From the IMG/VR virus record IMGVR_UViG_3300047472_000134, positions 1-64,000 of that record: a DNA stretch of 64,000 bases, one strand, 5' to 3'. Both the position numbers and the translations under genes were made by a program. This DNA comes from a virus. Below are positions 1 through 64,000 of the stretch, piece by piece. The notes under the pieces were generated by a model. That model made no database searches. It saw nothing but the letters and a program-made list of their open reading frames with translations, and had not been told where the DNA came from. Position 1 is the first letter of the stretch, and each line of letters begins with the position of its first letter.

Positions 1-98
1 ATGGGATTTCCTCACGTTTGGGACAATGGTTATTCCCTTGTTAAATGAGGAGAAAACCCCATATATGCTACGTTCAAAAACATTCAAAACGGTGGGAA

Positions 99-302
99 AT
101 GCGTCGCTTATCAACCAGTCTTCCAGACGAACTTTTCGAGCTTCTTTCGAGCCGAGCAGAATTCAATCGGCGTTCGATGAACGGCGAACTAATCTTCCTC
201 TTGGAGGCTGCACTTGCGGCTGAACACGGGGACAACCTGGGCATCATTCGAACGATGATGATTGCCCAGGGTGGCTTATCTCAGCTCAGCCCACAGCAGT
301 AA
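99..302 (+). CDS. Arc-like ribbon-helix-helix protein
   Basis: 67 residues. The N-terminus reads RRLSTSLPDELFELL followed by a basic turn and the helix RSMNGELIFLLEAAL, the pattern of an Arc/Mnt ribbon-helix-helix DNA-binding fold: a short beta strand, helix A, then a helix B that starts with S-x-N-x-E. Such proteins bind operators as dimers and often repress phage promoters. The frame is open from an ATG at 45, but the recognisable fold begins at the ATG at 99, which has a GGTGGG-like ribosome site just before it, so that start was chosen. It converges on the first late gene and overlaps its 3' end by 17 bases. A second protein of this class lies at the other end of the window. Confidence 0.7.
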   Translation: MRRLSTSLPDELFELLSSRAEFNRRSMNGELIFLLEAALAAEHGDNLGIIRTMMIAQGGLSQLSPQQ

Positions 303-738
303 GTGGGTCGAGGATAAATTGGCATTGTACGAATTGAAGAGGGCGGGCATCCGCCCTCGTTACTGGCAAGATCGTCGTTCCATCGACAATGTTGAACCAG
401 CCCTTCTGCTCGAGCGTCTCATGATCGTAGAAGGCAACCTTGCTCCCCGGCCGCAGCCGGTTGAAGATCTCCCCCACATAATTCCGCAGCCTGAATAGAT
501 TCTTGTCATCCGCGTAGGTGGACACGCCGATCGTGAACGAGCCGTGGAACATCTCAGGCGATTCCTCGGTGATCGTGATCGTCGTCGAGCCGATCAGGTC
601 GGTATCCGGAAGCTCGTTGATGTTGGCGTGGGCTTCCCAATCAACATACCCGATCTCGATGTTCGGGTATTTTGGCTGACGATCGTCGATGACGTTGTTC
701 GCAAAAGCTACGACCGATCCCCAAACGTTCTCGTACAT
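286..738 (-). CDS. probable tail-completion/terminator protein
   Basis: 150 residues, last gene of the visible minus-strand virion block. The sequence is mixed alpha/beta, with a helical N-terminus (VWGSVVAFANNVID), several beta-rich stretches (STTITITEES, GSFTIGVSTYADD) and a helix LRNYVGEIFNRL. This layout and its position after the other connector-like genes fit the small tail-terminator or neck proteins of siphoviruses. No diagnostic motif is visible, so the role rests on gene order. It could equally be another small virion protein. Confidence 0.5.
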   Translation of the reverse strand: MYENVWGSVVAFANNVIDDRQPKYPNIEIGYVDWEAHANINELPDTDLIGSTTITITEESPEMFHGSFTIGVSTYADDKNLFRLRNYVGEIFNRLRPGSKVAFYDHETLEQKGWFNIVDGTTILPVTRADARPLQFVQCQFILDPLTAVG

Positions 739-749
739 ATTAGTTCTCT

Positions 750-1634
750 CTACTTTAAACTGTTTTGAATCGTTGAAGCTACAATCCTGGGGATGCGGTT
801 GAGAGCCCAGAATGTGAACACGGGCTGGAGCAGTGGGCGGTGGTGGCCGTCGATGCCCCGAAGCTTCTTCAGAGACTCACGGGAGATGCCCAAGCTGCGC
901 TCGAACAGCACGTTGGGATCGAAGATCGAGGCCTCGGCCGTCATGACGCCAGGGAGATTTTTCAGGTTGGCTTTTGGCAGGAACGCTAGCTGAATCTTGC
1001 CCGTCTTGATGACGGCCGGAAGGTTCTTGGCCGACCGGTAGGTCTTCGCGTTGCCCTTCATGTAGCCGACCGTCACGGTGCCAGTCTTGGTTGTGATCGT
1101 CTTTGCGAGCCGGCGCAGCTCCATCTGCAGGGCGCCAGTGTGGATGTAGAACTGACGCGCTTGCTCCCGCGGGGTCTTGTCGCTGATCTTCTTCTTGAAC
1201 GGTCCCAAGCGGTCGGGCTCGGTCTTCGACTTCTTCATGATGGTCTTGCGGCTAAGCGCATTCCAGTAGAGTTGGTCGAAGGTGCCGTTTGACTGCAGGG
1301 TTTCGATCCTACCCTTCCCCGCGTTGATGTCGGGCAAGCTGTTGTCGGTCCAATCCATGTGGATGCTGGTCTGCCCAGCCTTGCCGGTGGCCGAGGTCTT
1401 CGACATTGTGCCCACCATGGTGGTGGCGGCGAAGTTCACAGCGGCCTCGAGCGATCGCGCTACGCGATAGTTCAGTTTCTGGCGCAGCTGCTCCACACGG
1501 ACGCGGTCAACATTGGCGACCTGGTCGACGGTCTCAACGCCCGTGGCCGAGATGAACTGGTCGATGCCATCGCTCATCTCCGCGTTGCTGACCTTGCGGT
1601 TGCCCACTTTGAAGGAGACCTTGACGGCCATCAC
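750..1634 (-). CDS. virion protein, possible neck/tail-completion protein
   Basis: 294 residues, basic and helical, rich in K/R and T (for example KSKTEPDRLGPFKKKISDK). The N-terminal third contains VRVEQLRQKLNYRVARSLEAAVNFAATTM, a long amphipathic helix. HK97 gp10-like tail-completion proteins share the style of an N-terminal helix followed by a basic region, but no family motif is decisive. Two ATGs are adjacent (1634 and 1631), and the gene overlaps the previous stop by 4 bases, so translation is probably coupled. The function is inferred from its place between the capsid and tail genes. Confidence 0.5.
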   Translation of the reverse strand: MMAVKVSFKVGNRKVSNAEMSDGIDQFISATGVETVDQVANVDRVRVEQLRQKLNYRVARSLEAAVNFAATTMVGTMSKTSATGKAGQTSIHMDWTDNSLPDINAGKGRIETLQSNGTFDQLYWNALSRKTIMKKSKTEPDRLGPFKKKISDKTPREQARQFYIHTGALQMELRRLAKTITTKTGTVTVGYMKGNAKTYRSAKNLPAVIKTGKIQLAFLPKANLKNLPGVMTAEASIFDPNVLFERSLGISRESLKKLRGIDGHHRPLLQPVFTFWALNRIPRIVASTIQNSLK

Positions 1635-2176
1635 TGCACCTCGGCCAGGTAGACTCCCCGGAAGATGTTGACGCGCTTCACGACGAGACCGTCGAGAATG
1701 TCGTTGAGCTCGAGCTTGGCCGAGCTGAAGACGGTGAAGCCCTCTTCCTTCACACGGATGGTGCCATCGGCCTGCTCGCGGTTGATCCGCTCTTCCAGGA
1801 TCCAGATCTCTCCGATCAGGGTCTTGCCGGCCGACTTCGGAAGCCTGGTCAATGGATCAATGACCGACACTTCGCGCTCCCATGTCACCTTCTTGGTGAG
1901 CGGGATCAGCATGTGCGAGCGGTACTCGACGATGTTGCGTGTGAAGGAGCCATCGTGGTCGGCCACCAGGAAGTAGCGGTCCATGTCATCAACGATGACA
2001 TCGAGCGTTTTCACCAGGCAATCAGGCGAGACGCGAAGCAGCCGGCGGGGTGTGCTGAAATCGTAGCCGATCAGCTTGCCCTCGAGATCCTGTTCGATGG
2101 TCCCTTTGAAGGGCAGACCATCTACACGATACATCAGGCTGTTGAAGCGAAGTCCAGCGGTCTTCAGGCTAACCAT
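1631..2176 (-). CDS. structural protein, possible head-closure (stopper) protein
   Basis: 181 residues, beta-rich, starting MVSLKTAGLRFNSLMYRVDG. The middle holds several alternating hydrophobic/charged strands (LLRVSPDCLVKTLDVIVDD, KTLIGEIWILEER), compatible with the small beta-barrel head-closure proteins that sit between adaptor and tail. It lies 3 bases after the adaptor-like gene and overlaps the next gene by 4 bases. No catalytic residues are seen. The assignment is by gene order only. Confidence 0.45.
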   Translation of the reverse strand: MVSLKTAGLRFNSLMYRVDGLPFKGTIEQDLEGKLIGYDFSTPRRLLRVSPDCLVKTLDVIVDDMDRYFLVADHDGSFTRNIVEYRSHMLIPLTKKVTWEREVSVIDPLTRLPKSAGKTLIGEIWILEERINREQADGTIRVKEEGFTVFSSAKLELNDILDGLVVKRVNIFRGVYLAEVQ

Positions 2177-2179
2177 GCG

Positions 2180-2899
2180 TCACCCCGTGATGGCGTCAGT
2201 GTTCGTGGTGATGAGAAAGTACGTCGGCGTGACCTCGGTCTTGACGACCACTAGATCGAGCGCTTCCTGATATCGGCTCTCAGCTTCGGCCTTCAGCTTG
2301 TCGAGCTCCTTGAGATCGACGCGACTGAACTCCTTGACGCCATTCTTCTCGGACTGCGCCATCCGCTGCTTGGCGGACGGCAGCACATCGAGAACGGCTC
2401 GCATCGAAATCAGGGTGTTGGCTGCAATTTCCTCGGCCGTGCCAGAGGCCAGTGTGGATGCGAGAAGATCGGCGCCGACCTCCTTCTGCACGGTAAGGAA
2501 TGCGGAGAAGAGATCGATGTCTGCGTCGGGCAGCTCGTGGTCTTCAATACCGATGAAGGCACGGACCTGTTGAGCTGAGACGGAGTGGATGGGTTCAGGC
2601 ACCACGCGGTAGGCACGGTTGAGCTGCAGCTCCTGACCCTGGATGGTGAATTTCACGATGACGCTGCGGCGCTCAAAGACACGCGAGGAGTCGATTTGAT
2701 GTGCCGAGGACGGTACGAGGATGGTCATCTGGTATGTCGCCGCCGTCGTCACGTAGGCGATGTCTTCCAGGCCAGGCATTGCTGCGCCAGCCTGGTTGCG
2801 GATTGTGTACGTCACGGAGCCAACATCGGGGACAACCGGCTGGTTGCCGACGAGGAACGGAATGGTCAATGCAGACGGCGTGCCCCCGATGATGTCCAT
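2180..2899 (-). CDS. probable head-tail adaptor protein
   Basis: 239 residues in two parts. Residues 1-105 are beta-rich (immunoglobulin-like in style, with IVKFTIQGQELQLNRAYRV). The C-terminal half is helical: VSAQQVRAFIGIEDHELPDADIDLFSAF and then a long charged helix. The phrase ELPDADIDLFSAFLTVQKEV resembles the gp6-like adaptor fold, where a short loop is followed by helices that contact the portal. It lies 2 bases after the 93-residue gene. The adaptor role is an inference from this C-terminal half and the order capsid-adaptor-stopper. Confidence 0.5.
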   Translation of the reverse strand: MDIIGGTPSALTIPFLVGNQPVVPDVGSVTYTIRNQAGAAMPGLEDIAYVTTAATYQMTILVPSSAHQIDSSRVFERRSVIVKFTIQGQELQLNRAYRVVPEPIHSVSAQQVRAFIGIEDHELPDADIDLFSAFLTVQKEVGADLLASTLASGTAEEIAANTLISMRAVLDVLPSAKQRMAQSEKNGVKEFSRVDLKELDKLKAEAESRYQEALDLVVVKTEVTPTYFLITTNTDAITG

Positions 2900-2901
2900 G
2901 A

Positions 2902-3183
2902 TTACTTGCCCTTCTTGGCGACAGGTGCGGCTGGTGCGAATTTGGACAGGAAGGAGTCGATCGCGAGATCGCGCTTGCCGTCGCTATCCCTCCAGAAGGC
3001 TTCGAACTCGGCGTCCGTGGCTTCATCCGGAACGTCTTCGACCTTACGGATCTGGTTGATCGCAATGCGGGATTCGATGAACGGCGACAGCTCGATGACG
3101 CCGGGGCGGCTCGAGTACAGGGCATCACCAGTGCTCAGATCGTTGATCATGAATTCACCAGTGGTCTCAGCGAGGATTTTCAT
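2902..3183 (-). CDS. small acidic virion-region protein, unknown
   Basis: 93 residues. It starts MKILAETTGEFMINDLSTGD, has a motif-like ELSPFIESRIAINQIRKVEDVPDEATDAEFEAF, and ends in a lysine-rich, proline-containing tail (PVAKKGK). It is preceded by GGAGATCCCGGA, a good ribosome site. It sits directly after the major capsid gene and its terminator hairpin. Small proteins of this size at this place are often head-fibre or connector accessories, but nothing in the sequence proves this. Confidence 0.5.
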   Translation of the reverse strand: MKILAETTGEFMINDLSTGDALYSSRPGVIELSPFIESRIAINQIRKVEDVPDEATDAEFEAFWRDSDGKRDLAIDSFLSKFAPAAPVAKKGK

Positions 3184-3195
3184 TCCGGGATCTCC

Positions 3196-3234
3196 TAAAA
3201 AGAAGCCCGCCGTCCAGGGAGTTGAACGACGGGC
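3196..3234 (-). terminator. rho-independent terminator after major capsid gene
   Basis: Read on the minus strand, GCCCGTC pairs with GACGGCGGGC (one bulge) around a short loop and is followed by TTCTTTTTA. It begins about 20 bases after the capsid stop codon. It could lower expression of the connector genes relative to the capsid, since those have no obvious promoter of their own. Confidence 0.65.
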
Positions 3235-3256
3235 GTTGATGGTGGCTGACTAGGGC

Positions 3257-4444
3257 TTAGCGGCCGAAGTCGAAGATCGAGCGGGTGTCACCGAAGTTCA
3301 TCTTGTAGCCAGCGTTCGTGGTCTTAACGACCGTGACCGACTGGTTGGCGATGGAGCGCTCGGACTCTTCGATGTCCGAACCGGCTTCGATCAGCTCTTC
3401 CATCGTGTCGCCCTTGGAGAGGCCGATGAGAGTGCCGGCCGCAGCCGTCGTGGAGATCGCGAAGTTGGCGATACCGCGGAGGATCGGAACGCCACCGAGC
3501 TGGAAGCCCTGTGCCGATGCGATCTCGGACTCGGTCTTGCCCTGGTTGCCAACGACAGGCAGAGCGAACAGTTCGAGCCACTCGAGGTAGGCGTCCCAGT
3601 TGCCGACGACGGTGTCGATCGGGGTGCCGGCCTTGGCGCGGGCGATCATCCACTTCACGAGAGCGCGGCGGTTGATCTTGCCAGCGGTTGCGCCGCTTTC
3701 CAGCGAGGACTGGAGGACGACGGGAGCCGCAGCGTTCACGCCGTCGCCGTTGACCAGAAGGGCCGTAGCGGCAGCAACCTTGGACATCTCAGCTTCGCGA
3801 AGCATGCGAACGAAGTACGGAGTCATCAGATCCAGGCGAGCGCGGCGACCGAACTCGTAGGAGTAACGCAGACCACCGCCGTGCTTGTAGATCGCGACCG
3901 AGGTCTGGCTCGTGCGGATCGTGCGAACCGGTACGCGGCCGAGTTCAGCGACGGCGCGGACGGTCTGGTAATCGTCGGCCTGGTCATTCACGACCGTCGA
4001 GATCATTTCCGTGCCCGAGATCGTGCGCGACTGCGACAGCATAGGCTGAACGCTTTCCAGCTGGTCCTGGCGGTACTTCCAGCGAACCATGTCGTCGACA
4101 ACTTCCGGGAACATCGCACGGGTACCGGCGTAGGTCTGGAAGGTGTCGGAAGCGGCGTCGAGAACGATGCCATTTGCGAAGTCGTCACGAACCGGGAGGT
4201 TCAGGAACGACAGGGCAGCTTCGTAGCCGGTGAGGTAGCCATTGCCGTCCTGGTAGCGCTCGCGGTGCTCGGAAGCCGAGGCATCGATCGCGAGGGTCAG
4301 GAAGTCACGCAGGTTGACGCCGTAGTTCTTGGCTTCAGCGATCAGCGCGTGGGCTGCAGACAAGCTTGCGGCCGGATTGACATCCAGCAGGCCGCTGAGC
4401 GTTTCAACTCCGCGGCGCTTGATCTTGGTGAGGGATTCGGTCAT
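3257..4444 (-). CDS. major capsid protein (HK97-like fold expected)
   Basis: 395 residues, the usual size for a major capsid protein. The C-terminal two-thirds carry the features expected of the HK97 fold: a conserved stretch EMISTVVNDQADDYQTVRAVAELGRVPVRTIR, a long spine-like helix (MTPYFVRMLREAEMSKVAAATALLVNGD), a region with VVGNWDAYLEWLEL, and a final strand set GYKMNFGDTRSIFDFGR. The N-terminal ~95 residues are helical and could be a delta domain removed by the protease encoded upstream. The start has GGAG 9 bases ahead. The order protease-scaffold, decoration, capsid is the standard late-operon order, which supports the call. A terminator follows. Confidence 0.88.
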   Translation of the reverse strand: MTESLTKIKRRGVETLSGLLDVNPAASLSAAHALIAEAKNYGVNLRDFLTLAIDASASEHRERYQDGNGYLTGYEAALSFLNLPVRDDFANGIVLDAASDTFQTYAGTRAMFPEVVDDMVRWKYRQDQLESVQPMLSQSRTISGTEMISTVVNDQADDYQTVRAVAELGRVPVRTIRTSQTSVAIYKHGGGLRYSYEFGRRARLDLMTPYFVRMLREAEMSKVAAATALLVNGDGVNAAAPVVLQSSLESGATAGKINRRALVKWMIARAKAGTPIDTVVGNWDAYLEWLELFALPVVGNQGKTESEIASAQGFQLGGVPILRGIANFAISTTAAAGTLIGLSKGDTMEELIEAGSDIEESERSIANQSVTVVKTTNAGYKMNFGDTRSIFDFGR

Positions 4445-4477
4445 TTCAGAATTCTCCGTTAATCTTGTGCGCGGGGC

Positions 4478-4876
4478 TTAGATCTGGACGACGACAGCGT
4501 CGGTCCCGATGATCTCAGCAACCCAATTCTTGGTGTGATCGGCTGCAGTCGCCTTCTTGACCGTGCCGCCGCCGCCGCCGATGGCCGTGTCACCAACAGC
4601 GAGGGCATCGCCGTTCTTGATCGGCACGAGGTTGGCGAACTTCAGCTCAACGGCGCCTACCAGCTGGCCTTCGACCTTGCGATCTTCGACGGTCTGGAGA
4701 CGGCCGATGATCGTGTCGCCATCAGCTGCGAGCTTGGCCTTGTTCGGACCCGACGTGTCGACGGAAACAGCCTTGCCAGCGTCAGCTGCGGTGATGCCGG
4801 CTGCGAGCGTGAAGGTCAGGATGAAGTCTTCGAAGTGGAAACCACGAAGACTGACTTTGGTGTGGAAATTGGCCAT
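4478..4876 (-). CDS. head decoration/stabilisation protein
   Basis: 132 residues, small and beta-rich with many Ala, Gly, Val and Thr. The core reads as strands (FEDFILTFTLAAGI, GQLVGAVELKFANLVPIKNGDALAVGDTAIGGGGGTVKKA), similar in style to small capsid-decoration proteins that trimerise on the capsid surface. It lies between the protease-scaffold gene and the capsid gene, exactly where lambda-like phages place their decoration gene. The glycine run at about residues 101-106 is a flexible loop. The call depends on position and composition. Confidence 0.68.
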   Translation of the reverse strand: MANFHTKVSLRGFHFEDFILTFTLAAGITAADAGKAVSVDTSGPNKAKLAADGDTIIGRLQTVEDRKVEGQLVGAVELKFANLVPIKNGDALAVGDTAIGGGGGTVKKATAADHTKNWVAEIIGTDAVVVQI

Positions 4877-4903
4877 GGTTGGTTCTGTTCTCCGTGGGGT
4901 GGA

Positions 4904-6019
4904 TTAGCGGGCCGAGCGGAAGGCGCCGATGTGGCGAGCCGGCTGGGTTTCGAGATCGCCAGGGCGGTCGTCAGCATTGCCGCCGGCCTTGAGCACGAGC
5001 GTGTTGGAATGCTCAGCGATCAGAGCGGACAGCTCGGTGACCGTCTTAGGCAGTTCAACGTTGAGCTTGCCGACCTTTGTGAGGACGCCCTGGGCAACGG
5101 CCGAGAGAGCGGCTACGGCGGTATCGCGCTCGGCAGTAACAGCGGCGACGTCGACGGCCTTAGCAGCGGTGAGCTGCGTGCTGAGATCAGCGATCGAGGC
5201 ATCGCGTTCGACGATGGTGGCTTCCAGAGTGGCGACCTTGCCGGTTGCTTCCGTCACGTCGCGCTTGGCATTGGTGAGGTCGGCCGTCGTGGTCGTCAGG
5301 TTGGCGACGAGAGTTGCGAGATCCATAAGATTTTCCTTGGGTGCAGTTGCTGTTGCGAGCAGGACGAGGGAGTTCGGGTCCATCCCGGAAGCTGCGAGGC
5401 TTTCGAGGGACTGGCCGAAGTGCGACCGGTCGCGGGAAACGATCCGAGCATTTTGGGCGCCACCCTGGCCGACGAGGGACAGCTCGAAAAACTTGTCGAG
5501 GCCGACCATGCGTGCGTAGACGCCGTCCTTGCCAACCTGGTTTCCGTCGTTGTCCGTGCCTGACCAGATGTTCTCGCCCGAGGAGTCGGGACCGAAGTAA
5601 TCGAAGCCTGACTTGGAATTGAGCATCTGCTTCGCGAGCACCGACACAGAGACCTGGTCGACGCTGCCCGCTTCGATCTTCGTCGCCTCTGCATTGGCGG
5701 TGGGGTCGAGGAAGAACAGCACGCGGAGTTCGGATTCGACGCCTGTGTCCTTGACCTCGCCGTGGAAGACGCGGCCGATCGGAAGTGGGGAAGTGTTGTG
5801 CATGATCTGCACGGGGCGAGATTCACGCTTCAGTTCACCCGCCATCTCGAGCAGGAAGGCACGGTCGGCGCGAGCGCCCTTGTAAAGAGGGTGTTCTTTC
5901 CGGATCGGGAGGGTGTTAAAAGCAATCGCTTCGTAAACACGCAGCGCATCGACATCGACATCGCCCGCGGATGCGGCGAGAAGATCTCGGATAGCCTGTG
6001 TTTTTTCGATTTGCTTCAT
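4904..6019 (-). CDS. prohead protease fused to scaffold-like coiled coil
   Basis: 371 residues with two regions. Residues 1-195 look like a prohead maturation protease: PVQIMHNTSPLPIGRV supplies a His in the usual place, VDQVSVSVLA contains the candidate nucleophilic Ser, and FELSLVGQGGAQNARIV closes the domain. Residues 230-330 are a long Ala/Thr/Glu-rich coiled coil (for example TEATGKVATLEATIVERD), as in scaffold proteins. Fusion or nesting of protease and scaffold is known in many phages. The last 40 residues are a likely capsid-binding tail. The product would organise and then cleave the procapsid. No clear Shine-Dalgarno is visible, and a 7-bp hairpin covers the leader. Confidence 0.78.
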   Translation of the reverse strand: MKQIEKTQAIRDLLAASAGDVDVDALRVYEAIAFNTLPIRKEHPLYKGARADRAFLLEMAGELKRESRPVQIMHNTSPLPIGRVFHGEVKDTGVESELRVLFFLDPTANAEATKIEAGSVDQVSVSVLAKQMLNSKSGFDYFGPDSSGENIWSGTDNDGNQVGKDGVYARMVGLDKFFELSLVGQGGAQNARIVSRDRSHFGQSLESLAASGMDPNSLVLLATATAPKENLMDLATLVANLTTTTADLTNAKRDVTEATGKVATLEATIVERDASIADLSTQLTAAKAVDVAAVTAERDTAVAALSAVAQGVLTKVGKLNVELPKTVTELSALIAEHSNTLVLKAGGNADDRPGDLETQPARHIGAFRSAR

Positions 6020-6022
6020 CAG

Positions 6023-6049
6023 TTCAGTGGTCCCGGTTGGTTCACTGAA
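6023..6049. other. hairpin in protease leader
   Basis: TTCAGTG and CACTGAA form a perfect 7-bp inverted repeat around 13 bases, directly before the protease start codon (minus strand). In the transcript it would cover the ribosome-binding region, so it could limit translation. There is no uridine run, which argues against a terminator. Confidence 0.4.
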
Positions 6050-6072
6050 AGATGGAAACTGATGCTCCTGAG

Positions 6073-6104
6073 TTCAATTAACCTATTGAATCACAATGAT
6101 TAAT
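6073..6104 (-). repeat. 31-bp repeat copy A (late-region element)
   Basis: Contains the perfect inverted repeat TTCAAT-N6-ATTGAA next to AATGATTAAT. A related sequence occurs at 8033-8063 in the same orientation. On the minus strand both read ATTAATC-RTTRYGA-WTCAAT and then a variable T-rich part ending ATTGAA. This copy lies upstream of the protease gene and also covers the start of the oppositely oriented 97-residue gene. Confidence 0.55.
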
Positions 6105-6389
6105 GATGAACCAAAAGAACGCTACGCGCCGCGGTATGACTGGCGAGAGACGGTCGATTGCGAAGGGATGCAGGACTACTGCTCCTGGGATGACGGCGTG
6201 CAGTTCGGACGCATCCTGAAAGACTCAATCAACTACCAAAGGAAAGGCTACTGGAGGTGGGCGATGAACTATATCCCATGGCAGCGACAGTATTTGACGT
6301 CCCATAATGGTTGGGAGCCGAAGATGCGTGATGCAATTCAAAAAGTCGAAGAGCATTATGAAATGCTCAAGCAGCTACACGGGCGTTGA
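6096..6389 (+). CDS. hypothetical protein, lone plus-strand gene in late block
   Basis: 97 residues, rich in Trp and Tyr. It has the aromatic core YAPRYDWRETVDCEGMQDYC followed by SWDDGVQFGRILKDS and a C-terminal helix ending EEHYEMLKQLHGR. No family is recognised. It is transcribed against the surrounding virion operon, overlaps the 3' end of the SGNH hydrolase gene by 23 bases, and its ATG lies inside a repeat element. No Shine-Dalgarno is visible, so it may be leaderless or weakly translated. It looks like an insertion (moron-style) gene. The amino-acid makeup favours a real protein. Confidence 0.6.
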   Translation: MINDEPKERYAPRYDWRETVDCEGMQDYCSWDDGVQFGRILKDSINYQRKGYWRWAMNYIPWQRQYLTSHNGWEPKMRDAIQKVEEHYEMLKQLHGR

Positions 6390-7620
6390 GTGCCAGCTGT
6401 GGCGCGATGATCTGGGCAATGACGTTCGCCATGTAGCTGTTTGGATGGGTGCCATCTGCAGTGGGCACTGGAGGAGCCGGCCAGATGAGGCTGTCGCGAG
6501 CCGTCATGGATGCGTCTGCGACCTCGAGCACCTTGACGACGTTCGCTGGCTTGGCCCTGATCGACGCATTGAGAGGCACGAGGGAGGCCATGTTGCCATC
6601 TGTCTTGCCCGACTGGTTCGCGGTCGTGGCATATCCATCGGTCGAGGCAGAACGAGGTGTCAGCGTCGACTGGTAGATCGCCTTGCCTGCGAACAGTCCA
6701 TAGATGGTCTGATGATCGGCAAGGATCTGGGCTTGGGTGCGGGACAGCCGAAGATCGTTGATACCATGCTCGCTAATGACGTCACTGAACGACAGGAGGT
6801 TGATCAATGCAGTCGGGTAAGCGAGCGAGCTCACGAACTCACTGGCGAGCTGGCCTGGCTTCGCGATTTTGACATAAGGATAGCCGTAGACATCCAGGGC
6901 GCGAGCGATCCAGCCTGACCCCCGCTTTGCTCCTACGGTCGTGATGTCCCCCTCGCCAAAGGCGATACTGTCTCCAACGATCAGGAAGCTGCGAGCGTTG
7001 TCAGCCGCGATGTCGCCAATCATGGCCGTTGCGCCGAACGTGGTGACCACGCTCGTCGCTGCGATCGTCCCGCTATTGCCAAGATCAGATGCTGAGTTTC
7101 CGTCTGGGATGCCCAAGGCCTGCGAGGAAGCAGGCGTCGCCTGGCAGGGGAACAGCGAGACCTGGCCATTGAGATTGACCGTTCGTTCCCAGAACTCAGC
7201 GCCCTTCGGGATAGTCAGATTGATGGCGTCTGAAACTACGTTCTCCCCGGAGATCGTGACGGATGGTTGCCCACCCCAGGTGACCTGGGTGAAGACACCT
7301 GCTGGGTACTCGATGAACCGCTTGATGGTACGGGTCGCTGCGAGCGAGGGTGTGTTGCCGACAATGACGAAATTGGCGTCGATCGTCCGGAAGTTCGACA
7401 CATCGCCATCCGGGTGGGCGAAGTGAGACCGCCGAGATGTGTAATTAGCGGGGATAGAGACCGTCGAGGTCGGCGCTTGGAAGCGGCTACCGATGATGCC
7501 TACCGTCTTCGCAGGTGTTGGTGGCACGACGACGACAGGGGGTCGCTTGATTACAACAGATGCACCCAGGCGAAGCTTGAGGCCCCGGAGGCCCCCGATG
7601 GAGGTCCGGAGGCCCCGCAT
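6367..7620 (-). CDS. SGNH/GDSL hydrolase, tail-associated
   Basis: 417 residues. The N-terminal half is a beta-rich virion-attachment region. The C-terminal half carries the SGNH hydrolase blocks: SFLIVGDSIAFGEGD (block I nucleophile Ser, about residue 227), SEHGINDLRLS (block III G-x-N-D) and TADGTHPNSYMA (block V Asp and His). Such enzymes hydrolyse esters, for example deacetylating surface polysaccharide, and on tail fibres they help adsorption. The start overlaps the stop of the preceding 115-residue gene (TAATG). The gene sits downstream of two fibre genes, which supports a receptor-modifying role. The substrate cannot be predicted. Confidence 0.82.
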   Translation of the reverse strand: MRGLRTSIGGLRGLKLRLGASVVIKRPPVVVVPPTPAKTVGIIGSRFQAPTSTVSIPANYTSRRSHFAHPDGDVSNFRTIDANFVIVGNTPSLAATRTIKRFIEYPAGVFTQVTWGGQPSVTISGENVVSDAINLTIPKGAEFWERTVNLNGQVSLFPCQATPASSQALGIPDGNSASDLGNSGTIAATSVVTTFGATAMIGDIAADNARSFLIVGDSIAFGEGDITTVGAKRGSGWIARALDVYGYPYVKIAKPGQLASEFVSSLAYPTALINLLSFSDVISEHGINDLRLSRTQAQILADHQTIYGLFAGKAIYQSTLTPRSASTDGYATTANQSGKTDGNMASLVPLNASIRAKPANVVKVLEVADASMTARDSLIWPAPPVPTADGTHPNSYMANVIAQIIAPQLALNARVAA

Positions 7621-7967
7621 TAGGCAGCACTCACGACGTTGGCCTTGTCGCCAGCTTCGCAGGGGATGTCGCGGCTCTCGCCCGCGGCGATGTGAACACG
7701 GGTGTTGTCACGGTTGGTGCTGACCGCCTTCGAAGCGTCCGGAGCTTTACCACGGGCGACGTAGATCGGGCCGGTGGAAGGGGCGCGAACGCGAAACACA
7801 AAGGTTGACTTGACTGCAAGGTCACCCGGCGTGCCAACACCAGATGCGGCCTGACCCGTTGAACCGTTGACAGCGAGCGTCTCAGACCAGAGAGGAGAAA
7901 AGATCTCGCCACTTCCGGCCTTCAGGGCGACACCCATTTCGACGTGGGCACCTGTGAATTCAGCCAT
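7620..7967 (-). CDS. small virion-associated protein, unknown
   Basis: 115 residues, beta-rich, with alternating hydrophobic strands (STFVFRVRAPSTGPIYVARG, TRVHIAAGESRDIPCEAGDK). The sequence looks like a small beta-sandwich decorating a fibre or capsid. It is preceded by GGAGATCC, has a terminator hairpin upstream of it, and its stop overlaps the SGNH hydrolase start, so the two are probably coupled. No specific function is evident. Confidence 0.6.
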   Translation of the reverse strand: MAEFTGAHVEMGVALKAGSGEIFSPLWSETLAVNGSTGQAASGVGTPGDLAVKSTFVFRVRAPSTGPIYVARGKAPDASKAVSTNRDNTRVHIAAGESRDIPCEAGDKANVVSAA

Positions 7968-8004
7968 AGTGGATCTCCGAAGGAAAAGCGTGGAAACGGG
8001 TTTT

Positions 8005-8029
8005 CTTAAAAATGACCCCTGCTCGGGGT
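8005..8029 (-). terminator. terminator after DUF4376 gene
   Basis: On the minus strand ACCCC-GAGCA-GGGGT forms a 5-bp stem followed by CATTTTTAAG. It ends the transcript coming from the fibre genes. It lies immediately after the 31-bp repeat copy B. Confidence 0.6.
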
Positions 8030-8032
8030 TAT

Positions 8033-8063
8033 TTCAATAAAGCATTGATTCGTAACGATTAAT
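8033..8063 (-). repeat. 31-bp repeat copy B (late-region element)
   Basis: TTCAAT-AAAGC-ATTGA next to AACGATTAAT, closely matching copy A at 6073-6104 in the same orientation, with one base less in the centre. The two copies bracket the SGNH cassette. A terminator lies directly downstream on the minus strand, which argues against a simple promoter role. Confidence 0.5.
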
Positions 8064-8758
8064 TATGACGCGCTTTGAGGCCAATAGGATGGGTTGGTCG
8101 CGAAGTCAGCTGGCCGAGGGTTCTGCTGCTTCAGTAGAAAGCCCGCGAAGATGTGAGCTTCCTTGTGGCTCAGTGCGGTATACCCGAACCGCATTGCAGT
8201 CTGAGCGTCCATCGCCACGGTAGAGTTGTCTGCTGCAATCCAGCGGAACTCGGCCGGCGCAGTCGGGTCCAAGAGTTGGCGCCAGGCTAGATTACCTGGC
8301 TGAGCTCCGAAGATCGTGATGGCGTCGGACGCTGCAGCCTTGGCGCCTGCGATGTTCTCGCGGTCCTCCGGACGGGCCTGGAAGAGAGCGCCGTCGAAAT
8401 AGAAGCCCGCGTCGATCCTGCGATCGCGCTCGGCGTCGATCTCGGCCGAGGTAACGCCTGCGACCTTGACTACCGAGGCCGACGCCATGCTGTATTCGAA
8501 TGCTAATTGGTGTTCATGGAAAGAGAACAGTTCGTCGATCTGTGGCGACAGGGCATTCCAGATGGCTACTGAGATATCCGCGTGTTCAGCGTTGGCACCG
8601 AGGTTCGCGGCCACGATGTCCACCACACCAATATGTGTGCTCTCGACACCTGGTCGAGCTTCGTCGGTGAAAACCCAGATGAACTCGACCAAGTTGATGC
8701 GATCGGCATCAGTCGCCAGCCAGATCCTGGAAAACGACTCTTCGCGTGAAAGGCTCAC
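8063..8758 (-). CDS. DUF4376-type tail-fibre accessory protein
   Basis: 231 residues. The C-terminal half matches the DUF4376 pattern: a region AEIDAERDRRIDAGFYFDGALFQ, then RPEDRENIAGAK, a mid segment with PTAPAEFRWIAADNSTVAMDAQ, and a final helix ALSHKEAHIFAGFLL. This domain is common in phage proteins encoded beside tail fibres and is thought to help fibre assembly or folding. The frame has no ATG at the natural beginning. A GTG at 8758 sits 6 bases behind AAGGAG and overlaps the fibre gene stop by 4 bases (GTGA), so it was chosen. Confidence 0.75.
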   Translation of the reverse strand: MSLSREESFSRIWLATDADRINLVEFIWVFTDEARPGVESTHIGVVDIVAANLGANAEHADISVAIWNALSPQIDELFSFHEHQLAFEYSMASASVVKVAGVTSAEIDAERDRRIDAGFYFDGALFQARPEDRENIAGAKAAASDAITIFGAQPGNLAWRQLLDPTAPAEFRWIAADNSTVAMDAQTAMRFGYTALSHKEAHIFAGFLLKQQNPRPADFATNPSYWPQSAS

Positions 8759-9819
8759 GTCATTGCTCCTTGAATTGTACCTGTGTTGTTGACGGTGCGA
8801 GCCACGCCCTGAATTGCAGCTCCCGCCGGGCCACCTACAGTGCCCGCCGTTCCCGCAGTTCCCGCTGTTGCGTTGCCGCTCGCGCCGGTACTGCCCGTCG
8901 CTCCGATAGTTCCTGCAGTGCCCCAATCACCACCCGCGCCGCCTGGTCCCCCAGTACCACCGGCGCCAGAGTTGCCCCCGTTGTTGCCGCCGGCCGCTCC
9001 CACGCCGCCTGCCACGTTGGAGTTTCCGAAGCCACGACCGCGTCCGCCTGAGCCGCCTACACCACCAGCTGCGCCTGCCATGCTTGCCGGATACTGTCTC
9101 GAAATGTAGTAGAAGACCTGCGATCCGGACTTCGATTGCTGCTGAGCGCGATAGTATGTGACATTACCCTGTGACGTTGATGTCAGCTTGGTATAATCGC
9201 CCGAATTGGACTCAATAACATCGCCGCCATTCCATCGTGCGTTGATTCCAACAGTTGAGCTCGCTGAGCCTGTTCTCCAACGATAAACGTTGACAGTGTA
9301 AAGCGGCCCCTCTGACACAGTATAGGAACCGTTGCCCCCCGTGCCGCCATTACCCCCAAGGCCGCCGCCACCGCCGCCACTGCGGATCGCGCCTGAGTTA
9401 TTTATTTCGACGGACGCGGTTGAGACTTGGATTGCTGGCCCGCCAGCTCCGCTATTCGCGGCTCCCGGAGCGCCTTGGATCTCACCCGCGTTTTCGACCG
9501 AAAGGATGCCACCAAGACCGGCCCCTGTTGTTAAAGCCGCAGTGGATACTGATGTCGCACCGATGATAACGCCTGCGACAATGACGACACGCTTCTTCGT
9601 GGTGGACGCCCAGTCCACAGAACTGAAGAGGGTGGAAACATTGAGATCGTTGATGTTGGCGGCGACTGTCGCAACAATCTCAGCCGCATAGAACTGGATC
9701 CAAGCGTCAGCCTGTTTGACGAAAGCCTTGGTGGCCGAGCGCCAAACACCCTGCGAGTCTCGGGCGAAGACAGACTTGACCTTCCCTTGGACATCGTCCT
9801 GCTTCGCCCAACCGGTCAC
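8755..9819 (-). CDS. glycine-rich tail fibre/adhesin protein
   Basis: 354 residues. The N-terminal ~90 residues look like a virion-anchoring domain ([20 protein letters not shown]). The rest is dominated by Gly, Ala, Asn and Ser: [18 protein letters not shown] near residue 150 and a long G/A-rich tract near residues 245-330 with repeats such as [11 protein letters not shown]. Poly-glycine sandwich adhesins of this kind form receptor-binding tips in several phages. The middle segment with Trp and Tyr ([11 protein letters not shown]) may be the variable receptor-contact part. It starts at GTG, overlapping the collagen-like gene stop. Confidence 0.72.
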
Positions 9820-10670
9820 GGCGCAGCCACCTGAAGCCAGAGGTCACCGTTCGCGCCGTCCGCGGCGGTCGGTGCAGCCGTCGAGACGAAGATGTCCCGG
9901 AAGGCGGCGTTCTTCAGGCCGGTAGGCATAGGTCCGGTATCACCTTTGACACCTTGGGCGCCTGTGTCGCCCTTCACGCCTTGAATGCCTTGATCACCCT
10001 TGATGCCCTGAATTCCCTGGTCACCCTTCGCGCCCGTGAGACCGATGTCGCCTTTGACGCCCTGAACACCTTGGATGCCCTGGTCACCTTTGGCTCCCTG
10101 CGCTCCCGTGTCCCCCTTCGGACCCGTCTCTCCGATGTCACCCTTCGGGCCGGCCACACCTTGGATACCCTGGTCACCTTGCGGTCCAGCTGGACCGATC
10201 GGCCCGACGACACCTTGGATGCCCTGGTCCCCCTTCGGACCCTGTATACCTTGCTCACCCTGCGGGCCGGCGGGGCCGACTGGACCGACCTCGCCCTTGG
10301 GACCAGCTACGCCTTGAATACCCTGATCACCTTGCGGGCCAGCTGGGCCGACAGGTCCACCGGATGGTCCGATCGGGCCTGTGTCTCCTTGGTCACCCTT
10401 GGGGCCGAGATCCCCTTTGATACCCTGAATACCCTGGTCGCCTTTCAGGCCCTGGATACCCTGATCACCCTTCGGACCCTGAATGCCCTGGATACCCTGA
10501 ATGCCTTGGATACCTTGATCGCCTTTGTCGCCCTTCGATCCCTGCGGTCCAACTGCGCCGCGTGGCCCCGGCACGCCTTCGGTGAATACCTCCACGATCT
10601 CGGGAGGCTGTTCGATCACCAGCTCGATCAGCTGCGTCGGATCGACGACGATCTCAATGACTTCAGTCAT
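9816..10670 (-). CDS. collagen-like tail fibre protein
   Basis: 284 residues. After an acidic N-terminal ~35-residue region ([20 protein letters not shown]) the protein is almost entirely Gly-X-Y triplets from about residue 36 to 250, with units such as [17 protein letters not shown] and [10 protein letters not shown]. The C-terminal ~35 residues ([19 protein letters not shown]) look like a trimerisation or attachment cap. A collagen triple helix would make a rigid rod joining the tail to the adhesin encoded next. Start 10670 has a GGTGGGGTC ribosome site. An upstream in-frame GTG at 10682 is less likely. The internal DNA repeats should be prone to length change. Confidence 0.85.
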
Positions 10671-10995
10671 GGTTGACCCCACCCTTGACCAGGAGGTTGC
10701 CGTACATGACGGTCTTGATCTCTGCGCCCTTCACCCGCTGAATCTCGTAGTTCGGCATATGGTTCTTGGCGGTGAGATCCTTGGTGACAGCAGCGCTGAT
10801 GAAGACAGTGAACTCACCGGTCAGTGCCGAGGTGATCGTGGCCGGGATGGTGGTGAACACGTCGTCGGATTCGATGACGAAGTTCACGGTCTCACCGTTC
10901 AGGTTGGTATCAGTGCCGGCAGAGCTTTTCAGGTGGACGGAGAACGTCTCGGAGTTTCCGCGCCAGATAGGAATGTCGCGACGAGCAGGGTTCAT
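10663..10995 (-). CDS. small beta-rich tail/baseplate protein
   Basis: 110 residues starting [20 protein letters not shown]. It has the pattern of an immunoglobulin-like or BppU-N-like domain: [15 protein letters not shown] strand, [14 protein letters not shown], then [18 protein letters not shown]. These domains attach fibres to the tail or form upper baseplate parts. It overlaps the collagen-like gene and follows a 30-residue membrane peptide by 4 bases with GGGAG as ribosome site. A baseplate or fibre-hub role is inferred from fold style and position. Confidence 0.6.
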
Positions 10996-10999
10996 GAGG

Positions 11000-11092
11000 T
11001 CAGCTCCCGACTGAAGGAAAGGACGCCCAGACGATGCTGAGACCGATGATTACGGAGAGGCCGATGGTGAAGTATGGAAGCTCATCCCTCAT
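11000..11092 (-). CDS. 30-residue single-pass membrane peptide
   Basis: Short frame MRDELPYFTIGLSVIIGLSIVW plus 8 more residues. One hydrophobic span (about residues 8-25) follows a charged start. The ATG overlaps the portal stop as ATGA and the stop is 4 bases before the next gene, so it is embedded in a coupled series. That placement is the main support for its reality. The function is unknown. Confidence 0.5.
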   Translation of the reverse strand: MRDELPYFTIGLSVIIGLSIVWASFPSVGS

Positions 11093-12591
11093 GCCGCCGC
11101 CTTCGGCTTGGAGGCAGGCTTTTTCACCTGCTTGCTCTTCGCCATTTTAGAGCCCTCTGGCGCGAGTCCGCGGCCGAGTGGGTCAGAGTTCGGGGAAACC
11201 TCGTCGGCGCGTCCACCGGCCTCCCCTGCGGGCGCAGGAGTCATAAATCCGGTACCGCTCAGCTCAGGTGCGCCATCCGGCGGAAGCCGGTGGTACATCT
11301 GCAGGTGATATTCGAGATCGGTGATCAGGCCGTGGGACAGATCGGTCAGCAAACGCGACTGGCGCATGGTGAGCTGGGGCTCGAGCTCGAGCTCCGGACG
11401 CAGCTCACCCTTCACGAAGGTGACTTCGGCAAACCCCTGGTAGCCATCCTGATGCAACATGAAGGAGAACACGTTGCTCAGGATGGCTGACACAGGCGCA
11501 TTGAGCTCGTCGGCATTCATCGCTGCAATACGAGCTTCCACCGAACCGGTGTTAACACCCGAGGCGCCGCGACCGATCACAGTAGCCATGGTCTTCAGAC
11601 CCGCTTGATTCTGTGCGTTAAGAGTCTCGATCACCTTGCTGATGTCGATCCCGGCGCCTGGGGATTTCTCGTTCATGATGCCGGGGGTCACCGAGTCCAT
11701 ATGGACGAAGGCGGTGTCTGCCCTGATATCCTGAACGCTGTTGCGGATCTCAGCCAGCCGGCTGTTGATCCACTCGGTCTGCTTTGCCTCGTCGGTCTTG
11801 ACGTTGAGAGGCATGTTCTTGCGGAGCACTTCTTCGACCACCGTCACCTCAAGGCGCGGATAGCCGGTGTACTGCATGATGCGGTAGAGATCGTTGATCA
11901 CCTGCTGGCGGGCGGCGATCGTGTTGATCGTGGAGACGAACGGGCTGTTCGAATAGATCTTGGTCGGGTTCTGCCGGTAGAAGGCGACGAAGAAAGTCGG
12001 GATATCGAGGTTGATACCATCTGTCTTGCCCGACACTTTCTGGCGCGGCTTGTACTCGCCAGGCTTCTTCTCGAACCACTCGACGGATACCAGGTCTACG
12101 TTCCGGAGGTCGGCCGGCATGAGTTTCTGATCGAAGATGAGTTCGATGCCAGCGCCGCCTCGGGCGAGCAGCATGTAACGGATTTCCTCGCACCACTGCT
12201 CGAGGTTCTGCTTCATCTGGAAGCCGAGCGTGTAGTCGGTCGGGACCGTCATGAACTTGATCTTCTGCATCAGCTGCTTGGTAGCTTCCGCGTCGATCTG
12301 GCCGTCCATGTCGCGGACGAGGATAATGGGCTGGGTGTTCGCCATCGTGAGGTAGGCGCTCAGCGCGGCCGACATGTCCGGATCGTTCTCGATCAGCGAC
12401 ATGATGAGCGTGCGAGCGTCGTCGGCCTGGCGAGTGGTGAAGATGTCGGTCAGGTGATCCTGGTACTGCGGCGCAGTCAGGACGTTCTGGCTCTGCTGAG
12501 GATTGAAGGTACCCGTGGCGGAAACACCACCCTTAGCAACCGCCTTTTTAGGCGCGATGATCGAGAGGATGGCTTTGCCCAAAGAGGCCAT
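11089..12591 (-). CDS. portal protein
   Basis: 500 residues, directly after the terminase gene. Typical portal features are present: an N-terminal region with DHLTDIFTTRQADDARTLI, the ALSAYLTMANTQPIILVRD segment, a central stem/wing region (SVEWFEKKPGEYKPR), a helix with TINTIAARQQVINDLYRIMQYTGYPRLEVTV, and a long charged helix bundle before SVEARIAAMNADELNAP. Portals form the dodecameric DNA entry channel and dock the terminase. The C-terminal ~70 residues are low complexity, ending in a Lys/Pro/Ala-rich tail (VKKPASKPKAAA). The combination with GpA-type terminase is usual for siphoviruses. Confidence 0.85.
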   Translation of the reverse strand: MASLGKAILSIIAPKKAVAKGGVSATGTFNPQQSQNVLTAPQYQDHLTDIFTTRQADDARTLIMSLIENDPDMSAALSAYLTMANTQPIILVRDMDGQIDAEATKQLMQKIKFMTVPTDYTLGFQMKQNLEQWCEEIRYMLLARGGAGIELIFDQKLMPADLRNVDLVSVEWFEKKPGEYKPRQKVSGKTDGINLDIPTFFVAFYRQNPTKIYSNSPFVSTINTIAARQQVINDLYRIMQYTGYPRLEVTVVEEVLRKNMPLNVKTDEAKQTEWINSRLAEIRNSVQDIRADTAFVHMDSVTPGIMNEKSPGAGIDISKVIETLNAQNQAGLKTMATVIGRGASGVNTGSVEARIAAMNADELNAPVSAILSNVFSFMLHQDGYQGFAEVTFVKGELRPELELEPQLTMRQSRLLTDLSHGLITDLEYHLQMYHRLPPDGAPELSGTGFMTPAPAGEAGGRADEVSPNSDPLGRGLAPEGSKMAKSKQVKKPASKPKAAA

Positions 12592-12600
12592 GCGGGGTTC

Positions 12601-14370
12601 CTAGATTCGTCCCAGTGATGTGGGTGTTCGCATTCCGCGCTGCACGCCCAAACGTGAACCGTTACCCATCGGAATGATTATATTTGAATGACTTACAGTC
12701 GTTCGGGGGTCTTCCTGCTGGTAGTCGATGGCGACGTTTACGCGGAGCGCGTAGAGCAGGTAGGCGAGTGAGTGGAAGAAGTGGTCGTTGCCCGTCAGCT
12801 TCTGCCAGCGGGCCGGGTTTTCTTCCTTGGTCTTTTCGTTGACCTCGGTCTCGATGCGGACCATGTCCTGCAGGTGGTCGAGCACGACACGCTGGTGCCG
12901 GCCGTAGCCGTAGAGTGCGATCTTGCGCTTGCGGACAGCACTGGCCACTGTGTCGATCATGGTCGTGCGGTTGCCCATGATGTGCGACAGCTGGTCGAGC
13001 TCGTCGGTGATCATGTTGACCGCAGCAGCTCCAGGAGCGCCAGAATATTGGACCGGCATGATGCGGCCCTGCGACATGTCGCGGATCTCGTTCGCGAGCG
13101 GAGTGTACGGATTTCTGTCCATGCATCCGCCGACGACGTTGTACGTCTCGAGGATGGTCTTGATTTCGTCGACGAGGTTGTCGGCCGACACTTGGCGGAA
13201 GCTGAAGACGACAGGCGTTGCCTGGCCAACCGCGGCGAGCGTGATGTGGCAGGTGAGACCAGCGTCGATCCCAACCATCACAGGCTCGTAGCTGTTGATC
13301 TCGGGACTGCCCTCACCCTTCATGACGGCCAGGATGTCGACCTCGCTCAGGCGGGCCGAGCTATCGTTGTAGGCCTCGCCAAGCACAGTGTTGTGGAAGC
13401 GGCGCAGCGCGTCCTTCTGCTTGTACTTGATCAGCTGGTCGACGATGTATTCCGGGTTCGCGATATGGTGGACGCAGAACGGACTTACGCGGTAACCGCG
13501 AACGCGACGGCCAGGGTAGCGAGGCACCCAAGAGCGCAGCGAAGGATCAGCGGTGTTAAGACGGCGAGAGCAGTTCTCACATCGAAGGTAGGAGGCTCCA
13601 AGGTCCAGCTTGTCAGCAAGTTCACTGTCGATTTCTGTGAGGTCATTGAGGTCTCCGGACAGGCCAGGGATGTGGATGAATTTCGGGTTGAAATACGGGA
13701 TGTTGTAGTGGTTGCAGCCCTCGCACTTGACCATGTACTCGTGCTGATCAGAGACCTGGAAACCAGCGTGGACGCCAAATCCCTCGAACGTCGGGGTCGA
13801 GAAGCTCTGCGTGATCTTGTGGGTCGAGCCCTGCAGACGCGACTGGTAGAGGGCCAGCATCTCCTGGTCGGCCAGGTCGATTTCGTCCTGGAACAGCGCG
13901 TCGGCGTTGATCGAGGTCGCGTCAGATTCCTTGCCACCGGTGAAGAAGCCGAAGGACTGGTTGATCTGGTAGAGGCCGACCGACCGGACAGGCTTCTCGT
14001 TCGCTGCCATGTTGAAGACTGGCTCGCCCTGGATCAGGGGGCCGAAGCGGGTCTGCGAGACGCGCTTGAACATCACGTCGGTCGGCAGGGAAAAGATCGC
14101 GTTCAATGCCGTGTTGCGAGTGAGGAAGCCCGCGAACTTGCGGAGCTGCACCTCGGTCAGGCCGATCTGCGAGCATTTGATGGTGAAGAGGTTCGGATGC
14201 ATGTCATCGACGATCTGCCTCTGAAACTCATAGCCCTTGAATGAGAACTGCTTTTTGCGGAGGTGAGTGTTCGCTTCGATCCACTCGGACATCGACATGT
14301 TGATGGAGTCTTCCGCAAATCGCTGGCGTAATTGGGCGCGGAAGTCAGACAAATAGTCGTTGCGAAACAT
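12601..14370 (-). CDS. terminase large subunit, GpA type
   Basis: 589 residues. The ATPase domain has a GpA-style P loop, TIKCSQIGLTE at about residues 63-73, and a Walker B with its Glu in ALFQDEIDLAD near residue 160. Two CxxC pairs follow (CEGCNHYN near 213; CENCSRR near 258), a zinc finger seen in this family. The nuclease part carries the conserved Asp in VGIDAGLTCH and later CMDRNPYTPLANEI. The enzyme packages DNA into the prohead and cuts it at completion. No clear Shine-Dalgarno precedes the ATG. A CTTAGACA motif lies about 23 bases upstream. Confidence 0.9.
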   Translation of the reverse strand: MFRNDYLSDFRAQLRQRFAEDSINMSMSEWIEANTHLRKKQFSFKGYEFQRQIVDDMHPNLFTIKCSQIGLTEVQLRKFAGFLTRNTALNAIFSLPTDVMFKRVSQTRFGPLIQGEPVFNMAANEKPVRSVGLYQINQSFGFFTGGKESDATSINADALFQDEIDLADQEMLALYQSRLQGSTHKITQSFSTPTFEGFGVHAGFQVSDQHEYMVKCEGCNHYNIPYFNPKFIHIPGLSGDLNDLTEIDSELADKLDLGASYLRCENCSRRLNTADPSLRSWVPRYPGRRVRGYRVSPFCVHHIANPEYIVDQLIKYKQKDALRRFHNTVLGEAYNDSSARLSEVDILAVMKGEGSPEINSYEPVMVGIDAGLTCHITLAAVGQATPVVFSFRQVSADNLVDEIKTILETYNVVGGCMDRNPYTPLANEIRDMSQGRIMPVQYSGAPGAAAVNMITDELDQLSHIMGNRTTMIDTVASAVRKRKIALYGYGRHQRVVLDHLQDMVRIETEVNEKTKEENPARWQKLTGNDHFFHSLAYLLYALRVNVAIDYQQEDPRTTVSHSNIIIPMGNGSRLGVQRGMRTPTSLGRI

Positions 14371-14546
14371 TGTGTTGGGTATATGGGATTGCCTGTCTAA
14401 GTTCGCAATAGATCACGGACTAAGCAAGAATATGCGAGCGGTGTTGTCTCGCACGGCGTGCTTGAGTAAGTCATACTCTCGCACGCAGCGACTGGCTGAT
14501 TAGGTGTGCTCTCGCTACATGTGGTTCCGACAAACACGGAGCTTTC
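14371..14546. promoter_or_regulatory. divergent promoter region, late vs early
   Basis: This 176-base gap separates the minus-strand late block from the plus-strand block. It contains ACTTAGACAG on the minus strand (14393-14402), 23 bases before the terminase ATG, and the palindrome at 14464-14478, 68 bases before the plus-strand gene. It must hold at least one promoter in each direction, but no canonical -35/-10 pair is obvious. Confidence 0.55.
14464..14478. promoter_or_regulatory. GAGTA-N5-TACTC palindrome, site 1
   Basis: GAGTA-AGTCA-TACTC, perfect 5-bp arms, followed by TCGC. It lies 68 bases before the ATG of the 153-residue gene that opens the replication helicase unit. One of eight matching sites in the window. 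Confidence 0.75.
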
Positions 14547-15008
14547 ATGAGCAAATATTTCCCCAACATCAGTGAGGAGCAAATTCTCCTCATCAACCGC
14601 GTGCTGCGGGGTCTCGCAGACAATCCCGACTACCTCGACGGCTCGTCCTACCCACAGACGGTTCTCGACTTCTTCAACAAGCAGCAGGCCCGCGCCGGCC
14701 AGGTGGAGGATCTCTTCGAAGGCGACCAAGTGGTTGCGATCGAGAAGCAGATCCAGTCACTGATCAACGATCTGGAAGCCTACGGCCGGAGCCTGAACGC
14801 CGACGATAGCTCCGAGAAGATCCAGTATTTCAAGACGAAGAACTCGCTCTTGGAAAAGCTCCTCAACAACCTCGAGCGAGCAGCCAACCTCAAGCAGATC
14901 AACGAGTTTCGATCGACCGTCATCACCTTCATGGACGAGGTTTTGGACAAGGATCAGATCACCAATTTCATGAAGCGTATCGACGGAGTGCTCACCAATG
15001 GCCGATAA
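14547..15008 (+). CDS. helical protein upstream of prim-pol helicase, unknown
   Basis: 153 residues, almost entirely helical and charged (VEDLFEGDQVVAIEKQIQSL, KNSLLEKLLNNLERAANLKQINEF). Its ribosome site is CGGAG 6 bases before the ATG, and it overlaps the primase-helicase gene by 11 bases, so the two are co-translated. A role as primase/helicase accessory protein or small terminase subunit is possible, since it lies next to both. Nothing in the sequence decides between them. Confidence 0.6.
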   Translation: MSKYFPNISEEQILLINRVLRGLADNPDYLDGSSYPQTVLDFFNKQQARAGQVEDLFEGDQVVAIEKQIQSLINDLEAYGRSLNADDSSEKIQYFKTKNSLLEKLLNNLERAANLKQINEFRSTVITFMDEVLDKDQITNFMKRIDGVLTNGR

Positions 15009-17406
15009 GATTTTCGAAACCCACGCACCGCTCTATTGGGCCGCTGGCCTTCCGGCCATTCCGCTGATCGCTGAGAACAAGCGTCCTGCCATCCCTCGTT
15101 GGCAGATGTACTCCGACGCGTTCCCGAGCAAGGATGACCAGGCCGGCTGGCTGCAGGCGTTCGCCTACGGCAACATCGGTCTGCCGATGGGTCCAGCCTC
15201 TGGCCTCGTCGCGATCGACATCGATAGCGAGGATCCAGTCGTCCTCCAGGTTCTCGATCGCGTGCTGCCGCACTCCCCGTGGCACCGCGTCGGCCGCAAG
15301 GGTCGGGTGCAGATCTATCGTTGGTCGGGCGAGCGCACGGCTCGTATCAAGGCCGAAGATGGCTCGATGATCTGCGAAATCCTGTCGAAGGGCACGCAGT
15401 TCGTTCTGCCGCCGTCGATCCACCCTGATACCAAGATGCCCTACACGGCGAACGGCAATCTCTGGGAGATCGCCAAGCAGGCCCCGCCGCTTCCGCTCGA
15501 GTTCGAGAAGGTGCTCAAGGGCGCCCTTCGCGAGGCTGGCATCGCTGTCTCGTCTGGTGGCCAGTCCAAGACGCTGAACTTCGTCCCGGCCGGCGCCCGC
15601 GATGCAACGATGGTTTGGCATGCCGGTCTGTTGGCGCGTGCGGTTCTGCGTGGTGAGCGGTCGCTCATCCAGGTGTTGGGCGAAATGCAGGCCTGGGTCG
15701 AGAACTTCGTCGAGAAGGTGGTAGGCGATCCGCTCACCGTCGAGAAGGCCCAGGGTAAGGTGGTCGAGTTCCTCGTCAGCGACGTCACGGGCGCGGCTGG
15801 CAAGTCACTGCCACTTGGTTGGGACGAAGGTCTCACCGAGGAGGATCTCGTCCGCCTTGGGCTCACGTTCACGGACGACGACAAGACGTGGACCGCTCAG
15901 AAGATCATGGATTACGTCTCGACCGAGTTCGAGCGTTTCCTCGATCCGCGTTCCGAAGGTCGCACGACGGCGATCAACGTCGCCCTCGGCAAGATCTGCC
16001 GCGCCAATCCGCCACTCAGCCCGATCGACGAGGGTATGGTCCTGCGGATGATCGTCAGCTCGTCGGCCGGCGTGTGTGCGCTGACCGACCTGAAGAAGGC
16101 TCTCAACACGCTGCGTCGTGGCGACATCCTCGGTGAGACGCACTCGGAGCTGGCCGAAGCATGCCTCGGCTTCCTCGGCAAGTACGGTGAGGTCCGCTAT
16201 GACGCTTCCAACTTCTGGCAGTGGCGTGGCGCCGCCTGGACCAAGTGCCAGGAAGCTGAGCTGCTGAAGATCATCTCACAGACCTACGGCAACTACCCGG
16301 CGTGCAAGCGCCAGTCGGACCACTCAGGCATCCTGAAGGTCATGAAGGCGATCGCCACCGCTCCGCTGCGGACGTCCTATGTCAAGGGCGTGAACTTTGC
16401 GAACGGCTATCTGACCGAGAACCTCGAGCTGGTACCGCATGCGCCCGAGTTCGGCATGACCTACACCCTGCCCTACCGCTACACGCCTGAGAAGGCCGGC
16501 CACATGCCGATGTTCGACCAGTTCCTCAACGACAGCTGGGCGACCGACGCCGATTACGGTGACAAGCTGCTGGCTCTGCAGGAGATGCTTGGCGTCTCGC
16601 TGATGGGCAAGGCCCCGCAGTTCCAGATGGCGTTCCTTCTGTTCGGCCAGGCTGGTGCTGGCAAGTCGGTGCTCCAGGCCATCATGCGTGGTTTGATGCC
16701 GACCGGTTCCTCGTCGGCCATCTCACCTTCGGATTGGGCTGACCGGTTCCTGCCAGCCGAGATGTTCGGCAAGGTCATCAACTTCGCGGGCGAGCTGTCG
16801 GAGACGAAGACGATCCCAGGCGACATCTTCAAGAAGGTGGTGTCGGGCGAAGAGATGCAGGTGCAGCACAAGAACGGCCAGCCGTTCCTGATCGAGCCGC
16901 AGTGCGCCCATTGGTTCAACTCGAACCATCTGCCGAAGACGCGGGACAGCTCCGAGGGCTTCAATCGCCGCTGGCTGATCCTGGAGTTCAACAATCGTAT
17001 CCCGGCCGACAAGCGGGTGATCGATCTGGACGCTCAGATCCTCGAGCACGAGTGTGAGGCGATCGTCGCCTGGGCGATCCAGGGCTACAAGCGCCTCGTC
17101 GAGAAGGGCAACTACACTTTCCCGACCTCGCATCTGGCTCTGGTCGAGGCGATGGCAGCGGACAACAACTCGGTTCGTCACTTCCTGACCTCGACGGGTA
17201 CGGGTCTGAAGTGGGGTTCTGAACATGCGATCGCCCTGGCCGATCTGCACACGCAGTATTGGCAGTTCTCGATCGCGACGGGCAACGCCACTCGCGTCAA
17301 CGTCACAAAGTTCACGAAGCTGATGAAGGAACTGTCGGGCACGTTCCCGTTCGAGATCGACATCCGCGGCAAAAACGAAGTGTTCTATTTGGGAGTTGGT
17401 GTCTGA
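14998..17406 (+). CDS. primase-polymerase / SF3 helicase fusion
   Basis: 802 residues. The N-terminal ~190 residues are a bifunctional primase-polymerase domain: PAIPLIAENKRPAIPRW, the metal-binding AIDIDSED (D74, D76), then a His-containing strand and EILSKGTQFVLPPS. The C-terminal ~300 residues are a D5-type SF3 helicase: LLFGQAGAGKSVLQ (Walker A, about residues 547-557), NFAGELSETK (Walker B), HWFNSNHLPK (motif C), then FNRRWLILEF with the arginine finger. The enzyme would unwind DNA and lay down primers at the fork, ahead of the family A polymerase encoded at 46 kb. The start has GGAG 9 bases before it. Confidence 0.9.
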   Translation: MADKIFETHAPLYWAAGLPAIPLIAENKRPAIPRWQMYSDAFPSKDDQAGWLQAFAYGNIGLPMGPASGLVAIDIDSEDPVVLQVLDRVLPHSPWHRVGRKGRVQIYRWSGERTARIKAEDGSMICEILSKGTQFVLPPSIHPDTKMPYTANGNLWEIAKQAPPLPLEFEKVLKGALREAGIAVSSGGQSKTLNFVPAGARDATMVWHAGLLARAVLRGERSLIQVLGEMQAWVENFVEKVVGDPLTVEKAQGKVVEFLVSDVTGAAGKSLPLGWDEGLTEEDLVRLGLTFTDDDKTWTAQKIMDYVSTEFERFLDPRSEGRTTAINVALGKICRANPPLSPIDEGMVLRMIVSSSAGVCALTDLKKALNTLRRGDILGETHSELAEACLGFLGKYGEVRYDASNFWQWRGAAWTKCQEAELLKIISQTYGNYPACKRQSDHSGILKVMKAIATAPLRTSYVKGVNFANGYLTENLELVPHAPEFGMTYTLPYRYTPEKAGHMPMFDQFLNDSWATDADYGDKLLALQEMLGVSLMGKAPQFQMAFLLFGQAGAGKSVLQAIMRGLMPTGSSSAISPSDWADRFLPAEMFGKVINFAGELSETKTIPGDIFKKVVSGEEMQVQHKNGQPFLIEPQCAHWFNSNHLPKTRDSSEGFNRRWLILEFNNRIPADKRVIDLDAQILEHECEAIVAWAIQGYKRLVEKGNYTFPTSHLALVEAMAADNNSVRHFLTSTGTGLKWGSEHAIALADLHTQYWQFSIATGNATRVNVTKFTKLMKELSGTFPFEIDIRGKNEVFYLGVGV

Positions 17407-17534
17407 TGAACGGACTTGGCAATTTTCTCTATTTCATCATGATTTGGGCAGGGATCGGCGCGATCCTGTCGTTCGGAGGTTCGATTTGGCTGCTTTATTG
17501 GGCTCTGAATCATGTTTCGCTGACGATCTCGTAG
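17406..17534 (+). CDS. 42-residue membrane protein
   Basis: Starts MNGLGNFLYFIMIWAGIG and contains one or two hydrophobic spans (FLYFIMIWAGIGAILSF, then SIWLLYWALNHV). The ATG overlaps the helicase stop codon as TGATG, which indicates coupled translation. The size and hydrophobicity would also suit a small inner-membrane regulator or superinfection protein, but no function is recognised. A terminator-like region follows. Confidence 0.6.
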   Translation: MNGLGNFLYFIMIWAGIGAILSFGGSIWLLYWALNHVSLTIS

Positions 17535-17551
17535 TCGTCAGGGTCAAAAAT

Positions 17552-17640
17552 CGCCGGCCTCGGTCGGCGGTTCCCCTCATAAAAAGGGGTTCCAGACGTC
17601 GATTTTGGAGAATTTTTAGGGCGCTTTAGGCGCCCTTTTC
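17552..17640 (+). terminator. hairpin cluster and terminator
   Basis: Three hairpins follow the plus-strand unit: CGCCG/CGGCG at about 17552-17569, CCCC-TCATAAAAA-GGGG at 17574-17590, and GGGCGC-TTTAG-GCGCCC followed by TTTTC at 17619-17639. The last is a good terminator. It overlaps the 3' end of the convergent minus-strand membrane-protein gene. Confidence 0.6.
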
Positions 17641-18195
17641 TGTATATTTGAGCATGCGTTTCGTCCGGAAAGCCTGCTTTTCCGCTTCCGTCAAGGTTGG
17701 CTGGTTGAACAGCAGATTCGAAACTTCAATGGTCCATTTGTCCCGCTTCAGGTTCTTGGCGATGTTATCGAGTCCGCGGATTATGATGTAGATACCAGTC
17801 AGGAGCGGAAGGGCTTCCGGAACAGCTTCGGGGATCTTGTCCGCGGCATAGAAAATGGCCAATAGGCCAACAGCGATCTCGATTCCACCGTAGATCTTGG
17901 GGAAATAACCACGGATCGCGAAAAAGAGCAGTGCGGCTATAACCACATACAATTTCAAGATGAAGGGCGCAGGGACTGCGGCCAACTCCCTTACTGTCGT
18001 CTCGACTTTGTGTCTGAACCCCTCGTTTTTGAGAATGTGACCTGAAAGGTAGCCTGCCAGCACGCCAGCGAGGAGGGCCAAGACTAATGTGCCAATGGTG
18101 CCGATAGTTTTCCTAAAAATGGATTTTACTTTTGAATTGACTTCCGGTGGGATGAACTTTTGAACTAGCATTTCAGGCCTTCTGAGATTGGACAT
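17626..18195 (-). CDS. four-helix membrane protein, unknown
   Basis: 189 residues. After a basic N-terminus, hydrophobic spans occur at about 31-52 (GTIGTLVLALLAGVLAGYL), 79-95 (FILKLYVVIAALLFFAI), 101-117 (YGGIEIAVGLLAIFYAA) and 127-141 (ALPLLTGIYIIIRGL). The C-terminus is charged and cytoplasmic in style. The gene lies alone on the minus strand between two plus-strand units and appears more AT-rich than its neighbours. No family is recognised. An accessory or superinfection-exclusion protein is possible. Confidence 0.6.
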   Translation of the reverse strand: MSNLRRPEMLVQKFIPPEVNSKVKSIFRKTIGTIGTLVLALLAGVLAGYLSGHILKNEGFRHKVETTVRELAAVPAPFILKLYVVIAALLFFAIRGYFPKIYGGIEIAVGLLAIFYAADKIPEAVPEALPLLTGIYIIIRGLDNIAKNLKRDKWTIEVSNLLFNQPTLTEAEKQAFRTKRMLKYTEKGA

Positions 18196-18257
18196 ATATC
18201 GAGGGTTGTCCGGATCTGAGTGCTCGTCAAGTGCCGAAAATCGTGTATCTTCTGTCT

Positions 18258-18650
18258 ATGTTCATTCAGATCAACCGACACACCACAGGTGAGCACGAAA
18301 CTGTCATAATCGGGCTCGTGGAGCTAAATGACGATGATGTCGGTGAATTCTATATTCAGCTCGACAATGAACATCGTGAAGCGGCTCAGATTGTGATCAC
18401 GATCGCCGGCTACGAGGATGGGGAATCTTATGACGTGGGCTTTATTGCGGAGCTCGTGGATGGAATTCCGAGGCTGGATCAGGTTCAGGTTCTGAAATTC
18501 AAGGCCGAGGAGAAGCCTGTTGCGGTCGATTTTGACGACGATGCGGTGGTTCAAATGGCCAGACTTGTTGCTCGAGAGATCGCTGTTGAGAACCATATGA
18601 ACCTGCATTATGCGGCTAAAATCGGCGTTAAGTCCTCGTATTTCCATTGA
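18258..18650 (+). CDS. hypothetical acidic protein
   Basis: 130 residues from the ATG at 18258 (an in-frame GTG at 18231 would add nine). It is acidic and beta-rich: ETVIIGLVELNDDDVGEFYIQLD, QIVITIAGYEDGESYDVGF, and a C-terminal helix VVQMARLVAREIAVENH. No Shine-Dalgarno is obvious for either start. It is divergent from the membrane-protein gene and ends before a terminator. No family is recognised. Confidence 0.55.
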   Translation: MFIQINRHTTGEHETVIIGLVELNDDDVGEFYIQLDNEHREAAQIVITIAGYEDGESYDVGFIAELVDGIPRLDQVQVLKFKAEEKPVAVDFDDDAVVQMARLVAREIAVENHMNLHYAAKIGVKSSYFH

Positions 18651-18673
18651 AATTGCGGTTTTTGAGTTGTCAA

Positions 18674-18700
18674 CGGGCGTCCGAGAGGGCGCCCGATTTT
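18674..18700 (+). terminator. terminator after acidic protein gene
   Basis: CGGGCG (18674-18679) pairs with CGCCCG (18690-18695) and is followed by ATTTTCG. It ends 24 bases after the stop codon, directly before palindrome site 2. Confidence 0.7.
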
Positions 18701-18707
18701 CGTTCAA

Positions 18708-18722
18708 GAGTATGCATTACTC
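18708..18722. promoter_or_regulatory. GAGTA-N5-TACTC palindrome, site 2
   Basis: GAGTA-TGCAT-TACTC; the centre is itself palindromic (ATGCAT). It is flanked by TTCAA and TCGCG. It lies just behind a terminator and 345 bases before the next clear gene. It is the exact reverse complement of site 8 at 56061. Confidence 0.75.
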
Positions 18723-19067
18723 TCGCGTTTCGCCTCTAGCGCCAGGTGCTGGTTCGGATTTAGAGGTTGGGCATCAGAGAGGTTCCCTAGACCCCTATGA
18801 TAGCAGTCCGAAAAACGAAAAATTTCCCGGAGTTTGTCTGACCCTATTAAGCGAAAAAAGCTGAATAAGATCAGATAATTAGGTGGTACCCTTCGTTCGC
18901 TTTCGGTGATGATAGGCATTAGATTGATAACAGTTGATCAAACGGGTCAACGAGGGGATGGCCTTGGCCAGCCCCTTGGCGGGAGACGTGCGTCTTCCTC
19001 CTCACTTCCCCCACGGGGGAACGGATCAAACACTCTCCCCCACGGGGGAAACGAAAGGGACACGGAC
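18723..19067 (+). promoter_or_regulatory. long untranslated leader with tandem hairpins
   Basis: 345 bases without a convincing gene. Near the 3' end are two copies of TCCCCCACGGGGGAA, at 19007-19021 and 19036-19050; each is a near-perfect palindrome able to form a short GC hairpin in RNA. The ribosome site AAAGGGACA follows the second. The layout suggests a structured leader controlling the first gene of the accessory block. Confidence 0.5.
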
Positions 19068-19823
19068 ATGAGCACGACGACGGCGGTTAAGGAACAGACT
19101 AACATCCCAACGGGCTACACGGTAGCGTCGGTTATCTCTCGGATCATGGCGCTAGACGTCGATGCTTCGGGCAATGCCGAAAAGGCAGCATGGAAGCGTT
19201 ACATGAGCCTTTGCCTCCTGTCGCTGGCCAAGGGTTGGGACCTGAAGAAGGTTGCGGAACAGGTCTTTGGCGCCAATGCCAAGCCTTCCAAGACATTCCA
19301 GAACATGGCAAGCCTTGCCCGCAAGGTCCGCCACAATCCGGAATTGCTTGGCAATCATCAATGGGCCGACGTCAAGGTCATGGCCATTGAAGAGGCGCAG
19401 GACGCCACGATCGCCATGATCAATCGCCACATGGCGGTGCTCGATGTCTCGTCCAAAAACGAGTACGAAAAGTTCTGCGAATTCTCCGCTGTTGAGGCAG
19501 GGGAGAAGAGGCAGCAGGACGCGGACGAAAAGGCTGCTGCAGCCAAGGCGAAAGCCGAAGCCGATTTGGCCGAAAAGGTCGAAACGGACAAGAAGGAGAC
19601 GGACGCCAAAGCCAAGGCGGACGCCACTCCGGAGCGCACGCCAGCCGAGGCCGCGATTGCAGCCCTAGCGGATGCATCCTCCTCTGACTTGGTTCAAGTC
19701 GCCTTCCATTGCCTCAAGGGCAAGATTGATCTCTCGGATGCAATCGCCATCCGCGACTGGTTGGACAATGCCATCGCCATGGCCGCGACCCAGATCGAAG
19801 GCCCCGCTGCAGCCGCAGCGTAA
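19068..19823 (+). CDS. hypothetical coiled-coil protein, first gene of accessory block
   Basis: 251 residues. The N-terminal half is helical, with a possible HTH-like stretch (LAKGWDLKKVAEQVFGANAKPSKTF). Residues 140-190 form an Ala/Lys/Glu/Asp-rich coiled coil (EKAAAAKAKAEADLAEKVET). The C-terminus has LVQVAFHCLKGKIDLSDAIAIRDWLDNAI. The start at 19068 was chosen because AAGGGA lies 8 bases upstream; the open frame extends further upstream through the hairpin leader without a ribosome site. No family is recognised. Its position behind a long leader suggests it is highly expressed early. Confidence 0.65.
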   Translation: MSTTTAVKEQTNIPTGYTVASVISRIMALDVDASGNAEKAAWKRYMSLCLLSLAKGWDLKKVAEQVFGANAKPSKTFQNMASLARKVRHNPELLGNHQWADVKVMAIEEAQDATIAMINRHMAVLDVSSKNEYEKFCEFSAVEAGEKRQQDADEKAAAAKAKAEADLAEKVETDKKETDAKAKADATPERTPAEAAIAALADASSSDLVQVAFHCLKGKIDLSDAIAIRDWLDNAIAMAATQIEGPAAAAA

Positions 19824-19853
19824 GGCCCCCACTCCCCACCCACGAAGCAACAC

Positions 19854-19875
19854 CCAAGGCACAACCGTGCCTTGG
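19854..19875. other. 9-bp hairpin
   Basis: CCAAGGCAC-AACC-GTGCCTTGG, a perfect 9-bp stem with a 4-base loop in the gap after the coiled-coil gene. No uridine run follows, so it may be an mRNA-stabilising or processing hairpin rather than a terminator. Confidence 0.5.
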
Positions 19876-19944
19876 TCCACAACCCTGCGTCGCATCACAT
19901 GACGCGAGAGACCAACTTAAAAGCGCGAAGGAAGGCGTTTGGAA

Positions 19945-20355
19945 ATGATCCGCGAAACGACAAATCCGAAATACCAGCAGCCAGCTCAACATTCCGGAAA
20001 GGTCCGCATCCTCGCGAACCGCAACACCGAGTTCTACGAAGGCGACTTCGTATCGGCTAGCTCGCGGGACATGTCCAAAGGCATTCCACCACAGCCGAAC
20101 TTCGTGGATCGTAAGCCTCATGAGGCTCCGAGCCGCGAACCCGAGCCGAGAGACAGGCCGCTCGGGTCGAGCATGTGGATCTTGGATCAAGATTCAAGCG
20201 CCCCGCTCTGGTTCATCAAGGACCGGACCACGCATCACATCTTCGCTCAGGTTCGCGGCTCACTGCCGTGGATCGTGGACCAGATGAAACTGCTCGCCGA
20301 CCAGCTCGGAGGGCAGGTCAATGAACTGTATTATCAGAGGGCTAGGGACAACTGA
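19945..20355 (+). CDS. hypothetical protein
   Basis: 136 residues. The start ATG at 19945 has AAGGAAGG 9 bases upstream; a TTG two codons earlier is in frame but less likely. The N-terminal half is polar, proline-rich and probably disordered (EAPSREPEPRDRPLGSS). The C-terminal half is ordered, with WILDQDSSAPLWFIKDRTT and a helix PWIVDQMKLLADQLGG. The stop overlaps the next ATG (TGATG). No family is recognised. Confidence 0.6.
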   Translation: MIRETTNPKYQQPAQHSGKVRILANRNTEFYEGDFVSASSRDMSKGIPPQPNFVDRKPHEAPSREPEPRDRPLGSSMWILDQDSSAPLWFIKDRTTHHIFAQVRGSLPWIVDQMKLLADQLGGQVNELYYQRARDN

Positions 20356-20573
20356 TGTTTACGAACACATACCAACACGGATGGGATGATGCCATCCACA
20401 AGCGGCCGAAACCAGTCGGCATGTCAAGCGAGTATCGCGACGGCTACATGGCCGGCGAGCGCTACTGCATCAAGGAACGGACTGTGGAGCTGATTGCGGT
20501 CGGCGCCCTGGCCTTTACCATGGGTGGCGTGTTCCTTGCATGGGTCGCCCAGAGCGTGGTGCTGGCCGTATGA
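20355..20573 (+). CDS. small membrane protein
   Basis: 72 residues: a soluble N-terminus with HGWDDAIHKRPKPVGMSSEYRDGY followed by one transmembrane helix (ELIAVGALAFTMGGVFLAWVAQSVVLAV) at the C-terminus. The pattern Y-x-x-G-Y-M-A-G-E before the helix is common in small phage proteins of unknown role. It is coupled to both neighbours by 1- and 4-base overlaps. Confidence 0.6.
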   Translation: MFTNTYQHGWDDAIHKRPKPVGMSSEYRDGYMAGERYCIKERTVELIAVGALAFTMGGVFLAWVAQSVVLAV

Positions 20574-20770
20574 CGGAATTCTGGTACCTCGATTTATCGG
20601 GCCGGGTTCTCGGCTCGGTTCAGGCATTCTCGTTTCGAGATGCTCATGCATGGCTGACCATGCAGGGTGTCTCGTACCACACGGTCACCAAATTTCGGCC
20701 TCGCCAGCGCAAGTCTCGCGAGCGTCGGATCGAGAAGCGTACTCGCCGGTACGGGGAGTTGGCGTTGTGA
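20570..20770 (+). CDS. small basic protein
   Basis: 66 residues, starting TEFWYLDLSGRVLGS and ending in a strongly basic tail (RPRQRKSRERRIEKRTRRYG) that could bind nucleic acid. The ATG overlaps the previous stop (ATGA). No family is recognised. Confidence 0.55.
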   Translation: MTEFWYLDLSGRVLGSVQAFSFRDAHAWLTMQGVSYHTVTKFRPRQRKSRERRIEKRTRRYGELAL

Positions 20771-20958
20771 CGGCTATGATTGTCCCGGCTGGTCTATGTA
20801 CCGGCCGGGATCTTGGACGTGAACCAGAACCGCGACCCTTGTGTGGGTTGGGATTTTAAGAGTCGGGATTTGTGCTTTTCGGGTTTTCGGGTCGAGGTTC
20901 TGGTTCAGTTCTGGTTCAGTTCAGGCCAGTGGAGTGTTTCGACGCCGCTCGAGGACGA

Positions 20959-20973
20959 GAGTATTACTTACTC
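20959..20973. promoter_or_regulatory. GAGTA-N5-TACTC palindrome, site 3
   Basis: GAGTA-TTACT-TACTC, identical to site 6 at 44461. Followed by AAAAAATTTT, an A/T tract that may bend the DNA. Confidence 0.75.
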
Positions 20974-21054
20974 AAAAAATTTTCCCAGCAAACTAGGTAA
21001 CCCCTTTTCTATTATCTCTCTTTCTCTCTCTCTATTCTCTAGGGAGAAAAAAGA

Positions 21055-21069
21055 AAGTAAGTAATACTC
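21055..21069. promoter_or_regulatory. GAGTA-N5-TACTC palindrome, site 4 (one mismatch)
   Basis: AAGTA-AGTAA-TACTC, one mismatch from the consensus and otherwise the exact reverse complement of site 3. The two form a long-range inverted repeat with about 80 bases between them. Confidence 0.65.
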
Positions 21070-21254
21070 TTGAAAGAGAAGGGTCATCAACTGCCCCCGA
21101 AAATGGGAATTTCCATCCCACCAGAATGGCCATAGACGAGCGTAAGCGCTGGCATGGTGCATTCCCTTCGACCACCCCTCCAATCGTGCTGGTGACTCGC
21201 CTCGTGGCGAGCTGAGCCTGTTTGGACCTGATCCAGATCCGAGATCCACGATCC

Positions 21255-21416
21255 ATGAACATTGAACGCATCAAACAGCTCGCGGAGCAGCATGGGCTCA
21301 TCACAGCCCAGCGTATCGTCGTCCGCGAAAAAGTCCGCGCAGCGATCCACCGAGCCCAAACCGTCGACGAGATCAAGGCGATCCTCCTCGACATGTATCC
21401 GGAGGTAAAACCGTGA
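21255..21416 (+). CDS. small helical protein
   Basis: 53 residues, nearly all helical: NIERIKQLAEQHGLITAQRI followed by VREKVRAAIHRAQTVDEIKA. No strong ribosome site is visible, but the next reading frame begins inside its stop (GTGA). No family is recognised. Confidence 0.45.
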   Translation: MNIERIKQLAEQHGLITAQRIVVREKVRAAIHRAQTVDEIKAILLDMYPEVKP

Positions 21417-21511
21417 CAAGGCGCCACTTCCCCATCCACCAACCCATCACACGCCAGAGCCCGACAGATCGGAGCCTCTGGATCATCAAGGTGAACCATG
21501 ACCAAGATTAA
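21413..21511 (+). CDS. possible 32-residue peptide
   Basis: GTG start overlapping the previous stop, translation beginning MTRRHFPIHQPITRQ. It ends 14 bases inside the next gene. Support is only the overlap style shared with neighbouring genes. Confidence 0.3.
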   Translation: MTRRHFPIHQPITRQSPTDRSLWIIKVNHDQD

Positions 21512-21743
21512 GCCCCTCGAATGGGACGCCCGCAATGAGGGCTTCGGCCACGGCCGGATCCACTATGGGTTCGGTGTCTTCAGGCACTGGTACGGCGTGA
21601 GGCGCATCAAGACAGGCTCTTGGGAATGCTTCTACCACCTCGGCGGGACCACGGTCCGACTGCCGCTCCAATCGAGCCTCGAGATCGCCAAGGCTGAAGC
21701 CCAGGCGGACTACGAAAAGCACATGCTGGGCGCCATAGCCTAA
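21498..21743 (+). CDS. hypothetical protein
   Basis: 81 residues with a compact aromatic core: TKIKPLEWDARNEGFGHGRI, YGFGVFRHWYGVRRIKTGSW and ECFYHLGGTTVRLPLQS, then a helix LEIAKAEAQADYEKHML. The beginning resembles small phage proteins with the W-x-x-x-x-x-G-x-G pattern of unknown role. AAGGTG lies upstream of the ATG. Confidence 0.6.
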   Translation: MTKIKPLEWDARNEGFGHGRIHYGFGVFRHWYGVRRIKTGSWECFYHLGGTTVRLPLQSSLEIAKAEAQADYEKHMLGAIA

Positions 21744-21776
21744 TCCCACCACCCTCAATCTGAATCAGGATGAACC

Positions 21777-22109
21777 ATGTCGGTACTCGACTTGCTTACC
21801 CGTGCCCAAAATCTGATCCGCGATCCAGCCAACTGGACGCAGGACTTCATCGCTCGCGACAAGATAGGCAGACCTGTCAACGTCACAGATCCGGACGCAG
21901 TTTGCTTCTGCAGTCTCGGCGCTCTGGCACGAGCTGAACCTGATCCAGAAGCACGAGCCAAGGCCAAGATTTACCTCCATGACGCTGTCGACCACCTGAC
22001 GGGTGGCTGGGGCATCGCGACGTTCAACGACCGCGAAGGCCGCACCCACGCCGAGGTCATGGCCATGTGGGACAAGGCACGGGAGCTCGCCATTGCAAAC
22101 GCCGCTTGA
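21777..22109 (+). CDS. DUF6197-like protein, paralogue 1
   Basis: 110 residues. It shares with three neighbours the pattern LIRDPANWTQ-x-FIARD, then CFCSLGALARA, then FNDREGRTHAEVMAMWDKA. This layout matches the phage- and plasmid-borne DUF6197 family: an N-terminal helix ending in W-T, a short Cys-containing strand and a C-terminal helix with H-x-E/D-V. Function is unknown. First of a tandem series; the next copy begins 17 bases before its stop. Confidence 0.7.
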   Translation: MSVLDLLTRAQNLIRDPANWTQDFIARDKIGRPVNVTDPDAVCFCSLGALARAEPDPEARAKAKIYLHDAVDHLTGGWGIATFNDREGRTHAEVMAMWDKARELAIANAA

Positions 22110-22431
22110 GACCCTGACCCTCGCCCAGGATCTGATCCGCGATCCTCGCAAGTGGACCAAGGGCTACTTCGCTCGCAATGAGCGGGGAGCCATGGTCGAG
22201 GCCAACTCGCTGAACGCCAAGTGCTGGTGCGCCGTTGGTGCGGTGCTGAAGGTCTCGAACTACAGCCCCTATCTGGGGCTCAGCAACAACAGGGTGATCC
22301 GGCTGCTGAGCCAGGCCAGCAATGACGTGATCGTCCCTCATTTCAACGACAATCCCGACGTCACCCATGACGACATCATGGCGATGTTCAACCGTGCGAA
22401 AGGCCTGGCCCGTGAGCAACAAGCTGCTTGA
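22093..22431 (+). CDS. DUF6197-like protein, paralogue 2
   Basis: 112 residues from a TTG at 22093, chosen because GGGAG lies 7 bases upstream and no ATG or GTG is near. Conserved parts: DLIRDPRKWTKGYFARN, CWCAVGAVLKV, and FNDNPDVTHDDIMAMFNRA. The Cys-x-Cys of the first copy is kept (CWC). Sequence between the motifs is unlike the first copy, so the duplication is old or the copies were acquired separately. Confidence 0.68.
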   Translation: MQTPLETLTLAQDLIRDPRKWTKGYFARNERGAMVEANSLNAKCWCAVGAVLKVSNYSPYLGLSNNRVIRLLSQASNDVIVPHFNDNPDVTHDDIMAMFNRAKGLAREQQAA

Positions 22432-22738
22432 ACTGATAACCGCCGGTCAGGAGCTGATCCGTGATCCTGCCCACTGGACCCAGGGCATCTATGCCCGCAA
22501 CTCGGCCGGCGAAGCTGTCGGCATGCTGTCTGATCGCGCTTTTTGCTTCTGCAGCATCGGTGCTCTGCACCGTGCTCAACATAATCTCGATCTTGAATAC
22601 GAACTGATCGACCAAGCGCACGAGATTCTGGACAAGGCCACCGGCGAGATCGAGAGCGTGGTCAAGGCGAACGACAGCAACTCGCACGACTATGTCATGG
22701 GCATGTGGGACAGGGCGAAGGAGCTGGCCAGTGCCTGA
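22412..22738 (+). CDS. DUF6197-like protein, paralogue 3
   Basis: 108 residues from a GTG at 22412 with AAAGG about 8 bases upstream; it overlaps the previous gene by 20 bases. Conserved parts: ELIRDPAHWTQGIYARN, CFCSIGALHRA, and the closing helix HDYVMGMWDRAKELA. The middle has a second helix (YELIDQAHEILDKATGEIE). Third of the tandem series. Confidence 0.68.
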   Translation: MSNKLLELITAGQELIRDPAHWTQGIYARNSAGEAVGMLSDRAFCFCSIGALHRAQHNLDLEYELIDQAHEILDKATGEIESVVKANDSNSHDYVMGMWDRAKELASA

Positions 22739-22988
22739 CATCGAAATCTCCATCGACGTCGACATCACCGCCGGGATCGCATTCTGGGTCGATCCAGAAC
22801 ACTGGCTCGAGCTCGATGAAGCAGGGAAGCGAGCCCACATCGCTGGCGTGATCGACGCCATCGCAGGGGACATGGCGAACGACGTGATCCGCTTCCGGGC
22901 CGGCAACCTGTCGGCCTCCATCACCGGACCAATCCAAGACACGATCTCCCTCGACGAGGTGCAGATCTATGATCCGAGGGAAACATGA
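22731..22988 (+). CDS. hypothetical acidic protein
   Basis: 85 residues from a GTG at 22731 with AAGGAG 8 bases upstream, overlapping the previous stop. Starts PDIEISIDVDITAGIAFWVD and has a helix AGKRAHIAGVIDAIAGDMAN. Strongly acidic. No family recognised. Confidence 0.55.
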   Translation: MPDIEISIDVDITAGIAFWVDPEHWLELDEAGKRAHIAGVIDAIAGDMANDVIRFRAGNLSASITGPIQDTISLDEVQIYDPRET

Positions 22989-23242
22989 ACCAGAGAATGA
23001 CCTTCAACACTGGCCGGCTCTACACAGCGCTCGGCCAGGTGATCACGTTCGAGAAGCACGACGATCACGTCCTGTTCAAGGACCACAGCCGCCTGATCTG
23101 CGGCCGGATCGACGATGTCCCTCCCCTGGGTGTCGAGATCCCGAAGTGGGTGATGAGCCACTACGACAAGAACAACTATCGCATGTCGACCGAGGCCATC
23201 GGCCTCGACCAGTCGGACACGATCCACAACGTGAGGCTCTAG
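22985..23242 (+). CDS. hypothetical protein
   Basis: 85 residues, beta-rich (NTGRLYTALGQVITFEKHDD, HVLFKDHSRLICGRIDD), ending in DTIHNVRL. The ATG overlaps the previous stop (ATGA). Its final bases overlap the convergent zinc-ribbon gene by 4. No family recognised. Confidence 0.55.
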   Translation: MNQRMTFNTGRLYTALGQVITFEKHDDHVLFKDHSRLICGRIDDVPPLGVEIPKWVMSHYDKNNYRMSTEAIGLDQSDTIHNVRL

Positions 23243-23499
23243 CGGGGCAACTGACCCAAGATCCACTTGTTGCCTAGTTTGTTGTTGCAGGATCTGCAGC
23301 GCAATCGAGACGTGAGCGATCCAAGGTAGGCACCCTTGCCATACCTCCGAGCCAGATCCCAGCGATCGAGCCACGCTTCACGCTCACACTTGGGGCAGCT
23401 GACCCCAATCGCCTGATACTCCGGGACATCGTCGAATGTGACGTGAATGGGCTCCTTGATTGGACCCAGATACGTGATGTCGCCTGACCGCTGTCTCAT
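23239..23499 (-). CDS. small zinc-ribbon protein, opposite strand
   Basis: 86 residues on the minus strand inside the plus-strand block. Two CxxC pairs (CPKC near residue 35 and CRSC near 68) bracket a conserved-looking region REAWLDRWDLARRYG and GSLTSRLRC, a zinc ribbon that probably binds nucleic acid or protein. Many small alphaproteobacterial proteins have this W-L-D-R-W style. The frame extends upstream of 23499, but the ATG there is the natural beginning because the extension is the mirror of the neighbouring gene. The ribosome site is weak. Confidence 0.6.
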   Translation of the reverse strand: MRQRSGDITYLGPIKEPIHVTFDDVPEYQAIGVSCPKCEREAWLDRWDLARRYGKGAYLGSLTSRLRCRSCNNKLGNKWILGQLPR

Positions 23500-23535
23500 C
23501 GTTCTTATTTCGTTCACGCAATCGAAAGAGTCAAT

Positions 23536-23931
23536 ATGACCGATTTCGTCAAAAGCTCGGGGTGCATCTTCACCGATCTCGAACTGACGCCGCCTCTTAC
23601 CCTGTCCTACAAGAACTGGAAGGGTGAAGTGGCCGACCGCATGATCATGCCGACAACCGTTTGGTTCGGGACGACCGAATGGCACCCCAACCCACAATGG
23701 TTCCTCAAAGGCACGGACCTGGAGAAGCGTGAGGAGCGAGATTTCGCGATCGCTGACTTCGGGGCGAGCAAGGACCAGCTCATCGAACAGATGGCCGGCG
23801 CCCTCAACTTCATCCTGGCCTTCTACGAACCGGGCCAGAGCTACCTGGACACCAACGCATGGACCAGAGCCGAGGCCGGTGGCCGCAAAGCTTTGGCGGA
23901 CGCGAAAGCTGCGGGGTACTTCCGTGCCTGA
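23536..23931 (+). CDS. hypothetical protein
   Basis: 131 residues. Contains WFGTTEWHPNPQWFLKGTDLEKR and ERDFAIADFGAS, a layout seen in small phage proteins with a W-x-P-Q-W core, then a long helix KDQLIEQMAGALNFILAFY. Probably soluble. No function is known to me. Preceded by AAAGAGTCAAT, a weak ribosome site. Confidence 0.6.
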   Translation: MTDFVKSSGCIFTDLELTPPLTLSYKNWKGEVADRMIMPTTVWFGTTEWHPNPQWFLKGTDLEKREERDFAIADFGASKDQLIEQMAGALNFILAFYEPGQSYLDTNAWTRAEAGGRKALADAKAAGYFRA

Positions 23932-24031
23932 CGACGACTTCCCCTACCCCTACGACCTCAACGAGTTCGACGATGATGAAGACATCGACGAGCTGATCAG
24001 GAGCCTGAACCGTGACCATGACCCCGCTTGA
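23924..24031 (+). CDS. 35-residue acidic peptide
   Basis: GTG start overlapping the previous stop. More than a third of the residues are Asp or Glu (DDDFPYPYDLNEFDDDED). The stop lies inside the next gene. Likely real because of the coupled overlaps on both sides, but very short. Confidence 0.45.
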   Translation: MPDDDFPYPYDLNEFDDDEDIDELIRSLNRDHDPA

Positions 24032-24347
24032 AGTTCTCGTCGCCGGCCGTGACTTGCTGTCGGACCCTGACCGGTGGACGCAGCGTGCCCTTGCCCGAGA
24101 CAAGAAGGGCGAAGCCACGGACAATCCCTGGGACGCGAAGGCCACTTGCTTCTGCTCATTAGGCGCGGTCCACAAGGTGCTGGGCTCTGGTGAACTCGAG
24201 CTCAAGTTCGAGGTGAAGCAATACCTGTCACAGGCGGCTCCAACCCACAGTATCGTCCCCTACAACGACAACCACACTCACGCCGAGGTGCTTGCCGTCT
24301 GGGACGAGGCAATTAAGGCCGCGACCGCCGATGCACGTCACATCTGA
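24012..24347 (+). CDS. DUF6197-like protein, paralogue 4
   Basis: 111 residues from GTG 24012 (AGGAG 8 bases upstream; an ATG at 24018 is in frame). Conserved parts: DLLSDPDRWTQRALARD, CFCSLGAVHKV, and YNDNHTHAEVLAVWDEA. Clearly the same family as the three copies 1.5-2 kb upstream and closest in pattern to paralogue 1 (CFCSLGA, THAEV). It is separated from them by four other genes. Confidence 0.7.
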   Translation: MTMTPLEVLVAGRDLLSDPDRWTQRALARDKKGEATDNPWDAKATCFCSLGAVHKVLGSGELELKFEVKQYLSQAAPTHSIVPYNDNHTHAEVLAVWDEAIKAATADARHI

Positions 24348-24654
24348 CGGGACAGCGTTCGGCCAGGTCGATCCCGGTCTCCTAGCCGAAACCCGCCAGC
24401 AGCAGAGCCTCTTCAACACGGAGATGCTCAAGTACCGGGTCCGCGACGGACAGAAGCAACTGTCCATCGCCTTTCACACCAAGACCAGCATGCCGGCCAT
24501 CTTCCTCGCCGCCGGCACGTATCCGGGCCTCGCATCGATCGAGGTCCATTCGAAGAGCTTCGTCACTGTCCACACACCTTACCGGACACCTGAAGACGTG
24601 AAGCTGATGCGGAGCCACTTCCGCGATCTCTGGCAAATGACCAACACCCTCTAA
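24331..24654 (+). CDS. hypothetical protein
   Basis: 107 residues starting HVTSDGTAFGQVDPGLLAET. Beta-rich middle (YRVRDGQKQLSIAFHTKTS), helix at the end (EDVKLMRSHFRDLWQMTNT). Start ATG overlaps the previous gene by 17 bases. No family recognised. Confidence 0.55.
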   Translation: MHVTSDGTAFGQVDPGLLAETRQQQSLFNTEMLKYRVRDGQKQLSIAFHTKTSMPAIFLAAGTYPGLASIEVHSKSFVTVHTPYRTPEDVKLMRSHFRDLWQMTNTL

Positions 24655-24667
24655 GAGAGCGATCCCC

Positions 24668-26203
24668 ATGACTGCGAAACCTGCTGTGCAGACAGCGGGC
24701 AGCTTTGTGCTGCCTGCAGATATTGAACGCTATGACGACAAGGTCACCGTGACCCTGCCTCATGGCTCGCTGATGTTCGACACGGAATTCTCCAAGGGCT
24801 GGGGCTACCGCTCGATCACTGTCCTTTCCAACGACGGTGACATCACGGTCGACGGCCAGTCAGTAACTGGGCTCGCAGAAATCTCGCGGCTCTATGGCTC
24901 ATATGCCAAGGCGATCCACGTCCATCGCTCGGCAACCAACATGGCCACCGAGCTGCACCACAACGAGGTGCTGCCCTCACATGACAATAACCCTTGGCTG
25001 CGCCACCAGTGGTACCGCGACAACTTCCTTCGCTGGGTTGAGCTTATGCCGCGGCCGAGTGCAACGGTGCCTGGCGCCGTTGCCTACTACCAGAACCTGG
25101 ACAAGCGCACCCGCAACATCCTGACGCCGATCAAGCCTGGACGCTTCCTGAAGAAATTCTTCGGGGACATCCTTTCCGAAGAACAGATCCATAGCGCTGC
25201 CATGGAATGGGCATCTCGGAACGAGGGCATTCAGGTCCGCGTCACCCAGGACGCGGACGAGATCCAGACCATCTACCAGGCACACCACTTCGGCTCGTGC
25301 ATGTGGTTCCCAAGTGGTGGGTACGAGGGTCACGTCCACCCTGCCCGCGTCTATGCTGGGCCGGATCTGGGCATCGCGTACATCGGAACGGTGGATGATC
25401 CGATCGCTCGCTGCGTCGTCTATCCTCAGAAAAAGCTCTACGTCTCGATCTACGGTGACGAGACCCGCATGGAGCCCCTCCTCCGCGAGATGGGCTACCG
25501 AAATGGCCATGGCCACGAGTGGCATGGTGCTCGCATCCAGCGCATCGAGTATGGGAACGACAGGTTCATCCTGCCTTATCTCGACATGACCAGCGGTGTC
25601 GATGACCTCGGTGATTACCTGCGGCTGGGTGGCTCGATCGAGTACGACAGCGACAGCGGAGTCACTCATCGCGACGACCGCACGGCGTGTGATGAGTGCA
25701 ACGGTCGCTATGACAGGGAAGATATCACCTACATCGCGCACCTACAGCTCGATGTCTGCGATGACTGCTGCCACTCGAACTTCTTCTACTGCCATGGTGA
25801 CCAAGAGTACCATCGTGACAGTGATCAAGCCACCACTCCTGGCGCCGGCTATTCCTACTCTGAGCACTTCGTCGAGAAGAGCAACGACTGGTTCAAGTGC
25901 GAGGGTCGTGAGGAATGGTTCCAGAAGGACCGCGTCACCTACATCACCTGTGCAAGTGATATGACGTATTGCCTGAGCTACGCTCAGGACAACGGCTACT
26001 ACTGTGAGTATTCACAGAAGTGGTTCGTGGATGAAGGCTGGAATGCGAGAGTAGAACTCGCGAACGGCAAAGAGGTCAATATAAACGAGTTCGGCTCCAA
26101 GGAGGAGTTCGAAACCTTCGTTGAGACCGAAGGCACCACGATGGTGTGCCTCCCCTCCGACAATCAGCTCGAACTCGAGCTCCCCCTTCAGGAAGCAGCA
26201 TAA
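24668..26203 (+). CDS. large cysteine-rich protein with zinc-binding C-terminus
   Basis: 511 residues. The N-terminal ~330 residues are mixed alpha/beta without recognisable motif. The last ~170 contain two or three zinc-ribbon-like units: CDECNGRYDREDITYIAHL then CDDCCHSNFFYCHGDQEYH, and later CEGREEWFQKDRVTYITCA, CLSYAQDNGYYCEYSQKWF. The repeated aromatic/Cys pattern (CHGDQEYH, CEYSQKWF) suggests tandem LIM- or MYND-like knuckles. The largest unassigned protein in the accessory block. No function is proposed. Preceded by AGAGAGCGATCCCC, a weak ribosome site. Confidence 0.7.
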   Translation: MTAKPAVQTAGSFVLPADIERYDDKVTVTLPHGSLMFDTEFSKGWGYRSITVLSNDGDITVDGQSVTGLAEISRLYGSYAKAIHVHRSATNMATELHHNEVLPSHDNNPWLRHQWYRDNFLRWVELMPRPSATVPGAVAYYQNLDKRTRNILTPIKPGRFLKKFFGDILSEEQIHSAAMEWASRNEGIQVRVTQDADEIQTIYQAHHFGSCMWFPSGGYEGHVHPARVYAGPDLGIAYIGTVDDPIARCVVYPQKKLYVSIYGDETRMEPLLREMGYRNGHGHEWHGARIQRIEYGNDRFILPYLDMTSGVDDLGDYLRLGGSIEYDSDSGVTHRDDRTACDECNGRYDREDITYIAHLQLDVCDDCCHSNFFYCHGDQEYHRDSDQATTPGAGYSYSEHFVEKSNDWFKCEGREEWFQKDRVTYITCASDMTYCLSYAQDNGYYCEYSQKWFVDEGWNARVELANGKEVNINEFGSKEEFETFVETEGTTMVCLPSDNQLELELPLQEAA

Positions 26204-27096
26204 TGATCGACACTCTGCTCGACATGTTCTCCTATCAGCGCCCCTGTGGGGGAGCGACGGAGAAACTTTTCATCGCCAAGTACCTCTCGGCCTTCCAGCC
26301 GGATGAATACGAGAACCTGGTCCTGACCGTGGGCAGCAACCCGCGGATCCTCTTCTCGAGCCACATGGACACAGTCCATCGCTTCGATGGGATCAACAAC
26401 ACCCTCAAGTTCGACGGCCAGTTCCTGTCACAGACCGGCTCGAACTGCCTTGGCGCCGACGACACAGCTGGCGTCTTCCTGATGCTGGAGATGATCAAGG
26501 CCGAGATCCCCGGCGTCTACGTGATCCACTTCGGTGAGGAATGTGGTGGCATCGGGTCGAAGAGCCTGGCGAAAGGTAATCCGGACTTCTTCCGGGATAT
26601 CGACATCGCGATCGCCTTCGACCGCATGGGTTATGAGGACATCATCACCCACCAATGCTTTCAGCAGACAGCCTCTGACGCCTTCGCTCTATCCTTTGCG
26701 GCCGAGCTGGGCGGCAGCTTCAAGCCGAGCGACGACGGCGTCTACACGGACACGGCCGAGTATGCCCACCTCGTTCCGGAATGCACCAACATCTCGGTCG
26801 GCTACTTCAACCAGCACAACAAGGGCGAAACGCAGGACGTCCGCTTCCTGCTGGCGCTACGCGAAGCGCTGCTCCAGGTCCGATGGGAGAACCTCGTCGT
26901 CGAGCGCGATCCGAGCGAGGTGGTGAAGAAGAAGTCGAGCTACTCCTACAAGTTCGAGAGGCGGCTTGAGGAGCGCAGCATGCGGGATCTCGTCTGGGAC
27001 TACCCGGATATCGCGGCTGACGTCATCCGCGCCATGGGCATTACGGTCGAGGATTTCGTGATCGCGATCGAGGAGCAGTACGGTGTCGCAGCCTAA
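26203..27096 (+). CDS. M28/M20-type zinc peptidase
   Basis: 297 residues. Metal and catalytic residues of the co-catalytic zinc peptidase fold are all visible: SSHMDTVH (H54, D56), NCLGADDTAGV (bridging D86), HFGEECGG (E112/E113, base and ligand), IAFDRMG (D140) and SVGYFNQHNKGE (final His 205). The central lid insertion of M20 enzymes seems absent, which favours an M28-like aminopeptidase. The C-terminal ~70 residues are a charged helical extension. The ATG overlaps the previous stop (TAATG). An intact peptidase of this class is unusual in phage; the substrate is unknown. Confidence 0.8.
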   Translation: MIDTLLDMFSYQRPCGGATEKLFIAKYLSAFQPDEYENLVLTVGSNPRILFSSHMDTVHRFDGINNTLKFDGQFLSQTGSNCLGADDTAGVFLMLEMIKAEIPGVYVIHFGEECGGIGSKSLAKGNPDFFRDIDIAIAFDRMGYEDIITHQCFQQTASDAFALSFAAELGGSFKPSDDGVYTDTAEYAHLVPECTNISVGYFNQHNKGETQDVRFLLALREALLQVRWENLVVERDPSEVVKKKSSYSYKFERRLEERSMRDLVWDYPDIAADVIRAMGITVEDFVIAIEEQYGVAA

Positions 27097-27331
27097 CTTC
27101 ACCGTCAGCAAGACTGGTTCATGCTGGCTCGAGGGCGTGGGGCACTGCTCCTCACGCGACCTCCCTGCCCTCCTCTCAGTCCGATATGACGCAGTCGTCG
27201 AGCTCCAATGGGAGTTCATCGACACCTGCATCATCTGGCTGACCTTCGAAAAGATCCACGTCCTCAAAAACGGGGTGCAGAACTCTGCTCCTTGGTACAA
27301 CACGGATATACTTAGGAGTTACTGTCAGTGA
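27083..27331 (+). CDS. hypothetical protein
   Basis: 82 residues from GTG 27083, with AGGAG 7 bases upstream. Contains SKTGSCWLEGVGHCSSRDLP and a hydrophobic stretch FIDTCIIWLTFEKIHV. It overlaps the peptidase gene by 14 bases. No family recognised. Confidence 0.5.
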   Translation: MSQPNFTVSKTGSCWLEGVGHCSSRDLPALLSVRYDAVVELQWEFIDTCIIWLTFEKIHVLKNGVQNSAPWYNTDILRSYCQ

Positions 27332-27729
27332 ATAAATCGAACCTGACGATACTTGCCGACTACCTCGACACCCTCCCCTCCCCTCAATTCGACATGACCT
27401 ACTTCGCCCGCGACGAACACGACGAGGTGCTCACCAGACCGGTGACCCACGAATGTGCGACCGTCGCATGCGCCGTAGGTTGGGGACCAGCTGCGGGAAT
27501 CCCGGTCAACGACGCCTCCTGCTGGACACAGTACAGCCGTGACGCGTTCGGCCTCGAGCCCAATCTCGACGCCTGGAACTGGTGCTTCGCTGGAGCCTGG
27601 TCTCACATCGACAACTCACCGGCCGGCGCCGCCAAGCGGATCCGCCACCTCATAGAGGTCGGTCTTCCGTGGGACGCGGAGAGGCAGCGCCATGGACTGA
27701 CACCGTACATTTTTGGAGTGAAGCATTGA
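27328..27729 (+). CDS. hypothetical protein with CATVACAVGW motif
   Basis: 133 residues from GTG 27328, overlapping the previous stop. The core THECATVACAVGWGPAAGIP and WNWCFAGAWSHIDN matches a widespread small family in phages and bacteria with the C-x-T-x-x-C-A-x-G-W signature and a closing helix (AAKRIRHLIEVGLPW). The N-terminal helix LADYLDTLP and YFAR recall the DUF6197 copies upstream, so the two families may be related. Function unknown. Confidence 0.6.
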   Translation: MNKSNLTILADYLDTLPSPQFDMTYFARDEHDEVLTRPVTHECATVACAVGWGPAAGIPVNDASCWTQYSRDAFGLEPNLDAWNWCFAGAWSHIDNSPAGAAKRIRHLIEVGLPWDAERQRHGLTPYIFGVKH

Positions 27730-27926
27730 AATACATCATCCTCGCCCGCGACGGCTGCAGCTACTGCGACATGGCCAAGGCCATGCTGCCGGATGCGATC
27801 GTCTTGAACGACTACACGGCTCACCTGATCGTCAAGGAAGGCGGCTTCGGTACCTTCCCGCAGATCTTCCACAACGGCAAGCACATCGGAGGCTACACTG
27901 AGCTCCTCTCCTACCGACCAGACTGA
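27726..27926 (+). CDS. glutaredoxin
   Basis: 66 residues from a TTG at 27726, with TGGAG 8 bases upstream and a 4-base TTGA overlap. It has the glutaredoxin layout: strand KYIILARD, active site GCSYCDMAK (C11-x-x-C14), cis-proline loop FGTFPQIF, and GKHIGGYTELL at the end. Phage glutaredoxins reduce ribonucleotide reductase; the class I NrdA/NrdB pair at 58-61 kb is the likely partner. The usual third strand is short, so this is a minimal version. Confidence 0.85.
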   Translation: MKYIILARDGCSYCDMAKAMLPDAIVLNDYTAHLIVKEGGFGTFPQIFHNGKHIGGYTELLSYRPD

Positions 27927-28134
27927 GTACCGGCTCGGATCGAGCGCAGCTATCTATGCGCCGGGGATCGTGAACTGGGCAATTCACGGCTACTGGAACA
28001 GGCCCGACCGCCCTCACCTCGAGAACACGATCGCCAACGGCTGGAAGATTCCCGTCGAGGCTGTCCGCGCCCTTCTGTCGAAGAAGGTGCCGTACACGAT
28101 CGAGGGCGAGACGGTGGTGTTCACCCATGGCTAG
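27898..28134 (+). CDS. hypothetical protein with probable CTG start
   Basis: 78 residues in a frame that lacks ATG, GTG or TTG at its natural beginning. Protein-like sequence begins within a few codons of CTG 27898 (TEYRLGSSAAIYAPGIVNWA, then HGYWNRPDRPHLENTIANGW and ALLSKKVPYTIEGETV). CTG 27898 has GGAGG 5 bases upstream and overlaps the glutaredoxin gene by 29 bases. The stop overlaps the next ATG by 8 bases. An internal GTG would lose a third of the conserved-looking part. No family recognised. Confidence 0.5.
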   Translation: MSSSPTDQTEYRLGSSAAIYAPGIVNWAIHGYWNRPDRPHLENTIANGWKIPVEAVRALLSKKVPYTIEGETVVFTHG

Positions 28135-28369
28135 ACAGTATGTGATCACCGAGCCTGAATACCAGTCGCTCCTCGACAGGCTCGACTTGGTCAACCTGCG
28201 AATGTCGAATGTCTGCGACCCCTACCGCCACCTCGACGACGCTTGGCGCAACCTGACCGACAAGGAGAAGGAGAACTGCAAGGCAGCGATCGACAACATC
28301 CACCGTGGGTTCCACTTCGTCGTCGTGCGTTGGGCTCAGGAGATGGGCTTCGACGGGAGGCGCAAATGA
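28127..28369 (+). CDS. hypothetical helical protein
   Basis: 80 residues: VITEPEYQSLLDRLDLVNLR, then a helix DKEKENCKAAIDNIHRG and the end FHFVVVRWAQEMGF. Overlaps both neighbours by 8 and 4 bases. No family recognised. Confidence 0.55.
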   Translation: MARQYVITEPEYQSLLDRLDLVNLRMSNVCDPYRHLDDAWRNLTDKEKENCKAAIDNIHRGFHFVVVRWAQEMGFDGRRK

Positions 28370-28581
28370 AGATCGAGAGAACCTCACGCGGATTCGCGAT
28401 CGTCAAGTTCACCGATCGCTATGGCGTCGATTGCAGTCTGCAGAAAAGCAGCCTCGCATTCGAGGACGCCATCTGGCTGGGCACGTCGGATCGCATGCAC
28501 CTGACCCAGGACATGGTCCGCGATTTGCTGCCCCTCCTCACTCGCTTTGCTGAGACCGGCGAGATCCATGAGGACACCTGA
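28366..28581 (+). CDS. hypothetical protein
   Basis: 71 residues, starting KIERTSRGFAIVKFTDRYGV and continuing DCSLQKSSLAFEDAIWLG, ending in the helix DMVRDLLPLLTRFAETGEI. The pattern R-G-F-x-x-x-x-F-x-D-x-x-G is seen in small phage proteins of unknown role. ATGA overlap upstream. Confidence 0.58.
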   Translation: MKIERTSRGFAIVKFTDRYGVDCSLQKSSLAFEDAIWLGTSDRMHLTQDMVRDLLPLLTRFAETGEIHEDT

Positions 28582-28816
28582 CAGTGTCCGCTACAGCTTA
28601 GGCTACGATGATTGGGGCAACCACCCTGCCCTTCTCCACCCGAATGACAAACTCGCCATTGACGGCGAGATCGACAACGGGCGCTACGGCAAGACCGGCG
28701 TGCCTCGAGCTGGTGGCGAGACGATCTGCAAGTGCGGCTTCTCGTTCTACCTTCACCCGCCGGTCCAAGGCGCTCTCTACTTCACCCGAACATGCGAAGG
28801 CATCGTCAAACTATAA
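28568..28816 (+). CDS. hypothetical protein
   Basis: 82 residues with GYDDWGNHPALLHPND and a CKCGF element near the end (ETICKCGFSFYLHPP), followed later by TCEG; a lone metal-binding knuckle is possible. Overlaps the previous gene by 14 bases. Last gene before the partition-region repeats. Confidence 0.55.
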   Translation: MRTPDSVRYSLGYDDWGNHPALLHPNDKLAIDGEIDNGRYGKTGVPRAGGETICKCGFSFYLHPPVQGALYFTRTCEGIVKL

Positions 28817-28818
28817 AC

Positions 28819-28850
28819 TGCGTTGACGCACGTTAACGCACATCAACGCA
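28819..28850. repeat. partition-region repeat block 1
   Basis: Contains TGACGCACGTTAACGCA (28824-28840) inside the larger palindrome TGCGTTGA-N16-TCAACGCA. The 17-mer recurs exactly at 29073-29089 and in inverted form with two changes at 31029-31045. Lies 10 bases before the ATG of the next gene. Confidence 0.75.
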
Positions 28851-28859
28851 GGAACATTA

Positions 28860-29075
28860 ATGAGCAGAAAGATTACCTCGGTCATCGGACCAGAACCGAT
28901 GCGAACAGGCGAAGATCCCGATTTCTACTCGGTCGGGCGTAACGACGTCACCAAGATCGATGAGTGGGAGCAGAATCTCGGCTCCTACGCCATCATCTGG
29001 TTTGAGGTCTACACCTCAAAAGGCCTGCTGGCGAAGATGAACGCGATGCATGTCGCCGCTGTGCGTTATGACTGA
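28860..29075 (+). CDS. hypothetical protein between repeat blocks
   Basis: 71 residues: SRKITSVIGPEPMRTGEDPD, then DEWEQNLGSYAIIWFEVYT and KGLLAKMNAMHVAAVRYD. Sandwiched between two partition-region repeats, so it may belong to the partition locus and be under the same control. No DNA-binding motif is obvious. Confidence 0.55.
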   Translation: MSRKITSVIGPEPMRTGEDPDFYSVGRNDVTKIDEWEQNLGSYAIIWFEVYTSKGLLAKMNAMHVAAVRYD

Positions 29076-29117
29076 CGCACGTTAACGCATGACGCATTGT
29101 GCAGCATTTTGAGGCAT
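29073..29117. repeat. partition-region repeat block 2
   Basis: TGACGCACGTTAACGCA at 29073-29089, an exact copy of block 1, followed by TGACGCATTG and GCATGTTAACGTCC (about 29114-29127). Several GTTAAC-centred units upstream of the ParA gene, as expected for a parS centromere or an operator bound by the RHH partner. Confidence 0.75.
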
Positions 29118-29182
29118 GTTAACGTCCTGTAAGGCATTGACATGCACTCTGCTGCTACAACAACAACGCTTAAAGGACGCAC
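29076..29182 (+). promoter_or_regulatory. probable parA promoter/operator region
   Basis: 107 bases between the stop of the upstream gene and parA. It holds repeat block 2, TGTTAACGTCC, then GGCATTGACATGCACTCTG where TTGACA could be a -35 element, and AAAGGA 7 bases before the ATG. Autoregulation by the RHH partner would be typical. Confidence 0.5.
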
Positions 29183-29857
29183 ATGCCCGTAATTACGGTA
29201 GCGAACCCCAAGGGTGGGGCAGGGAAGTCGACCACGACTCTCGTCCTCGCCTCCACCCTGGCCTCCCGCGGCGCCAGTGTCATCATCCTGGACTGTGATC
29301 CGAACCAACCCATCACTGGATGGAGGGGAGGGGACTCAAAGAGCAAGGTCATCGTCGATGGCGACGTCAACGAGAGCAACGTCACATCGAAGCTCGACCA
29401 ATACCGGAAGGAATACCAGTTCGTGTTCGTCGATCTCGAGGGCACAGCCAGCCGGTTGATGTCGCGGGCTCTGGCTCGAGCCAACTTGGCCGTCATTCCG
29501 ATCCAAGCCAGCCCGACAGATGCAGAGCTGGCTGCGAAAGCTATTCGCCTGATCCAGGAAGAGGAGCAGGCATTCGAGAAGACGATCCCGTATCGGATCC
29601 TCTTCACCCGCACGAGCCCAGTCATCGCGACCAAGCTAGAGAAAGCCATCCTCGCCCAATTGAAGGGAGGGGAGGTGCCAACCTTCAGCAACCACCTGAA
29701 TGAGCGTGCGGCTTACAAGTCGCTCTTCTATCACCAGCTGGATCTGGACGAACTGGACTCGAATGAAGTTAATGGCCTCCCGCAGGCTAGAGAAAATGCA
29801 CTGCGCCTGGCTGAAGAGCTCATCGAGCTGGTCGTGCAGAAGAAAGAAGCAGCATGA
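29183..29857 (+). CDS. parA: ParA-family partition ATPase
   Basis: 224 residues, the size of short (type Ib) ParA proteins without an N-terminal HTH. It has the deviant Walker [11 protein letters not shown] (K10 and K15), Walker A' [10 protein letters not shown], Walker B FVFVDLEG and [10 protein letters not shown]. These ATPases form gradients on the nucleoid and move bound cargo DNA. The gene overlaps a small RHH protein by 4 bases and follows GTTAAC repeats, which together form a complete partition-locus layout. VirC1-like or cargo-positioning ParA proteins are alternatives. Confidence 0.85.
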
Positions 29858-30141
29858 CCGGCAAGAACCTTGGCTTCGGCCGTCTCGCAGAAATCAAGCC
29901 AGAGGCCGATGAGCCGGCGCCGATCCCTGACCGGAAGGTCGACGAAGTGGCCGAGAAGCATGGTTTCGTCAGCCGCGAGCCGGTCCAGAAAATTGTCCGC
30001 CGGAAAGAAGCGGAGCCTAGTGGGAACCTGAACATCCGCCCGCCGCTCTCGACCTACAATCGGTTCGTCCAGTGGGCGATCGACAACAACCTCAGCTACC
30101 CGCAGGCTCTGAAGGAGCTGATGGATAGGGCCAAAATCTGA
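29854..30141 (+). CDS. RHH-type ParB-like partner of ParA
   Basis: 95 residues. The N-terminal ~55 are polar and probably flexible ([20 protein letters not shown]), usual for the ParA-stimulating tail of small ParB proteins. The last 35 ([20 protein letters not shown] then [13 protein letters not shown]) fit a ribbon-helix-helix domain. ATGA overlap with parA. It probably binds the GTTAAC repeats and represses the promoter. Also possible: an unrelated small RHH regulator. Confidence 0.68.
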
Positions 30142-31022
30142 TGCCTCAAGAGTTTCAATCTCACATCACCTTCAGATGCCCCAAGTGTCGTGAAGTCTCG
30201 TCTGGTCCCGTGACCATCCCAGAACCGGACTGGTCGGCCGCAGAGGAAATGTCAGACCTCAACTCCGAAGGCCAGATCTCTATCCAGTGCCAGTGGTGTG
30301 ACACTGCTTACGATGCCTATGTCATAAACAACGCCGGTTCAGTATCAATTACGTTGATCGATTTTGAAGAGGTCGTGGTCGACGCGGACCATGCCTTTTA
30401 CTCTTTCGATGAGGACTGGCCTGAACCTGAACTACCAACTGACCCTGCGGATATTTTCGAGGACCTTCAGTCGGAAGTTACTCATTGGCTGAAGCAGCAT
30501 GGCAATGGCGACGGAGGTGCTTTGATCAACCGAATGCTCTTTGCCTCGCTATTCAGTGGCCTCGAGTCATTCCTCAGCGATACTTTGATCAAAGCCGTCA
30601 CAGAGCGTCCCGAGGCTCTCGCCAATCTGCTTGAGCACGACAAAGACATCCTGACCGAGAAATTCACACTCCTTGAGATATCTAAACACCCCAACCTAGT
30701 GGTTGACACAGTAACAACCCATTTGCGGGAAATTCTCTACCACAATCTACCCAAGGTGAACGCTCTCTACCGCATTGCACTAGGCATTGACTTCTTCAAA
30801 ATGCTTGACAAGGAGGAGGTCAAAACGCTCAACAACGCGGTCCAGCTTCGCCATCACTGCGTTCACCGCAATGGCAAAGACATCGACGGAAATCGCCTTG
30901 ATGTTTTCACGCCAGAATATGTCTCATCGATCCTCGATCTCACAACTTGGCTGGTCAGAAAACTAGATGCTGCAGTGAGCGGGAAGCGACTCATTATAGA
31001 CGATGACGACCTCCCCTTTTGA
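30141..31022 (+). CDS. zinc-ribbon HEPN-domain protein (RiboL-PSP-HEPN-like)
   Basis: 293 residues. N-terminal zinc ribbon: FRCPKCREV and IQCQWCDTAY. Residues about 130-285 form a helical HEPN-type domain: INRMLFASLFSGLESFLSDT and, near residue 237, the R-x4-H motif in LRHHCVHRNGKD. HEPN domains of this kind act as RNases in toxin and anti-phage systems or as binding modules. The gene shares a base with the RHH stop. It looks more AT-rich than its neighbours, so it may be a recent arrival. Whether it is active as a nuclease cannot be told from sequence. Confidence 0.72.
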   Translation: MPQEFQSHITFRCPKCREVSSGPVTIPEPDWSAAEEMSDLNSEGQISIQCQWCDTAYDAYVINNAGSVSITLIDFEEVVVDADHAFYSFDEDWPEPELPTDPADIFEDLQSEVTHWLKQHGNGDGGALINRMLFASLFSGLESFLSDTLIKAVTERPEALANLLEHDKDILTEKFTLLEISKHPNLVVDTVTTHLREILYHNLPKVNALYRIALGIDFFKMLDKEEVKTLNNAVQLRHHCVHRNGKDIDGNRLDVFTPEYVSSILDLTTWLVRKLDAAVSGKRLIIDDDDLPF

Positions 31023-31028
31023 CGCATC

Positions 31029-31045
31029 TGCGTTAACGCACGTCA
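31029..31045. repeat. partition-region repeat block 3 (inverted)
   Basis: TGCGTTAACGCACGTCA, the inverse of the 17-mer in blocks 1 and 2 with two changes. Preceded by TGACGCATC. It closes the par-HEPN segment on the right side. Confidence 0.7.
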
Positions 31046-31061
31046 TTCAATCAAAGCCTCG

Positions 31062-31080
31062 GCCCCGCCGGGGCTTTTTC
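31062..31080 (+). terminator. terminator after par-HEPN unit
   Basis: GCCCC-GCC-GGGGC followed by TTTTTCTTTT. Clean rho-independent terminator 39 bases after the HEPN stop. Confidence 0.75.
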
Positions 31081-31094
31081 TTTTGGAGAACACA

Positions 31095-31526
31095 ATGCTG
31101 CTCAGCCATAGCCAAGCCCGAGCAATCGCGGAAGCGACCTGGGGGAGGGGAGGGACGCACTCCTACGGCACCAACACAGCCGGCGCGTTCTACTTCTCCT
31201 GCTCCGGACATGGTGGCTTCGTCATCAGCCTCGACTCCTTGACCAATGAGGAGCTCGTCGAGATCAGCCCCTATATCAATATCGAGGAGGGAACGCTGTA
31301 TCGATGGGGCCGGCGAACCCGCTTCATGCATCCTTACCGAACGTCGGGCTTCAAGATCTCGTTCGACGCGACGATCGACAAGGTCAAGTTCTTCCTGCTC
31401 GAGGAGGACTGCGACTGGGCGCTGGCCTACGTCTTCACCGGAATCCGACACAAGACCGACCCGGTCACACCGATCCGGGCGCAAGAATCATTCGAGAGGT
31501 ACCATGTCAAAGAACAACGAGCCTAG
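31095..31526 (+). CDS. hypothetical protein
   Basis: 143 residues from ATG 31095 (GGAG upstream; a TTG four codons earlier is in frame). Contains ARAIAEATWGRGGTHSYGT, AFYFSCSGHGGFVISLD and, later, KFFLLEEDCDWALAYVFTGI. The HGG-F-V-I and EEDCDWA elements are typical of a small phage-only family I cannot name. Last 23 bases overlap the next gene. Confidence 0.6.
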   Translation: MLLSHSQARAIAEATWGRGGTHSYGTNTAGAFYFSCSGHGGFVISLDSLTNEELVEISPYINIEEGTLYRWGRRTRFMHPYRTSGFKISFDATIDKVKFFLLEEDCDWALAYVFTGIRHKTDPVTPIRAQESFERYHVKEQRA

Positions 31527-32067
31527 CGCCTGGCTGCACCCAGAAGCAGGGTGGGCGCACGCCAACTACGACGAGATCCGCAAGCATTGCCTGAACGACG
31601 GCCCTCTTCCAATTCCGCTCTATACCCACCCATCGCCCACTCATAATGTGAGCGGGCTGAGCGAAATATTAGCGCTTAACGACGCACTGATCTGGCTTCT
31701 CTGGATTTACCAAAAGAATGAGTTTGCGACCAGGCGGGAAATAGTAGAGGTCGCCTCCGGTCCTCAGGCTGGTTTGTCTGAGTTCGCCGCTGAACTCGTA
31801 GGCGACGTCGATGACGACGTCGTCTCCACCGCCATGGCGAGATTTAAGTACCTCTGCTTGCGCCTCTGCCCAGAGTTGGGCTCTTTTCGAATAGCGGAAT
31901 CCGTCGAGGATCAAGAGACCGATGATCCCCATCACAATGAGCCAGTGGACACCCCAGATCACCTCGCTACTCATTTGTCCATTGTGACATGCCTTCTTGG
32001 GGTGAGCAATCGCCCGCCCGTTGCCGCTCGGGCCCACCCCGCGCCCGTAACGAGGGAGGCCGAATGA
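31504..32067 (+). CDS. hypothetical protein with PLYTHP motif; C-terminus uncertain
   Basis: 187 residues if read to the stop at 32067. The first ~48 residues (EPSAWLHPEAGWAHANYDE and GPLPIPLYTHP) match a motif common at the C-terminus of short phage proteins. The remainder lies antisense to a plausible membrane protein gene (31669-31974, minus) and looks less protein-like in the last third. The true product may be intact, or the frame may have lost its original stop. ATG has AGAGGTACC upstream. Confidence 0.5.
   Translation: MSKNNEPSAWLHPEAGWAHANYDEIRKHCLNDGPLPIPLYTHPSPTHNVSGLSEILALNDALIWLLWIYQKNEFATRREIVEVASGPQAGLSEFAAELVGDVDDDVVSTAMARFKYLCLRLCPELGSFRIAESVEDQETDDPHHNEPVDTPDHLATHLSIVTCLLGVSNRPPVAARAHPAPVTREAE
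31669..31974 (-). CDS. DUF3592-like membrane protein, antisense to neighbour
   Basis: 101 residues on the minus strand. One transmembrane helix (HWLIVMGIIGLLILDGF) is followed by a beta-rich soluble part: VVIDVAYEFSGELRQTSL and YYFPPGRKLILLVNPEKPDQ. That ending, a Y-x-F-x-G element then P-G-R/K-x-x-x-L-x-x-N-P, is the DUF3592 pattern. It completely overlaps the plus-strand frame on the other strand. The ribosome site (GGACAA) is weak. Protein features favour this strand over the C-terminal half of the opposite frame. Confidence 0.5.
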   Translation of the reverse strand: MSSEVIWGVHWLIVMGIIGLLILDGFRYSKRAQLWAEAQAEVLKSRHGGGDDVVIDVAYEFSGELRQTSLRTGGDLYYFPPGRKLILLVNPEKPDQCVVKR

Positions 32068-32417
32068 CCAACGTCTACTCAATCGACGTCAAAGTCTGGG
32101 CGACCGCCTACATCAAAGCCGAAACGCCAGAAGCTGCGGCCGAGATCGTTCGCAAGCTGCGGCGCGAGTGCCTGCAGATGCCGGAAGACAACTATGATGT
32201 TGGCGACGACCGCGTTCCCGTCTGCGAGATGCGGTTCGATCATTCGGACTTTCCGGAACTGAGCCTAGCCACCAACATGACCGTCGACGCGACGTTCATC
32301 GACAATATCAAGGCCAATGAGCTAGAATTGGTCCACGAATCTGTTTTGAGGGCCGAAGCAGACGCACCGAGCTGCCAGCAGGTGCATCGGGAGGATGGTT
32401 CTCCCGACCAGGCGTAG
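32064..32417 (+). CDS. hypothetical protein
   Basis: 117 residues from ATG 32064 with GGGAGG 4 bases upstream. Starts TNVYSIDVKVWATAYIKAET, with PEAAAEIVRKLRRECLQMPE; the V-x-A-T-A-Y-I-K-A-x-x-x-x-E-A pattern is typical of small phage proteins that pair a strand with an alpha helix. Acidic overall. Function unknown. Confidence 0.6.
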   Translation: MTNVYSIDVKVWATAYIKAETPEAAAEIVRKLRRECLQMPEDNYDVGDDRVPVCEMRFDHSDFPELSLATNMTVDATFIDNIKANELELVHESVLRAEADAPSCQQVHREDGSPDQA

Positions 32418-32444
32418 CCTGGCCCTCGAACTGGAGTCGACGCT

Positions 32445-32534
32445 ATGTGGTTCTTTCCACTCAGCATCACTCTTACGATACGAAAAACCCGCACAGGCTG
32501 GCAGGCTAGTGTGCGGGTCATCTTCGTAACATAA
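32445..32534 (+). CDS. possible 29-residue peptide
   Basis: Frame starting MWFFPLSITLTIRKTRTG and ending RVIFVT, with GGAG 8 bases before the ATG. The beta-hairpin-like pattern with paired basic residues occurs in small phage peptides. It lies in an otherwise empty 187-base gap. Confidence 0.4.
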   Translation: MWFFPLSITLTIRKTRTGWQASVRVIFVT

Positions 32535-32604
32535 GAGCGGGGGGCAGGATTTCGGTCCTGTCCCTTGCTCCAGCAATATATCCCCCAAATCACCGAGATA
32601 CAAG

Positions 32605-32841
32605 ATGACCCTGATCGAACGCTTGAAAAAGCGAGCGGCGGAAGACGCTGTCTGCGCCGCAAACAACGAGGCAGTCGCCTCGGCTCTTGATGGCCAGATG
32701 GCTTTATTCGAAGCCGGCAAGGGCGAGCACAACATCTACGCCGTCCGAATGGCCGTTGACCACCGCAATTGTGCAAAGCGCGATCGGCAATGGAGTGCCG
32801 ATCTGCTCGAGGCTATCGAGATGCTGGGGGCGAAGGCATGA
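32605..32841 (+). CDS. hypothetical helical protein
   Basis: 78 residues, mainly helical (TLIERLKKRAAEDAVCAANN, DRQWSADLLEAIEMLGAKA). ATGA overlap with the following gene. The gap before it carries CCCGCAC/GTGCGGG (about 32487-32518), a 7-bp hairpin. No family recognised. Confidence 0.55.
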   Translation: MTLIERLKKRAAEDAVCAANNEAVASALDGQMALFEAGKGEHNIYAVRMAVDHRNCAKRDRQWSADLLEAIEMLGAKA

Positions 32842-33035
32842 CAGTCTGCCCACGCTGCGACGACACAGGCCAGGCTGACAGCGGCGGTTCGACGCCTTGG
32901 GGTGAGTGGATCACAATCCCCTGCGACTGCAAATCACAGCCCGAATGCTTCGACTGCATCGGAATGCTGTTCCCGACAGGGCTTTGCTACTGCGATGCCC
33001 AAGGCGTACCGAGGGGAGGACCAGACAATGGGTGA
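32838..33035 (+). CDS. small cysteine-rich zinc protein
   Basis: 65 residues with DnaJ-like Cys knuckles: CPRCDDTGQ, CDCKSQPECFDC and CYCD. Two metal sites are likely. Small proteins of this type often bridge nucleic acids or serve as chaperone-like scaffolds; no specific role is evident. ATGA overlap upstream, 8-base overlap downstream. Confidence 0.6.
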   Translation: MTVCPRCDDTGQADSGGSTPWGEWITIPCDCKSQPECFDCIGMLFPTGLCYCDAQGVPRGGPDNG

Positions 33036-33288
33036 ATATGCCGACGCGATGATCGACCGCATGATCTTCGGCGTGGCTCACGACCACCGCCGCAGCCGTC
33101 GCCGGCCGACCTACCAGTCAGGGACCGGCGACTTCATGTGGCGATCGGGTGAGGGCCTGATCAACATGTACGACATGACGCCTGAGCATCGCGAGAACGC
33201 GATGGAAGTCTGCCGACGCAAGGGCAATTCCGGAAAACTCAAACAGCTGCAGCAGGTGCAGGCAGAAATGGCGAAGGTGAAACGATGA
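33028..33288 (+). CDS. hypothetical basic protein
   Basis: 86 residues: EYADAMIDRMIFGVAHDHRR, a basic stretch RSRRRPTYQ, then GDFMWRSGEGLINMYDMTPE and a C-terminal helix KLKQLQQVQAEMAKVKR. The D-F-M-W-R-S-x-x-G element recurs in small phage proteins. Preceded by GAGGACCAGACA. Confidence 0.55.
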   Translation: MGEYADAMIDRMIFGVAHDHRRSRRRPTYQSGTGDFMWRSGEGLINMYDMTPEHRENAMEVCRRKGNSGKLKQLQQVQAEMAKVKR

Positions 33289-33530
33289 CCAACTACCTCT
33301 CGCCCACAGGGGCAGAAATCATCGGTACGGCTGAAAGCGTTCCAGCTGTCGCCGTCATCTCCTCCATTGGTGCTGATGGAACCCCAGTCTATGAGGGGCG
33401 AACAGATCTCTTTTGGGACGCTCAGGTCACACACCGCCGCGACGGCAAGATCCTCTTCCTCGACTACGAGGGTGAGATGTGGACCTTCGACCAGCTCGTG
33501 CCCGAGGAACAATCGGACGCATCCGAGTAG
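33285..33530 (+). CDS. hypothetical protein
   Basis: 81 residues: NYLSPTGAEIIGTAESVPAV, then VYEGRTDLFWDAQVTHRRDG and LFLDYEGEMWTFDQLV. The beginning, P-T-G-x-x-I-x-G-T, and the closing L-D-E/Y-x-G-x-x-W pattern fit a small beta-barrel family found in phages of unknown role. Ends the unit before a terminator. Confidence 0.58.
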   Translation: MTNYLSPTGAEIIGTAESVPAVAVISSIGADGTPVYEGRTDLFWDAQVTHRRDGKILFLDYEGEMWTFDQLVPEEQSDASE

Positions 33531-33565
33531 ATCCTTGCTATTATAGAGGGTTAGCCACGCTGACC

Positions 33566-33619
33566 AGGAAGGAGGTGGTTCAACTGACCGTCCTCGACAC
33601 CGAAGTAGACTTGTAGCCA
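33566..33619 (+). other. strong ribosome-binding sequence without a clear gene
   Basis: GGAAGGAGGTGG is a near-perfect match to the 3' end of 16S rRNA. Six bases after the core comes CTG, which would give a 10-residue peptide ending at TAG 33616; no ATG is placed correctly. It may be a decoy, a leader peptide or an mRNA stabiliser. Confidence 0.4.
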
Positions 33620-33642
33620 GGCCCGCGAAAGCGGGCCTTTTT
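33620..33642 (+). terminator. terminator
   Basis: GGCCCGC-GAAA-GCGGGCC followed by TTTTT. A perfect 7-bp stem with GNRA loop, just before palindrome site 5. Confidence 0.85.
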
Positions 33643-33648
33643 CGTTGA

Positions 33649-33663
33649 GAGTACGACTTACTC
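33649..33663. promoter_or_regulatory. GAGTA-N5-TACTC palindrome, site 5
   Basis: GAGTA-CGACT-TACTC, flanked by TTGA and TCGCC. It sits between a strong terminator and the TAXI-like gene (70 bases upstream of its ATG), so any transcript of that gene must begin near here. Confidence 0.8.
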
Positions 33664-33733
33664 TCGCCTTTCACCAATTCTCGCCGCCGCCGAGCCGAGA
33701 TACCAAAATCCCGCAACCTGATCAGGAGATCAC

Positions 33734-34594
33734 ATGAAGAAATTCTTCCTCGCAGCCGCTTTTGCGCTGCTCGCAATTCCCGCCAATGCCGCCGCAATTC
33801 GCCTCTGCACTGGCGCCGCCGACCAGCCCTACGCCGCGGCTGGCGAACTCATCAAGGACGAAGCCAAGGGAAACGGCCTGGATGTCGAAGTCGTCAAGGA
33901 TACTGGTGGTAGCTGGGGAAACGTCCAGCTCTCTCTCCAGGGTAAGTGCGATGCGATTATCGGCCAGCCTGACGCTCTCGCTTACCTCAAGCGCACCGAG
34001 CCGGCGAACGCCGCCAAGTTCCTGCCGATCGCAGACCTTCACCGTGAATATGCCGCCGCAGTCTGCGGAAAGAATTCGGGCGTTACTGACATCGGGGATC
34101 TCGAAAACGACCCGGCCAAGTATTCCATCGCTCTTGGCGAGCGTGGCTCGGGCGCCTGGTTGATCTGGCAGAACTTCATCTCTGAAGACTCCGACTATTC
34201 AGGCGTCCGAACGACAGCCGAAAGCGGCGATGATGCTCTGTCGGCGGTGGCCAACGACCAGACGACGTGTGCCTTGGTACCAGCCGCTCTCGTCAACTCT
34301 GTGATGCGCTCGGCCGACGAGCTGTACAGCGACAACCTGATCCTCGTGGGCGTCAACGACAAGGACTTCGACGACGCTCCTGATGCCCAGGGCAAGCCAC
34401 TCTACACCTACAGCAAGATCCCCTCGGGCACTTACCCGAAGCTGCAGGGCTGGTTCAGCGGCAAGGCGACAATCAGCTGGCTCGCCAAGGTCTACGTCAA
34501 CAAGGACACGCTGACCGACCAGAACGTCCGAAAGGCTTTGATCCGCTCGGTCATGAAGGCCCGCCAGAACGTCGTCTCCAACTTCGGCTCCTAA
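33734..34594 (+). CDS. secreted TAXI-like periplasmic binding protein
   Basis: 286 residues. N-terminal signal peptide KKFFLAAAFALLAIPANA, with probable cleavage after A-N-A. The mature part is a type 2 periplasmic binding fold: IRLCTGAADQPYAAAGELIK, GGSWGNVQLSLQGKCDAIIG, ALAYLKRTEP, then SIALGERGSGAWLIWQNFI and GDDALSAVANDQTTCALVP. This matches the TAXI branch of solute-binding proteins. The C-terminus has YVNKDTLTDQNVRKALI. Such proteins bind a small ligand in the periplasm; a phage copy is unexpected. It has its own promoter region and terminator. Confidence 0.78.
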   Translation: MKKFFLAAAFALLAIPANAAAIRLCTGAADQPYAAAGELIKDEAKGNGLDVEVVKDTGGSWGNVQLSLQGKCDAIIGQPDALAYLKRTEPANAAKFLPIADLHREYAAAVCGKNSGVTDIGDLENDPAKYSIALGERGSGAWLIWQNFISEDSDYSGVRTTAESGDDALSAVANDQTTCALVPAALVNSVMRSADELYSDNLILVGVNDKDFDDAPDAQGKPLYTYSKIPSGTYPKLQGWFSGKATISWLAKVYVNKDTLTDQNVRKALIRSVMKARQNVVSNFGS

Positions 34595-34611
34595 CAACCG
34601 TCTCTGCGAAG

Positions 34612-34635
34612 GCTCCCCTGCGGGGGAGCTTTCAT
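34612..34635 (+). terminator. terminator after TAXI-like gene
   Basis: GCTCCCC-TGCG-GGGGAGC followed by TTTCAT, 17 bases after the stop codon. Confidence 0.75.
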
Positions 34636-34672
34636 AGAGCCTGTTGGCTCACATCATGAAAGGGCAAGCGCG

Positions 34673-34792
34673 ATGATGATCGCCGTATTCAATAACCTCC
34701 CCGAGTTGATCCTCGGGGTCACCTGGTCCGGTGTCGTCTTCGCCGCCGGCCGTCGTTTCGAGCGCTGGAAAGCCAGCCGGAACGCAATCTAA
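34673..34792 (+). CDS. 39-residue membrane protein
   Basis: Starts MMIAVFNNLPELILGVTWSG and has one hydrophobic span (LPELILGVTWSGVVFAAG), then a basic tail (RRFERWKASRN). AAAGGG lies 10 bases upstream. Two adjacent ATGs are possible starts. Encoded between the TAXI-like and TerB-like genes. Confidence 0.55.
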   Translation: MMIAVFNNLPELILGVTWSGVVFAAGRRFERWKASRNAI

Positions 34793-34827
34793 CTCACCCC
34801 CTCACAAACATCATCAAGGAGATAAGC

Positions 34828-35283
34828 ATGTTTGGTCTGACTAAGAAAATCATCGGCGCTGCAGCAACCGAAATCAAGGGTGCGAACGGCGAGAACAGCG
34901 ATGCACTCGAGGCAGCTTGCGCCGCAGCAGCACTCGCAGCGGCCGGCGACGGTGACATTGGATCCTCGGAGCGCTCCAAGGCTCTCTCGCTTATCAAAAA
35001 CAACAAGCGTATCGGCGGCGTCTACAAGGAGTCGGACATCGAGCGTCTGCTGGACCTCTACTTCAAGAAGGCTGAAGACGGTTCTGGCCGCAATGAGCTG
35101 GCCCGCGAGCTGGGCGACCTGAAGTCCCATCCGAACGCCAAGGTGATGCAGGAAGACTGCTACCTGATTGCCAAGGATGTCTGCACCGACCCGAAGACGG
35201 GCGAGATCGACCCGAAGGAACAGGTGATGCTCGACAAGATCGCCAAGGTTCTCGGCGTCAACCCCGACGACTTCCTGTTCTGA
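34828..35283 (+). CDS. TerB-like protein
   Basis: 151 residues. Helical, with the TerB layout: a first Ala-rich helix ALEAACAAAALAAAGDGDIG containing the acidic D-G-D-I element, S-S-E-R-x-K-A, and at the end TGEIDPKEQVMLDKIAKVLG, the second acidic site (D-P-K-E). TerB folds bind divalent metals and occur in tellurite-resistance and phage-defence operons. AAGGAG lies upstream of the ATG. Terminator follows. A phage version may be structural or anti-defence; the role is open. Confidence 0.7.
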   Translation: MFGLTKKIIGAAATEIKGANGENSDALEAACAAAALAAAGDGDIGSSERSKALSLIKNNKRIGGVYKESDIERLLDLYFKKAEDGSGRNELARELGDLKSHPNAKVMQEDCYLIAKDVCTDPKTGEIDPKEQVMLDKIAKVLGVNPDDFLF

Positions 35284-35308
35284 TCCTCCCAATCAGATGA
35301 CTGCAGCA

Positions 35309-35340
35309 GAGGCCACCCGATTGGGTGGCCTCTTTCATTT
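35309..35340 (+). terminator. terminator after TerB-like gene
   Basis: GAGGCCACCC-GATT-GGGTGGCCTC followed by TTTCATTT; 10-bp perfect stem. Confidence 0.85.
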
Positions 35341-35390
35341 CGAAGCATCGGTGAGAAGTACGACCTGACACCCGCAAACTAGGAGTCACC

Positions 35391-35744
35391 ATGACCCAAA
35401 AATTCCGAAAGGGTGACATCGTCACCGTCCGCGCCGTCGTAACGACCGTTTACGATCATCACGAGGATACAGTTCTCGCGGACCAAATTAAGATCGAGAT
35501 CGACGGCACCCACCAGGGTATCTTCTTGAAGCCGAGCCAGCTCACGATGGAGATCCCATTCTTCGCTCCAGGCGAGCGCGTCCGGACGAAGAGCAGCGTC
35601 AAGAACCCGGTCGATGGCACCGTCATGGCTAACGACGAGGGCCAGGTCTGGGTCAAGTTCGACCACGGCAAGCATGGCACGGTTTCAGCGCTCGAGCTCG
35701 AGCCTATCCCTGCGAAAGTGAGGCCACATGTGGTTGCGGCTTGA
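35391..35744 (+). CDS. hypothetical beta-barrel protein
   Basis: 117 residues with two SH3/KOW-like repeats: KFRKGDIVTVRAVVTTVYDH at the start and FFAPGERVRTKSSVKNPVDG then GQVWVKFDHGKHGTVSALEL. The F-x-x-G-D-x-V / F-x-x-G-E-x-V repeats suggest two small barrels. Ribosome site AGGAG precedes the ATG. The stop overlaps the next gene by 17 bases. Function unknown. Confidence 0.6.
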   Translation: MTQKFRKGDIVTVRAVVTTVYDHHEDTVLADQIKIEIDGTHQGIFLKPSQLTMEIPFFAPGERVRTKSSVKNPVDGTVMANDEGQVWVKFDHGKHGTVSALELEPIPAKVRPHVVAA

Positions 35745-36105
35745 AACCCTCGAGCTTGAACAGATCGTCACGTCGTTGAGGGTTTCCCTCAACGACAACC
35801 AGGACGAGGACAATCGCAGAGCGATCTACAACTTGATCGAAAAGATCAACGAGACGCCAGATCCCGACACCCACAGCTTCGCCAGCGCGGTCGAGACCAA
35901 CGATAACTTAGAGGTCGACGGTGATGTCGTGATCTCTCGTGGCGACGAAGGCGCTTTCGTCATGTCTTGGTCCTGGGTCTCTAACGAGGCAGCAGGCATC
36001 GAACCTGAAGCCGACGCCCAGTGTGAAAACTGCGGCTCCACGGACAACGACGGCTCTGATATCTGCACCGACTGCGGCGGCAAAATTACCAGCGAGGAAG
36101 AATGA
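35728..36105 (+). CDS. hypothetical protein with C-terminal zinc ribbon
   Basis: 125 residues. N-terminal helices (LRLETLELEQIVTSLRVSLN), then a beta-rich middle with DGDVVISRGDEGAFVMSWSW, and a closing zinc ribbon CENCGSTDNDGSDICTDCGG. Shares a 4-base ATGA overlap with the RtcB gene, so the two are co-translated. Confidence 0.6.
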   Translation: MWLRLETLELEQIVTSLRVSLNDNQDEDNRRAIYNLIEKINETPDPDTHSFASAVETNDNLEVDGDVVISRGDEGAFVMSWSWVSNEAAGIEPEADAQCENCGSTDNDGSDICTDCGGKITSEEE

Positions 36106-37493
36106 TTACCGGACACACGCTACTCGAATGGGGCTTCCCGAAAGGCCCCGCTTTCAGTGAGGCTCTGGCCTCGGCGCAGTTTATGGAACGGCAGGGCAGG
36201 GGGCTTGAGGATATCAAGTTCATCATCATGACGCAGGCACCAAAAGTACCCGACGTCATCGAGCTCCGCACCAACTCGATACCGTTCGCTCGCTTCCTGG
36301 AAGCCGAGACCGACGATGAGATGCTGAACAAGATCTCGGTCGTGACCCACATGGACGCTCTGCTGCGGACGCCCACGATTGAGCGTGCCGCGATCATGCC
36401 CGACGCCTGCCCAGCAGGAAGTGTCATGGGGACCATCCCTGTCGGTGGTGTCGTCGCCACGAAGGACGCAATCCACCCTGGCTTCCACTCGGCCGACATC
36501 TGCTGCTCGATGGCCATCTCGGTCTTCAGACGCAACGATGACGTGAGTAAGGTGCTGGATGCGGCCATGAAGGTCACTCACTTCGGACCTGGTGGCCGGC
36601 CGATCATGATTTGGCACGATCGACAGCTCAATCAGCTGATCGATAAGTTCGCCGCGAACCCGTTCCTTGCTGGTCTGGAGCGCTATGCCACCGAGCACTT
36701 CGGCACGTCTGGCGATGGGAATCATTTCCTATACGTTGGCGAAATCGAAAGCACTGGTGAGATGGCGGTCGTCACCCACCATGGCTCTCGCGGCCTCGGC
36801 GCTCAGCTCTACAAGCGAGGCAAGGCAGCTGCAGAACGCCACACCAAAATCCACGCTCCTCGGGTTCCGGCTCACAACGCCTGGATCAAGGCCGAGAGCA
36901 AGATGGGTGAGGACTACTGGGCGGCGCTCCAGATCATCCGCCAGTGGACGAAGCTGAGCCATGCTGCGATCCATCGCGAGCTTGGCCTGGAGATCGGTAA
37001 CGCGATCAAGGACCAGTTCTGGAACGAGCACAACTTTGTCTTCCAACGTACCGATGGTCTCTTCTACCACGCCAAGGGCGCCACGCCGAGTTTCAAGGGC
37101 TACGCCGCCGACGACGAGGGGATGACACTCATCCCCCTCAACATGTCCCAGCCGATCCTGATGACCCGCCACGCGAACAACGAGCAGGCTTTGGGCTTCG
37201 CACCACATGGCGCCGGCCGGAACCTCTCACGGACCAACCACATCAAGCGTCTGAGAGCAGAGTTTGGTGAACTCGGTCCTGGAGAGATCGCTGAAATCAT
37301 GGAACGCGAAACCAAGGGGCTCGACGTCCGCTTCTACACCGGCAAGCCGGATGTCTCGGAGCTACCATCTGCCTACAAGGACGCGGACCAGGTTCGTGCT
37401 CAGATCGAGAAGAACAACTTGGCTGAGATCGTCGACGTGATCCACCCGCGGGGCTCAATCATGGCCGGCAATACCGCTTGGAAGAGAAGATAG
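36102..37493 (+). CDS. rtcB: RtcB-family RNA ligase
   Basis: 463 residues, full length. Key motifs are intact: IPVGGVVATKDAIHPGFHSA then DICC (metal-binding Asp and Cys, about residues 131-134), HFGTSGDGNHFLYVGE (H-x-G-x-x-G-x-G-N-H), VVTHHGSRGLG, FYHAKGATPSF, and APHGAGRNLSR with the guanylylated His. RtcB joins 2',3'-cyclic phosphate or 3'-phosphate RNA ends to 5'-OH ends. In a phage it could repair tRNAs cut by host anticodon nucleases. The usual G around the metal-binding Cys is replaced (ICCS instead of IGCG). No archease partner is seen nearby. Confidence 0.88.
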   Translation: MITGHTLLEWGFPKGPAFSEALASAQFMERQGRGLEDIKFIIMTQAPKVPDVIELRTNSIPFARFLEAETDDEMLNKISVVTHMDALLRTPTIERAAIMPDACPAGSVMGTIPVGGVVATKDAIHPGFHSADICCSMAISVFRRNDDVSKVLDAAMKVTHFGPGGRPIMIWHDRQLNQLIDKFAANPFLAGLERYATEHFGTSGDGNHFLYVGEIESTGEMAVVTHHGSRGLGAQLYKRGKAAAERHTKIHAPRVPAHNAWIKAESKMGEDYWAALQIIRQWTKLSHAAIHRELGLEIGNAIKDQFWNEHNFVFQRTDGLFYHAKGATPSFKGYAADDEGMTLIPLNMSQPILMTRHANNEQALGFAPHGAGRNLSRTNHIKRLRAEFGELGPGEIAEIMERETKGLDVRFYTGKPDVSELPSAYKDADQVRAQIEKNNLAEIVDVIHPRGSIMAGNTAWKRR

Positions 37494-37495
37494 CG

Positions 37496-37750
37496 ATGGC
37501 CGAGACAAACGTTGAAATCCAACAACGAACGATTGTCGTCGAGACTACCAAGACAGTCTCGGTGTTGAGCGTGAGATATGACCCGGCAGAAGTCGACAAG
37601 ATCCTTCTGAATTACGCTCTCGCAAACGAGCTACCTAGACTCGGGTTGGAATCTCACGAGCAGCTGGAAACCAAAGTCGAGGCCCACGTCGACTACTACA
37701 ATGAAGAACACGAGGGCTTCACCGTCGAGATCGTCTTCGAAGGTCAATGA
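37496..37750 (+). CDS. hypothetical protein
   Basis: 84 residues from ATG 37496, starting two bases after the RtcB stop codon. Beta-rich: RTIVVETTKTVSVLSVRYDP and GFTVEIVFEGQ, with a helix AEVDKILLNYALANELPR between. An in-frame TTG at 37478 is a less likely start. ATGA overlap with the next gene. Confidence 0.55.
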   Translation: MAETNVEIQQRTIVVETTKTVSVLSVRYDPAEVDKILLNYALANELPRLGLESHEQLETKVEAHVDYYNEEHEGFTVEIVFEGQ

Positions 37751-38055
37751 CCGTTCTAGCCAACGGCTTCACCTTCTCGCAGGAGGTGGAGCTCTGCGAA
37801 CTCTACTGGCCTGGCCAGCTGGCGCGTAGGCGCACCGGCAAGTCCCGCCGCAATCTCCGAAAAGCAGCCGCCCACAAGTGCCTGACAGATTTCAATCTGC
37901 TTCGGGGGCTCACCTGTGGGAACTGCGTCCACCGCCGGGGCAACATCTGCGAACTGACCTCGGACTTCTACGGCAACACCACCATCAAGAAGGAAGACAC
38001 ATGTCTAGGCCACTCTCCGAGAGAATTGCCGACAAACTCAACACCATCCAGTTGA
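37747..38055 (+). CDS. hypothetical cysteine-containing protein
   Basis: 102 residues. Starts TVLANGFTFSQEVELCELYW; a basic stretch RRRTGKSRRNLRKAAAHK precedes a Cys pair region CGNCVHRRGNIC, then CLGHSP. The C-G-N-C-x(7)-C pattern could bind iron-sulphur or zinc. The last 55 bases overlap the next gene, so the C-terminal tail (PRELPTNSTPSS) may be dispensable. Confidence 0.5.
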   Translation: MTVLANGFTFSQEVELCELYWPGQLARRRTGKSRRNLRKAAAHKCLTDFNLLRGLTCGNCVHRRGNICELTSDFYGNTTIKKEDTCLGHSPRELPTNSTPSS

Positions 38056-38222
38056 GACGGTTACGACCGGAGCCGCCAGAAGCGCGGCTGCTCGATCCTA
38101 TCCACGCCATTCAGTTCGCTATCCAGGCCGACGAGGGGATCGAGTTCCTCCGTAGCTGGAACCAAGGCGACTGGCAGACCTGTGCCCTTTACTGGCCCGA
38201 ATGGCTGACCTTCAATCCCTGA
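38001..38222 (+). CDS. hypothetical protein
   Basis: 73 residues, AGGAAG 7 bases upstream of ATG 38001. Sequence: SRPLSERIADKLNTIQLRRL, then AIQFAIQADEGIEFLRSWNQ and CALYWPEWLTF. The ending resembles a small family with E-G-x-x-F-L-x-x-W. No function known. Confidence 0.5.
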   Translation: MSRPLSERIADKLNTIQLRRLRPEPPEARLLDPIHAIQFAIQADEGIEFLRSWNQGDWQTCALYWPEWLTFNP

Positions 38223-38233
38223 GAGGAAATCCC

Positions 38234-38488
38234 ATGAGAATTTCGATCGTCGCCACTCTGGCGACTGGCATGCTCGCGAGCTGCTGCACCCTTCCGTACT
38301 CGACCATCCAGAAGGGTGAGCATCAGATCCCAGGCCATCCTTACAAGACGGCCGATAACTGCGAGCGCCGAGCGCCGATCGGCAAGTTCGACGCCAAGTG
38401 TGACATCCCGCTTGTCGGTTTCCGCAACTTCGCTGAGCCGTCGATCTCGACCGGCGCCGGAAGTGTCGGGGGCTCGTTCAACTTCTGA
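38234..38488 (+). CDS. small outer-membrane-type lipoprotein
   Basis: 84 residues with a lipoprotein signal: RISIVATLATGMLASCC, lipobox L-A-S-C with the lipidated Cys near residue 17. The mature part has further Cys (CTLPYS, NCERRAP, KCDIP). Probably anchored in a membrane facing the periplasm. GAGAGG lies upstream. Phage lipoproteins of this size can block superinfection at receptors or the DNA-entry step; that role here is conjecture. Confidence 0.65.
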   Translation: MRISIVATLATGMLASCCTLPYSTIQKGEHQIPGHPYKTADNCERRAPIGKFDAKCDIPLVGFRNFAEPSISTGAGSVGGSFNF

Positions 38489-38886
38489 TGAGACGCAAAT
38501 CAAAGCTCTCCATCGACGAGCTGGAGGCCGACGAGATCAAGCTCAAGGTTCGGCTCGCTCGGATCAAGGATGAGTTGGAGGTGACGCAGGGTCTGCTTCA
38601 CCTCCACTACCGAGACCTCACCAAGCTGGTCGGGCGCACTGCCCGATCGGATCGCGTTCCAGGCGGGATCATCATCCAAGATGTGACCTTCAAGACCTGG
38701 GATCGCCGCACTCCACAGTCCGTGAGCGGTTACCGCCTAGACGGCGGCACCTCATGGACGACCATCCCCGTCACATCATCAGGGTACCAGGTCCATGACA
38801 CTCACCCAACGAGCCATGCTCCATTCCCGCCAGGGTTTCTTGGCCGAGCTGCGCCAAGCATCAGCAGCCCGTTACCTGCACGGTGA
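38488..38886 (+). CDS. hypothetical coiled-coil protein
   Basis: 132 residues; ATG overlaps the lipoprotein stop (TGATG). N-terminal coiled coil IDELEADEIKLKVRLARIKD and a helix LLHLHYRDLTKLVG, then a beta segment GGIIIQDVTFKTWDRRT. The last ~30 residues (PTSHAPFPPGFLGRAAPS) are read from DNA that is also the start of the next gene and look disordered, so the natural end may have been lost. Confidence 0.5.
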   Translation: MRRKSKLSIDELEADEIKLKVRLARIKDELEVTQGLLHLHYRDLTKLVGRTARSDRVPGGIIIQDVTFKTWDRRTPQSVSGYRLDGGTSWTTIPVTSSGYQVHDTHPTSHAPFPPGFLGRAAPSISSPLPAR

Positions 38887-39001
38887 CCGCCAAGGTCAGC
38901 AGCAGATTGGTCAAACCATCATCGGCTTAGAAGCCGGCCAGGAGATCGAGAATGATTGGACCCTGGCAATCGCGAAAAGGTTTCTGCATGGCGTATCCTA
39001 A
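38795..39001 (+). CDS. hypothetical helical protein
   Basis: 68 residues, TLTQRAMLHSRQGFLAELRQ, then QQQIGQTIIGLEAGQEIEND and a closing IAKRFLHGVS. Overlaps the previous gene by 92 bases in another frame. Ribosome site is weak. A small DNA-associated helical protein is possible but not shown. Confidence 0.45.
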   Translation: MTLTQRAMLHSRQGFLAELRQASAARYLHGDRQGQQQIGQTIIGLEAGQEIENDWTLAIAKRFLHGVS

Positions 39002-39287
39002 GCACATGTCGATTGTTGAACAGACGATCGTTTCAAAAATCATACTCTTGGCGCTCGAGAAAGCCTACACGGTCTCTGTCTTTGATGGCATGGCCTGGGC
39101 TCTCAAACGGTCAACCGACTTCGAAGCGATCACCGCTGAAGTCAACGCCACAGATCTGACGGAACTCATCTTCCACTCGGCTGCTGACCAGTCACGGATC
39201 GGGGGCGTGACGCTCATCCATGGCAACGACGAAGACGTCATTCACGACTACTCCGACAATCCCAGGACCACAGAGCTTTGTTCATGA
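38988..39287 (+). CDS. hypothetical protein
   Basis: 99 residues from ATG 38988. Starts AYPKHMSIVEQTIVSKIILL; mixed alpha/beta with FDGMAWALKRSTDFEAITAE and TLIHGNDEDVIHDYSDN. The G-N-D-x-D-V-I-x-D-Y-S element recurs in small phage proteins. Overlaps the previous gene by 14 bases. Confidence 0.55.
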   Translation: MAYPKHMSIVEQTIVSKIILLALEKAYTVSVFDGMAWALKRSTDFEAITAEVNATDLTELIFHSAADQSRIGGVTLIHGNDEDVIHDYSDNPRTTELCS

Positions 39288-39463
39288 TTTTCGTGATCGC
39301 TCCAGGTACTGGCGAACTTGTCCCAAAACGGGACGTAACTCAGATGCGCCTCCCCCTTCGAACAGGGTGGGACGGCTGGGCGGTCAAGGATAAGTCAACC
39401 GGCCAGCTCCACAAATTCCGCACTTACAGACGGCTGAAAGCCTTCCTGAAAGAGCACGTTTAA
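39284..39463 (+). CDS. hypothetical basic protein
   Basis: 59 residues from ATG 39284 (ATGA overlap). IFVIAPGTGELVPKRDVTQM and GWDGWAVKDKSTGQLHKFRT then YRRLKAFLKEHV. Basic C-terminus. Ends before a terminator. Confidence 0.5.
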   Translation: MIFVIAPGTGELVPKRDVTQMRLPLRTGWDGWAVKDKSTGQLHKFRTYRRLKAFLKEHV

Positions 39464-39487
39464 CACGACCAAATCTCGTCAATTCAA

Positions 39488-39511
39488 CCCGCCCCTGAGG
39501 CGGGTTTTTTT
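39488..39511 (+). terminator. terminator
   Basis: CCCGCC-CCTGA-GGCGGG followed by TTTTTTT. Strong terminator separating the small-gene unit from the DUF7227-like gene. Confidence 0.85.
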
Positions 39512-39528
39512 ATGTCGATAGGATCTCG

Positions 39529-40266
39529 ATGAACTTCAGCCTGACGAAAATCAGCAGAAATCAAAAGCTTGGCCCTATGCCGGCCGCAACCTCAGCTCGA
39601 TCAACCTGCCCGACCTCTTGCCCACTTAAAGGGGCAGGCGGCTGCTACGCCGAGCATGGCCCAATGGCCATATTCTGGGGCAAGGTTGATCGTGGTGAGG
39701 CTGGCACTAACTTTGACGTCTTTGTTAAGGAAGTCGAGCAGCTGCCACGTCGCCAAATGTGGCGCTACGGTCAGGCTGGAGACCTTCCTGGCGAAGGAGA
39801 TTTGATCGACCGCGAGCAGATGTTAAGACTCGCAAAAGCAAACCGTGGTAGACCTGTCATAGCTTTCACGCATAAGCCTATAACAGACGAAAACCTTGAG
39901 ACACTGCAGCTCGCCCAGAGGTTAGGTTTCAGTGTCAACTTGTCGGCGAATAACGTTGATCACGCCGATGAACTGGCTGTCCACGGACTGAATGTTGTGG
40001 TTGTTTTGCCTAGTGAGTACGAAAAGCTTTCATCGGAAACGATGACAGAGTATCGGGCTAGATTGAACCAATTACCGAAACGAACACCAGCAGGGCAGAG
40101 GATCGCTGTCTGCCCCGCTACTTACACGGAGACCACATGCCATCAGTGCGGCGTCTGCGCGAGTACCGAGAAGAGGTCAGCTGTCATCGGGTTTCCAGCA
40201 CACGGGACCAAGAAGCGACAGGTCTCGACTATGGCCCGAAGGTTAGAACCTGTGCCGGCTGGATAA
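39529..40266 (+). CDS. DUF7227-like cysteine-rich protein
   Basis: 245 residues. N-terminal cluster RSTCPTSCPLKGAGGCYAEH (three Cys), then MWRYGQAGDLPGEGD, PVIAFTHKP and a later Cys cluster CPATYTETTCHQCGVC. The W-R-Y-G-Q-A-G-D-L-P and C-P-x-S-C-P-x-x-x-x-G-C-Y-A elements define a family common on phages and plasmids; a radical-SAM-like or iron-sulphur role has been suggested by the Cys spacing, but function is unproven. No clear ribosome site (AGGATCTCG). Confidence 0.68.
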   Translation: MNFSLTKISRNQKLGPMPAATSARSTCPTSCPLKGAGGCYAEHGPMAIFWGKVDRGEAGTNFDVFVKEVEQLPRRQMWRYGQAGDLPGEGDLIDREQMLRLAKANRGRPVIAFTHKPITDENLETLQLAQRLGFSVNLSANNVDHADELAVHGLNVVVVLPSEYEKLSSETMTEYRARLNQLPKRTPAGQRIAVCPATYTETTCHQCGVCASTEKRSAVIGFPAHGTKKRQVSTMARRLEPVPAG

Positions 40267-40282
40267 GAAGGAGATTAGGGGA

Positions 40283-40513
40283 ATGTTACACATGAGTGTC
40301 TTCATTCAGCCAGAGGTGGCCGCGGCCATACTGGACGTCATAGATGAGCTCTCGTCCGAGATCGACCTCTATTACGAAGACGACAACCTCGCAGCTGCAA
40401 CACCCGCCTTCACCAAAATGGAGAAGCTGGTGAAGATGCTGGAGTCCGCCGGCTACACCGCACCGGACAGCTACCATCACATCATAGGCCGATATCGAAA
40501 GTTTGTGAACTAG
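40283..40513 (+). CDS. hypothetical helical protein
   Basis: 76 residues (an ATG at 40292 is also in frame). Helical and acidic: FIQPEVAAAILDVIDELSSE, then AFTKMEKLVKMLESAGYT. GGAG and AGGGG lie upstream of the first and second ATG. No family recognised. Confidence 0.55.
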   Translation: MLHMSVFIQPEVAAAILDVIDELSSEIDLYYEDDNLAAATPAFTKMEKLVKMLESAGYTAPDSYHHIIGRYRKFVN

Positions 40514-40585
40514 GAATTTATTCCTTGCTCGCTGCCCGCCTCCCATGTAGAACAAATCGTGTCCAACAGACAGGGGGTGGAAAAA

Positions 40586-40669
40586 ATGTCGTCTAAGAAA
40601 AACCCACTATTGCATGATTTTCAAATCGCCGTTATAGAGCCGTTCGCCCCCAAGGTTACGAAATGTTAA
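40586..40669 (+). CDS. possible 27-residue peptide
   Basis: Starts MSSKKNPLLHDFQIAVIEPF, with GGGGGTGG 6 bases upstream. The stop overlaps the next ATG by 7 bases. Both lie in what would otherwise be a 350-base gap. Confidence 0.35.
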   Translation: MSSKKNPLLHDFQIAVIEPFAPKVTKC

Positions 40670-40794
40670 TCACTTCGGGACCGCTCATATCGGACTTCGT
40701 GATCGCTGCAATGACTAAAAACATCGAAGAATATCAACGTCGTAGCGTCGAACGTCTTGACCGACTTTTGTCGGAGGAGGCAAAGGGCATCTAA
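40663..40794 (+). CDS. possible 43-residue protein
   Basis: Starts MLITSGPLISDFVIAAMTKN and ends in a charged helix (EEYQRRSVERLDRLLSEEAKG). The C-terminal helix has clear coding character. AAGG lies 8 bases upstream. Confidence 0.45.
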   Translation: MLITSGPLISDFVIAAMTKNIEEYQRRSVERLDRLLSEEAKGI

Positions 40795-40862
40795 GAGCCC
40801 CCATTAGTTGGCCCTTGGCTAACGGCATTGATGAATGTGCTCGCTCTGCGGGTGATCAGGCC

Positions 40863-41264
40863 GTGAAGAAGGGAAAACGATTGGATTATAAACAACTCGA
40901 GCGACTGAACCTGGCGGTGGCACGGTTCCGGGAATTGTACCCGGACGCCCCATTACTCACGTTCCAAGTCTTTCTCGATGTCGCGTTACATCCAGGGACA
41001 TCGTCCGTGGATTTGATACGCAGAACAGGCGCGTCTCAATCCGCCATCAGTAGACATTTGGTCTTGCTTTCGACCTGGACTTGGCAGGGCACACGGCCGA
41101 GTCTTGAACTAATCGAAATGCGACCGAACACATCCGCGAGGAAGGTTCCTTTTCTGACGCAGAAAGGGGTCGGCTTGGCGTGTGCTTTGATGAAGACAGT
41201 AGAGCCTGAACTGACGATAACAGCAGCCGATTTCGCAACCCACTTAGCGAAGGCCGACCACTGA
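40863..41264 (+). CDS. MarR-like winged-helix regulator
   Basis: 133 residues from GTG 40863; the frame is open from TTG 40815. Contains a winged helix: LLTFQVFLDVALHPGTSSVD, then LIRRTGASQSAISRHLVLLS (helix-turn-helix), a wing with LIEMRPNTSARKVPFLTQKG and a dimerising helix. MarR-type proteins repress by binding palindromes. Upstream of the next gene lie two palindromes that could be its targets. No ligand pocket can be judged. Confidence 0.68.
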   Translation: MKKGKRLDYKQLERLNLAVARFRELYPDAPLLTFQVFLDVALHPGTSSVDLIRRTGASQSAISRHLVLLSTWTWQGTRPSLELIEMRPNTSARKVPFLTQKGVGLACALMKTVEPELTITAADFATHLAKADH

Positions 41265-41281
41265 GGAGGAGTTGAATGAAG

Positions 41282-41319
41282 CATTGATACCAATGAATTC
41301 AGACTGAGTTGAATCAGTC
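41282..41319. promoter_or_regulatory. tandem operator-like palindromes
   Basis: CATTG-ATAC-CAATG (41282-41295) and GACTGA-GTTGAA-TCAGTC (41302-41319), two perfect inverted repeats in the gap between the two HTH genes, about 70 bases before the second. Likely targets of one or both regulators. Confidence 0.6.
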
Positions 41320-41389
41320 GAGGGGTGAAAAATCAATCATTCGTCGCCATCTCCAGGGTCAGGAACCGGATGGCTTACAAGGAACGTTT

Positions 41390-41827
41390 ATGACGACCAA
41401 TACCGCATGGCATGCCGCCGCCCTCTATGATATCGAGAACACCAGCCTAACGGTGGCCGAGATCGCAACGAAATATGGGCGGTCCAGCAGTACGATCGAT
41501 AAGCTCATCTTCACGAGCGGTGTCGTTCGCAAGTACCCAAATACCCGCCGCGGTCCAAAGCGCCGAGAGAATGGTCTCCCGCTCTCGCGTGAACACGTAG
41601 CGCTTGGCATTCGCCTTGGCATGGCTCGAGGGGTCGAGAAGCCACAGGTGTATGCTGATCGTCTAGGTGTCAGCCCGATCGTCTTGGCCAACATGGAAGC
41701 TGGCCTCCACGATTTTCAACTCAGCCAGATCCTCAAGATCTCGGCAATGATCGGCCAGCCGATTGGCGAGCTGATCCAATCCTTCGACAAGAACCTGTAT
41801 CAAGGGAGAACGAATGCCCGTAATTAA
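41390..41827 (+). CDS. double HTH regulator
   Basis: 145 residues from ATG 41390 with AAGGAA 6 bases upstream. Two HTH-like regions: a homeodomain-style LTVAEIATKYGRSSSTIDKL near residues 21-40, and an XRE-like KPQVYADRLGVSPIVLANME near 84-103 followed by LSQILKISAMIGQPIGELIQ. Linker RGPKRR is basic. A transcription factor controlling early or middle genes is likely. Overlaps the next gene by 14 bases. Confidence 0.65.
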   Translation: MTTNTAWHAAALYDIENTSLTVAEIATKYGRSSSTIDKLIFTSGVVRKYPNTRRGPKRRENGLPLSREHVALGIRLGMARGVEKPQVYADRLGVSPIVLANMEAGLHDFQLSQILKISAMIGQPIGELIQSFDKNLYQGRTNARN

Positions 41828-42029
41828 AAGTCACGAGGAATACTTCCAGATTGTGCGGGAGTTCAATTTAGCTCCCCAGTGGCGCCAGGAACTCCTGATC
41901 ACGGGGTTTCTGCTGACTAAGTGCAAAGACATGCAGCCGATGAATGTTCGGCTTCGACTTCAGCGATTTTGGGACAGACAGGCACATCGACTCGGCGTGA
42001 GCGTCGGGGAGTTGAAGACCTGGAGCTGA
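41814..42029 (+). CDS. hypothetical helical protein
   Basis: 71 residues: KSHEEYFQIVREFNLAPQWR, then QELLITGFLLTKCKDMQPM and QRFWDRQAHRLGVSVGELK. The final segment could be an HTH-like helix pair. Coupled to the double HTH gene, so possibly its co-regulator. Confidence 0.5.
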   Translation: MPVIKSHEEYFQIVREFNLAPQWRQELLITGFLLTKCKDMQPMNVRLRLQRFWDRQAHRLGVSVGELKTWS

Positions 42030-42047
42030 GCTCCCATATCTACCACT

Positions 42048-42242
42048 ATGCAAACGAAAACACAATTTATACAACGCCGCGACGAGCTTCTAGCAGAGGC
42101 GAACCGCGACGGCGTTTGGGATTCCAAACGCTATGATGAGATCCAGGATCTCATGAAGAGGATCGACTTAGTCCCTGACGACCCGATCCCAGATCAGCAA
42201 GAGTTGGACCTCCCAGAGGTCAAGCCAAAGAAGGCCCGATAG
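42048..42242 (+). CDS. hypothetical charged protein
   Basis: 64 residues, a helical and then Pro-rich acidic protein: QTKTQFIQRRDELLAEANRD, then PDDPIPDQQELDLPEVKPKK. Runs directly into a terminator. Confidence 0.5.
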   Translation: MQTKTQFIQRRDELLAEANRDGVWDSKRYDEIQDLMKRIDLVPDDPIPDQQELDLPEVKPKKAR

Positions 42243-42266
42243 AAGTTCTATCGGGCCTTTTCTTTT
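42231..42266 (+). terminator. terminator
   Basis: AAGGCCCGATAGAA and TTCTATCGGGCCTT form a 14-bp stem with almost no loop, followed by TTCTTTT. The stem includes the stop codon of the upstream gene. Confidence 0.85.
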
Positions 42267-42381
42267 GCCCAGCGGACGGTGGCACATAACATCCGCAACT
42301 AGGGTCGGGGTTTCGGACCTTTCTCCTGATGACCTGGTCGTCTAGCTCGGACGTGAAACGAGCTTTCTCTCTCTAAAGGAT

Positions 42382-42705
42382 ATGAAAATGAGAATACTCT
42401 TTGAGGTTCTCGAGCGCGATCGCTTTGAGATCTACGATCCTTGCATCCCCGCAGCAGCCGAAACGGCGAAGATCATTGCCGAGAGTGCGACATATGACAC
42501 TCTGCGGATCCTGAAATTCTGCCCTGCCACACTGGCGATCATAGATATGACCGCCGAGATGTACGAGGAGTACCGTGGCGACCACAGTGAGGACGCGCCA
42601 CTGTGGGTTAAGTTGCAGTCCGATTTTGATATCCGGGCTGCAGAAGAGGCCAAAGACGCACGCGACTGGCAGCGTCATGTGAAGAGCCTTAGTCGTGCAG
42701 CTTAG
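42382..42705 (+). CDS. hypothetical protein
   Basis: 107 residues with AAAGGAT 5 bases upstream. Mixed alpha/beta: RILFEVLERDRFEIYDPCIP, AETAKIIAESATYDTLRILK and a charged C-terminal helix. The last 17 bases overlap the convergent gene on the other strand. No family recognised. Confidence 0.55.
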   Translation: MKMRILFEVLERDRFEIYDPCIPAAAETAKIIAESATYDTLRILKFCPATLAIIDMTAEMYEEYRGDHSEDAPLWVKLQSDFDIRAAEEAKDARDWQRHVKSLSRAA

Positions 42706-43018
42706 CGGCCTTGGACTTCAACTCGGAGACGGGCATCGTCCGACCTTTCGAGAGGTTGCCCCTCTTTTTGATGAACCGGCGAGGGTTCAATTTTCCCTCT
42801 TCGTCGGTGAGCGCATCAGCCAATCTAGTTGGCAAGAACCCAAGCGTGTTCAGTTTAAAAACGTCTTCGACAAGCCGATCGAAGATCTCAAGCGCTTCAT
42901 TCCGTTCTATCACAATCTGCTCCTGAATAGCGGCCTGCTCGAGCTCAGCTCTCTGCTGCTGAAGCACTGCGATCTTCTGATCGAGATCTACCAGCTTAGA
43001 CAAACTGTCTGGCTTCAT
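42689..43018 (-). CDS. coiled-coil protein with basic C-terminus, opposite strand
   Basis: 109 residues on the minus strand. N-terminal coiled coil (SKLVDLDQKIAVLQQQRAEL, EQAAIQEQIVIERNEALEIF) and a basic C-terminal part with RRFIKKRGNLSKGRTM. A coiled coil followed by a basic tail resembles small nucleoid-associated proteins, but no H-NS DNA-binding motif is visible. AGGAG is 8 bases before the ATG, a strong reason to accept it. It starts back to back with the helicase gene. Confidence 0.6.
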   Translation of the reverse strand: MKPDSLSKLVDLDQKIAVLQQQRAELEQAAIQEQIVIERNEALEIFDRLVEDVFKLNTLGFLPTRLADALTDEEGKLNPRRFIKKRGNLSKGRTMPVSELKSKAAKLHD

Positions 43019-43031
43019 TATGGAAACTCCT

Positions 43032-44462
43032 ATGACTGATGCAACTTTACGAACCGACCAGGTGGCCGATCTTGCGTTTTACATGGCAAACCCAAAGTGC
43101 CTAAATTTATCGCACGCCGGGACTGGAAAAACACCGTCAGTCTGCGTCATGCAATACTTCATGTGGACGCAGAATGGTGTTGGGACTGTATGGGCACAAC
43201 CTAAATCCCTACTCAAGAAAAACAAGCGTGAACTGCTGCGTTTTACCGACTTTACTGACGCCGATGTGGCAATTGTAGACGGCACTCCGAAGCAGGTTGA
43301 GAAGGCCCTCAACTCAGGCGCGAAGGTTTTTCTAATGGGCTTCCGCCGGCTTACTCTCTGCTGGCGGCAGCTACCTAGCTATGTGAAAGCCGTCCACGTC
43401 GACGAATTTCACATGGGCTACAAGAGCGCAGACTCCCAGAACTCACTGGCGCTCTTCAAAATGTTTGACAGCGGGCGGATGACGCACTTCATCCCAATGA
43501 CCGGAACACTTATCGACGGCAAACTGACGTCAGCTTATCCGGCCATTCGCGTCGTCGAACCGCGATACTATATGTCCCATGAGAACTTTCTACTATACCA
43601 TGGGATTAAAGACTTAGACGGAAAGGTGGTCGCTTGGAAGAACCACGAGAAGCTGTCCAAGATCTTCGGCCGACACGCAATCCTTCGAACCTTTGCCAGT
43701 GTCCATGGTGAACAGGAGGTCGTCCATATTCCAGAGATGGTGGATATGGAGGACAAGCAGAGGTTTTACTACGACAAATTTCACGACGACGCTGTACTGG
43801 AACTCGAGAACTTCTACCTGGACGGGACACTGCCAGGCGTAGCGTTTACCCGAGCCCGCCAGCTCATGGAACACCCGATCGAGTTCCCAGACCTGGCCAA
43901 CCCTGGCCAGTTCATCGACATCCTGAAGGGCGAACCGACTGGCAAGGAAGAGCGGCTCAAGGTTCACTTCGAAGAGCACTATCTCAACGAGAAGCCGCTC
44001 ATCATCTTCACGCCTCTGATTCCGCAGCAGAACCGCGTAGCAAAGCTGCTTGAGCAAGCTGGCATCAGCTACGTGGTCATCAACGGCTCGATCACTCAGA
44101 AACAGCGTGACGCCAACAGCGATGCCTTCGAAGAGGGCAGGGTGCAGGCGGTCCTCGGAACGCCGATGACAGCGTCGTTCGGCTACAACTGGCAATTCAG
44201 CGGGAAGAAGGAGGTGGAGCACATGATCTTCACCTCGCTCGACTTCAGCGATGCCACTTTCGTCCAGGCTCGACAGCGAGCCATTCGTGGCAAGCGGTCC
44301 TCGCCGCTGCGGCTCACGACGCTGGAGTACATCAGCTCTCTCGACCAGCACATCTGCAGCATCATCTACCGGAAGAGCAAGGATGCCAACAAGGTCGATC
44401 CTTCTCGACCTGTTCTCCAACTGTCTGGCTTCGAAGAGAAGAAAGAAAAACTCGCTGCTTGA
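43032..44462 (+). CDS. SF2 (SNF2-like) helicase
   Basis: 476 residues from ATG 43032 (an ATG at 43020 is in frame). Motifs: Q-like TLRTDQVADLAFYMANP, Walker A NLSHAGTGKTPS, motif Ia VWAQPKSLLKKNK, motif II HVDEFHMG (variant DEFH), motif III MTGTLIDGK, then helicase C: IIFTPLIPQQNRVAKLLEQA, VLGTPMTASFGYNWQ, and motif VI FVQARQRAIRGKRSS. The fold is that of SNF2 enzymes that remodel or translocate on dsDNA. It is the last gene before a palindrome site and the replication module, so a role in replication restart or late transcription is likely. Confidence 0.82.
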   Translation: MTDATLRTDQVADLAFYMANPKCLNLSHAGTGKTPSVCVMQYFMWTQNGVGTVWAQPKSLLKKNKRELLRFTDFTDADVAIVDGTPKQVEKALNSGAKVFLMGFRRLTLCWRQLPSYVKAVHVDEFHMGYKSADSQNSLALFKMFDSGRMTHFIPMTGTLIDGKLTSAYPAIRVVEPRYYMSHENFLLYHGIKDLDGKVVAWKNHEKLSKIFGRHAILRTFASVHGEQEVVHIPEMVDMEDKQRFYYDKFHDDAVLELENFYLDGTLPGVAFTRARQLMEHPIEFPDLANPGQFIDILKGEPTGKEERLKVHFEEHYLNEKPLIIFTPLIPQQNRVAKLLEQAGISYVVINGSITQKQRDANSDAFEEGRVQAVLGTPMTASFGYNWQFSGKKEVEHMIFTSLDFSDATFVQARQRAIRGKRSSPLRLTTLEYISSLDQHICSIIYRKSKDANKVDPSRPVLQLSGFEEKKEKLAA

Positions 44463-44475
44463 GTATTACTTACTC
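44461..44475. promoter_or_regulatory. GAGTA-N5-TACTC palindrome, site 6
   Basis: GAGTA-TTACT-TACTC, overlapping the helicase stop codon, followed by TCGCACGAGAG. Identical to site 3. Lies 106 bases before the next ATG. Confidence 0.8.
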
Positions 44476-44500
44476 TCGCACGAGAGGGCTAAAATTCCGG

Positions 44501-44558
44501 ACTTAGACATGCCAAATAACCATCACCCACTGCGGTGGTGTGAGTGAAACTTAGACAG
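44501..44558 (+). promoter_or_regulatory. paired ACTTAGACA motifs
   Basis: ACTTAGACAT at 44501-44510 and ACTTAGACAG at 44549-44558. The 9-mer also occurs at 51876 and, on the minus strand, at 14393. All copies are in gaps upstream of genes; here the second is 23 bases before the ATG. Confidence 0.4.
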
Positions 44559-44581
44559 AAACAGAGACAGGAACTTAAAGA

Positions 44582-45292
44582 ATGAGCAATCAGTCAATCG
44601 CAGAAGCAATGGCAGCAGCACAGGCAGCAGCAGCGAACTACACCCCGCCGGCCAACGTTCCGGCCCAGGCGTCTGGTTCGACGGCTGTTGGCGCACCGGT
44701 CGCATCCGGCGCTCCTCTCGGCCTGGATGACATGCTGGGTGGCGGCGTATCCGTCGACGGCTGGATCAAGCTGACCGCGGACGGCATCAAGGTTGGTGAC
44801 AAGACCAAGCCCCTCGACACCATCGTCGTCTACCTCGACATGGCCTCGATCGCGTACAACTTCTCGATCAAGTACAATCTGAATGGCCAGGCCATTTACC
44901 ACAAGACGTACGATCGCGTGACGGACGCACAGGGTGGCCCGTGGATCTCCACGATCCAGAAGTCACAGTCTATCGACCCGAAGGCCTACGAGTACCGCTC
45001 CGCTGAGATCCCGCTCGTCGTTGCAGAAGCGATCCCGTCCAAGACGGCTGGCGAGAATGCCGCCGAACCGGGTGACAAGCTGGGCCTCGCGCTGTCCACC
45101 ACGGGCTGGGCGAAGTTCCAGGACTTCATCCGCAACCTCGGTCGCCAGCAGATCGATGCCAAGATCGGCGTCGTGAAGTTCACCCTCGGCTACGAGACAA
45201 AGAAGAAGGCTGGCGTGAACGACTGGGGCGTGCCGACCTTCCTCAATATCGAGGAAGTCGACGTGATCCCGGAACTGGGAACGGTTCACTAA
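44582..45292 (+). CDS. candidate single-stranded DNA-binding protein
   Basis: 236 residues. The N-terminal ~45 residues are Ala/Gln/Pro-rich and disordered (AMAAAQAAAANYTPPANVPA). The rest is beta-rich: LDTIVVYLDMASIAYNFSIK, GQAIYHKTYDRVTDAQGGPW, then AEIPLVVAEAIP, and DAKIGVVKFTLGYETKKK. First gene of the replication module, just before the exonuclease and polymerase, where many phages keep their ssDNA-binding protein. No OB-fold signature can be proven by eye, so this is a position-based call. Followed by a terminator-like hairpin, which would give a short abundant transcript. Confidence 0.55.
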   Translation: MSNQSIAEAMAAAQAAAANYTPPANVPAQASGSTAVGAPVASGAPLGLDDMLGGGVSVDGWIKLTADGIKVGDKTKPLDTIVVYLDMASIAYNFSIKYNLNGQAIYHKTYDRVTDAQGGPWISTIQKSQSIDPKAYEYRSAEIPLVVAEAIPSKTAGENAAEPGDKLGLALSTTGWAKFQDFIRNLGRQQIDAKIGVVKFTLGYETKKKAGVNDWGVPTFLNIEEVDVIPELGTVH

Positions 45293-45307
45293 GGACCAAT
45301 CCAGAGA

Positions 45308-45331
45308 GGGCGGCGAGAGCCGCCCTTTTCT
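45308..45331 (+). terminator. terminator / attenuator before exonuclease gene
   Basis: GGGCGGC-GAGA-GCCGCCC followed by TTTTC. It lies between the candidate SSB gene and the exonuclease gene, which lacks another promoter, so it probably acts as a partial terminator. Confidence 0.75.
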
Positions 45332-45347
45332 TTGAGGAGATTTCCCA

Positions 45348-46088
45348 ATGCTGACCATCATTGATGGCAACAACTTCTTCCGCCGGCTGATCGAATTCGA
45401 CGGCAAAGACGCCCGCTCGGTCCTGAACGATTTCCTCACCCCCCGCAAAGAGACGATCGTCGTCTGGGATGGTGCCAAGGGGTCGCAGCGCCGACGAGCT
45501 GTCTACCCTCAATACAAGACGAACCGAGGGCCGCTCGACAAGGACATCAGCGTCCAGTTCAACATGATCGTCGCGATCCTCGCCTACTGCGACGTCATCC
45601 AGATCTTCCATCCGGAATACGAGGGTGACGATGTCGTAGCCATGCTGGCCCGAGACTACGCCAGCAAGGGACGCGAGGTTTACATCGACAGCACCGACCA
45701 GGACTTCCTGCAGATCGTCGGGGAGTATCCAAAGCTGGTCACAGCACGGGCCAACCCGAAGGTCGAGCCTCGGCTCACGAAGCTCTACAAAATCTGGATC
45801 GGTGACCAGTCGGACAAGATCTCAGGCATCCCTGGCTTTGGCCAGAAGACCTGGGACGAAACCGATATCTCGGAGCTTGAGCGGATGACCCGCAAGGCGA
45901 TCGAGACTGGCGAGATTGATGACATCGGCCTGCCAGGCCGCTGCAAACCCACTGCGGAGCTGCTCCGTACCCTCGACGAAATCATCTCGTTCTACCCCGT
46001 CCCGTTGGACGAGGTCATGCAGAACGTCGTGATCGGCAAGCCTGATTACCAGCGGGCCGACGCGTACCTGAAGGAATTCCTCCTGTGA
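45348..46088 (+). CDS. 5'-3' exonuclease (FEN/T5 type)
   Basis: 246 residues. Metal-binding residues of the FEN fold: TIIDGNNF, TIVVWDGAKG, EYEGDDVVAML, STDQDFLQI and then GDQSDKISGIPGFGQKT, the helix-hairpin-helix that binds DNA. The enzyme removes 5' flaps or RNA primers during replication. It has GAGGAG before the ATG and overlaps the polymerase gene by 4 bases, so the pair supplies the 5' nuclease that the polymerase itself lacks. Confidence 0.9.
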   Translation: MLTIIDGNNFFRRLIEFDGKDARSVLNDFLTPRKETIVVWDGAKGSQRRRAVYPQYKTNRGPLDKDISVQFNMIVAILAYCDVIQIFHPEYEGDDVVAMLARDYASKGREVYIDSTDQDFLQIVGEYPKLVTARANPKVEPRLTKLYKIWIGDQSDKISGIPGFGQKTWDETDISELERMTRKAIETGEIDDIGLPGRCKPTAELLRTLDEIISFYPVPLDEVMQNVVIGKPDYQRADAYLKEFLL

Positions 46089-48832
46089 GCGAACTGCCTA
46101 TCAAAACCATTCTGATCGATGCCACCAACTTCGATCAGCACGCCTTCACTGTGATGCAGGCGATCAAGAACACGTCGTTCATTGGCATCGACGTGGAAAC
46201 ACAAGACAGCAACCGCCACGCCGGCCTGACGGCCCTGTGTGGCTACAAGGAGGACGGCACGAAGTCGAAGACAGCCAAGCTGGTCTTCGACATGAAGCGC
46301 ACGGTCATGACTGGCTTCTCGCTTTACCCCGAGGGCCATGACGCTGCCTACTACATCAACCTGAACCACGCCGACGTCGAGAACAGGCTCCCCTGGGAGC
46401 AGGCTCGCAAGCTGATCGACGTCAAGCCAGCTGGCTCGCACTGGATCGCTCACAACGCGCCCTACGAGTTGACCAGCTACAAGAACTGCTACGATCTGAC
46501 GCTCTCGGAAATCATCTGCACGATGCAGATGGCAGTCTCGGCCTTCGGCCCCGACGAATACGATCTCAGCAAGTTCATGGCAGCGGGGCAGGGTGGTATC
46601 GCCGCCCTCAAGAACCAGCTTCTGCAGGAATGCATGAAGTGGGATCCGAGCAAGAAGGGCATGCCCCCGGCGCTCGAGGAAGTCGTCGGCAAGATCATCG
46701 CCAAGGAGAGCAAGGCCGAGCATTCTTACATCGGCTTCGTCAAGAACGTCGCCTATGGCTACGGTCTGAAGGGCTTGGTGAAGAACTTCTTCGACTACCA
46801 GATGACCACCTTCGACCAGGTGCTGAACGGCAAGGCTCACATGGGCCAGCTGACCGGCGCCGAGACGGCCTCATATGGTGCGGAGGACGCCTACTGGGCG
46901 GTTCGCCTGTTCCGCCACCTGATGGATTACATGGCCAAGACCAACCCGGCCGTGATGGGCACGTTTTTCGATCAGGAAAACCCAATGATCCATGTGTTCT
47001 CGAACATCTGGGACGAGGGCATGAAGGTCAACACTGAAGCAGTCTTCGACCGTCGTGACAACGAGCGGGTGAACATGGCTCAGATCCTGCTTCGGCTGAA
47101 GGCCGAGGTGAAGAAGAAGCTGCCATTCAACGACGAACCACACGCCGGCCTGATGAAGGGAGAGAAGTGGTACCAGACCGGCTACAAGAAGTACCGAGCC
47201 CAGATCGAGCAGTGGGCAAACAGCGCCGACTGGGTCGAGAAGACCGAGGCTGACGAGGAGACTGGCGACTTCCCGCCACAGTCTGACGCTGCCACGTTCG
47301 CCCAGTGCCACCAGGCACGCGGTCCTGTGTCCAACGCTTGGTCAATCGAGACGGACAAGGCTGAACCAACTGGTCCCAACCTGTCGCACTACATGCCGAT
47401 CCGCGTGATCATGTACGATCTACTCGGTGAGGAACTGATCCGGTCGCAGGGCAAGGTTCAGAGCGACGGCGAGGCCCGCGGCAAGATGCTGGATCGGCTC
47501 GAGGACGACGTCTCTAAGGCGATCATCCAGGGGCTGAACGAGATCTCAGGCGTCGAGCAGCGCATGAAGCTCTACCTCACGCCGTACACCCAGCTGATGG
47601 ACCCGGAAACGGGATGCCTCTACCCGCTGGTGTCGTCGATGCTCGCCACCCGCCGCATGGGTGCCTCGGTTCCGAATCCGATGCAGCTCGCCAAGCGTGG
47701 TGCCTCGACTTACGTCCGTGGCTTCTTCGAAGCCGACCATGATGACCATGTCATCGTGTCTTGCGACTGGTCGGGCGTCGAGCTCGTCGAGATCGGTGAA
47801 TTCTCAGGCGACCCGGAGTTCATCAAGGCGTTTGGCCAGATCCCGCATGAGGATCTGCATGGGGGTGCTGCTGCTGACATTCTGTCCGTAGACGTGCCTG
47901 GCCTGACGGAAAAGGCCTTCAAGGCTCTGAAGGACTTCAAGACGGCCGACGACTACCGTGACCACTTCGGGCAGGAGATGACGAACTACAATCGTCTCTT
48001 CACCAACCTGAAGGGCCAGGAGCTGAAGGTCGGTGACGCCTACAAATACTGGCGTACCGAAGTCGGGAAGGGTGCCAACTTCAACTATTGGTACTCGGGC
48101 TTCCTGGGCACGATCGGTGACCGCATGGGCTGGCACGTCGACAAGACGGGTGATGCTACGAAGCGGTACCGTGAACGCTTCTCGGTAGCCGAGCAGTGGC
48201 GCGTCAATCTGATCGAGCAGGGCAAGCGTCTCGGCTATGTCGAGTTGCCTGATCATCACCGTCGCGTCCGCTTCGAAGCCACGCCCATGTGGGCCGAATA
48301 CTTCGGCTCCAAGTTCAAGCTGCCCACCGATGGCGCTGATGAGCTGGTCCACCGCTACAACGCGGTCTGGGACTATATCATCCGCAAGATCCAGGGCCGT
48401 GCGAACAACCAGCTGGTCAACGCCTTCATTCAAGGCAGCTGCGCCACGCTGGCCAAGCGGTCGATCATCAAGATCAATCGCCTTGCCCGCGAGCGTGGTT
48501 GGACCAGCCGTGAGTTCCGCTTCATGATGCCGATCCACGACGAACTTCTGTTCTCGGTCCATCGGTCCATCGTCGTCGAAGCGATCAAGCTCATTCGCGA
48601 CACCATGATCGACCATCCGGACATGTTCAAGCTCACGAAGCTCGATGCATCTCCATCGGTCGGCCTCACCTTCGAACCCTACAGCGCCAAGAAGGGCGTG
48701 CTCCTCGGACAGGTCGAACTGTTCGAGCTGCCTGAAGCTGTGGGGGTTGGCAACGTAAACGGACGCGCCACGGACGATCAGACCCGTGGTGTTGTCGACT
48801 ACCTCTTCGAACAACGGAAGCTTGCAGCATGA
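46085..48832 (+). CDS. family A DNA polymerase
   Basis: 915 residues, long for a phage PolA. 3'-5' exonuclease domain: FIGIDVETQD, WIAHNAPYELTSYKN and SYGAEDAYWAVRLF. Polymerase motifs: A VSCDWSGVELVEIGEFSGD (about 558-576), B VGKGANFNYWYSGF (about 660), C MPIHDELLFSVH (about 817). An insert of about 90 charged residues (near 330-420) separates exo and pol. The exo Asp residues look intact, so the enzyme should proofread. It is encoded between a flap exonuclease and ligase. Confidence 0.92.
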   Translation: MSELPIKTILIDATNFDQHAFTVMQAIKNTSFIGIDVETQDSNRHAGLTALCGYKEDGTKSKTAKLVFDMKRTVMTGFSLYPEGHDAAYYINLNHADVENRLPWEQARKLIDVKPAGSHWIAHNAPYELTSYKNCYDLTLSEIICTMQMAVSAFGPDEYDLSKFMAAGQGGIAALKNQLLQECMKWDPSKKGMPPALEEVVGKIIAKESKAEHSYIGFVKNVAYGYGLKGLVKNFFDYQMTTFDQVLNGKAHMGQLTGAETASYGAEDAYWAVRLFRHLMDYMAKTNPAVMGTFFDQENPMIHVFSNIWDEGMKVNTEAVFDRRDNERVNMAQILLRLKAEVKKKLPFNDEPHAGLMKGEKWYQTGYKKYRAQIEQWANSADWVEKTEADEETGDFPPQSDAATFAQCHQARGPVSNAWSIETDKAEPTGPNLSHYMPIRVIMYDLLGEELIRSQGKVQSDGEARGKMLDRLEDDVSKAIIQGLNEISGVEQRMKLYLTPYTQLMDPETGCLYPLVSSMLATRRMGASVPNPMQLAKRGASTYVRGFFEADHDDHVIVSCDWSGVELVEIGEFSGDPEFIKAFGQIPHEDLHGGAAADILSVDVPGLTEKAFKALKDFKTADDYRDHFGQEMTNYNRLFTNLKGQELKVGDAYKYWRTEVGKGANFNYWYSGFLGTIGDRMGWHVDKTGDATKRYRERFSVAEQWRVNLIEQGKRLGYVELPDHHRRVRFEATPMWAEYFGSKFKLPTDGADELVHRYNAVWDYIIRKIQGRANNQLVNAFIQGSCATLAKRSIIKINRLARERGWTSREFRFMMPIHDELLFSVHRSIVVEAIKLIRDTMIDHPDMFKLTKLDASPSVGLTFEPYSAKKGVLLGQVELFELPEAVGVGNVNGRATDDQTRGVVDYLFEQRKLAA

Positions 48833-49353
48833 CGAACTTTGCACTGATGACAGACCGAGGTCTTATTGGCCTCGCTTTCCACACTGGACCTCGCGACCGC
48901 ACTGAGATCCAGACGCTCTACCTCGGCACCAGCTCCTGCCACCAGTGGCAGAAGCTCGACGACTTCAACGTCGTCTTTATCACGGCCGACAAGGCTTACG
49001 CGTTGGACTACGCCGGCCTTGAGAGCGTGATCATCTACCTGGCCGAGTATGATCTGGAGAGCCACCTGCGGCAGTATCTGATCCGGCTCCAGGGTGCGAT
49101 CAAGATCAAGCCGAAGCCGGAACCCGAGGTCGCAGCGGCCAAGCCACTGCCCACTGAGATGCTTGCTCCAGCGGCTCCGGTCGAAGACCGCAAGCGGTGG
49201 TCGGCTCGGGTCCGGACCAAGATGTGGAGCGGATACCTGGATGAGAAGGAGTACCTGATCGAAGAGGTCTCTGAGCTGCAGGACATCATCGAGAAGGGGG
49301 CGTCCTTCCCCGACATCCGGAACATCAAGATCAAGCTGGAGTACCGCCTCTGA
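48829..49353 (+). CDS. hypothetical protein
   Basis: 174 residues; ATGA overlap with the polymerase. The N-terminal half is beta-rich (FALMTDRGLIGLAFHTGPRD), a Pro/Ala linker (KPKPEPEVAAAKPLP) follows, and the C-terminal half is helical (DEKEYLIEEVSELQDIIEKG). Might be a polymerase accessory subunit by position. No family recognised. Confidence 0.58.
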   Translation: MTNFALMTDRGLIGLAFHTGPRDRTEIQTLYLGTSSCHQWQKLDDFNVVFITADKAYALDYAGLESVIIYLAEYDLESHLRQYLIRLQGAIKIKPKPEPEVAAAKPLPTEMLAPAAPVEDRKRWSARVRTKMWSGYLDEKEYLIEEVSELQDIIEKGASFPDIRNIKIKLEYRL

Positions 49354-49592
49354 GCACAAAGATCACGCAGGACACCCGCAAAATCTACCGGAGGGCTCTC
49401 GAGCCCTTCGGAATATCGATCTTCGATTTCGTGTGGCGCGGCAAGCATCCCGCCCTCGTCTTCGAACTGAACGGGAAGGAGCACCGGATCGTGATGGCCG
49501 GGAGCCCGAGCGATCATCGCGCCCGAATGAACAACATCACCTTTCTCAAACGCTACATCAGGGGCATCAATGACCAGCAAACTCTCCACTGA
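49350..49592 (+). CDS. hypothetical protein with probable CTG start
   Basis: 80 residues, opening with CTG AGC overlapping the previous stop as CTGA, exactly like the ATGA/GTGA junctions elsewhere. GGAG is 8 bases upstream. Sequence: STKITQDTRKIYRRALEPFG, then ISIFDFVWRGKHPALVFELN and RMNNITFLKRYIRG. The final part, a basic helix after a beta sheet, resembles small HicA-like or phage RNA/DNA-binding proteins. Overlaps the ligase gene by 23 bases. No ATG, GTG or TTG lies in frame near the beginning. Confidence 0.6.
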   Translation: MSTKITQDTRKIYRRALEPFGISIFDFVWRGKHPALVFELNGKEHRIVMAGSPSDHRARMNNITFLKRYIRGINDQQTLH

Positions 49593-50685
49593 AATCTACA
49601 AGCGCGACTCCAAGGGTAAGATCCGGACCTGGCAGTATGAAGTCCAAGGCGACAGCTGGCGCACGATCGCCGGCCTGCAGGATGGCAACAAGGTCGAAAG
49701 CGCCTGGACGGTCTGCGTACCGGCGAGCCAGCCCACGGCCGAGGCCCAGGCTCAGTTCGAAGCCGACGCTGAGCGGACCAAGAAGCTGAAGCGTGACTAC
49801 CATCTGACGATCGAAGGCACGGCGGTCGCCAAGTATTTCGCGCCTATGCTGGCCGAGAAGTACGACCGCGAATTGGTCGGTGAAGGTGACTTCGCCCAGC
49901 CCAAGCTGGATGGCATTCGGTGCATCGCCACGAAGGACACCCTGAAGACCCGCAAGGGTGAGCTGATCACCAGCTGCCCGCACATCCTCGAGCAGCTGCA
50001 GCCGGTCTTCGCTCGCCACCCTGACATCGTCCTCGACGGTGAACTCTACAACCACGAATTCAAGGACAACTTCAATGAGCTCGCTTCGATCATCCGTAAA
50101 AAAACTCCTGACGCAGACCAACTTGCCAGGGCTGGTCGTGATGTCGAGTTTCATGTTTACGATCTGGTTGACCCTCGCCAACCACACGCCACCACCCTTG
50201 ACCGTATCGCTGCACTGACGACGCGCCTCTACGACGCCGGCCTGTCGATCCAGATCGTACCGTCGCATGTCGTCGACGACCATGACGAGGTGCGGGCTCT
50301 GTTCCTCAAGTACGTCGCTCTTGGCTACGAGGGCCTCATGATCCGCCGCGGCACTGCTCCCTACGAGCACAAGCGGACGGACGCTCTCATGAAGTACAAG
50401 GAGTTCGTGACCGAGGAGTACGTAATCTCCGAAGTGCTCGAGGGTGTCGGGAACTGGGCCGGCTACGCGAAGGCGGTCGAGTTCATCATCCCCGGCGACG
50501 TCCGCACCGAGCAGGGTGATCGGCCGAAGGCAGGCATCAAGGGCAACCAGGCCTTCACCAGGGCTCTCCTCGCTCGCAAGGACCAGCTGGTTGGCAAGAC
50601 GGTCACTGTCCAGTTCTTTGAACTGACACCGGCCGGCATCCCACGCTTCCCGATCGCGATCGACTTCGACCGCCCCGACGCCTGA
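49570..50685 (+). CDS. ATP-dependent DNA ligase
   Basis: 371 residues. Motif I QPKLDGIRCI (adenylated Lys near residue 112), motif III DIVLDGELYN, IV YEGLMIRRGT, V ALMKYKEF, and the OB-domain end VTVQFFELTPAGIPRFP. The first ~95 residues are an extra N-terminal domain (STEIYKRDSKGKIRTWQYEV), as in T4-like short ligases that carry a WGR-like start. It seals nicks after flap removal. Coupled by a 1-base overlap to the next gene. Confidence 0.9.
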   Translation: MTSKLSTEIYKRDSKGKIRTWQYEVQGDSWRTIAGLQDGNKVESAWTVCVPASQPTAEAQAQFEADAERTKKLKRDYHLTIEGTAVAKYFAPMLAEKYDRELVGEGDFAQPKLDGIRCIATKDTLKTRKGELITSCPHILEQLQPVFARHPDIVLDGELYNHEFKDNFNELASIIRKKTPDADQLARAGRDVEFHVYDLVDPRQPHATTLDRIAALTTRLYDAGLSIQIVPSHVVDDHDEVRALFLKYVALGYEGLMIRRGTAPYEHKRTDALMKYKEFVTEEYVISEVLEGVGNWAGYAKAVEFIIPGDVRTEQGDRPKAGIKGNQAFTRALLARKDQLVGKTVTVQFFELTPAGIPRFPIAIDFDRPDA

Positions 50686-50939
50686 TGGCTTTCGGAGCAC
50701 GCCAGGAGGCAGATGGCCGTTGGGTTCTCTGCCTCCGCAAGGGCCGCACAGTGGACGGATGGTCCCACACCGATGGCTCGCGGACCACTTTCGAGTTCGC
50801 ATCGCAGCGCCGAGCTAAGGCGTGCGCCGACGAACTGAACGAAACCTTCTGGGACCAATACCGAAAATACAAGCTGGGGGACGAACCCCCAGCCTTCGCC
50901 AACGACATGACTGATTGCATAAGGAAACACTGGAAATGA
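50685..50939 (+). CDS. hypothetical protein
   Basis: 84 residues: AFGARQEADGRWVLCLRKGR, then FASQRRAKACADELNETFWD; the W-x-L-C-L-R-K-G-R strand followed by a helix recalls small double-stranded RNA/DNA-binding folds, but no family is recognised. TGATG overlap with the ligase and ATGA with thyX. Confidence 0.55.
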   Translation: MAFGARQEADGRWVLCLRKGRTVDGWSHTDGSRTTFEFASQRRAKACADELNETFWDQYRKYKLGDEPPAFANDMTDCIRKHWK

Positions 50940-51868
50940 CAATCACTGCCAAGATCATCGCGGACTCCATTAGCACCACTGGAGTGCGGCTGACCACTCT
51001 GCAGCTCCGCTACCCTCGCTTCATCCACGCCGAGGAGCTAACGCACCGTGTGCTCTCGAGCACGACCGAGGGTGTCCTCTACGAGATCATCCACGATGGT
51101 TTGATGTACGACGAGAACCTGAGCCGCAACGCTGGCAGCTCGCGAGCAACTCCGGTCCAGAAGCTGATCCAGGATATCATCGACGATACGGCTATGCCAA
51201 TGCACTGGGGCAAGAACCAGCCTGGGATGCAGGCTCGCGAAGAGCACGCCGCTCTGATCAACATCCACGATCGCGAAGGCGACGTTCTCGCTGAAGACCT
51301 GACCGCCAAGCAAGCATGGATCTTCGCCCGGGACCAGGCGATCGCAGTGGCTCAGTCGTTCGACGAGGCCGGCTATCACAAGCAGATCGTGAACCGGCTG
51401 CTCGAGCCCTACGCCCACATCAACGTCATCGTCACCGCGACTGAATGGGACAACTTCTTTACGCTCCGTGATCATCCGGACGCCCAGCCTGAGATCCAGG
51501 TTCTGGCTCAGCAGATCAAGGCAGCGATGGCCGACTCCAAGCCGAACAAGCTCTGGGAAGGCCAGTGGCATCTGCCCTACGTGGCGGACAACGACGAGGA
51601 AGTCTGGAACTACGCGATGGAGAACGACCTGGGCCTGGTCGACGTCGCCCGCAAGGTCTCGGTCGCCCGCTGCGCCCGTGTCAGCTACCTCGGCTTTGAC
51701 GGGAAGAAGACCAAGGTTGCGGCCGACGTCTCGCTCCACGACAAGCTGGTGGTGGCTGAACCGCTCCACGCTTCGCCGGCTGAGCACCAGGCTACGCCGA
51801 CGCCGGGGGAGAATGGTCGCAACTTCCGCGGCTGGACGCAGTACCGACAGGTGCTTGAAGGCTACTGA
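50936..51868 (+). CDS. thyX: flavin-dependent thymidylate synthase-like protein
   Basis: 310 residues. The ThyX signature is recognisable in ENLSRNAGSSRATPVQKLIQ (dUMP/FAD site), TATEWDNFFTLRDHPDAQPE, VSVARCARVSYLGFDGKKTK and PLHASPAEHQATPTPGE. The enzyme makes dTMP with FAD and folate. The classical R-H-R-x(7)-S core is altered: the region reads S-R-N-A-x-S-S-R, which occurs in a divergent branch found in phages. The start at 50936 has GGAAAC upstream and overlaps the previous gene. Works with the HD, DUF5664 and RNR genes to supply dNTPs. Confidence 0.8.
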   Translation: MTITAKIIADSISTTGVRLTTLQLRYPRFIHAEELTHRVLSSTTEGVLYEIIHDGLMYDENLSRNAGSSRATPVQKLIQDIIDDTAMPMHWGKNQPGMQAREEHAALINIHDREGDVLAEDLTAKQAWIFARDQAIAVAQSFDEAGYHKQIVNRLLEPYAHINVIVTATEWDNFFTLRDHPDAQPEIQVLAQQIKAAMADSKPNKLWEGQWHLPYVADNDEEVWNYAMENDLGLVDVARKVSVARCARVSYLGFDGKKTKVAADVSLHDKLVVAEPLHASPAEHQATPTPGENGRNFRGWTQYRQVLEGY

Positions 51869-51874
51869 TTTTAA

Positions 51875-51886
51875 GACTTAGACATT
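51875..51886 (+). promoter_or_regulatory. GACTTAGACAT motif
   Basis: GACTTAGACAT, identical to the 11-mer at 44500-44510, in the short gap after thyX and 15 bases before palindrome site 7. A related GATTAGACAG follows at 51933. Confidence 0.4.
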
Positions 51887-51893
51887 GATTAAA

Positions 51894-51924
51894 GGGCGAG
51901 AGTACACATTACTCTCGCCCTTTC
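51894..51924. promoter_or_regulatory. GAGTA-N5-TACTC palindrome, site 7 (extended, terminator-like)
   Basis: Core GAGTA-CACAT-TACTC at 51900-51914 with arms extended to 11 bp (GGGCGAGAGTA / TACTCTCGCCC), followed by TTTCTTT. As RNA it would be a rho-independent terminator for thyX; as DNA it matches the phage-wide palindrome. It lies 51 bases before the next gene's ATG. Confidence 0.8.
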
Positions 51925-51965
51925 TTTATTGAGATTAGACAGCGTTCAAATCATGTAGCTAGTGC

Positions 51966-52400
51966 ATGAAAAAGAACTCTGGAAAACCATCTGAAAGCCT
52001 TTTCGAAGGCGTCTGGCTTAGGCTCGGGAAACGGGCCTATTGCTATCGCATCGCTGATGCGGCCGAAGTTCGTGGCCGCACCGGCAAGATTGGCGTCACA
52101 CGCGCCACACCTTCCGACTACATCGTCAGCTTTGACGGCGAAACAATCTACGCCGAAGTCAAGTCGACCCAGGAGAAAACCTCCTTCCCATTCTCGCTCC
52201 TGAAGAAGGGGCAAAATGCAGCCGCCCCTCAAGTTGTGAGCGCGGGCGGCAGCTACATCGTCTTCGTGCATCACCTCATCACCGGCACTTGGTACGCACT
52301 CCCCTGGCAAGTCATCCAGGCAGTGAAGGATCTCGGCCGCGCCTCAATCCCTTGGACAGAACTGGATAATTTCAAATGGACGCACCAACCCACTTTCTAG
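51966..52400 (+). CDS. RecU-like Holliday junction resolvase/endonuclease
   Basis: 144 residues. PD-(D/E)XK nuclease pattern: ATPSDYIVSFDG then TIYAEVKSTQEKTSFPFSLL (Asp, then E-V-K), followed by KGQNAAAPQVVSAGGSYIVF. The T-S-F-P-F and GQ-x-A elements are those of RecU-like resolvases that cut four-way junctions and other branched DNA before packaging. No classic ribosome site (AGCTAGTGC), so expression may depend on the palindrome-linked promoter. Overlaps the exonuclease gene by 25 bases. Confidence 0.75.
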   Translation: MKKNSGKPSESLFEGVWLRLGKRAYCYRIADAAEVRGRTGKIGVTRATPSDYIVSFDGETIYAEVKSTQEKTSFPFSLLKKGQNAAAPQVVSAGGSYIVFVHHLITGTWYALPWQVIQAVKDLGRASIPWTELDNFKWTHQPTF

Positions 52401-52942
52401 ACATCATGGTCGACATCGAGACCACCGGAACCGTTGCAGACAGCAACAGCATGATCCAGCTCTCGGCTGTCAAATTCGACCTCGCCACCCAGTCGGTCCA
52501 ACCATTCCCGGAGTTCTTCGATCGCTGCCTTCTGCAGCCAAAGAACCGCTTCTTCGAAGAAGAGTGCCGCACCAAGTTCTGGGGCAAGCGTCCTCAGATC
52601 TACAATCAGATCCAGGCTCGTGCTGAAGACCCGGCGACCGTCATGCGGGACTTCGCTCAGTGGGTTGGTTTCAACAACCCGAAGCCGGTTCGCTTCTGGT
52701 CCAAGCCGACGACTTTCGACTGGTCCTTCGTCGCCTCGTATTTCCGCCAGTACGACGTCCAGAACCCGTTCCACTACCGCTGGGCGATCGACATGAACTC
52801 GTACATCAGGGGCCTGGCTCAGGATCCGACTGTCGAGAGCAACTACATCCCGTTCCAGGGTGAGGCGCACAACGCGATCTTCGACGTCCTCAATCAGATC
52901 AACCAAGTTTTCGATGCGGTGAACAAATATGGAAATCGTTGA
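52376..52942 (+). CDS. DnaQ-like 3'-5' exonuclease
   Basis: 188 residues. DEDD motifs: IMVDIETTGT (exo I), FWSKPTTFDWSFVASYF (exo II Asp) and GEAHNAIFDVLNQI (exo III, H-x-x-x-x-D, DEDDh class). These enzymes degrade DNA or RNA 3' ends, for proofreading or processing of recombination intermediates. Located with resolvase and SbcCD, so a recombination role is more likely than proofreading, which the polymerase already has. Confidence 0.85.
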   Translation: MDAPTHFLDIMVDIETTGTVADSNSMIQLSAVKFDLATQSVQPFPEFFDRCLLQPKNRFFEEECRTKFWGKRPQIYNQIQARAEDPATVMRDFAQWVGFNNPKPVRFWSKPTTFDWSFVASYFRQYDVQNPFHYRWAIDMNSYIRGLAQDPTVESNYIPFQGEAHNAIFDVLNQINQVFDAVNKYGNR

Positions 52943-53867
52943 GAATGGAAAGCGTCTTGTTCTTCTTGGAGACCCTCACCTGGGGCGGACTTTTCATAAC
53001 GGGGTGCCTCTCCACCGCCGAGGGATGCGAGAGAAGCTTGTATGGCAGGATTTTCAAGCGTCTCTGCATCGTCCAGCTGGTGATTTTGACTATCACGTTT
53101 GCCTGGGCGACCTGTTCGACAAGTGGCTCGTGTCATACGACCTCATCCTGGATGTGGCTGAGCTATATCGGGGAGCAGCTGCGGCTCATCCTGGTGCTCA
53201 TTTCCTCATCCTGAAGGGCAACCACGACTGGACCCGCGATCTCCAGCGTAAGTCGGCCTTCGACGTCCTCACCATTCTGGTGCGGGACATTCCGAACCTG
53301 ACCATTGTTTCGGACGTCGTCACCATGGACGGCTTTGTGTTCTACCCCTGGCATCCCCTTTGGGATGCCAGTGAGAAGCTGACCGGTGTCGAGGGCCACA
53401 TCCTCTTCGGTCACTTCGACATCGAGTTCGGTGACCACAACATGGTCCCGACCACGCTGCACTTCGAAAAGATCTACACTGGCCACGATCACAAAGCCCG
53501 CACGCTGAAGCGTCACGGGACCGAGGTCATCGTCGTCGGTTCGATGCAGCCTTTCGCCCACGGCGAAGAACCGGACGACAGTCTCTATATCACCGTCCGC
53601 GCCGAGGACATCACCGATCCTTCGATCTTCAAGGACAAGTGCCTCCGGATCATCGGCCGCTATGACGGCGATATCGACTGCCTCCAGATCACCTACAAGC
53701 AGGACAAAACCGATGGCGACGACAGCCCAATCGAGGCCGTCACCATGGGTGACTTCGATATGGAAAAGCTCTTTGCGGAGTCTTTCGCTGAAGCCGGCGT
53801 CTCTGCTGGCCTCACTGCTCAGGTTCTGGACCAGTATCACACAAAGCGGAACGCAAATGGCTCTTAA
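52929..53867 (+). CDS. SbcD/gp47-like recombination nuclease subunit
   Basis: 312 residues. Calcineurin-like metallophosphoesterase motifs: LLGDPHLGR (D-x-H), HVCLGDLFDKW (G-D-x-x-D), LILKGNHDW (G-N-H-D), ILFGHFDIE and KIYTGHDHKART (G-H-x-H). It forms a complex with the SbcC-like ATPase two genes downstream to cut DNA ends. The C-terminal ~60 residues would bind the coiled coil of SbcC. Overlaps the exonuclease gene by 14 bases. Confidence 0.88.
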   Translation: MEIVENGKRLVLLGDPHLGRTFHNGVPLHRRGMREKLVWQDFQASLHRPAGDFDYHVCLGDLFDKWLVSYDLILDVAELYRGAAAAHPGAHFLILKGNHDWTRDLQRKSAFDVLTILVRDIPNLTIVSDVVTMDGFVFYPWHPLWDASEKLTGVEGHILFGHFDIEFGDHNMVPTTLHFEKIYTGHDHKARTLKRHGTEVIVVGSMQPFAHGEEPDDSLYITVRAEDITDPSIFKDKCLRIIGRYDGDIDCLQITYKQDKTDGDDSPIEAVTMGDFDMEKLFAESFAEAGVSAGLTAQVLDQYHTKRNANGS

Positions 53868-54129
53868 AGACCTCGACCGATCGCCCGCCGAATATCTCTG
53901 GGTCATGGACACATGGCTCGGAGTACCGGGCCTGTCGGCGCCCGAAGTGGCGATGATTCAGACGTTCAAAACCAGTGTTGAAAAAGGCCTCGCAGACTTC
54001 GACCAGCTGCGTCGCATCGCCTCCCAACCAGCTTTCAAGCCAGTGCTTCGCTCAGCCATGTTCAAGGCGGCGATGGCCGGCGTCCTCTTCAATTGGAGTG
54101 AATACCCCTACCATGATCAAGCAGCTTAA
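53857..54129 (+). CDS. hypothetical protein between sbcD and sbcC
   Basis: 90 residues: ALKDLDRSPAEYLWVMDTWL, then SAPEVAMIQTFKTSVEKGLA and a closing helix RSAMFKAAMAGVLFNW. It overlaps SbcD by 11 bases and SbcC by 17. The position suggests a small third partner of the complex. No family recognised. Confidence 0.55.
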   Translation: MALKDLDRSPAEYLWVMDTWLGVPGLSAPEVAMIQTFKTSVEKGLADFDQLRRIASQPAFKPVLRSAMFKAAMAGVLFNWSEYPYHDQAA

Positions 54130-56191
54130 TTATTCGGTCACGTTCCCGTCGACCGGCCGCACCCTGTCCGAAGCCGTCCTGTTCCAGGGCGGCTTTGGTG
54201 CTATTGTAGGTCCGAACGAATCCGGCAAGACCATGATCGTTGAGATGGTCCGCTTCTGCCTCTTCGGCTCGGCAGCTCTCCGAGGCAAGGCCGAGGACTA
54301 CAAGAACCTGAAAGCCTCGCTCGACTTCGTGATCCGGAACCAGGATTACACCGTCGATCGCACCGGGACCAAGGCTCAGCTCAAGGAAAATGGTGAAGTC
54401 GTCGCGGTCGGCATCACCCCGGTCAATGTTAAGATCGCCCAGATCCTGGGCTTCGGCCTGACCGTGTTCGACATGGCCTGCGTGGCGAACCAGAACCAGC
54501 TCCTGGCGCTGGGTGAGATGAAGCCGGCCGAGCGCCGCCGCGCCGTCGATAGCGTGATCGGTGTTTCCGTCCTCGACGACCTCGCGAAGTCGGCCGGCGT
54601 CGAAGCTCTGGCCCAGAAGCGGGCAGGGGACGATCTCGCCTCGAACAACCGCCTGCCTATCGAGCCGGTGCTGCACGACGGCTACCGCGAAAGCTCGGAA
54701 CTGTCCGAGGAGAAGGCTCAGCTGGACAGCATCCGCTCGCAGGCGGACCAGCTCCGCGGCTGGCTCGCGAACGAGAAGAAGAAGCCTGTGGCGCCGGTTG
54801 CGCCACACGGTCTCGGCTCAGCCGTCGTCCAGACGATGCTCGATGCTCAGAACGAGCGCAAGATTCAGCGTCAGGTTCTGGAAGGCGAGCTCGCTCGCAT
54901 TCCGGCTGCATCCGGCATCACCATGGACGAACTTGCGGCCGATCGCGAGAACCACAAGCTGGCTCAGGCTCATCGCGCCCGCCGGCAGTTCCTGGCCTTC
55001 AACAAGTTCCCGGATTTGGATCAGGACCAGATCAAAAGTATCCGCCGCGCCTGGGACGCTCACCACGACTGGCAGAAGGTTCAGCATCTGAAGAAGCAGA
55101 AGGCCGACCTGCTTTCCAAGGGCGAGCACACTTGCCCCAGCTGCACCCATCAGTGGCCAGTTGCGGGTGACGCGATCGAAAGCGTGGACCGGGAACTCGA
55201 GGTCTATTCCAAGTCCGTCCTGCTTCCGGAGAGGCCCTCGACTACGGAAGCAGAACTCGATCGTCATCAGCGCGAGCTCAACAACTGGCTCTCGGTCAAG
55301 GATGAGTGGAACGACGTCCACAGCAAGGCTCCGGAGACACCGCCGTCCGTCCGCTGGACGCTGGACCAGATCGCCAGCCTTGAGCACGGTATCCAGCTGC
55401 AGGACCGCCGCGCCGAGCTCGTCGCAGAGATCGAGAAGCTGAAGCCGGCCGACAAGGAACCGGACTACGCTACGATGCTGCGCCAGGCCCAGCAGCACGA
55501 GGCCCAGGTTGCGGCTTGGTCTACCCAGATGGATGAGTTCCGCGCCTGGGAGGCCGAGAAGAGCCAGAAGATGGTTCAGCTCGCGATGCTCGAGGTGGAT
55601 CTGCAGGGCTACGACCAGCTGGTTGCTGAACTGAACCAGGCTCTCGCTTACGAGCAGGCCTACAAGGTCTGGTTCCGCGAGTTCCAGATCTACAACGAGC
55701 GGCTCGACAAATGCACGACCTACTGGCTCGAAGCCGACGACTGGAACAAGGTCAAGGACGCTCTCCAGATCCTCCGTTCGAAGATTAAACAATATCTGGT
55801 TCCCTCACTTAATCGTGTCGCAAGCAGCTTGATTAGTCACATGACCGGAGGCGAACGACAGGCAATCAACGTGGACGAGGAATTCAATATTCTCGTCGAC
55901 GGACAAACGATCGATACCCTTTCCGGATCTGGCAAGGCAGTCGCTAACTTGGCGCTGCGTATTGGTCTGGGTCAGGTGCTGACGAACAATATCTTTTCTC
56001 TGTTCATGGGCGATGAAATCGACGAGTCCATGGATAAGAATAGAGCAGATAAAACCGCCGGAGTAATGCATACTCTGAAAGGTCGTATCTCGCAGCTTTT
56101 GCTCGTCTCACATAAATCTCCATCAGCGGATTACTTCATCGCTGTAGGAGAAAATAGTGAATACCAACTCAGCAACGACCAGCCTGATTAA
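54113..56191 (+). CDS. SbcC/Rad50-like ATPase (gp46 type)
   Basis: 692 residues. N-terminal Walker A GAIVGPNESGKTMIVEMV (about 29-46), coiled-coil arms with a zinc hook CPSCTHQW near residue 341, and C-terminal signature TLSGSGKAVANLALRIGLGQ followed by Walker B LFMGDEIDESMD and D-loop, then LLVSHKSPSADYFI (H-loop). With SbcD it processes DNA ends in recombination. The final ~130 residues come from DNA that looks more AT-rich than the rest and contains palindrome site 8. Confidence 0.88.
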   Translation: MIKQLNYSVTFPSTGRTLSEAVLFQGGFGAIVGPNESGKTMIVEMVRFCLFGSAALRGKAEDYKNLKASLDFVIRNQDYTVDRTGTKAQLKENGEVVAVGITPVNVKIAQILGFGLTVFDMACVANQNQLLALGEMKPAERRRAVDSVIGVSVLDDLAKSAGVEALAQKRAGDDLASNNRLPIEPVLHDGYRESSELSEEKAQLDSIRSQADQLRGWLANEKKKPVAPVAPHGLGSAVVQTMLDAQNERKIQRQVLEGELARIPAASGITMDELAADRENHKLAQAHRARRQFLAFNKFPDLDQDQIKSIRRAWDAHHDWQKVQHLKKQKADLLSKGEHTCPSCTHQWPVAGDAIESVDRELEVYSKSVLLPERPSTTEAELDRHQRELNNWLSVKDEWNDVHSKAPETPPSVRWTLDQIASLEHGIQLQDRRAELVAEIEKLKPADKEPDYATMLRQAQQHEAQVAAWSTQMDEFRAWEAEKSQKMVQLAMLEVDLQGYDQLVAELNQALAYEQAYKVWFREFQIYNERLDKCTTYWLEADDWNKVKDALQILRSKIKQYLVPSLNRVASSLISHMTGGERQAINVDEEFNILVDGQTIDTLSGSGKAVANLALRIGLGQVLTNNIFSLFMGDEIDESMDKNRADKTAGVMHTLKGRISQLLLVSHKSPSADYFIAVGENSEYQLSNDQPD
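56061..56075. promoter_or_regulatory. GAGTA-N5-TACTC palindrome, site 8 (inside sbcC)
   Basis: GAGTA-ATGCA-TACTC within the SbcC coding region, the exact reverse complement of site 2. It lies 81 bases before the GTG of the next gene, a spacing like the intergenic sites, and in a stretch of altered base composition. Confidence 0.7.
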
Positions 56192-56573
56192 GGAAGAGAT
56201 CAAGCGCACGGGCGGCAACCTTTCCAAGGTCGCCCGTGCCCTCGGACTCGACTATTACGCCTTGCTCGACCAGCGCAAGCGCGAGATGTCCACCCGTCGG
56301 GTCGGCATCACTCCGGTCTCCGGACCAATCCCGGACGATTTCCGGACCCTCGGCCGCGAAGGCCACCAGCACAACGTCATCGCTGTAAAGCGCCAGGGCG
56401 AGGGCTGGCCAGAACGTTTCACCGCAGCCATTGCGGAAGCTCGCGAAAAGTATGACGCGGGCACACATGAAATGTGCCAGACGACGGAATTCGGTTGGGT
56501 AGTCCAATACCTGATCCCGCGCCTGAAGCCGGCTCCGCGCCGGAAGTTCTTCTCCGAAATGGTGGTCATGTAA
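56157..56573 (+). CDS. HTH-like protein downstream of sbcC
   Basis: 138 residues from GTG 56157 with AGGAG 7 bases upstream. The N-terminus has an HTH-style stretch LIKEEIKRTGGNLSKVARAL followed by GLDYYALLDQRKREMSTRR, a Fis-like helix pair. The rest (RQGEGWPERFTAAIAEAREK) is alpha-helical. Overlaps the SbcC gene by 35 bases. It may regulate transcription of the nucleotide-metabolism genes that follow. Confidence 0.6.
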   Translation: MNTNSATTSLIKEEIKRTGGNLSKVARALGLDYYALLDQRKREMSTRRVGITPVSGPIPDDFRTLGREGHQHNVIAVKRQGEGWPERFTAAIAEAREKYDAGTHEMCQTTEFGWVVQYLIPRLKPAPRRKFFSEMVVM

Positions 56574-56574
56574 A

Positions 56575-57087
56575 ATGACCAGTATCCTTCTCTCTTCGGG
56601 TCGCCGCGTCGATCCTTTCAATCTCGATGGCGTCAAGCTCACGCTCGACGAACTCATCCCACCGCTCGCCAAGCTGTGCCGTTACACCGGCCACACCTCT
56701 GGCCATTACTCGGTCGCTGAACACACGGTCCACCTGATCAACAAGGTGCCTGTGGGTCTGAAGCGTGCCGCAGCTTTGCACGACCTGAACGAGGGTCTGA
56801 CCAATGATCTGCCGCATCCCTTCAAAGCCGCGCTGCCCGACTACGGACAGTTCGAGAAGGGCGTCCAGCAACACATCTTTCGTCAGTTCGATGAGCCATG
56901 GGAAAACATGGAACTCGTCACTCACTACGATCGCCGGATTTGCGCGGATGAAATGGAAGAGCTGTTTAGCCCTCCGTACATCATCCCCGGTCTCGCCCCC
57001 TTGGGCGGCATCAAGTTCGAGTGCTGGGAGTGGCGCGAAGCCGAACAGAAACTCCGTCAATCCTTCAAATTCCTGGGACTGCTCTGA
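56575..57087 (+). CDS. HD-domain phosphohydrolase (YfbR-like)
   Basis: 170 residues. HD residues: HYSVAEHTVHL (His), AALHDLNEGLTNDLP (His-Asp), and later Asp in the C-terminal helix bundle (HYDRRICADEMEEL). The Y-S-V-A-E-H and L-H-D-x-x-E layouts fit YfbR-like 5'-deoxynucleotidases; phage relatives hydrolyse dNMPs or dATP. It starts two bases after the previous stop. The likely role is balancing the dNTP pool. Confidence 0.78.
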   Translation: MTSILLSSGRRVDPFNLDGVKLTLDELIPPLAKLCRYTGHTSGHYSVAEHTVHLINKVPVGLKRAAALHDLNEGLTNDLPHPFKAALPDYGQFEKGVQQHIFRQFDEPWENMELVTHYDRRICADEMEELFSPPYIIPGLAPLGGIKFECWEWREAEQKLRQSFKFLGLL

Positions 57088-57713
57088 TGACCATGCTCCG
57101 TTACAACGAGGGCAAGAACCCTCTTTCGCTCATCCCATCCAGCTTCATCGAAGCGATCTTCAGCAACGCGATGGAGTGCCACTCCGTCGTTCCGACGAAG
57201 CTGATCTGGCTGACCGGCCAGGTGCTCGATTTCGGCGCCAAGAAATACAGCGCCCACAACTGGCGCAAGGGTGGCAGCTGGTCGTCTGTGATGAACAGCG
57301 CCCTTCGTCATCTGCTGAAGATGATCGATGGCCAGAAGATCGATCCGGAGAGCAATCTTTCGGAGGCTGGCCACCTCGGCTGCAACATCGCGTTCCTGCT
57401 CGAGTTCGCCAGCCAGAGTGTTGGTGATGACGATCGCTACGTCTCGCTGGCTGCTCCGGAGGGCATCGACGCAGAACCACAGCCGAGTCTGATCTGGGTT
57501 CTGAACGAGCTGCTCGCCTGGCGCGATGGTGGCCCGCTGCATCACCTGCAGATCGCCGCCTGGGAGCTGGCCCGCTGGGTCGAGTGGGACAGCCACGACC
57601 CACAGCCGGTTCCGGACAACGTCATCAAGTTCCCGGCCGCTCCCCGAATCCCGACCTCCGTCCTCCCTTTCGGCTTCCCTGCCTTCGACGGCTCCAACGT
57701 CGTCTTCCATTAA
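57087..57713 (+). CDS. DUF5664-type dATP/dGTP diphosphohydrolase-like protein
   Basis: 208 residues from ATG 57087 (TGATG overlap). The DUF5664 pattern is clear: RYNEGKNPLSLIPSS, LTGQVLDFGAKKYSAHNWRK, ALRHLLKMIDGQKIDPESNL and SEAGHLGCNIAFLLEFA. The His/Asp/Glu residues in the last two helices form the metal site of an all-alpha NTP pyrophosphohydrolase. The C-terminal ~70 residues are a Pro-rich extension. With the HD and MazG-like neighbours it forms a set of three nucleotide hydrolases. Confidence 0.8.
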   Translation: MTMLRYNEGKNPLSLIPSSFIEAIFSNAMECHSVVPTKLIWLTGQVLDFGAKKYSAHNWRKGGSWSSVMNSALRHLLKMIDGQKIDPESNLSEAGHLGCNIAFLLEFASQSVGDDDRYVSLAAPEGIDAEPQPSLIWVLNELLAWRDGGPLHHLQIAAWELARWVEWDSHDPQPVPDNVIKFPAAPRIPTSVLPFGFPAFDGSNVVFH

Positions 57714-57725
57714 GGATCATTGAAC

Positions 57726-58268
57726 ATGCAAGCTTCTGAATACCAGGCCAAGTTCGGCCGCACCCGCGCTCCTGTCTTCTTCCCGCATAACGTCCATCCG
57801 GCCTTCGTCGGCCAGCTGATGGACGCCCGCAAGAAGTCGGCTGACCTGATCGACGCCGTGAAGCGGGCGCTGATCTATGGCAATACTGAGCGCCTGAAGA
57901 ACACCGACTACGCCAAGGTGGCCGAGAACCCGCTCGATCTCCCGTTCTTCATGGACGTCGATGAGCTGCATGCCATCCTCGGAATGGAAGGGGAGGTCGG
58001 TGAGATCTCCGAAGCCGTTCTGTCCGAGGAACCCCGCGATGTGATCCGCGCCCGTATCGTCGATGAGGCCGGTGACTTCCTCTGGTACCTGGCTCTGCTT
58101 TGCGACAAGTTCGACATCAAGTTCGAGGAGCTGTTCGCCGGCAACATCGCCAAGCTGGCCAAGCGCTATCCGGACAAGTTCACCACTGAGTTGGCGGTCA
58201 ACCGTGATCTCGAGGCGGAAGCTGAAGTGTTCCAGCCAGGCCACCTCGAGGCGAAGACTCTGCACTGA
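57726..58268 (+). CDS. MazG-like nucleotide pyrophosphohydrolase
   Basis: 180 residues from ATG 57726 (AAGGA 9 bases upstream). The MazG core is intact: AILGMEGEVGEISEAVLSEE (E-x-x-E) and ARIVDEAGDFLWYLALLCDK (E-x-x-D), then FEELFAGNIAKLAKRYPDKF. MazG enzymes hydrolyse dNTPs or alarmones such as ppGpp; phage copies are proposed to adjust host starvation signalling or nucleotide pools. N-terminal ~75 residues are an extra helical part. Confidence 0.82.
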   Translation: MQASEYQAKFGRTRAPVFFPHNVHPAFVGQLMDARKKSADLIDAVKRALIYGNTERLKNTDYAKVAENPLDLPFFMDVDELHAILGMEGEVGEISEAVLSEEPRDVIRARIVDEAGDFLWYLALLCDKFDIKFEELFAGNIAKLAKRYPDKFTTELAVNRDLEAEAEVFQPGHLEAKTLH

Positions 58269-58292
58269 TCCAGCACGGTTCACAGTGCTTCA

Positions 58293-58326
58293 GCCCCGCC
58301 ATGGCAACGGCCGGCGGGGCTTATTA
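58293..58326 (+). terminator. weak terminator before nrdB
   Basis: GCCCCGCC-N12-GGCGGGGC followed by TTATTA. Strong 8-bp stem but poor uridine run; may act as attenuator between the MazG-like gene and nrdB. Confidence 0.5.
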
Positions 58327-58355
58327 CCTGAGACATCCAACAAGGAAATCCCCCC

Positions 58356-59330
58356 ATGCTTTTCAACGAGCAAGTTGCGCGTAAGCCCAACCTGTACCCG
58401 TGGACCGACGACTATATCCACGCCATTACCTCGTCCCCTTGGACGGTCAACGAATTCAATTTCCAGAGCGACTTCGACCAGTTCAAGACTGAGCTGTCCG
58501 ACCAAGAGCGCCAGGTTGTTGTCCGCACGCTCTCCGCGATCGGCCAGATCGAGATCGCCGTGAAGGACTTCTGGGCGAACCTGGGCCGGAACCTGCGCCA
58601 CCCAGCGATCAAGGATCTCGGCTACGTCATGGCGTACACCGAAGTGATCCACAATCAGGCCTACGAGCGTCTGCTCGAGGTGCTCGGTCTCGAGGACGTC
58701 TTCGCTGAGAACCTGAAGGAAGATGTTGTCCGCAACCGCGTCAACTATCTCCGCAAGCATGCCCAGCGTGTCTACGAAGATGATCGCAAGCAGTACATCT
58801 ATTCGATCATCCTGTTCACGCTTTTCGTCGAGAACGTCAGCCTCTTCAGCCAGTTCTATACCATCCTGTGGTTCAACCGCTGGCGCGAGGGTGTCCGTGT
58901 CCTGAAGGATACGGCTCAGCAGGTGCAGTACACCAAGAATGAAGAGACGCTTCATGCCCAGGTCGGCATGAAGATCATCAACACGCTGCGCCAGGAATAT
59001 CCGGAGCTCTTCGACGCCGAGCTGATCACCCGCATCCAGGAAGAGTGCCTCGAGGCGTACAAGGCCGAGAGCAAGCTCATCGACTGGATGATTGGGGACT
59101 TCTCTGGTCAGAACATCTCGGCCGACATCCTCAAGACCTTCATCGCCAACCGGCTGCAGGACAGCCTCGAGGCGATTGGCATCTCCTCCCCACTCAACAT
59201 GCCTCGCATCCCGGAGACAACCTGGATGGATGAGGAGGTCTTCGGCACCAACAAGACCGATCACTTCCACAAGAACTCTGTGGACTACTCCGAAAACGAC
59301 CGCGCATTCGACGCCAAGGAACTCTTCTGA
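58356..59330 (+). CDS. nrdB: ribonucleotide reductase beta subunit (class Ia type)
   Basis: 324 residues. Di-iron ligands: SAIGQIEIAVKDFWANLG (Glu), then MAYTEVIHNQAYERLL (E-x-x-H with the Tyr of the Y-radical type nearby), and later NEETLHAQVGMKI (E-x-x-H). The enzyme makes the tyrosyl radical for NrdA. Overlaps nrdA by one base. Typical of lytic phages that depend on dNTP supply. AAGGAAATCC precedes the ATG. Confidence 0.9.
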   Translation: MLFNEQVARKPNLYPWTDDYIHAITSSPWTVNEFNFQSDFDQFKTELSDQERQVVVRTLSAIGQIEIAVKDFWANLGRNLRHPAIKDLGYVMAYTEVIHNQAYERLLEVLGLEDVFAENLKEDVVRNRVNYLRKHAQRVYEDDRKQYIYSIILFTLFVENVSLFSQFYTILWFNRWREGVRVLKDTAQQVQYTKNEETLHAQVGMKIINTLRQEYPELFDAELITRIQEECLEAYKAESKLIDWMIGDFSGQNISADILKTFIANRLQDSLEAIGISSPLNMPRIPETTWMDEEVFGTNKTDHFHKNSVDYSENDRAFDAKELF

Positions 59331-60970
59331 TGACCAACTGGATTACCGACGACACCCGCAAATTCCTCGCAACTGACTACCTGAAGCCAGGTGTGTCGGT
59401 GGAAGGCCGCATCCGCCAAGTGGCTCAGCGTGCCGGCTTCATCATGGACAAGCCCAAGCTGGCCAAGGATCTCGAGGAGTTTCTGCTCGCGGGCGATATG
59501 AGCCTTTCGTCTCCAATCTGGTCCAACTTCGGTGAAGAGCATGGCCTGCCGATCAGCTGCAACAACGTGGTGATCGACGACAACATGGACAGCATTCTCA
59601 TGAAGCTGGCCGAGGTTGGCAAGCAGACGCAGCTCGGCGCTGGTACCAGTGGTTACTTCGGCAAGGTGCGCCATCGTGGTGCCAGCATCTCTGGTGGTGG
59701 CAAGTCCTTCGGCGCCGTTCATTTCATGCAGCTGTACGACACGGCGACGTCCGTAGTGAGCCAGCGGAGTGTCCGCCGTGGCGCGTTCGCCAGCTATCTG
59801 CCGGCCGATCACGCGGACATCGACGAGCATCTCACCATCCGTCAGAAGAATAGCCCGCTGCAGAACATCCACCCTGGTGTTTGCGTGACGGACAAGTTCC
59901 TTGAAGACGCTGAGAACGGTAGCGAGCGTAACCAGCAGATCTGGGCTAGGATCATGGAGCGCCGCTCGAACAACGGTCGTCCATATATCTTCTTCCACGA
60001 CAACGCCAACCGCTTCGCGGCCGACGTCTATCGTGATCAGAAGCGGACGATCTGGTCTTCGAACCTCTGCACCGAGATCATGTTGCCGTCGAGCCAGTAC
60101 GAGTCGTTCGTGTGCAATCTGCTGTCGCTCAACGCTTTGACCTATGACCGCTGGAAGGACACCAACATCGTTGAGTGCGCCATGTTCCTGCTCGACGCGG
60201 TGATGTCCGAGTACATCGAGAAGACCAAGGACATGCCGCTGATGAAGGCGTCCTACAACTTCGCCATTCGTCATCGCGCTCTTGGCCTGGGTGTTCTCGG
60301 CCTGCACTCACTGTTCCAGTCCAAGATGATCGCCTTCGAAAGCCCCGAAGCGGCCATCCTCGAGCTGCGGATGTTCCAGCAGATCCAGGCCCAGAGCCTT
60401 GAAGCTTCGCAGAAGCTGGGCAAGGAATATGGCGTCCCGGAGATGCTCCTGAACTACAAGCGCCGCAACACCACCACCATGGCTGTGGCGCCGACGAAGT
60501 CCTCGGCCTTTATCCTCGGCCAGGTGTCGGAATCGATCCAGCCGGAAGAGAGCAACTACTTCGTCAAGGATCTGCAGAAGGGCAAGTTCTCGCACCGTAA
60601 TCCGTACCTGCAGAAGCTGCTGGCGAGCAAGGGCCAGGATAACGAGACTGTCTGGCGCTCGATCCTCATGAAGGGCGGCTCAGTTCAGCACCTCGACATC
60701 CTGTCGGGCCAGGAGAAGGACGTGTTCCGCACGTTCAGCGAGACGTCCATGGACGTCGTCATCGAACGTGCAGCCGCCCGCGGACGCTTCATCGATCAGG
60801 GCCAGAGCCTGAACCTGAAGATCAATCCGTCCGCGACTCCTCGCGAGATCTCGACGCTTCATCGCAAGGCGCACCGTCTCGGCCTGAAGTCGCTGTACTA
60901 TCAGGAGTCGACGAACCCGAGCCAGGCTCTGGCTCGCGAGAACGCAGACTGCGCCGCATGTGAAGCGTAA
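59330..60970 (+). CDS. nrdA: ribonucleotide reductase alpha subunit
   Basis: 546 residues, short because the N-terminal ATP cone is missing, so it should lack activity-site dATP inhibition. Active-site Cys residues: LPISCNNVV, SSNLCTEIMLP (N-x-C-x-E) and CNLLSLNAL; the Tyr pair and VAPTKSSAFIL are in place. The C-terminus ends DCAACEA, the redox-active C-x-x-C that glutaredoxin would re-reduce. It reduces ribonucleotides to deoxyribonucleotides. A terminator follows. Confidence 0.9.
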   Translation: MTNWITDDTRKFLATDYLKPGVSVEGRIRQVAQRAGFIMDKPKLAKDLEEFLLAGDMSLSSPIWSNFGEEHGLPISCNNVVIDDNMDSILMKLAEVGKQTQLGAGTSGYFGKVRHRGASISGGGKSFGAVHFMQLYDTATSVVSQRSVRRGAFASYLPADHADIDEHLTIRQKNSPLQNIHPGVCVTDKFLEDAENGSERNQQIWARIMERRSNNGRPYIFFHDNANRFAADVYRDQKRTIWSSNLCTEIMLPSSQYESFVCNLLSLNALTYDRWKDTNIVECAMFLLDAVMSEYIEKTKDMPLMKASYNFAIRHRALGLGVLGLHSLFQSKMIAFESPEAAILELRMFQQIQAQSLEASQKLGKEYGVPEMLLNYKRRNTTTMAVAPTKSSAFILGQVSESIQPEESNYFVKDLQKGKFSHRNPYLQKLLASKGQDNETVWRSILMKGGSVQHLDILSGQEKDVFRTFSETSMDVVIERAAARGRFIDQGQSLNLKINPSATPREISTLHRKAHRLGLKSLYYQESTNPSQALARENADCAACEA

Positions 60971-60974
60971 GATC

Positions 60975-61002
60975 AGGCCCCTCACGGGGCCTTTTCTTTT
61001 GC
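60975..61002 (+). terminator. terminator after nrdA
   Basis: AGGCCCC-TCAC-GGGGCC followed by TTTTCTTTT. It also lies within the 3' end of the convergent minus-strand gene. Confidence 0.8.
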
Positions 61003-61158
61003 CTTGTAGTCCAACGCGATCGACCCAGCACTCAAAATGAGACGCTCAGGGTCTTTGACTATGATGAAGGCGTAGGTGAGAGGAACGAGAAGAAGGCTAA
61101 GGCCCAGAACGAGACTTGACACCTTCAACTTAGAACCTCGAACCCCGCCGGAACGCAT
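60982..61158 (-). CDS. 58-residue membrane protein
   Basis: On the minus strand from ATG 61158, with GGAG about 5 bases upstream (an ATG at 61167 is also in frame). One hydrophobic helix, SSLVLGLSLLLVPLTYAFIIV, then ERLILSAGSIALDYKAKEKAP. Its last codons overlap the nrdA terminator. Possibly a lysis-related or superinfection peptide by location; no motif recognised. Confidence 0.5.
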   Translation of the reverse strand: MRSGGVRGSKLKVSSLVLGLSLLLVPLTYAFIIVKDPERLILSAGSIALDYKAKEKAP

Positions 61159-61449
61159 ATGCTCCACGGGTATTCTCCATTCAGAGTTAAAGGCGTTGTC
61201 TCGTTTCGACTGCTCTGGAAGAGTCCTCTACCGGTGGTCCCTAGCCAGTGCTGCCTATTGAAACGGCCAACACCAAATTCATGCACTGCAGCTCACCAAG
61301 GGTCCGGAGCCCCTGTAGGTGGTAAAGCTAACCAAACCTTCTCTAGTCTCGGTTAGCGGCCAACTCGAACAGCCCCCTCACGGGGCGATCGACATGCTTA
61401 ATAACTCATGAATTGTGGAGTTGGTCAAGAAGAAGGCCCCGATCGGAGC
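61159..61449. other. 291-base gap, no gene seen
   Basis: Nothing coding is convincing. It contains CCCC-TCAC-GGGG (61374-61385) similar to the nrdA terminator core, and a stretch with TTCTCTAGTCTCGG. No tRNA clover-leaf or T-loop sequence (GGTTCGAAT type) is seen. Confidence 0.4.
61430..61449 (-). terminator. terminator of lysis unit
   Basis: On the minus strand GGCTCCGATCGGGGCC (about 61449-61434) folds on itself and is followed by TTCTTCTTG. It ends the lysis unit right after the o-spanin stop. Confidence 0.55.
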
Positions 61450-61728
61450 CTAATTTTTTCCTGCTCTCCAGAGATCTTCGCGGGCGATGAGCCGCCGGCC
61501 GCACGAAGACTTCTTGTCGTCGAGCACGATGAACTCACCGAACTTGTCGTAGACCTGGCCCTTGGACAAGCGCTTGCCTTTCACTGGAGGTGAGACGAGC
61601 TCGTCGAAGCAGATCCTGAGATCAGCGGGCAGGGGAGGCGGCAGGCTTCGGCCAGACAGAGAGCAGCTGGTCAACATCATCAGGCTCAAAGCAAGTGTCG
61701 TCAGGGCGGGTGATTTTCGAACGGGCAT
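61450..61728 (-). CDS. o-spanin (Rz1-like lipoprotein)
   Basis: 92 residues. Lipoprotein signal RKSPALTTLALSLMMLTSC (lipobox L-T-S-C, Cys22), then a Pro-rich stretch LPPPLPADLRIC and the conserved-looking CFDELVSPPVKGKRLSKGQV. It overlaps the 3' end of the i-spanin gene in another reading frame, the classical nested Rz/Rz1 arrangement. Together they bridge inner and outer membranes and disrupt the latter at lysis. Confidence 0.8.
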   Translation of the reverse strand: MPVRKSPALTTLALSLMMLTSCSLSGRSLPPPLPADLRICFDELVSPPVKGKRLSKGQVYDKFGEFIVLDDKKSSCGRRLIAREDLWRAGKN

Positions 61729-61966
61729 CAGCCAGCTCCTTCTTCAATGCATCAATTCGCTGGTACTGCTCGACCAGCTTGGATTGGTCGGCCGCTGTAA
61801 TGGCGATACCTAGATTCAGATCCCGAACCTGCTGGACGAGAGCGGCCTGGGCGTGCTTCTCGTTCGCGACGTGTTGTCCGTAGAGATAGGCCACATAGAG
61901 CAGAGCCGCAGCTGCGGCTCCGATCATCAACCACTTCTTGAGTGGCGCGAGGAGGAGGGCGATCAA
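61622..61966 (-). CDS. i-spanin (Rz-like)
   Basis: 114 residues from a TTG at 61966 that overlaps the endolysin stop as TTGA and has GAGGGG upstream; a GTG at 61984 is an alternative. One N-terminal transmembrane helix (WLMIGAAAAALLYVAYLYG) anchors a periplasmic coiled coil (QQVRDLNLGIAITAADQSKL, RIDALKKELADARSKI). C-terminal Pro-rich tail. It partners the lipoprotein nested at its 3' end. Confidence 0.75.
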   Translation of the reverse strand: MIALLLAPLKKWLMIGAAAAALLYVAYLYGQHVANEKHAQAALVQQVRDLNLGIAITAADQSKLVEQYQRIDALKKELADARSKITRPDDTCFEPDDVDQLLSVWPKPAASPAR

Positions 61967-62454
61967 ACCGCGCCCCTCATGCACATCGTCCGCTCGATCG
62001 CCCGACGCTTGGCAAGTCCAGGCAAGATCACCTTCTTGCCCTTCACGGTACCTTTGTTCCAAGGCAGCATTGCGTTGCAGGCGGCGACGATGTTGCCGGT
62101 CCTCAAGTACCGAGCGGCGCTCGAGCCACAGAAGCCCCCAATTCCGATGTTGTAGGTGAAGCTGTCGAAGGCTCCCTTTGTCTCGGCGGGGAGGGCTTCC
62201 CAGTTCTGGACGCATGACGCATTACCCTGATCGTAGTGGGCCATGCGCTTAACCAGGAGAGTGTGACACTCTTCCCTGGAAAATTGCCGGCCCTGCATGG
62301 ACTTCGCATTCTCGGTTTCTCCCATGCAGTAGGTCAGCACGCCGACCGCGTCCTTGTAGACGTAGCCGACGTAACCCTCTGCCGGTTCAGCAATGGAAAC
62401 GGCGATCGCAATAGCAGCGCTGGCGATCGTCGTGGTGATCGTCTTCTTAGCCAT
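61963..62454 (-). CDS. SAR endolysin (T4-lysozyme type)
   Basis: 163 residues. The catalytic triad spacing is that of T4 lysozyme: E26, D35 and T41 in PAEGYVGYVYKDAVGVLTYC. The fold continues with REECHTLLVKRMAHYDQ and FTYNIGIGGFCGSSAARYLR, GH24 style. N-terminus KKTITTTIASAAIAIAVSIA is a weakly hydrophobic, Ala/Ser-rich signal-anchor-release sequence, so the enzyme would be exported by Sec and activated on release, without needing a large-hole holin. Glycan strands of peptidoglycan are the target. ATG 62454 overlaps the holin gene. Confidence 0.85.
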   Translation of the reverse strand: MAKKTITTTIASAAIAIAVSIAEPAEGYVGYVYKDAVGVLTYCMGETENAKSMQGRQFSREECHTLLVKRMAHYDQGNASCVQNWEALPAETKGAFDSFTYNIGIGGFCGSSAARYLRTGNIVAACNAMLPWNKGTVKGKKVILPGLAKRRAIERTMCMRGAV

Positions 62455-62686
62455 TCTTGGCTCCTGAGATTTTCTTTTGGGGAATGAGGCGTCCGTAGAT
62501 CGCGCCAAAACCAACCAGGCCGTCGAGGACGGAGAAGGCGAGCCGGAGCTTAGGTGGGCTCTGGTCCATCATGGACAGGATGGTGTTGCAGATCGGTTCG
62601 AAGACGACGAGGAACAGGAAGAAGTAGACGCACCACAGCGACCAGGAATGACGGAGGATGGTTTTCCAGTCTTGGTGCAGCCGCAT
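62447..62686 (-). CDS. holin-like membrane protein (DUF7940 style)
   Basis: 79 residues. RLHQDWKTILRHSWSLWCVY followed by a hydrophobic segment FFLFLVVFEPICNTIL, a loop with KLRLAFSVLDGLVGFGAIYG and a basic tail. Two membrane spans and placement just before the endolysin suit a pinholin or holin that triggers lysis timing by collapsing membrane potential. The W-x-x-I-L-R-x-S-W-S element is shared by small phage holins. Confidence 0.7.
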   Translation of the reverse strand: MRLHQDWKTILRHSWSLWCVYFFLFLVVFEPICNTILSMMDQSPPKLRLAFSVLDGLVGFGAIYGRLIPQKKISGAKNG

Positions 62687-63015
62687 CAGAGCCCCGCGAA
62701 CTTCTTGAGGAGCATCGGAGCGACCGTGGTGATGACGGCTGTGGACACAGAGCAGAGCGTGACAAGTCGCAGAACCTTTTCGTTGAGCGCCGTGTACTTG
62801 GCGGACAACTCGGACTGCTCCTTCTTCACCTCACCGATGGCTTCCTTGAACCCATCTTTCACTTCCCGCACCTGGCTGGCGACGAAGCTATTACGCTCCT
62901 CGAGCACGACCAGGCGCTCCATGAAATCAGCCAGCGCGACAACGCGATCGGACATCAGGCGGACAGCAGTTTCCAGGCTGTCGAGCCGGGTGTGAAGTGC
63001 GTCGTTCATAGGCAT
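62686..63015 (-). CDS. coiled-coil protein with C-terminal membrane anchor, lysis accessory
   Basis: 109 residues. Long amphipathic coiled coil (HTRLDSLETAVRLMSDRVVA, MERLVVLEERNSFVASQVRE) and a C-terminal helix SVSTAVITTVAPMLLKKF. This resembles XhlA-like or other coiled-coil/TM proteins that assist holins. GGAG lies 7 bases before the ATG. First gene of the lysis unit; shares its last base with the holin-like gene. An in-frame ATG at 63009 could also start it. Confidence 0.6.
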   Translation of the reverse strand: MPMNDALHTRLDSLETAVRLMSDRVVALADFMERLVVLEERNSFVASQVREVKDGFKEAIGEVKKEQSELSAKYTALNEKVLRLVTLCSVSTAVITTVAPMLLKKFAGL

Positions 63016-63118
63016 ACGGAAACTCCAATTGGTTCCCGTAGATATGGTGATTCAGCCCTTGCGGTGCGCCCTGCGGTTGGTGCAGAGTGGTTCAGTTTGA
63101 ATAACTTAGGGGTGTGTG
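63016..63118. promoter_or_regulatory. divergent promoter region, lysis vs Rap1a-like gene
   Basis: 103 bases between two genes facing outward. The plus side has AGGGG before the ATG at 63119. No palindrome of the GAGTA family is seen, so its control is probably different from the plus-strand units. Confidence 0.45.
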
Positions 63119-63430
63119 ATGAGGGGCATGCTTGCTGTTGTTTTGGGCCTGGCGATCGCCACGCCAGCGTCGGCCAGTTTCATGAATGGAAACGACCTAA
63201 TGAAAGTTTGCTCGTCAGACGACAGGCTCGATAAGGGACAGTGCCTTGGCTACATCAAGGGTGTAGTAGATGTTGCTCCGAGGAAAGACACCTGCGTGCC
63301 CGCGGAGGCAACAGTGGGGCAAATAAGAGATATTTTCCTCAAATCTATGAAAGAAAACCCAGAGGACCGAGACCTATTGGCATCAGCGCTGCTTGCCGTT
63401 GCTTTACACGAAGCGTTCTGTGGCCGATGA
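63119..63430 (+). CDS. secreted Rap1a/Tai-like protein
   Basis: 103 residues. Signal peptide RGMLAVVLGLAIATPASA, mature start near residue 19. The Rap1a/Tai fold is recognisable: FMNGNDLMKVCSSDDRLDKG, QCLGYIKGVVDVA, CVPAEATVGQIRDIFLK and a final helix LLASALLAVALHEAFC, with paired Cys that probably form disulphides. In bacteria Tai proteins neutralise T6SS cell-wall amidases in the periplasm. Encoded opposite the phage lysis cassette, it could modulate lysis, or block attack or superinfection. Alone on the plus strand. Confidence 0.78.
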   Translation: MRGMLAVVLGLAIATPASASFMNGNDLMKVCSSDDRLDKGQCLGYIKGVVDVAPRKDTCVPAEATVGQIRDIFLKSMKENPEDRDLLASALLAVALHEAFCGR

Positions 63431-63444
63431 TCGGATAATGTATT

Positions 63445-63615
63445 TTATGGAACTAACGCATTGATATCATTGCCGAATAGCTGATCAAACCTATCCCGGA
63501 TCATCTTCACGATCAACTCAGATCCAGACAGTCCGTAGGTGTCAGCCAGGACCGCGAGTTTCTTGCGATCCTCCTCAGTGCCATAGGCGATTATGCCGGC
63601 GTTGCGTTTCTTCAT
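63445..63615 (-). CDS. 56-residue ribbon-helix-helix protein
   Basis: Starts KKRNAGIIAYGTEEDRKKLA and continues VLADTYGLSGSELIVKMIRD. The strand R-N-A-G-I-I-A-Y followed by helices with G-L-S-G-S-E-L-I fits a ribbon-helix-helix fold, similar in plan to the protein at 99-302. ATGA overlap with the upstream structural gene. Possibly a late-gene regulator; not seen in other motif families. Confidence 0.6.
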   Translation of the reverse strand: MKKRNAGIIAYGTEEDRKKLAVLADTYGLSGSELIVKMIRDRFDQLFGNDINALVP

Positions 63616-63995
63616 GGCCAGGCTACCTGCACAGCAGCCTCGATCTCGGCCGGCGTGCTCGCACCACGGACAAGAGCCTTGGCCTGGCGCTCAGACCGCT
63701 CGATAGCCGGTGCGACAACGCGCCAGTGTTGGGCCATAGTGAGGATGACGACCGCAGCGTCGAACACGGTCTCGTCCGTGCCTTCAGCTTCCTCGACGAT
63801 CAACGGAATCTGGGCTAGATCCACATTCGGGTTCGCCATGACCAGTTCGGCCTGGCGTTCCTTCTCCATGTAGACCATGGCCTTGCCAGAGCCCAGCGTG
63901 ATGTAGGCGCCGCGGCGTTGCTCGGCCGCTACGCTGATGTTGGCGATCGCCGCCTCACGAAGCGGCTCCAGGTTCTTGGTCAGTTTAAGCTGCAT
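63612..63995 (-). CDS. small virion-region protein, unknown
   Basis: 127 residues: QLKLTKNLEPLREAAIANIS, VAAEQRRGAYITLGSGKAMV and YMEKERQAELVM, then a long helix ending in EIEAAVQVAWP. The R-G-x-Y-I-T-x-G-S-G-K-A-M-V-Y element recurs in small phage genes beside tail genes. It is probably the last member of the missing tail block, read from beyond the window's right edge. Confidence 0.55.
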   Translation of the reverse strand: MQLKLTKNLEPLREAAIANISVAAEQRRGAYITLGSGKAMVYMEKERQAELVMANPNVDLAQIPLIVEEAEGTDETVFDAAVVILTMAQHWRVVAPAIERSERQAKALVRGASTPAEIEAAVQVAWP

Positions 63996-64000
63996 GGACT

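Follow-up and report, generated by a model that had tools for sequence, protein, structure and literature searches.

Eight copies of a 15-bp palindrome, GAGTA-N5-TACTC, are spread over the first 64,000 bases (the window) of the 81,516-base record of the phage genome under study (G000), and from sequence comparison we consider them, with a probability of roughly 0.7, to be operators that serve a single two-fold symmetric DNA-binding protein of the phage's own making, likely a repressor, that would act at the starts of plus-strand transcription units. Seven copies are perfect and one has a single mismatch, all exactly where the first-pass annotation had placed them (Table 1), and the remaining 17.5 kb of the record (positions 64001-81516) holds no additional copy. 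The excess over chance claimed by that annotation is borne out: allowing at most one mismatch there are eight matches, against a mean of 0.58 and a largest value of 3 in dinucleotide shuffles, and 0 of 100 shuffles reached eight. Seven of the eight sites lie outside called genes, in a genome whose non-coding share is only ~10%; the other, at 56061, falls within the final ~130 bp of gene 53975-56191. This is a single site repeated between genes and genome-wide, as a dispersed regulon would have it. The late minus-strand structural genes are avoided, and only the site at 14464, in the divergent gap that separates terL from the primase operon, touches them. The distance to the next plus-strand start codon is 69 bp at 14464, 71 bp at 33649, 107 bp at 44461, 52 bp at 51900 and 82 bp at 56061, which agrees with the 51-106 bases noted earlier for five copies. 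TCGC directly follows five of the eight sites, again much as had been remarked, and the five central bases are not arbitrary either: GAGTA-Y-NNN-T-TACTC can be read on one strand of every site. Three sites had also been described as lying just behind a terminator; this holds for 18708 and 33649, but the site at 51900 is inside its hairpin (51891-51923), the 14-bp stem of which encloses it.

Table 1. Coordinates of the palindromic sites, neighbouring hairpins and proteins discussed in the text.
Feature	Position	Strand	Remarks
Operator site a (GAGTAAGTCATACTC)	14464..14478	.	divergent gap, terL (-) / 14547 (+); slot filled in G001, G004, G005, G006, G007
Operator site b (GAGTATGCATTACTC)	18708..18722	.	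behind terminator 18674-18695
Operator site c1 (GAGTATTACTTACTC)	20959..20973	.	long non-coding stretch; 96 bp from c2
Operator site c2 (AAGTAAGTAATACTC)	21055..21069	.	one mismatch
Operator site d (GAGTACGACTTACTC)	33649..33663	.	behind terminator 33619-33638
Operator site e (GAGTATTACTTACTC)	44461..44475	.	overlaps stop codon of helicase gene 43020-44462
Operator site f (GAGTACACATTACTC)	51900..51914	.	apex of terminator-like hairpin, 14-bp stem
Operator site g (GAGTAATGCATACTC)	56061..56075	.	inside 3' end of SbcC-like gene; 82 bp before 56157
Terminator-like hairpin AAAGGGCGAGAGTA-CACAT-TACTCTCGCCCTTT	51891..51923	+	contains site f
Terminator-like hairpin before site b	18674..18695	+	
Terminator-like hairpin before site d	33619..33638	+	
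Candidate reader	41390..41827	+	145 aa; N-terminal homeodomain-like HTH and C-terminal Cro/C1 (XRE) HTH
Second candidate reader, Fis-type HTH (HTH_8)	56157..56573	+	directly behind site g; in all near-complete relatives first compared
Winged-HTH regulator (phrog_9665)	40863..41264	+	only in G000, G005, pMaq22A_3p
ParA-like ATPase	29183..29857	+	VirC1/CbiA/MipZ families; plasmid partition, supports phage-plasmid life style
Small protein adjoining ParA	29854..30141	+	probable centromere-binding RHH protein, judged from sequence

The operator reading draws its main strength from relatives. TerL, portal and primase show ~40% protein identity to those of Caulobacter phage Seuss, Achromobacter phages JWF and 2-1 and Xylophilus phage Lumi, and six sister contigs from IMG/VR (G001-G006) have a TerL ~80% identical to that of G000; G007 joined the comparison set after these six, and the median protein identity among the close relatives is about 75%. 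A plain scan for GAGTA-N5-TACTC finds none in five of the six sisters and leaves the relatives overall nearly empty, a result that is misleading taken alone. A blind scan for dispersed palindromes yielded a separate word for each lineage. (Mismatch-tolerant palindrome scans of whole genomes were swamped by codon bias, a problem solved by scanning intergenic sequence only.) Orthology of the slots was established by intergenic alignment and by anchoring on orthologous genes: at these slots G001-G005 have the 15-bp palindrome GAGTTCTNAGAACTC, and G006 and G007 have a 15-bp palindrome resembling GAGTACANTGTACTC, with more variation. Occupancy is 8/8 in G005, in G007 and in G006 (several of the eight in G006 are weak, with 4-5 mismatches to the consensus), 6/6 in G004 and 4/4 in G001, the last two being fragments in which slots were counted only where covered. 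The 96-bp spacing of the pair at 20959 and 21055 is also 96 bp in G001, G004, G005 and G006, and 99 bp in G007. Among 2.9 million IMG/VR contigs, multiple exact copies of GAGTTCTNAGAACTC per contig occur only in the sister phages; a scan of the contig collection with the TCGC-extended motif gave 78 contigs with one match each, which is background.

The first-pass annotation had named a lack of positional conservation in relatives as grounds for giving up its proposal. All eight sites keep their places, as expected of a regulon, and it is the motif itself that is not kept. Because the places are conserved and the motif has changed, the evidence is stronger than plain conservation: fixed places combined with a concerted change of word are the signature of operators with one phage-encoded DNA-binding reader, and the annotation's idea of a phage-wide operator set read by one of the phage's own proteins is thereby supported. 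A new word at every place at once argues against chance and against host factors. Host transcription factors deserve mention in that the CtrA sites of the host, TTAA-N7-TTAA, can be exploited by phages of Alphaproteobacteria (PMC9437464), but the sites here do not match that sequence, and the word, which differs between phages ~80% alike in TerL, changes in concert at every site, a behaviour incompatible with a fixed host factor; this is the least probable of the explanations considered. The reader of the sites is very probably a DNA-binding protein that the phage itself encodes.

The positions relative to genes (five sites 52-107 bp ahead of start codons, two behind terminators) could also mean that the palindromes are promoter or activator elements that help the host RNA polymerase, or a phage-modified one, to start the plus-strand units, as the first-pass annotation had allowed. 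In G006 and G007 the sites often contain CTATAC, and the corresponding slots of G009-G011 hold CCTATAGTAY, both of which resemble a -10 box. Yet outside the 15 bp no base is strongly fixed, and neither a partner hexamer nor a strongly conserved column recurs at one constant distance across the genomes, so that the fixed geometry of a promoter is missing and this part of the annotation loses its footing. Moreover, a consensus promoter scan yields fewer sites than shuffles, the motif is two-fold symmetric, and the slot motif of G009 is found in both orientations with respect to the gene that follows; a promoter role is thus unlikely. Palindromes could alternatively function in RNA, as GAGUA-loop-UACUC hairpins that serve as terminators or as targets of an RNA-binding translational regulator. 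Site f, within its terminator-like hairpin, fits such a role, as do extended inverted flanks at two G013 sites and at the G001 copy of site a, and the many copies in JWF and G014 that lie 12-25 nt before start codons, beside the ribosome-binding site. (In G005 the flank at site f, GGGCG-G-palindrome-T-CGCCCTTTT, retains the hairpin form.) Against it, the stem sequence, beyond mere pairing, is fixed within a genome and changes together at all sites, c1 and c2 are remote from the next gene, within an extended stretch of non-coding DNA, a longer stem is missing from most copies, and Rfam gave no match. RNA hairpins are accordingly quite improbable, and operators bound by a protein remain the preferred reading.

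The life style of the phage bears on both the operator reading and one further alternative. The group to which G000 belongs consists of temperate siphophages and phage-plasmids (Seuss, JWF, the Methylobacterium plasmid pMaq22A_3p). The ParA-like ATPase, the more distant relative pMaq22A_3p (a circular Methylobacterium aquaticum plasmid record with its own ParA homologue), a gene in G009 that from its sequence appears to encode a tyrosine integrase and stands where ParA would stand, and JWF, which is described as temperate (PMC9959647), together indicate that G000 is most likely temperate and probably a phage-plasmid. A ParA ATPase with a small adjoining protein (29183-30141) raises the thought that the palindromes are dispersed centromeres (parS) for this ParA/ParB-like pair, as in linear phage-plasmids of the N15 type. 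In phage N15, dispersed palindromes are known as centromeres. Here, however, the predicted contact strand of the ParB-like protein, the beta strand LNIRPP, is identical in G000, G005 and G006 though the palindrome differs, the TGACGCA/GTTAACG repeats flanking the gap before parA make a better centromere candidate, and ParA was not found in Seuss or JWF, both of which have palindrome sets of their own. Centromeres are therefore a highly improbable explanation of the eight sites.

Sets of this kind extend through the wider group. JWF and Achromobacter phage 2-1 have dispersed GGTTCGTNACGAACC and Seuss has dispersed TTTACCTNAGGTAAA; Lumi has 21 copies of TTACT-N5-AGTAA, and pMaq22A_3p has TGTACG-N3-CGTACA plus a second set, CCATATTNAATATGG. 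Sets of GGTACG-N3-CGTACC in G014, GTCTCT-N3-AGAGAC in G013 and TTTAACNGTTAAA in G024 complete the series, G024 and G025 both having TTTAAC half-sites. Most of these sets are 15 bp long with an odd centre. Consensus words taken from the slots by eye, and less certain, are the more degenerate GGTCCWAYAGACC of G008 and the asymmetric TTGTCCTAKAGTAC of G009-G011, each at several of the same slots. Many copies in JWF and G014 lie 12-25 bp before the start codon and many in Seuss a few bases before it, compared with 52-107 bp in G000; with copies so close to start codons, a promoter position is not obligatory throughout the group. In the literature searched, no paper was found that combined both half-sites with phage and operator, no dispersed operators were found described for the Seuss/JWF-like group, and the papers on phages Lumi and TCUP2199 contain no mention of palindromes.

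Which protein reads the sites can be narrowed down by three properties: it should be phage-encoded, present in G000, G005, G006 and G007, and different in its DNA-contact residues where the operator differs. The two-HTH protein 41390-41827 is the best candidate, with a nearly even chance of being the reader. Every near-complete genome in the close clade encodes it, and homologues are present in 12 genomes with odd-centred multi-copy palindromes; in Seuss the gene is Seuss77, and in pMaq22A_3p it lies at 71178-71639. The C-terminal part matches HTH_3 in 11 of 11 family members and also SinR, CylR2 and P22 C2; the predicted structure (pLDDT 79, pTM 0.47) has Cro/C1-type regulators, lambda cI included, as its top PDB fold matches, none of them at E<=0.001. 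Single-sequence searches with this protein found nothing in plasmids or IMG/VR, and an alignment of the family as query found nine IMG/VR contigs. Recognition helices differ among G000, G005 and G006. JWF and Achromobacter phage 2-1 have both operator and recognition helix in common, G024 and G025 have both the TTTAAC half-site and the helix in common, and G014 and pMaq22A_3p have the operator core in common along with a near-identical Cro/C1 helix and a different N-terminal HTH. Distances between operators and between recognition helices are correlated (r=0.47, p=0.0002), but once TerL distance is taken into account in a Mantel test the partial correlation drops to ~0 (p=0.48), with no signal beyond phylogeny. 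Nor do gene and palindromes coincide everywhere. G008 and G016 have the candidate gene and no clear perfect set; among four newly found contigs with the gene, G023 has no visible set, G025 has an even-centred 14-bp set and G026 is a fragment. Conversely, G015 has a 15-bp palindrome set without the gene, and G009-G011, also without it, have the asymmetric motif described above. No operator lies near 41390-41827 itself, which is ~7.7 kb inside the unit starting at site d.

The Fis-type protein 56157-56573 ranks as the second candidate. Fis-like dimers bind 15-bp sites. The HTH part of 56157-56573 is absent in G014 and pMaq22A_3p, both of which have many sites. The winged-HTH regulator 40863-41264 is an unlikely reader, being absent in G006 and G007. 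The two RHH proteins put forward by the first-pass annotation (45-302, given there as 99-302, and 63445-63615) are unlikely readers, as their DNA-contacting beta strands do not differ between G000 and G005 though the operator changes.

We infer that a protein reads the sites, that the phage encodes it, and that it represses. The sites would mark the starts of plus-strand units (early, replication, nucleotide metabolism) and the divergent terL/primase gap, and the reader, which may be a lysogeny or early-gene repressor, would most likely repress or road-block transcription at all of them. A dimer acting by repression or road-blocking is favoured by the symmetric site, the lack of any fixed-spacing neighbour, the positions at unit starts and terminators and the Cro/C1-type candidate. 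From sequence, activation would be equally compatible, so that lysogeny maintenance, Cro-like early shut-off and activation all fit. The position of the candidate gene inside the unit beginning with site d would give negative feedback, and a lineage-specific change of reader specificity would change all operators with their places fixed. More tentatively, with rather less than an even chance, the Seuss/JWF-like phages and phage-plasmids may have an undescribed, family-wide immunity or regulatory system: one two-HTH repressor would act at 8-20 operators of fixed position, with a word replaced everywhere at once in each lineage and some operators within terminator hairpins, and nature would thereby have produced a set of repressor-operator pairs insulated from one another. 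What is captured here is an entire regulon switching its DNA word between close relatives with each of the eight sites staying put, which touches on a long-standing question in phage immunity: by what route can a repressor and the full set of its operators change together without breaking the regulon? The group offers about ten natural operator variants for testing, several from isolated phages or plasmids.

Three known systems appear to work in a similar way. In P1, 22 operator copies for one repressor, C1, are dispersed over the genome of a temperate phage-plasmid (PMC8546580), and many dispersed copies of one operator in a temperate phage-plasmid are what G000 seems to present. The P1 operator, however, is asymmetric and 17 bp long, ATTGCTCTAATAAATTT, whereas here there is a 15-bp palindrome without sequence resemblance to it, a candidate reader and repression that we infer. 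In the L5 and Bxb1 mycobacteriophages, the consensus of the dispersed sites shifts from one related phage to another in step with the repressor (PMC6550527), and the L5-type repressor has two DNA-binding domains (PMC9283540). Dispersed sites, words that diverge between relatives and a two-domain candidate are likewise found here, but L5 stoperators are 13 bp long and asymmetric, number 20-30 per genome and follow the direction of transcription, while the sites here are 15-bp palindromes, eight in number, at unit starts, and the candidate's second domain is of the Cro/C1 type and not a stoperator domain. The Bacillus phage SPbeta has a 15-bp element, SPBRE, that is repeated in intergenic and promoter regions and read by the master repressor MrpR (PMC10516654). 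Length, repetition, location, a temperate phage and one (here putative) reader are common to both cases; MrpR is tyrosine-recombinase-like and not an HTH protein, and no family-wide change of word was found described for SPBRE in the account consulted. Since words, symmetry and proteins differ, no membership in the P1 C1, L5 or SPbeta systems is claimed. The palindromes are best called dispersed phage operators, a known kind, in a new variant from a phage group for which the literature searched yielded no earlier description of any.

Between operator site b and the gene that starts at 19068 lies a strongly conserved non-coding block with the pattern CTATGATAGCAGTC..GAAAAACGAAAAATTTCCCGGAGTTT..TCTGACCCTATTA, which four of the close IMG/VR sisters (G001 and G004-G006) all keep. 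It is possibly an ncRNA, a leader or an origin; an Rfam search of the window, this block included, gave no match. A second element, the polypyrimidine/A-rich tract between paired operator sites c1 and c2, sits inside a non-coding stretch of about 700 bp. The sisters retain its form. It might serve as an origin of replication, or else form a loop under the control of the reader, the proposed phage-encoded operator-binding protein.

Features of the window outside the operator sites
Feature	Position	Setting
Conserved non-coding block	18790-18930	between site b and 19068 gene
TCCCC-N4-GGGGA palindrome	19007-19020, 19036-19049, 34614-34627	
Polypyrimidine/A-rich tract	20974-21054	between two operator sites 96 bp apart
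DUF6197 paralogues (three)	22003, 22367, 24012	within 22003-24347, among small, fast-changing genes
TGACGCA / GTTAACG repeats	28818-29182	flanking small ORF ahead of parA
NMT1-like (periplasmic binding protein-like) protein gene	33734-34594	first behind site d

The window also holds a second palindrome besides the operator word, TCCCC-N4-GGGGA (commonest form TCCCCCACGGGGGA). It is kept without change in G001-G007, often in the form of a tandem pair directly ahead of the 19068 gene, and G015 has eight copies of TTTCCCCGGGGAAA.

The TGACGCA / GTTAACG repeats, present also in G005 and G006, are likely the centromere of the ParA system. G009, an IMG/VR relative and isolate genome, has an integrase-like gene at the ParA position of plasmid-type relatives, and on that basis prophages of both kinds, integrating and plasmid, seem to occur within this one phage group. 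The NMT1-like protein is 92% identical to its G005 counterpart, unusually high conservation for this genome.

The Methylobacterium plasmid relative pMaq22A_3p (L037/L038) has two distinct dispersed sets of 15-bp palindromes, TGTACG-N3-CGTACA and CCATATTNAATATGG, and therefore perhaps two regulators of the operator-reading kind.
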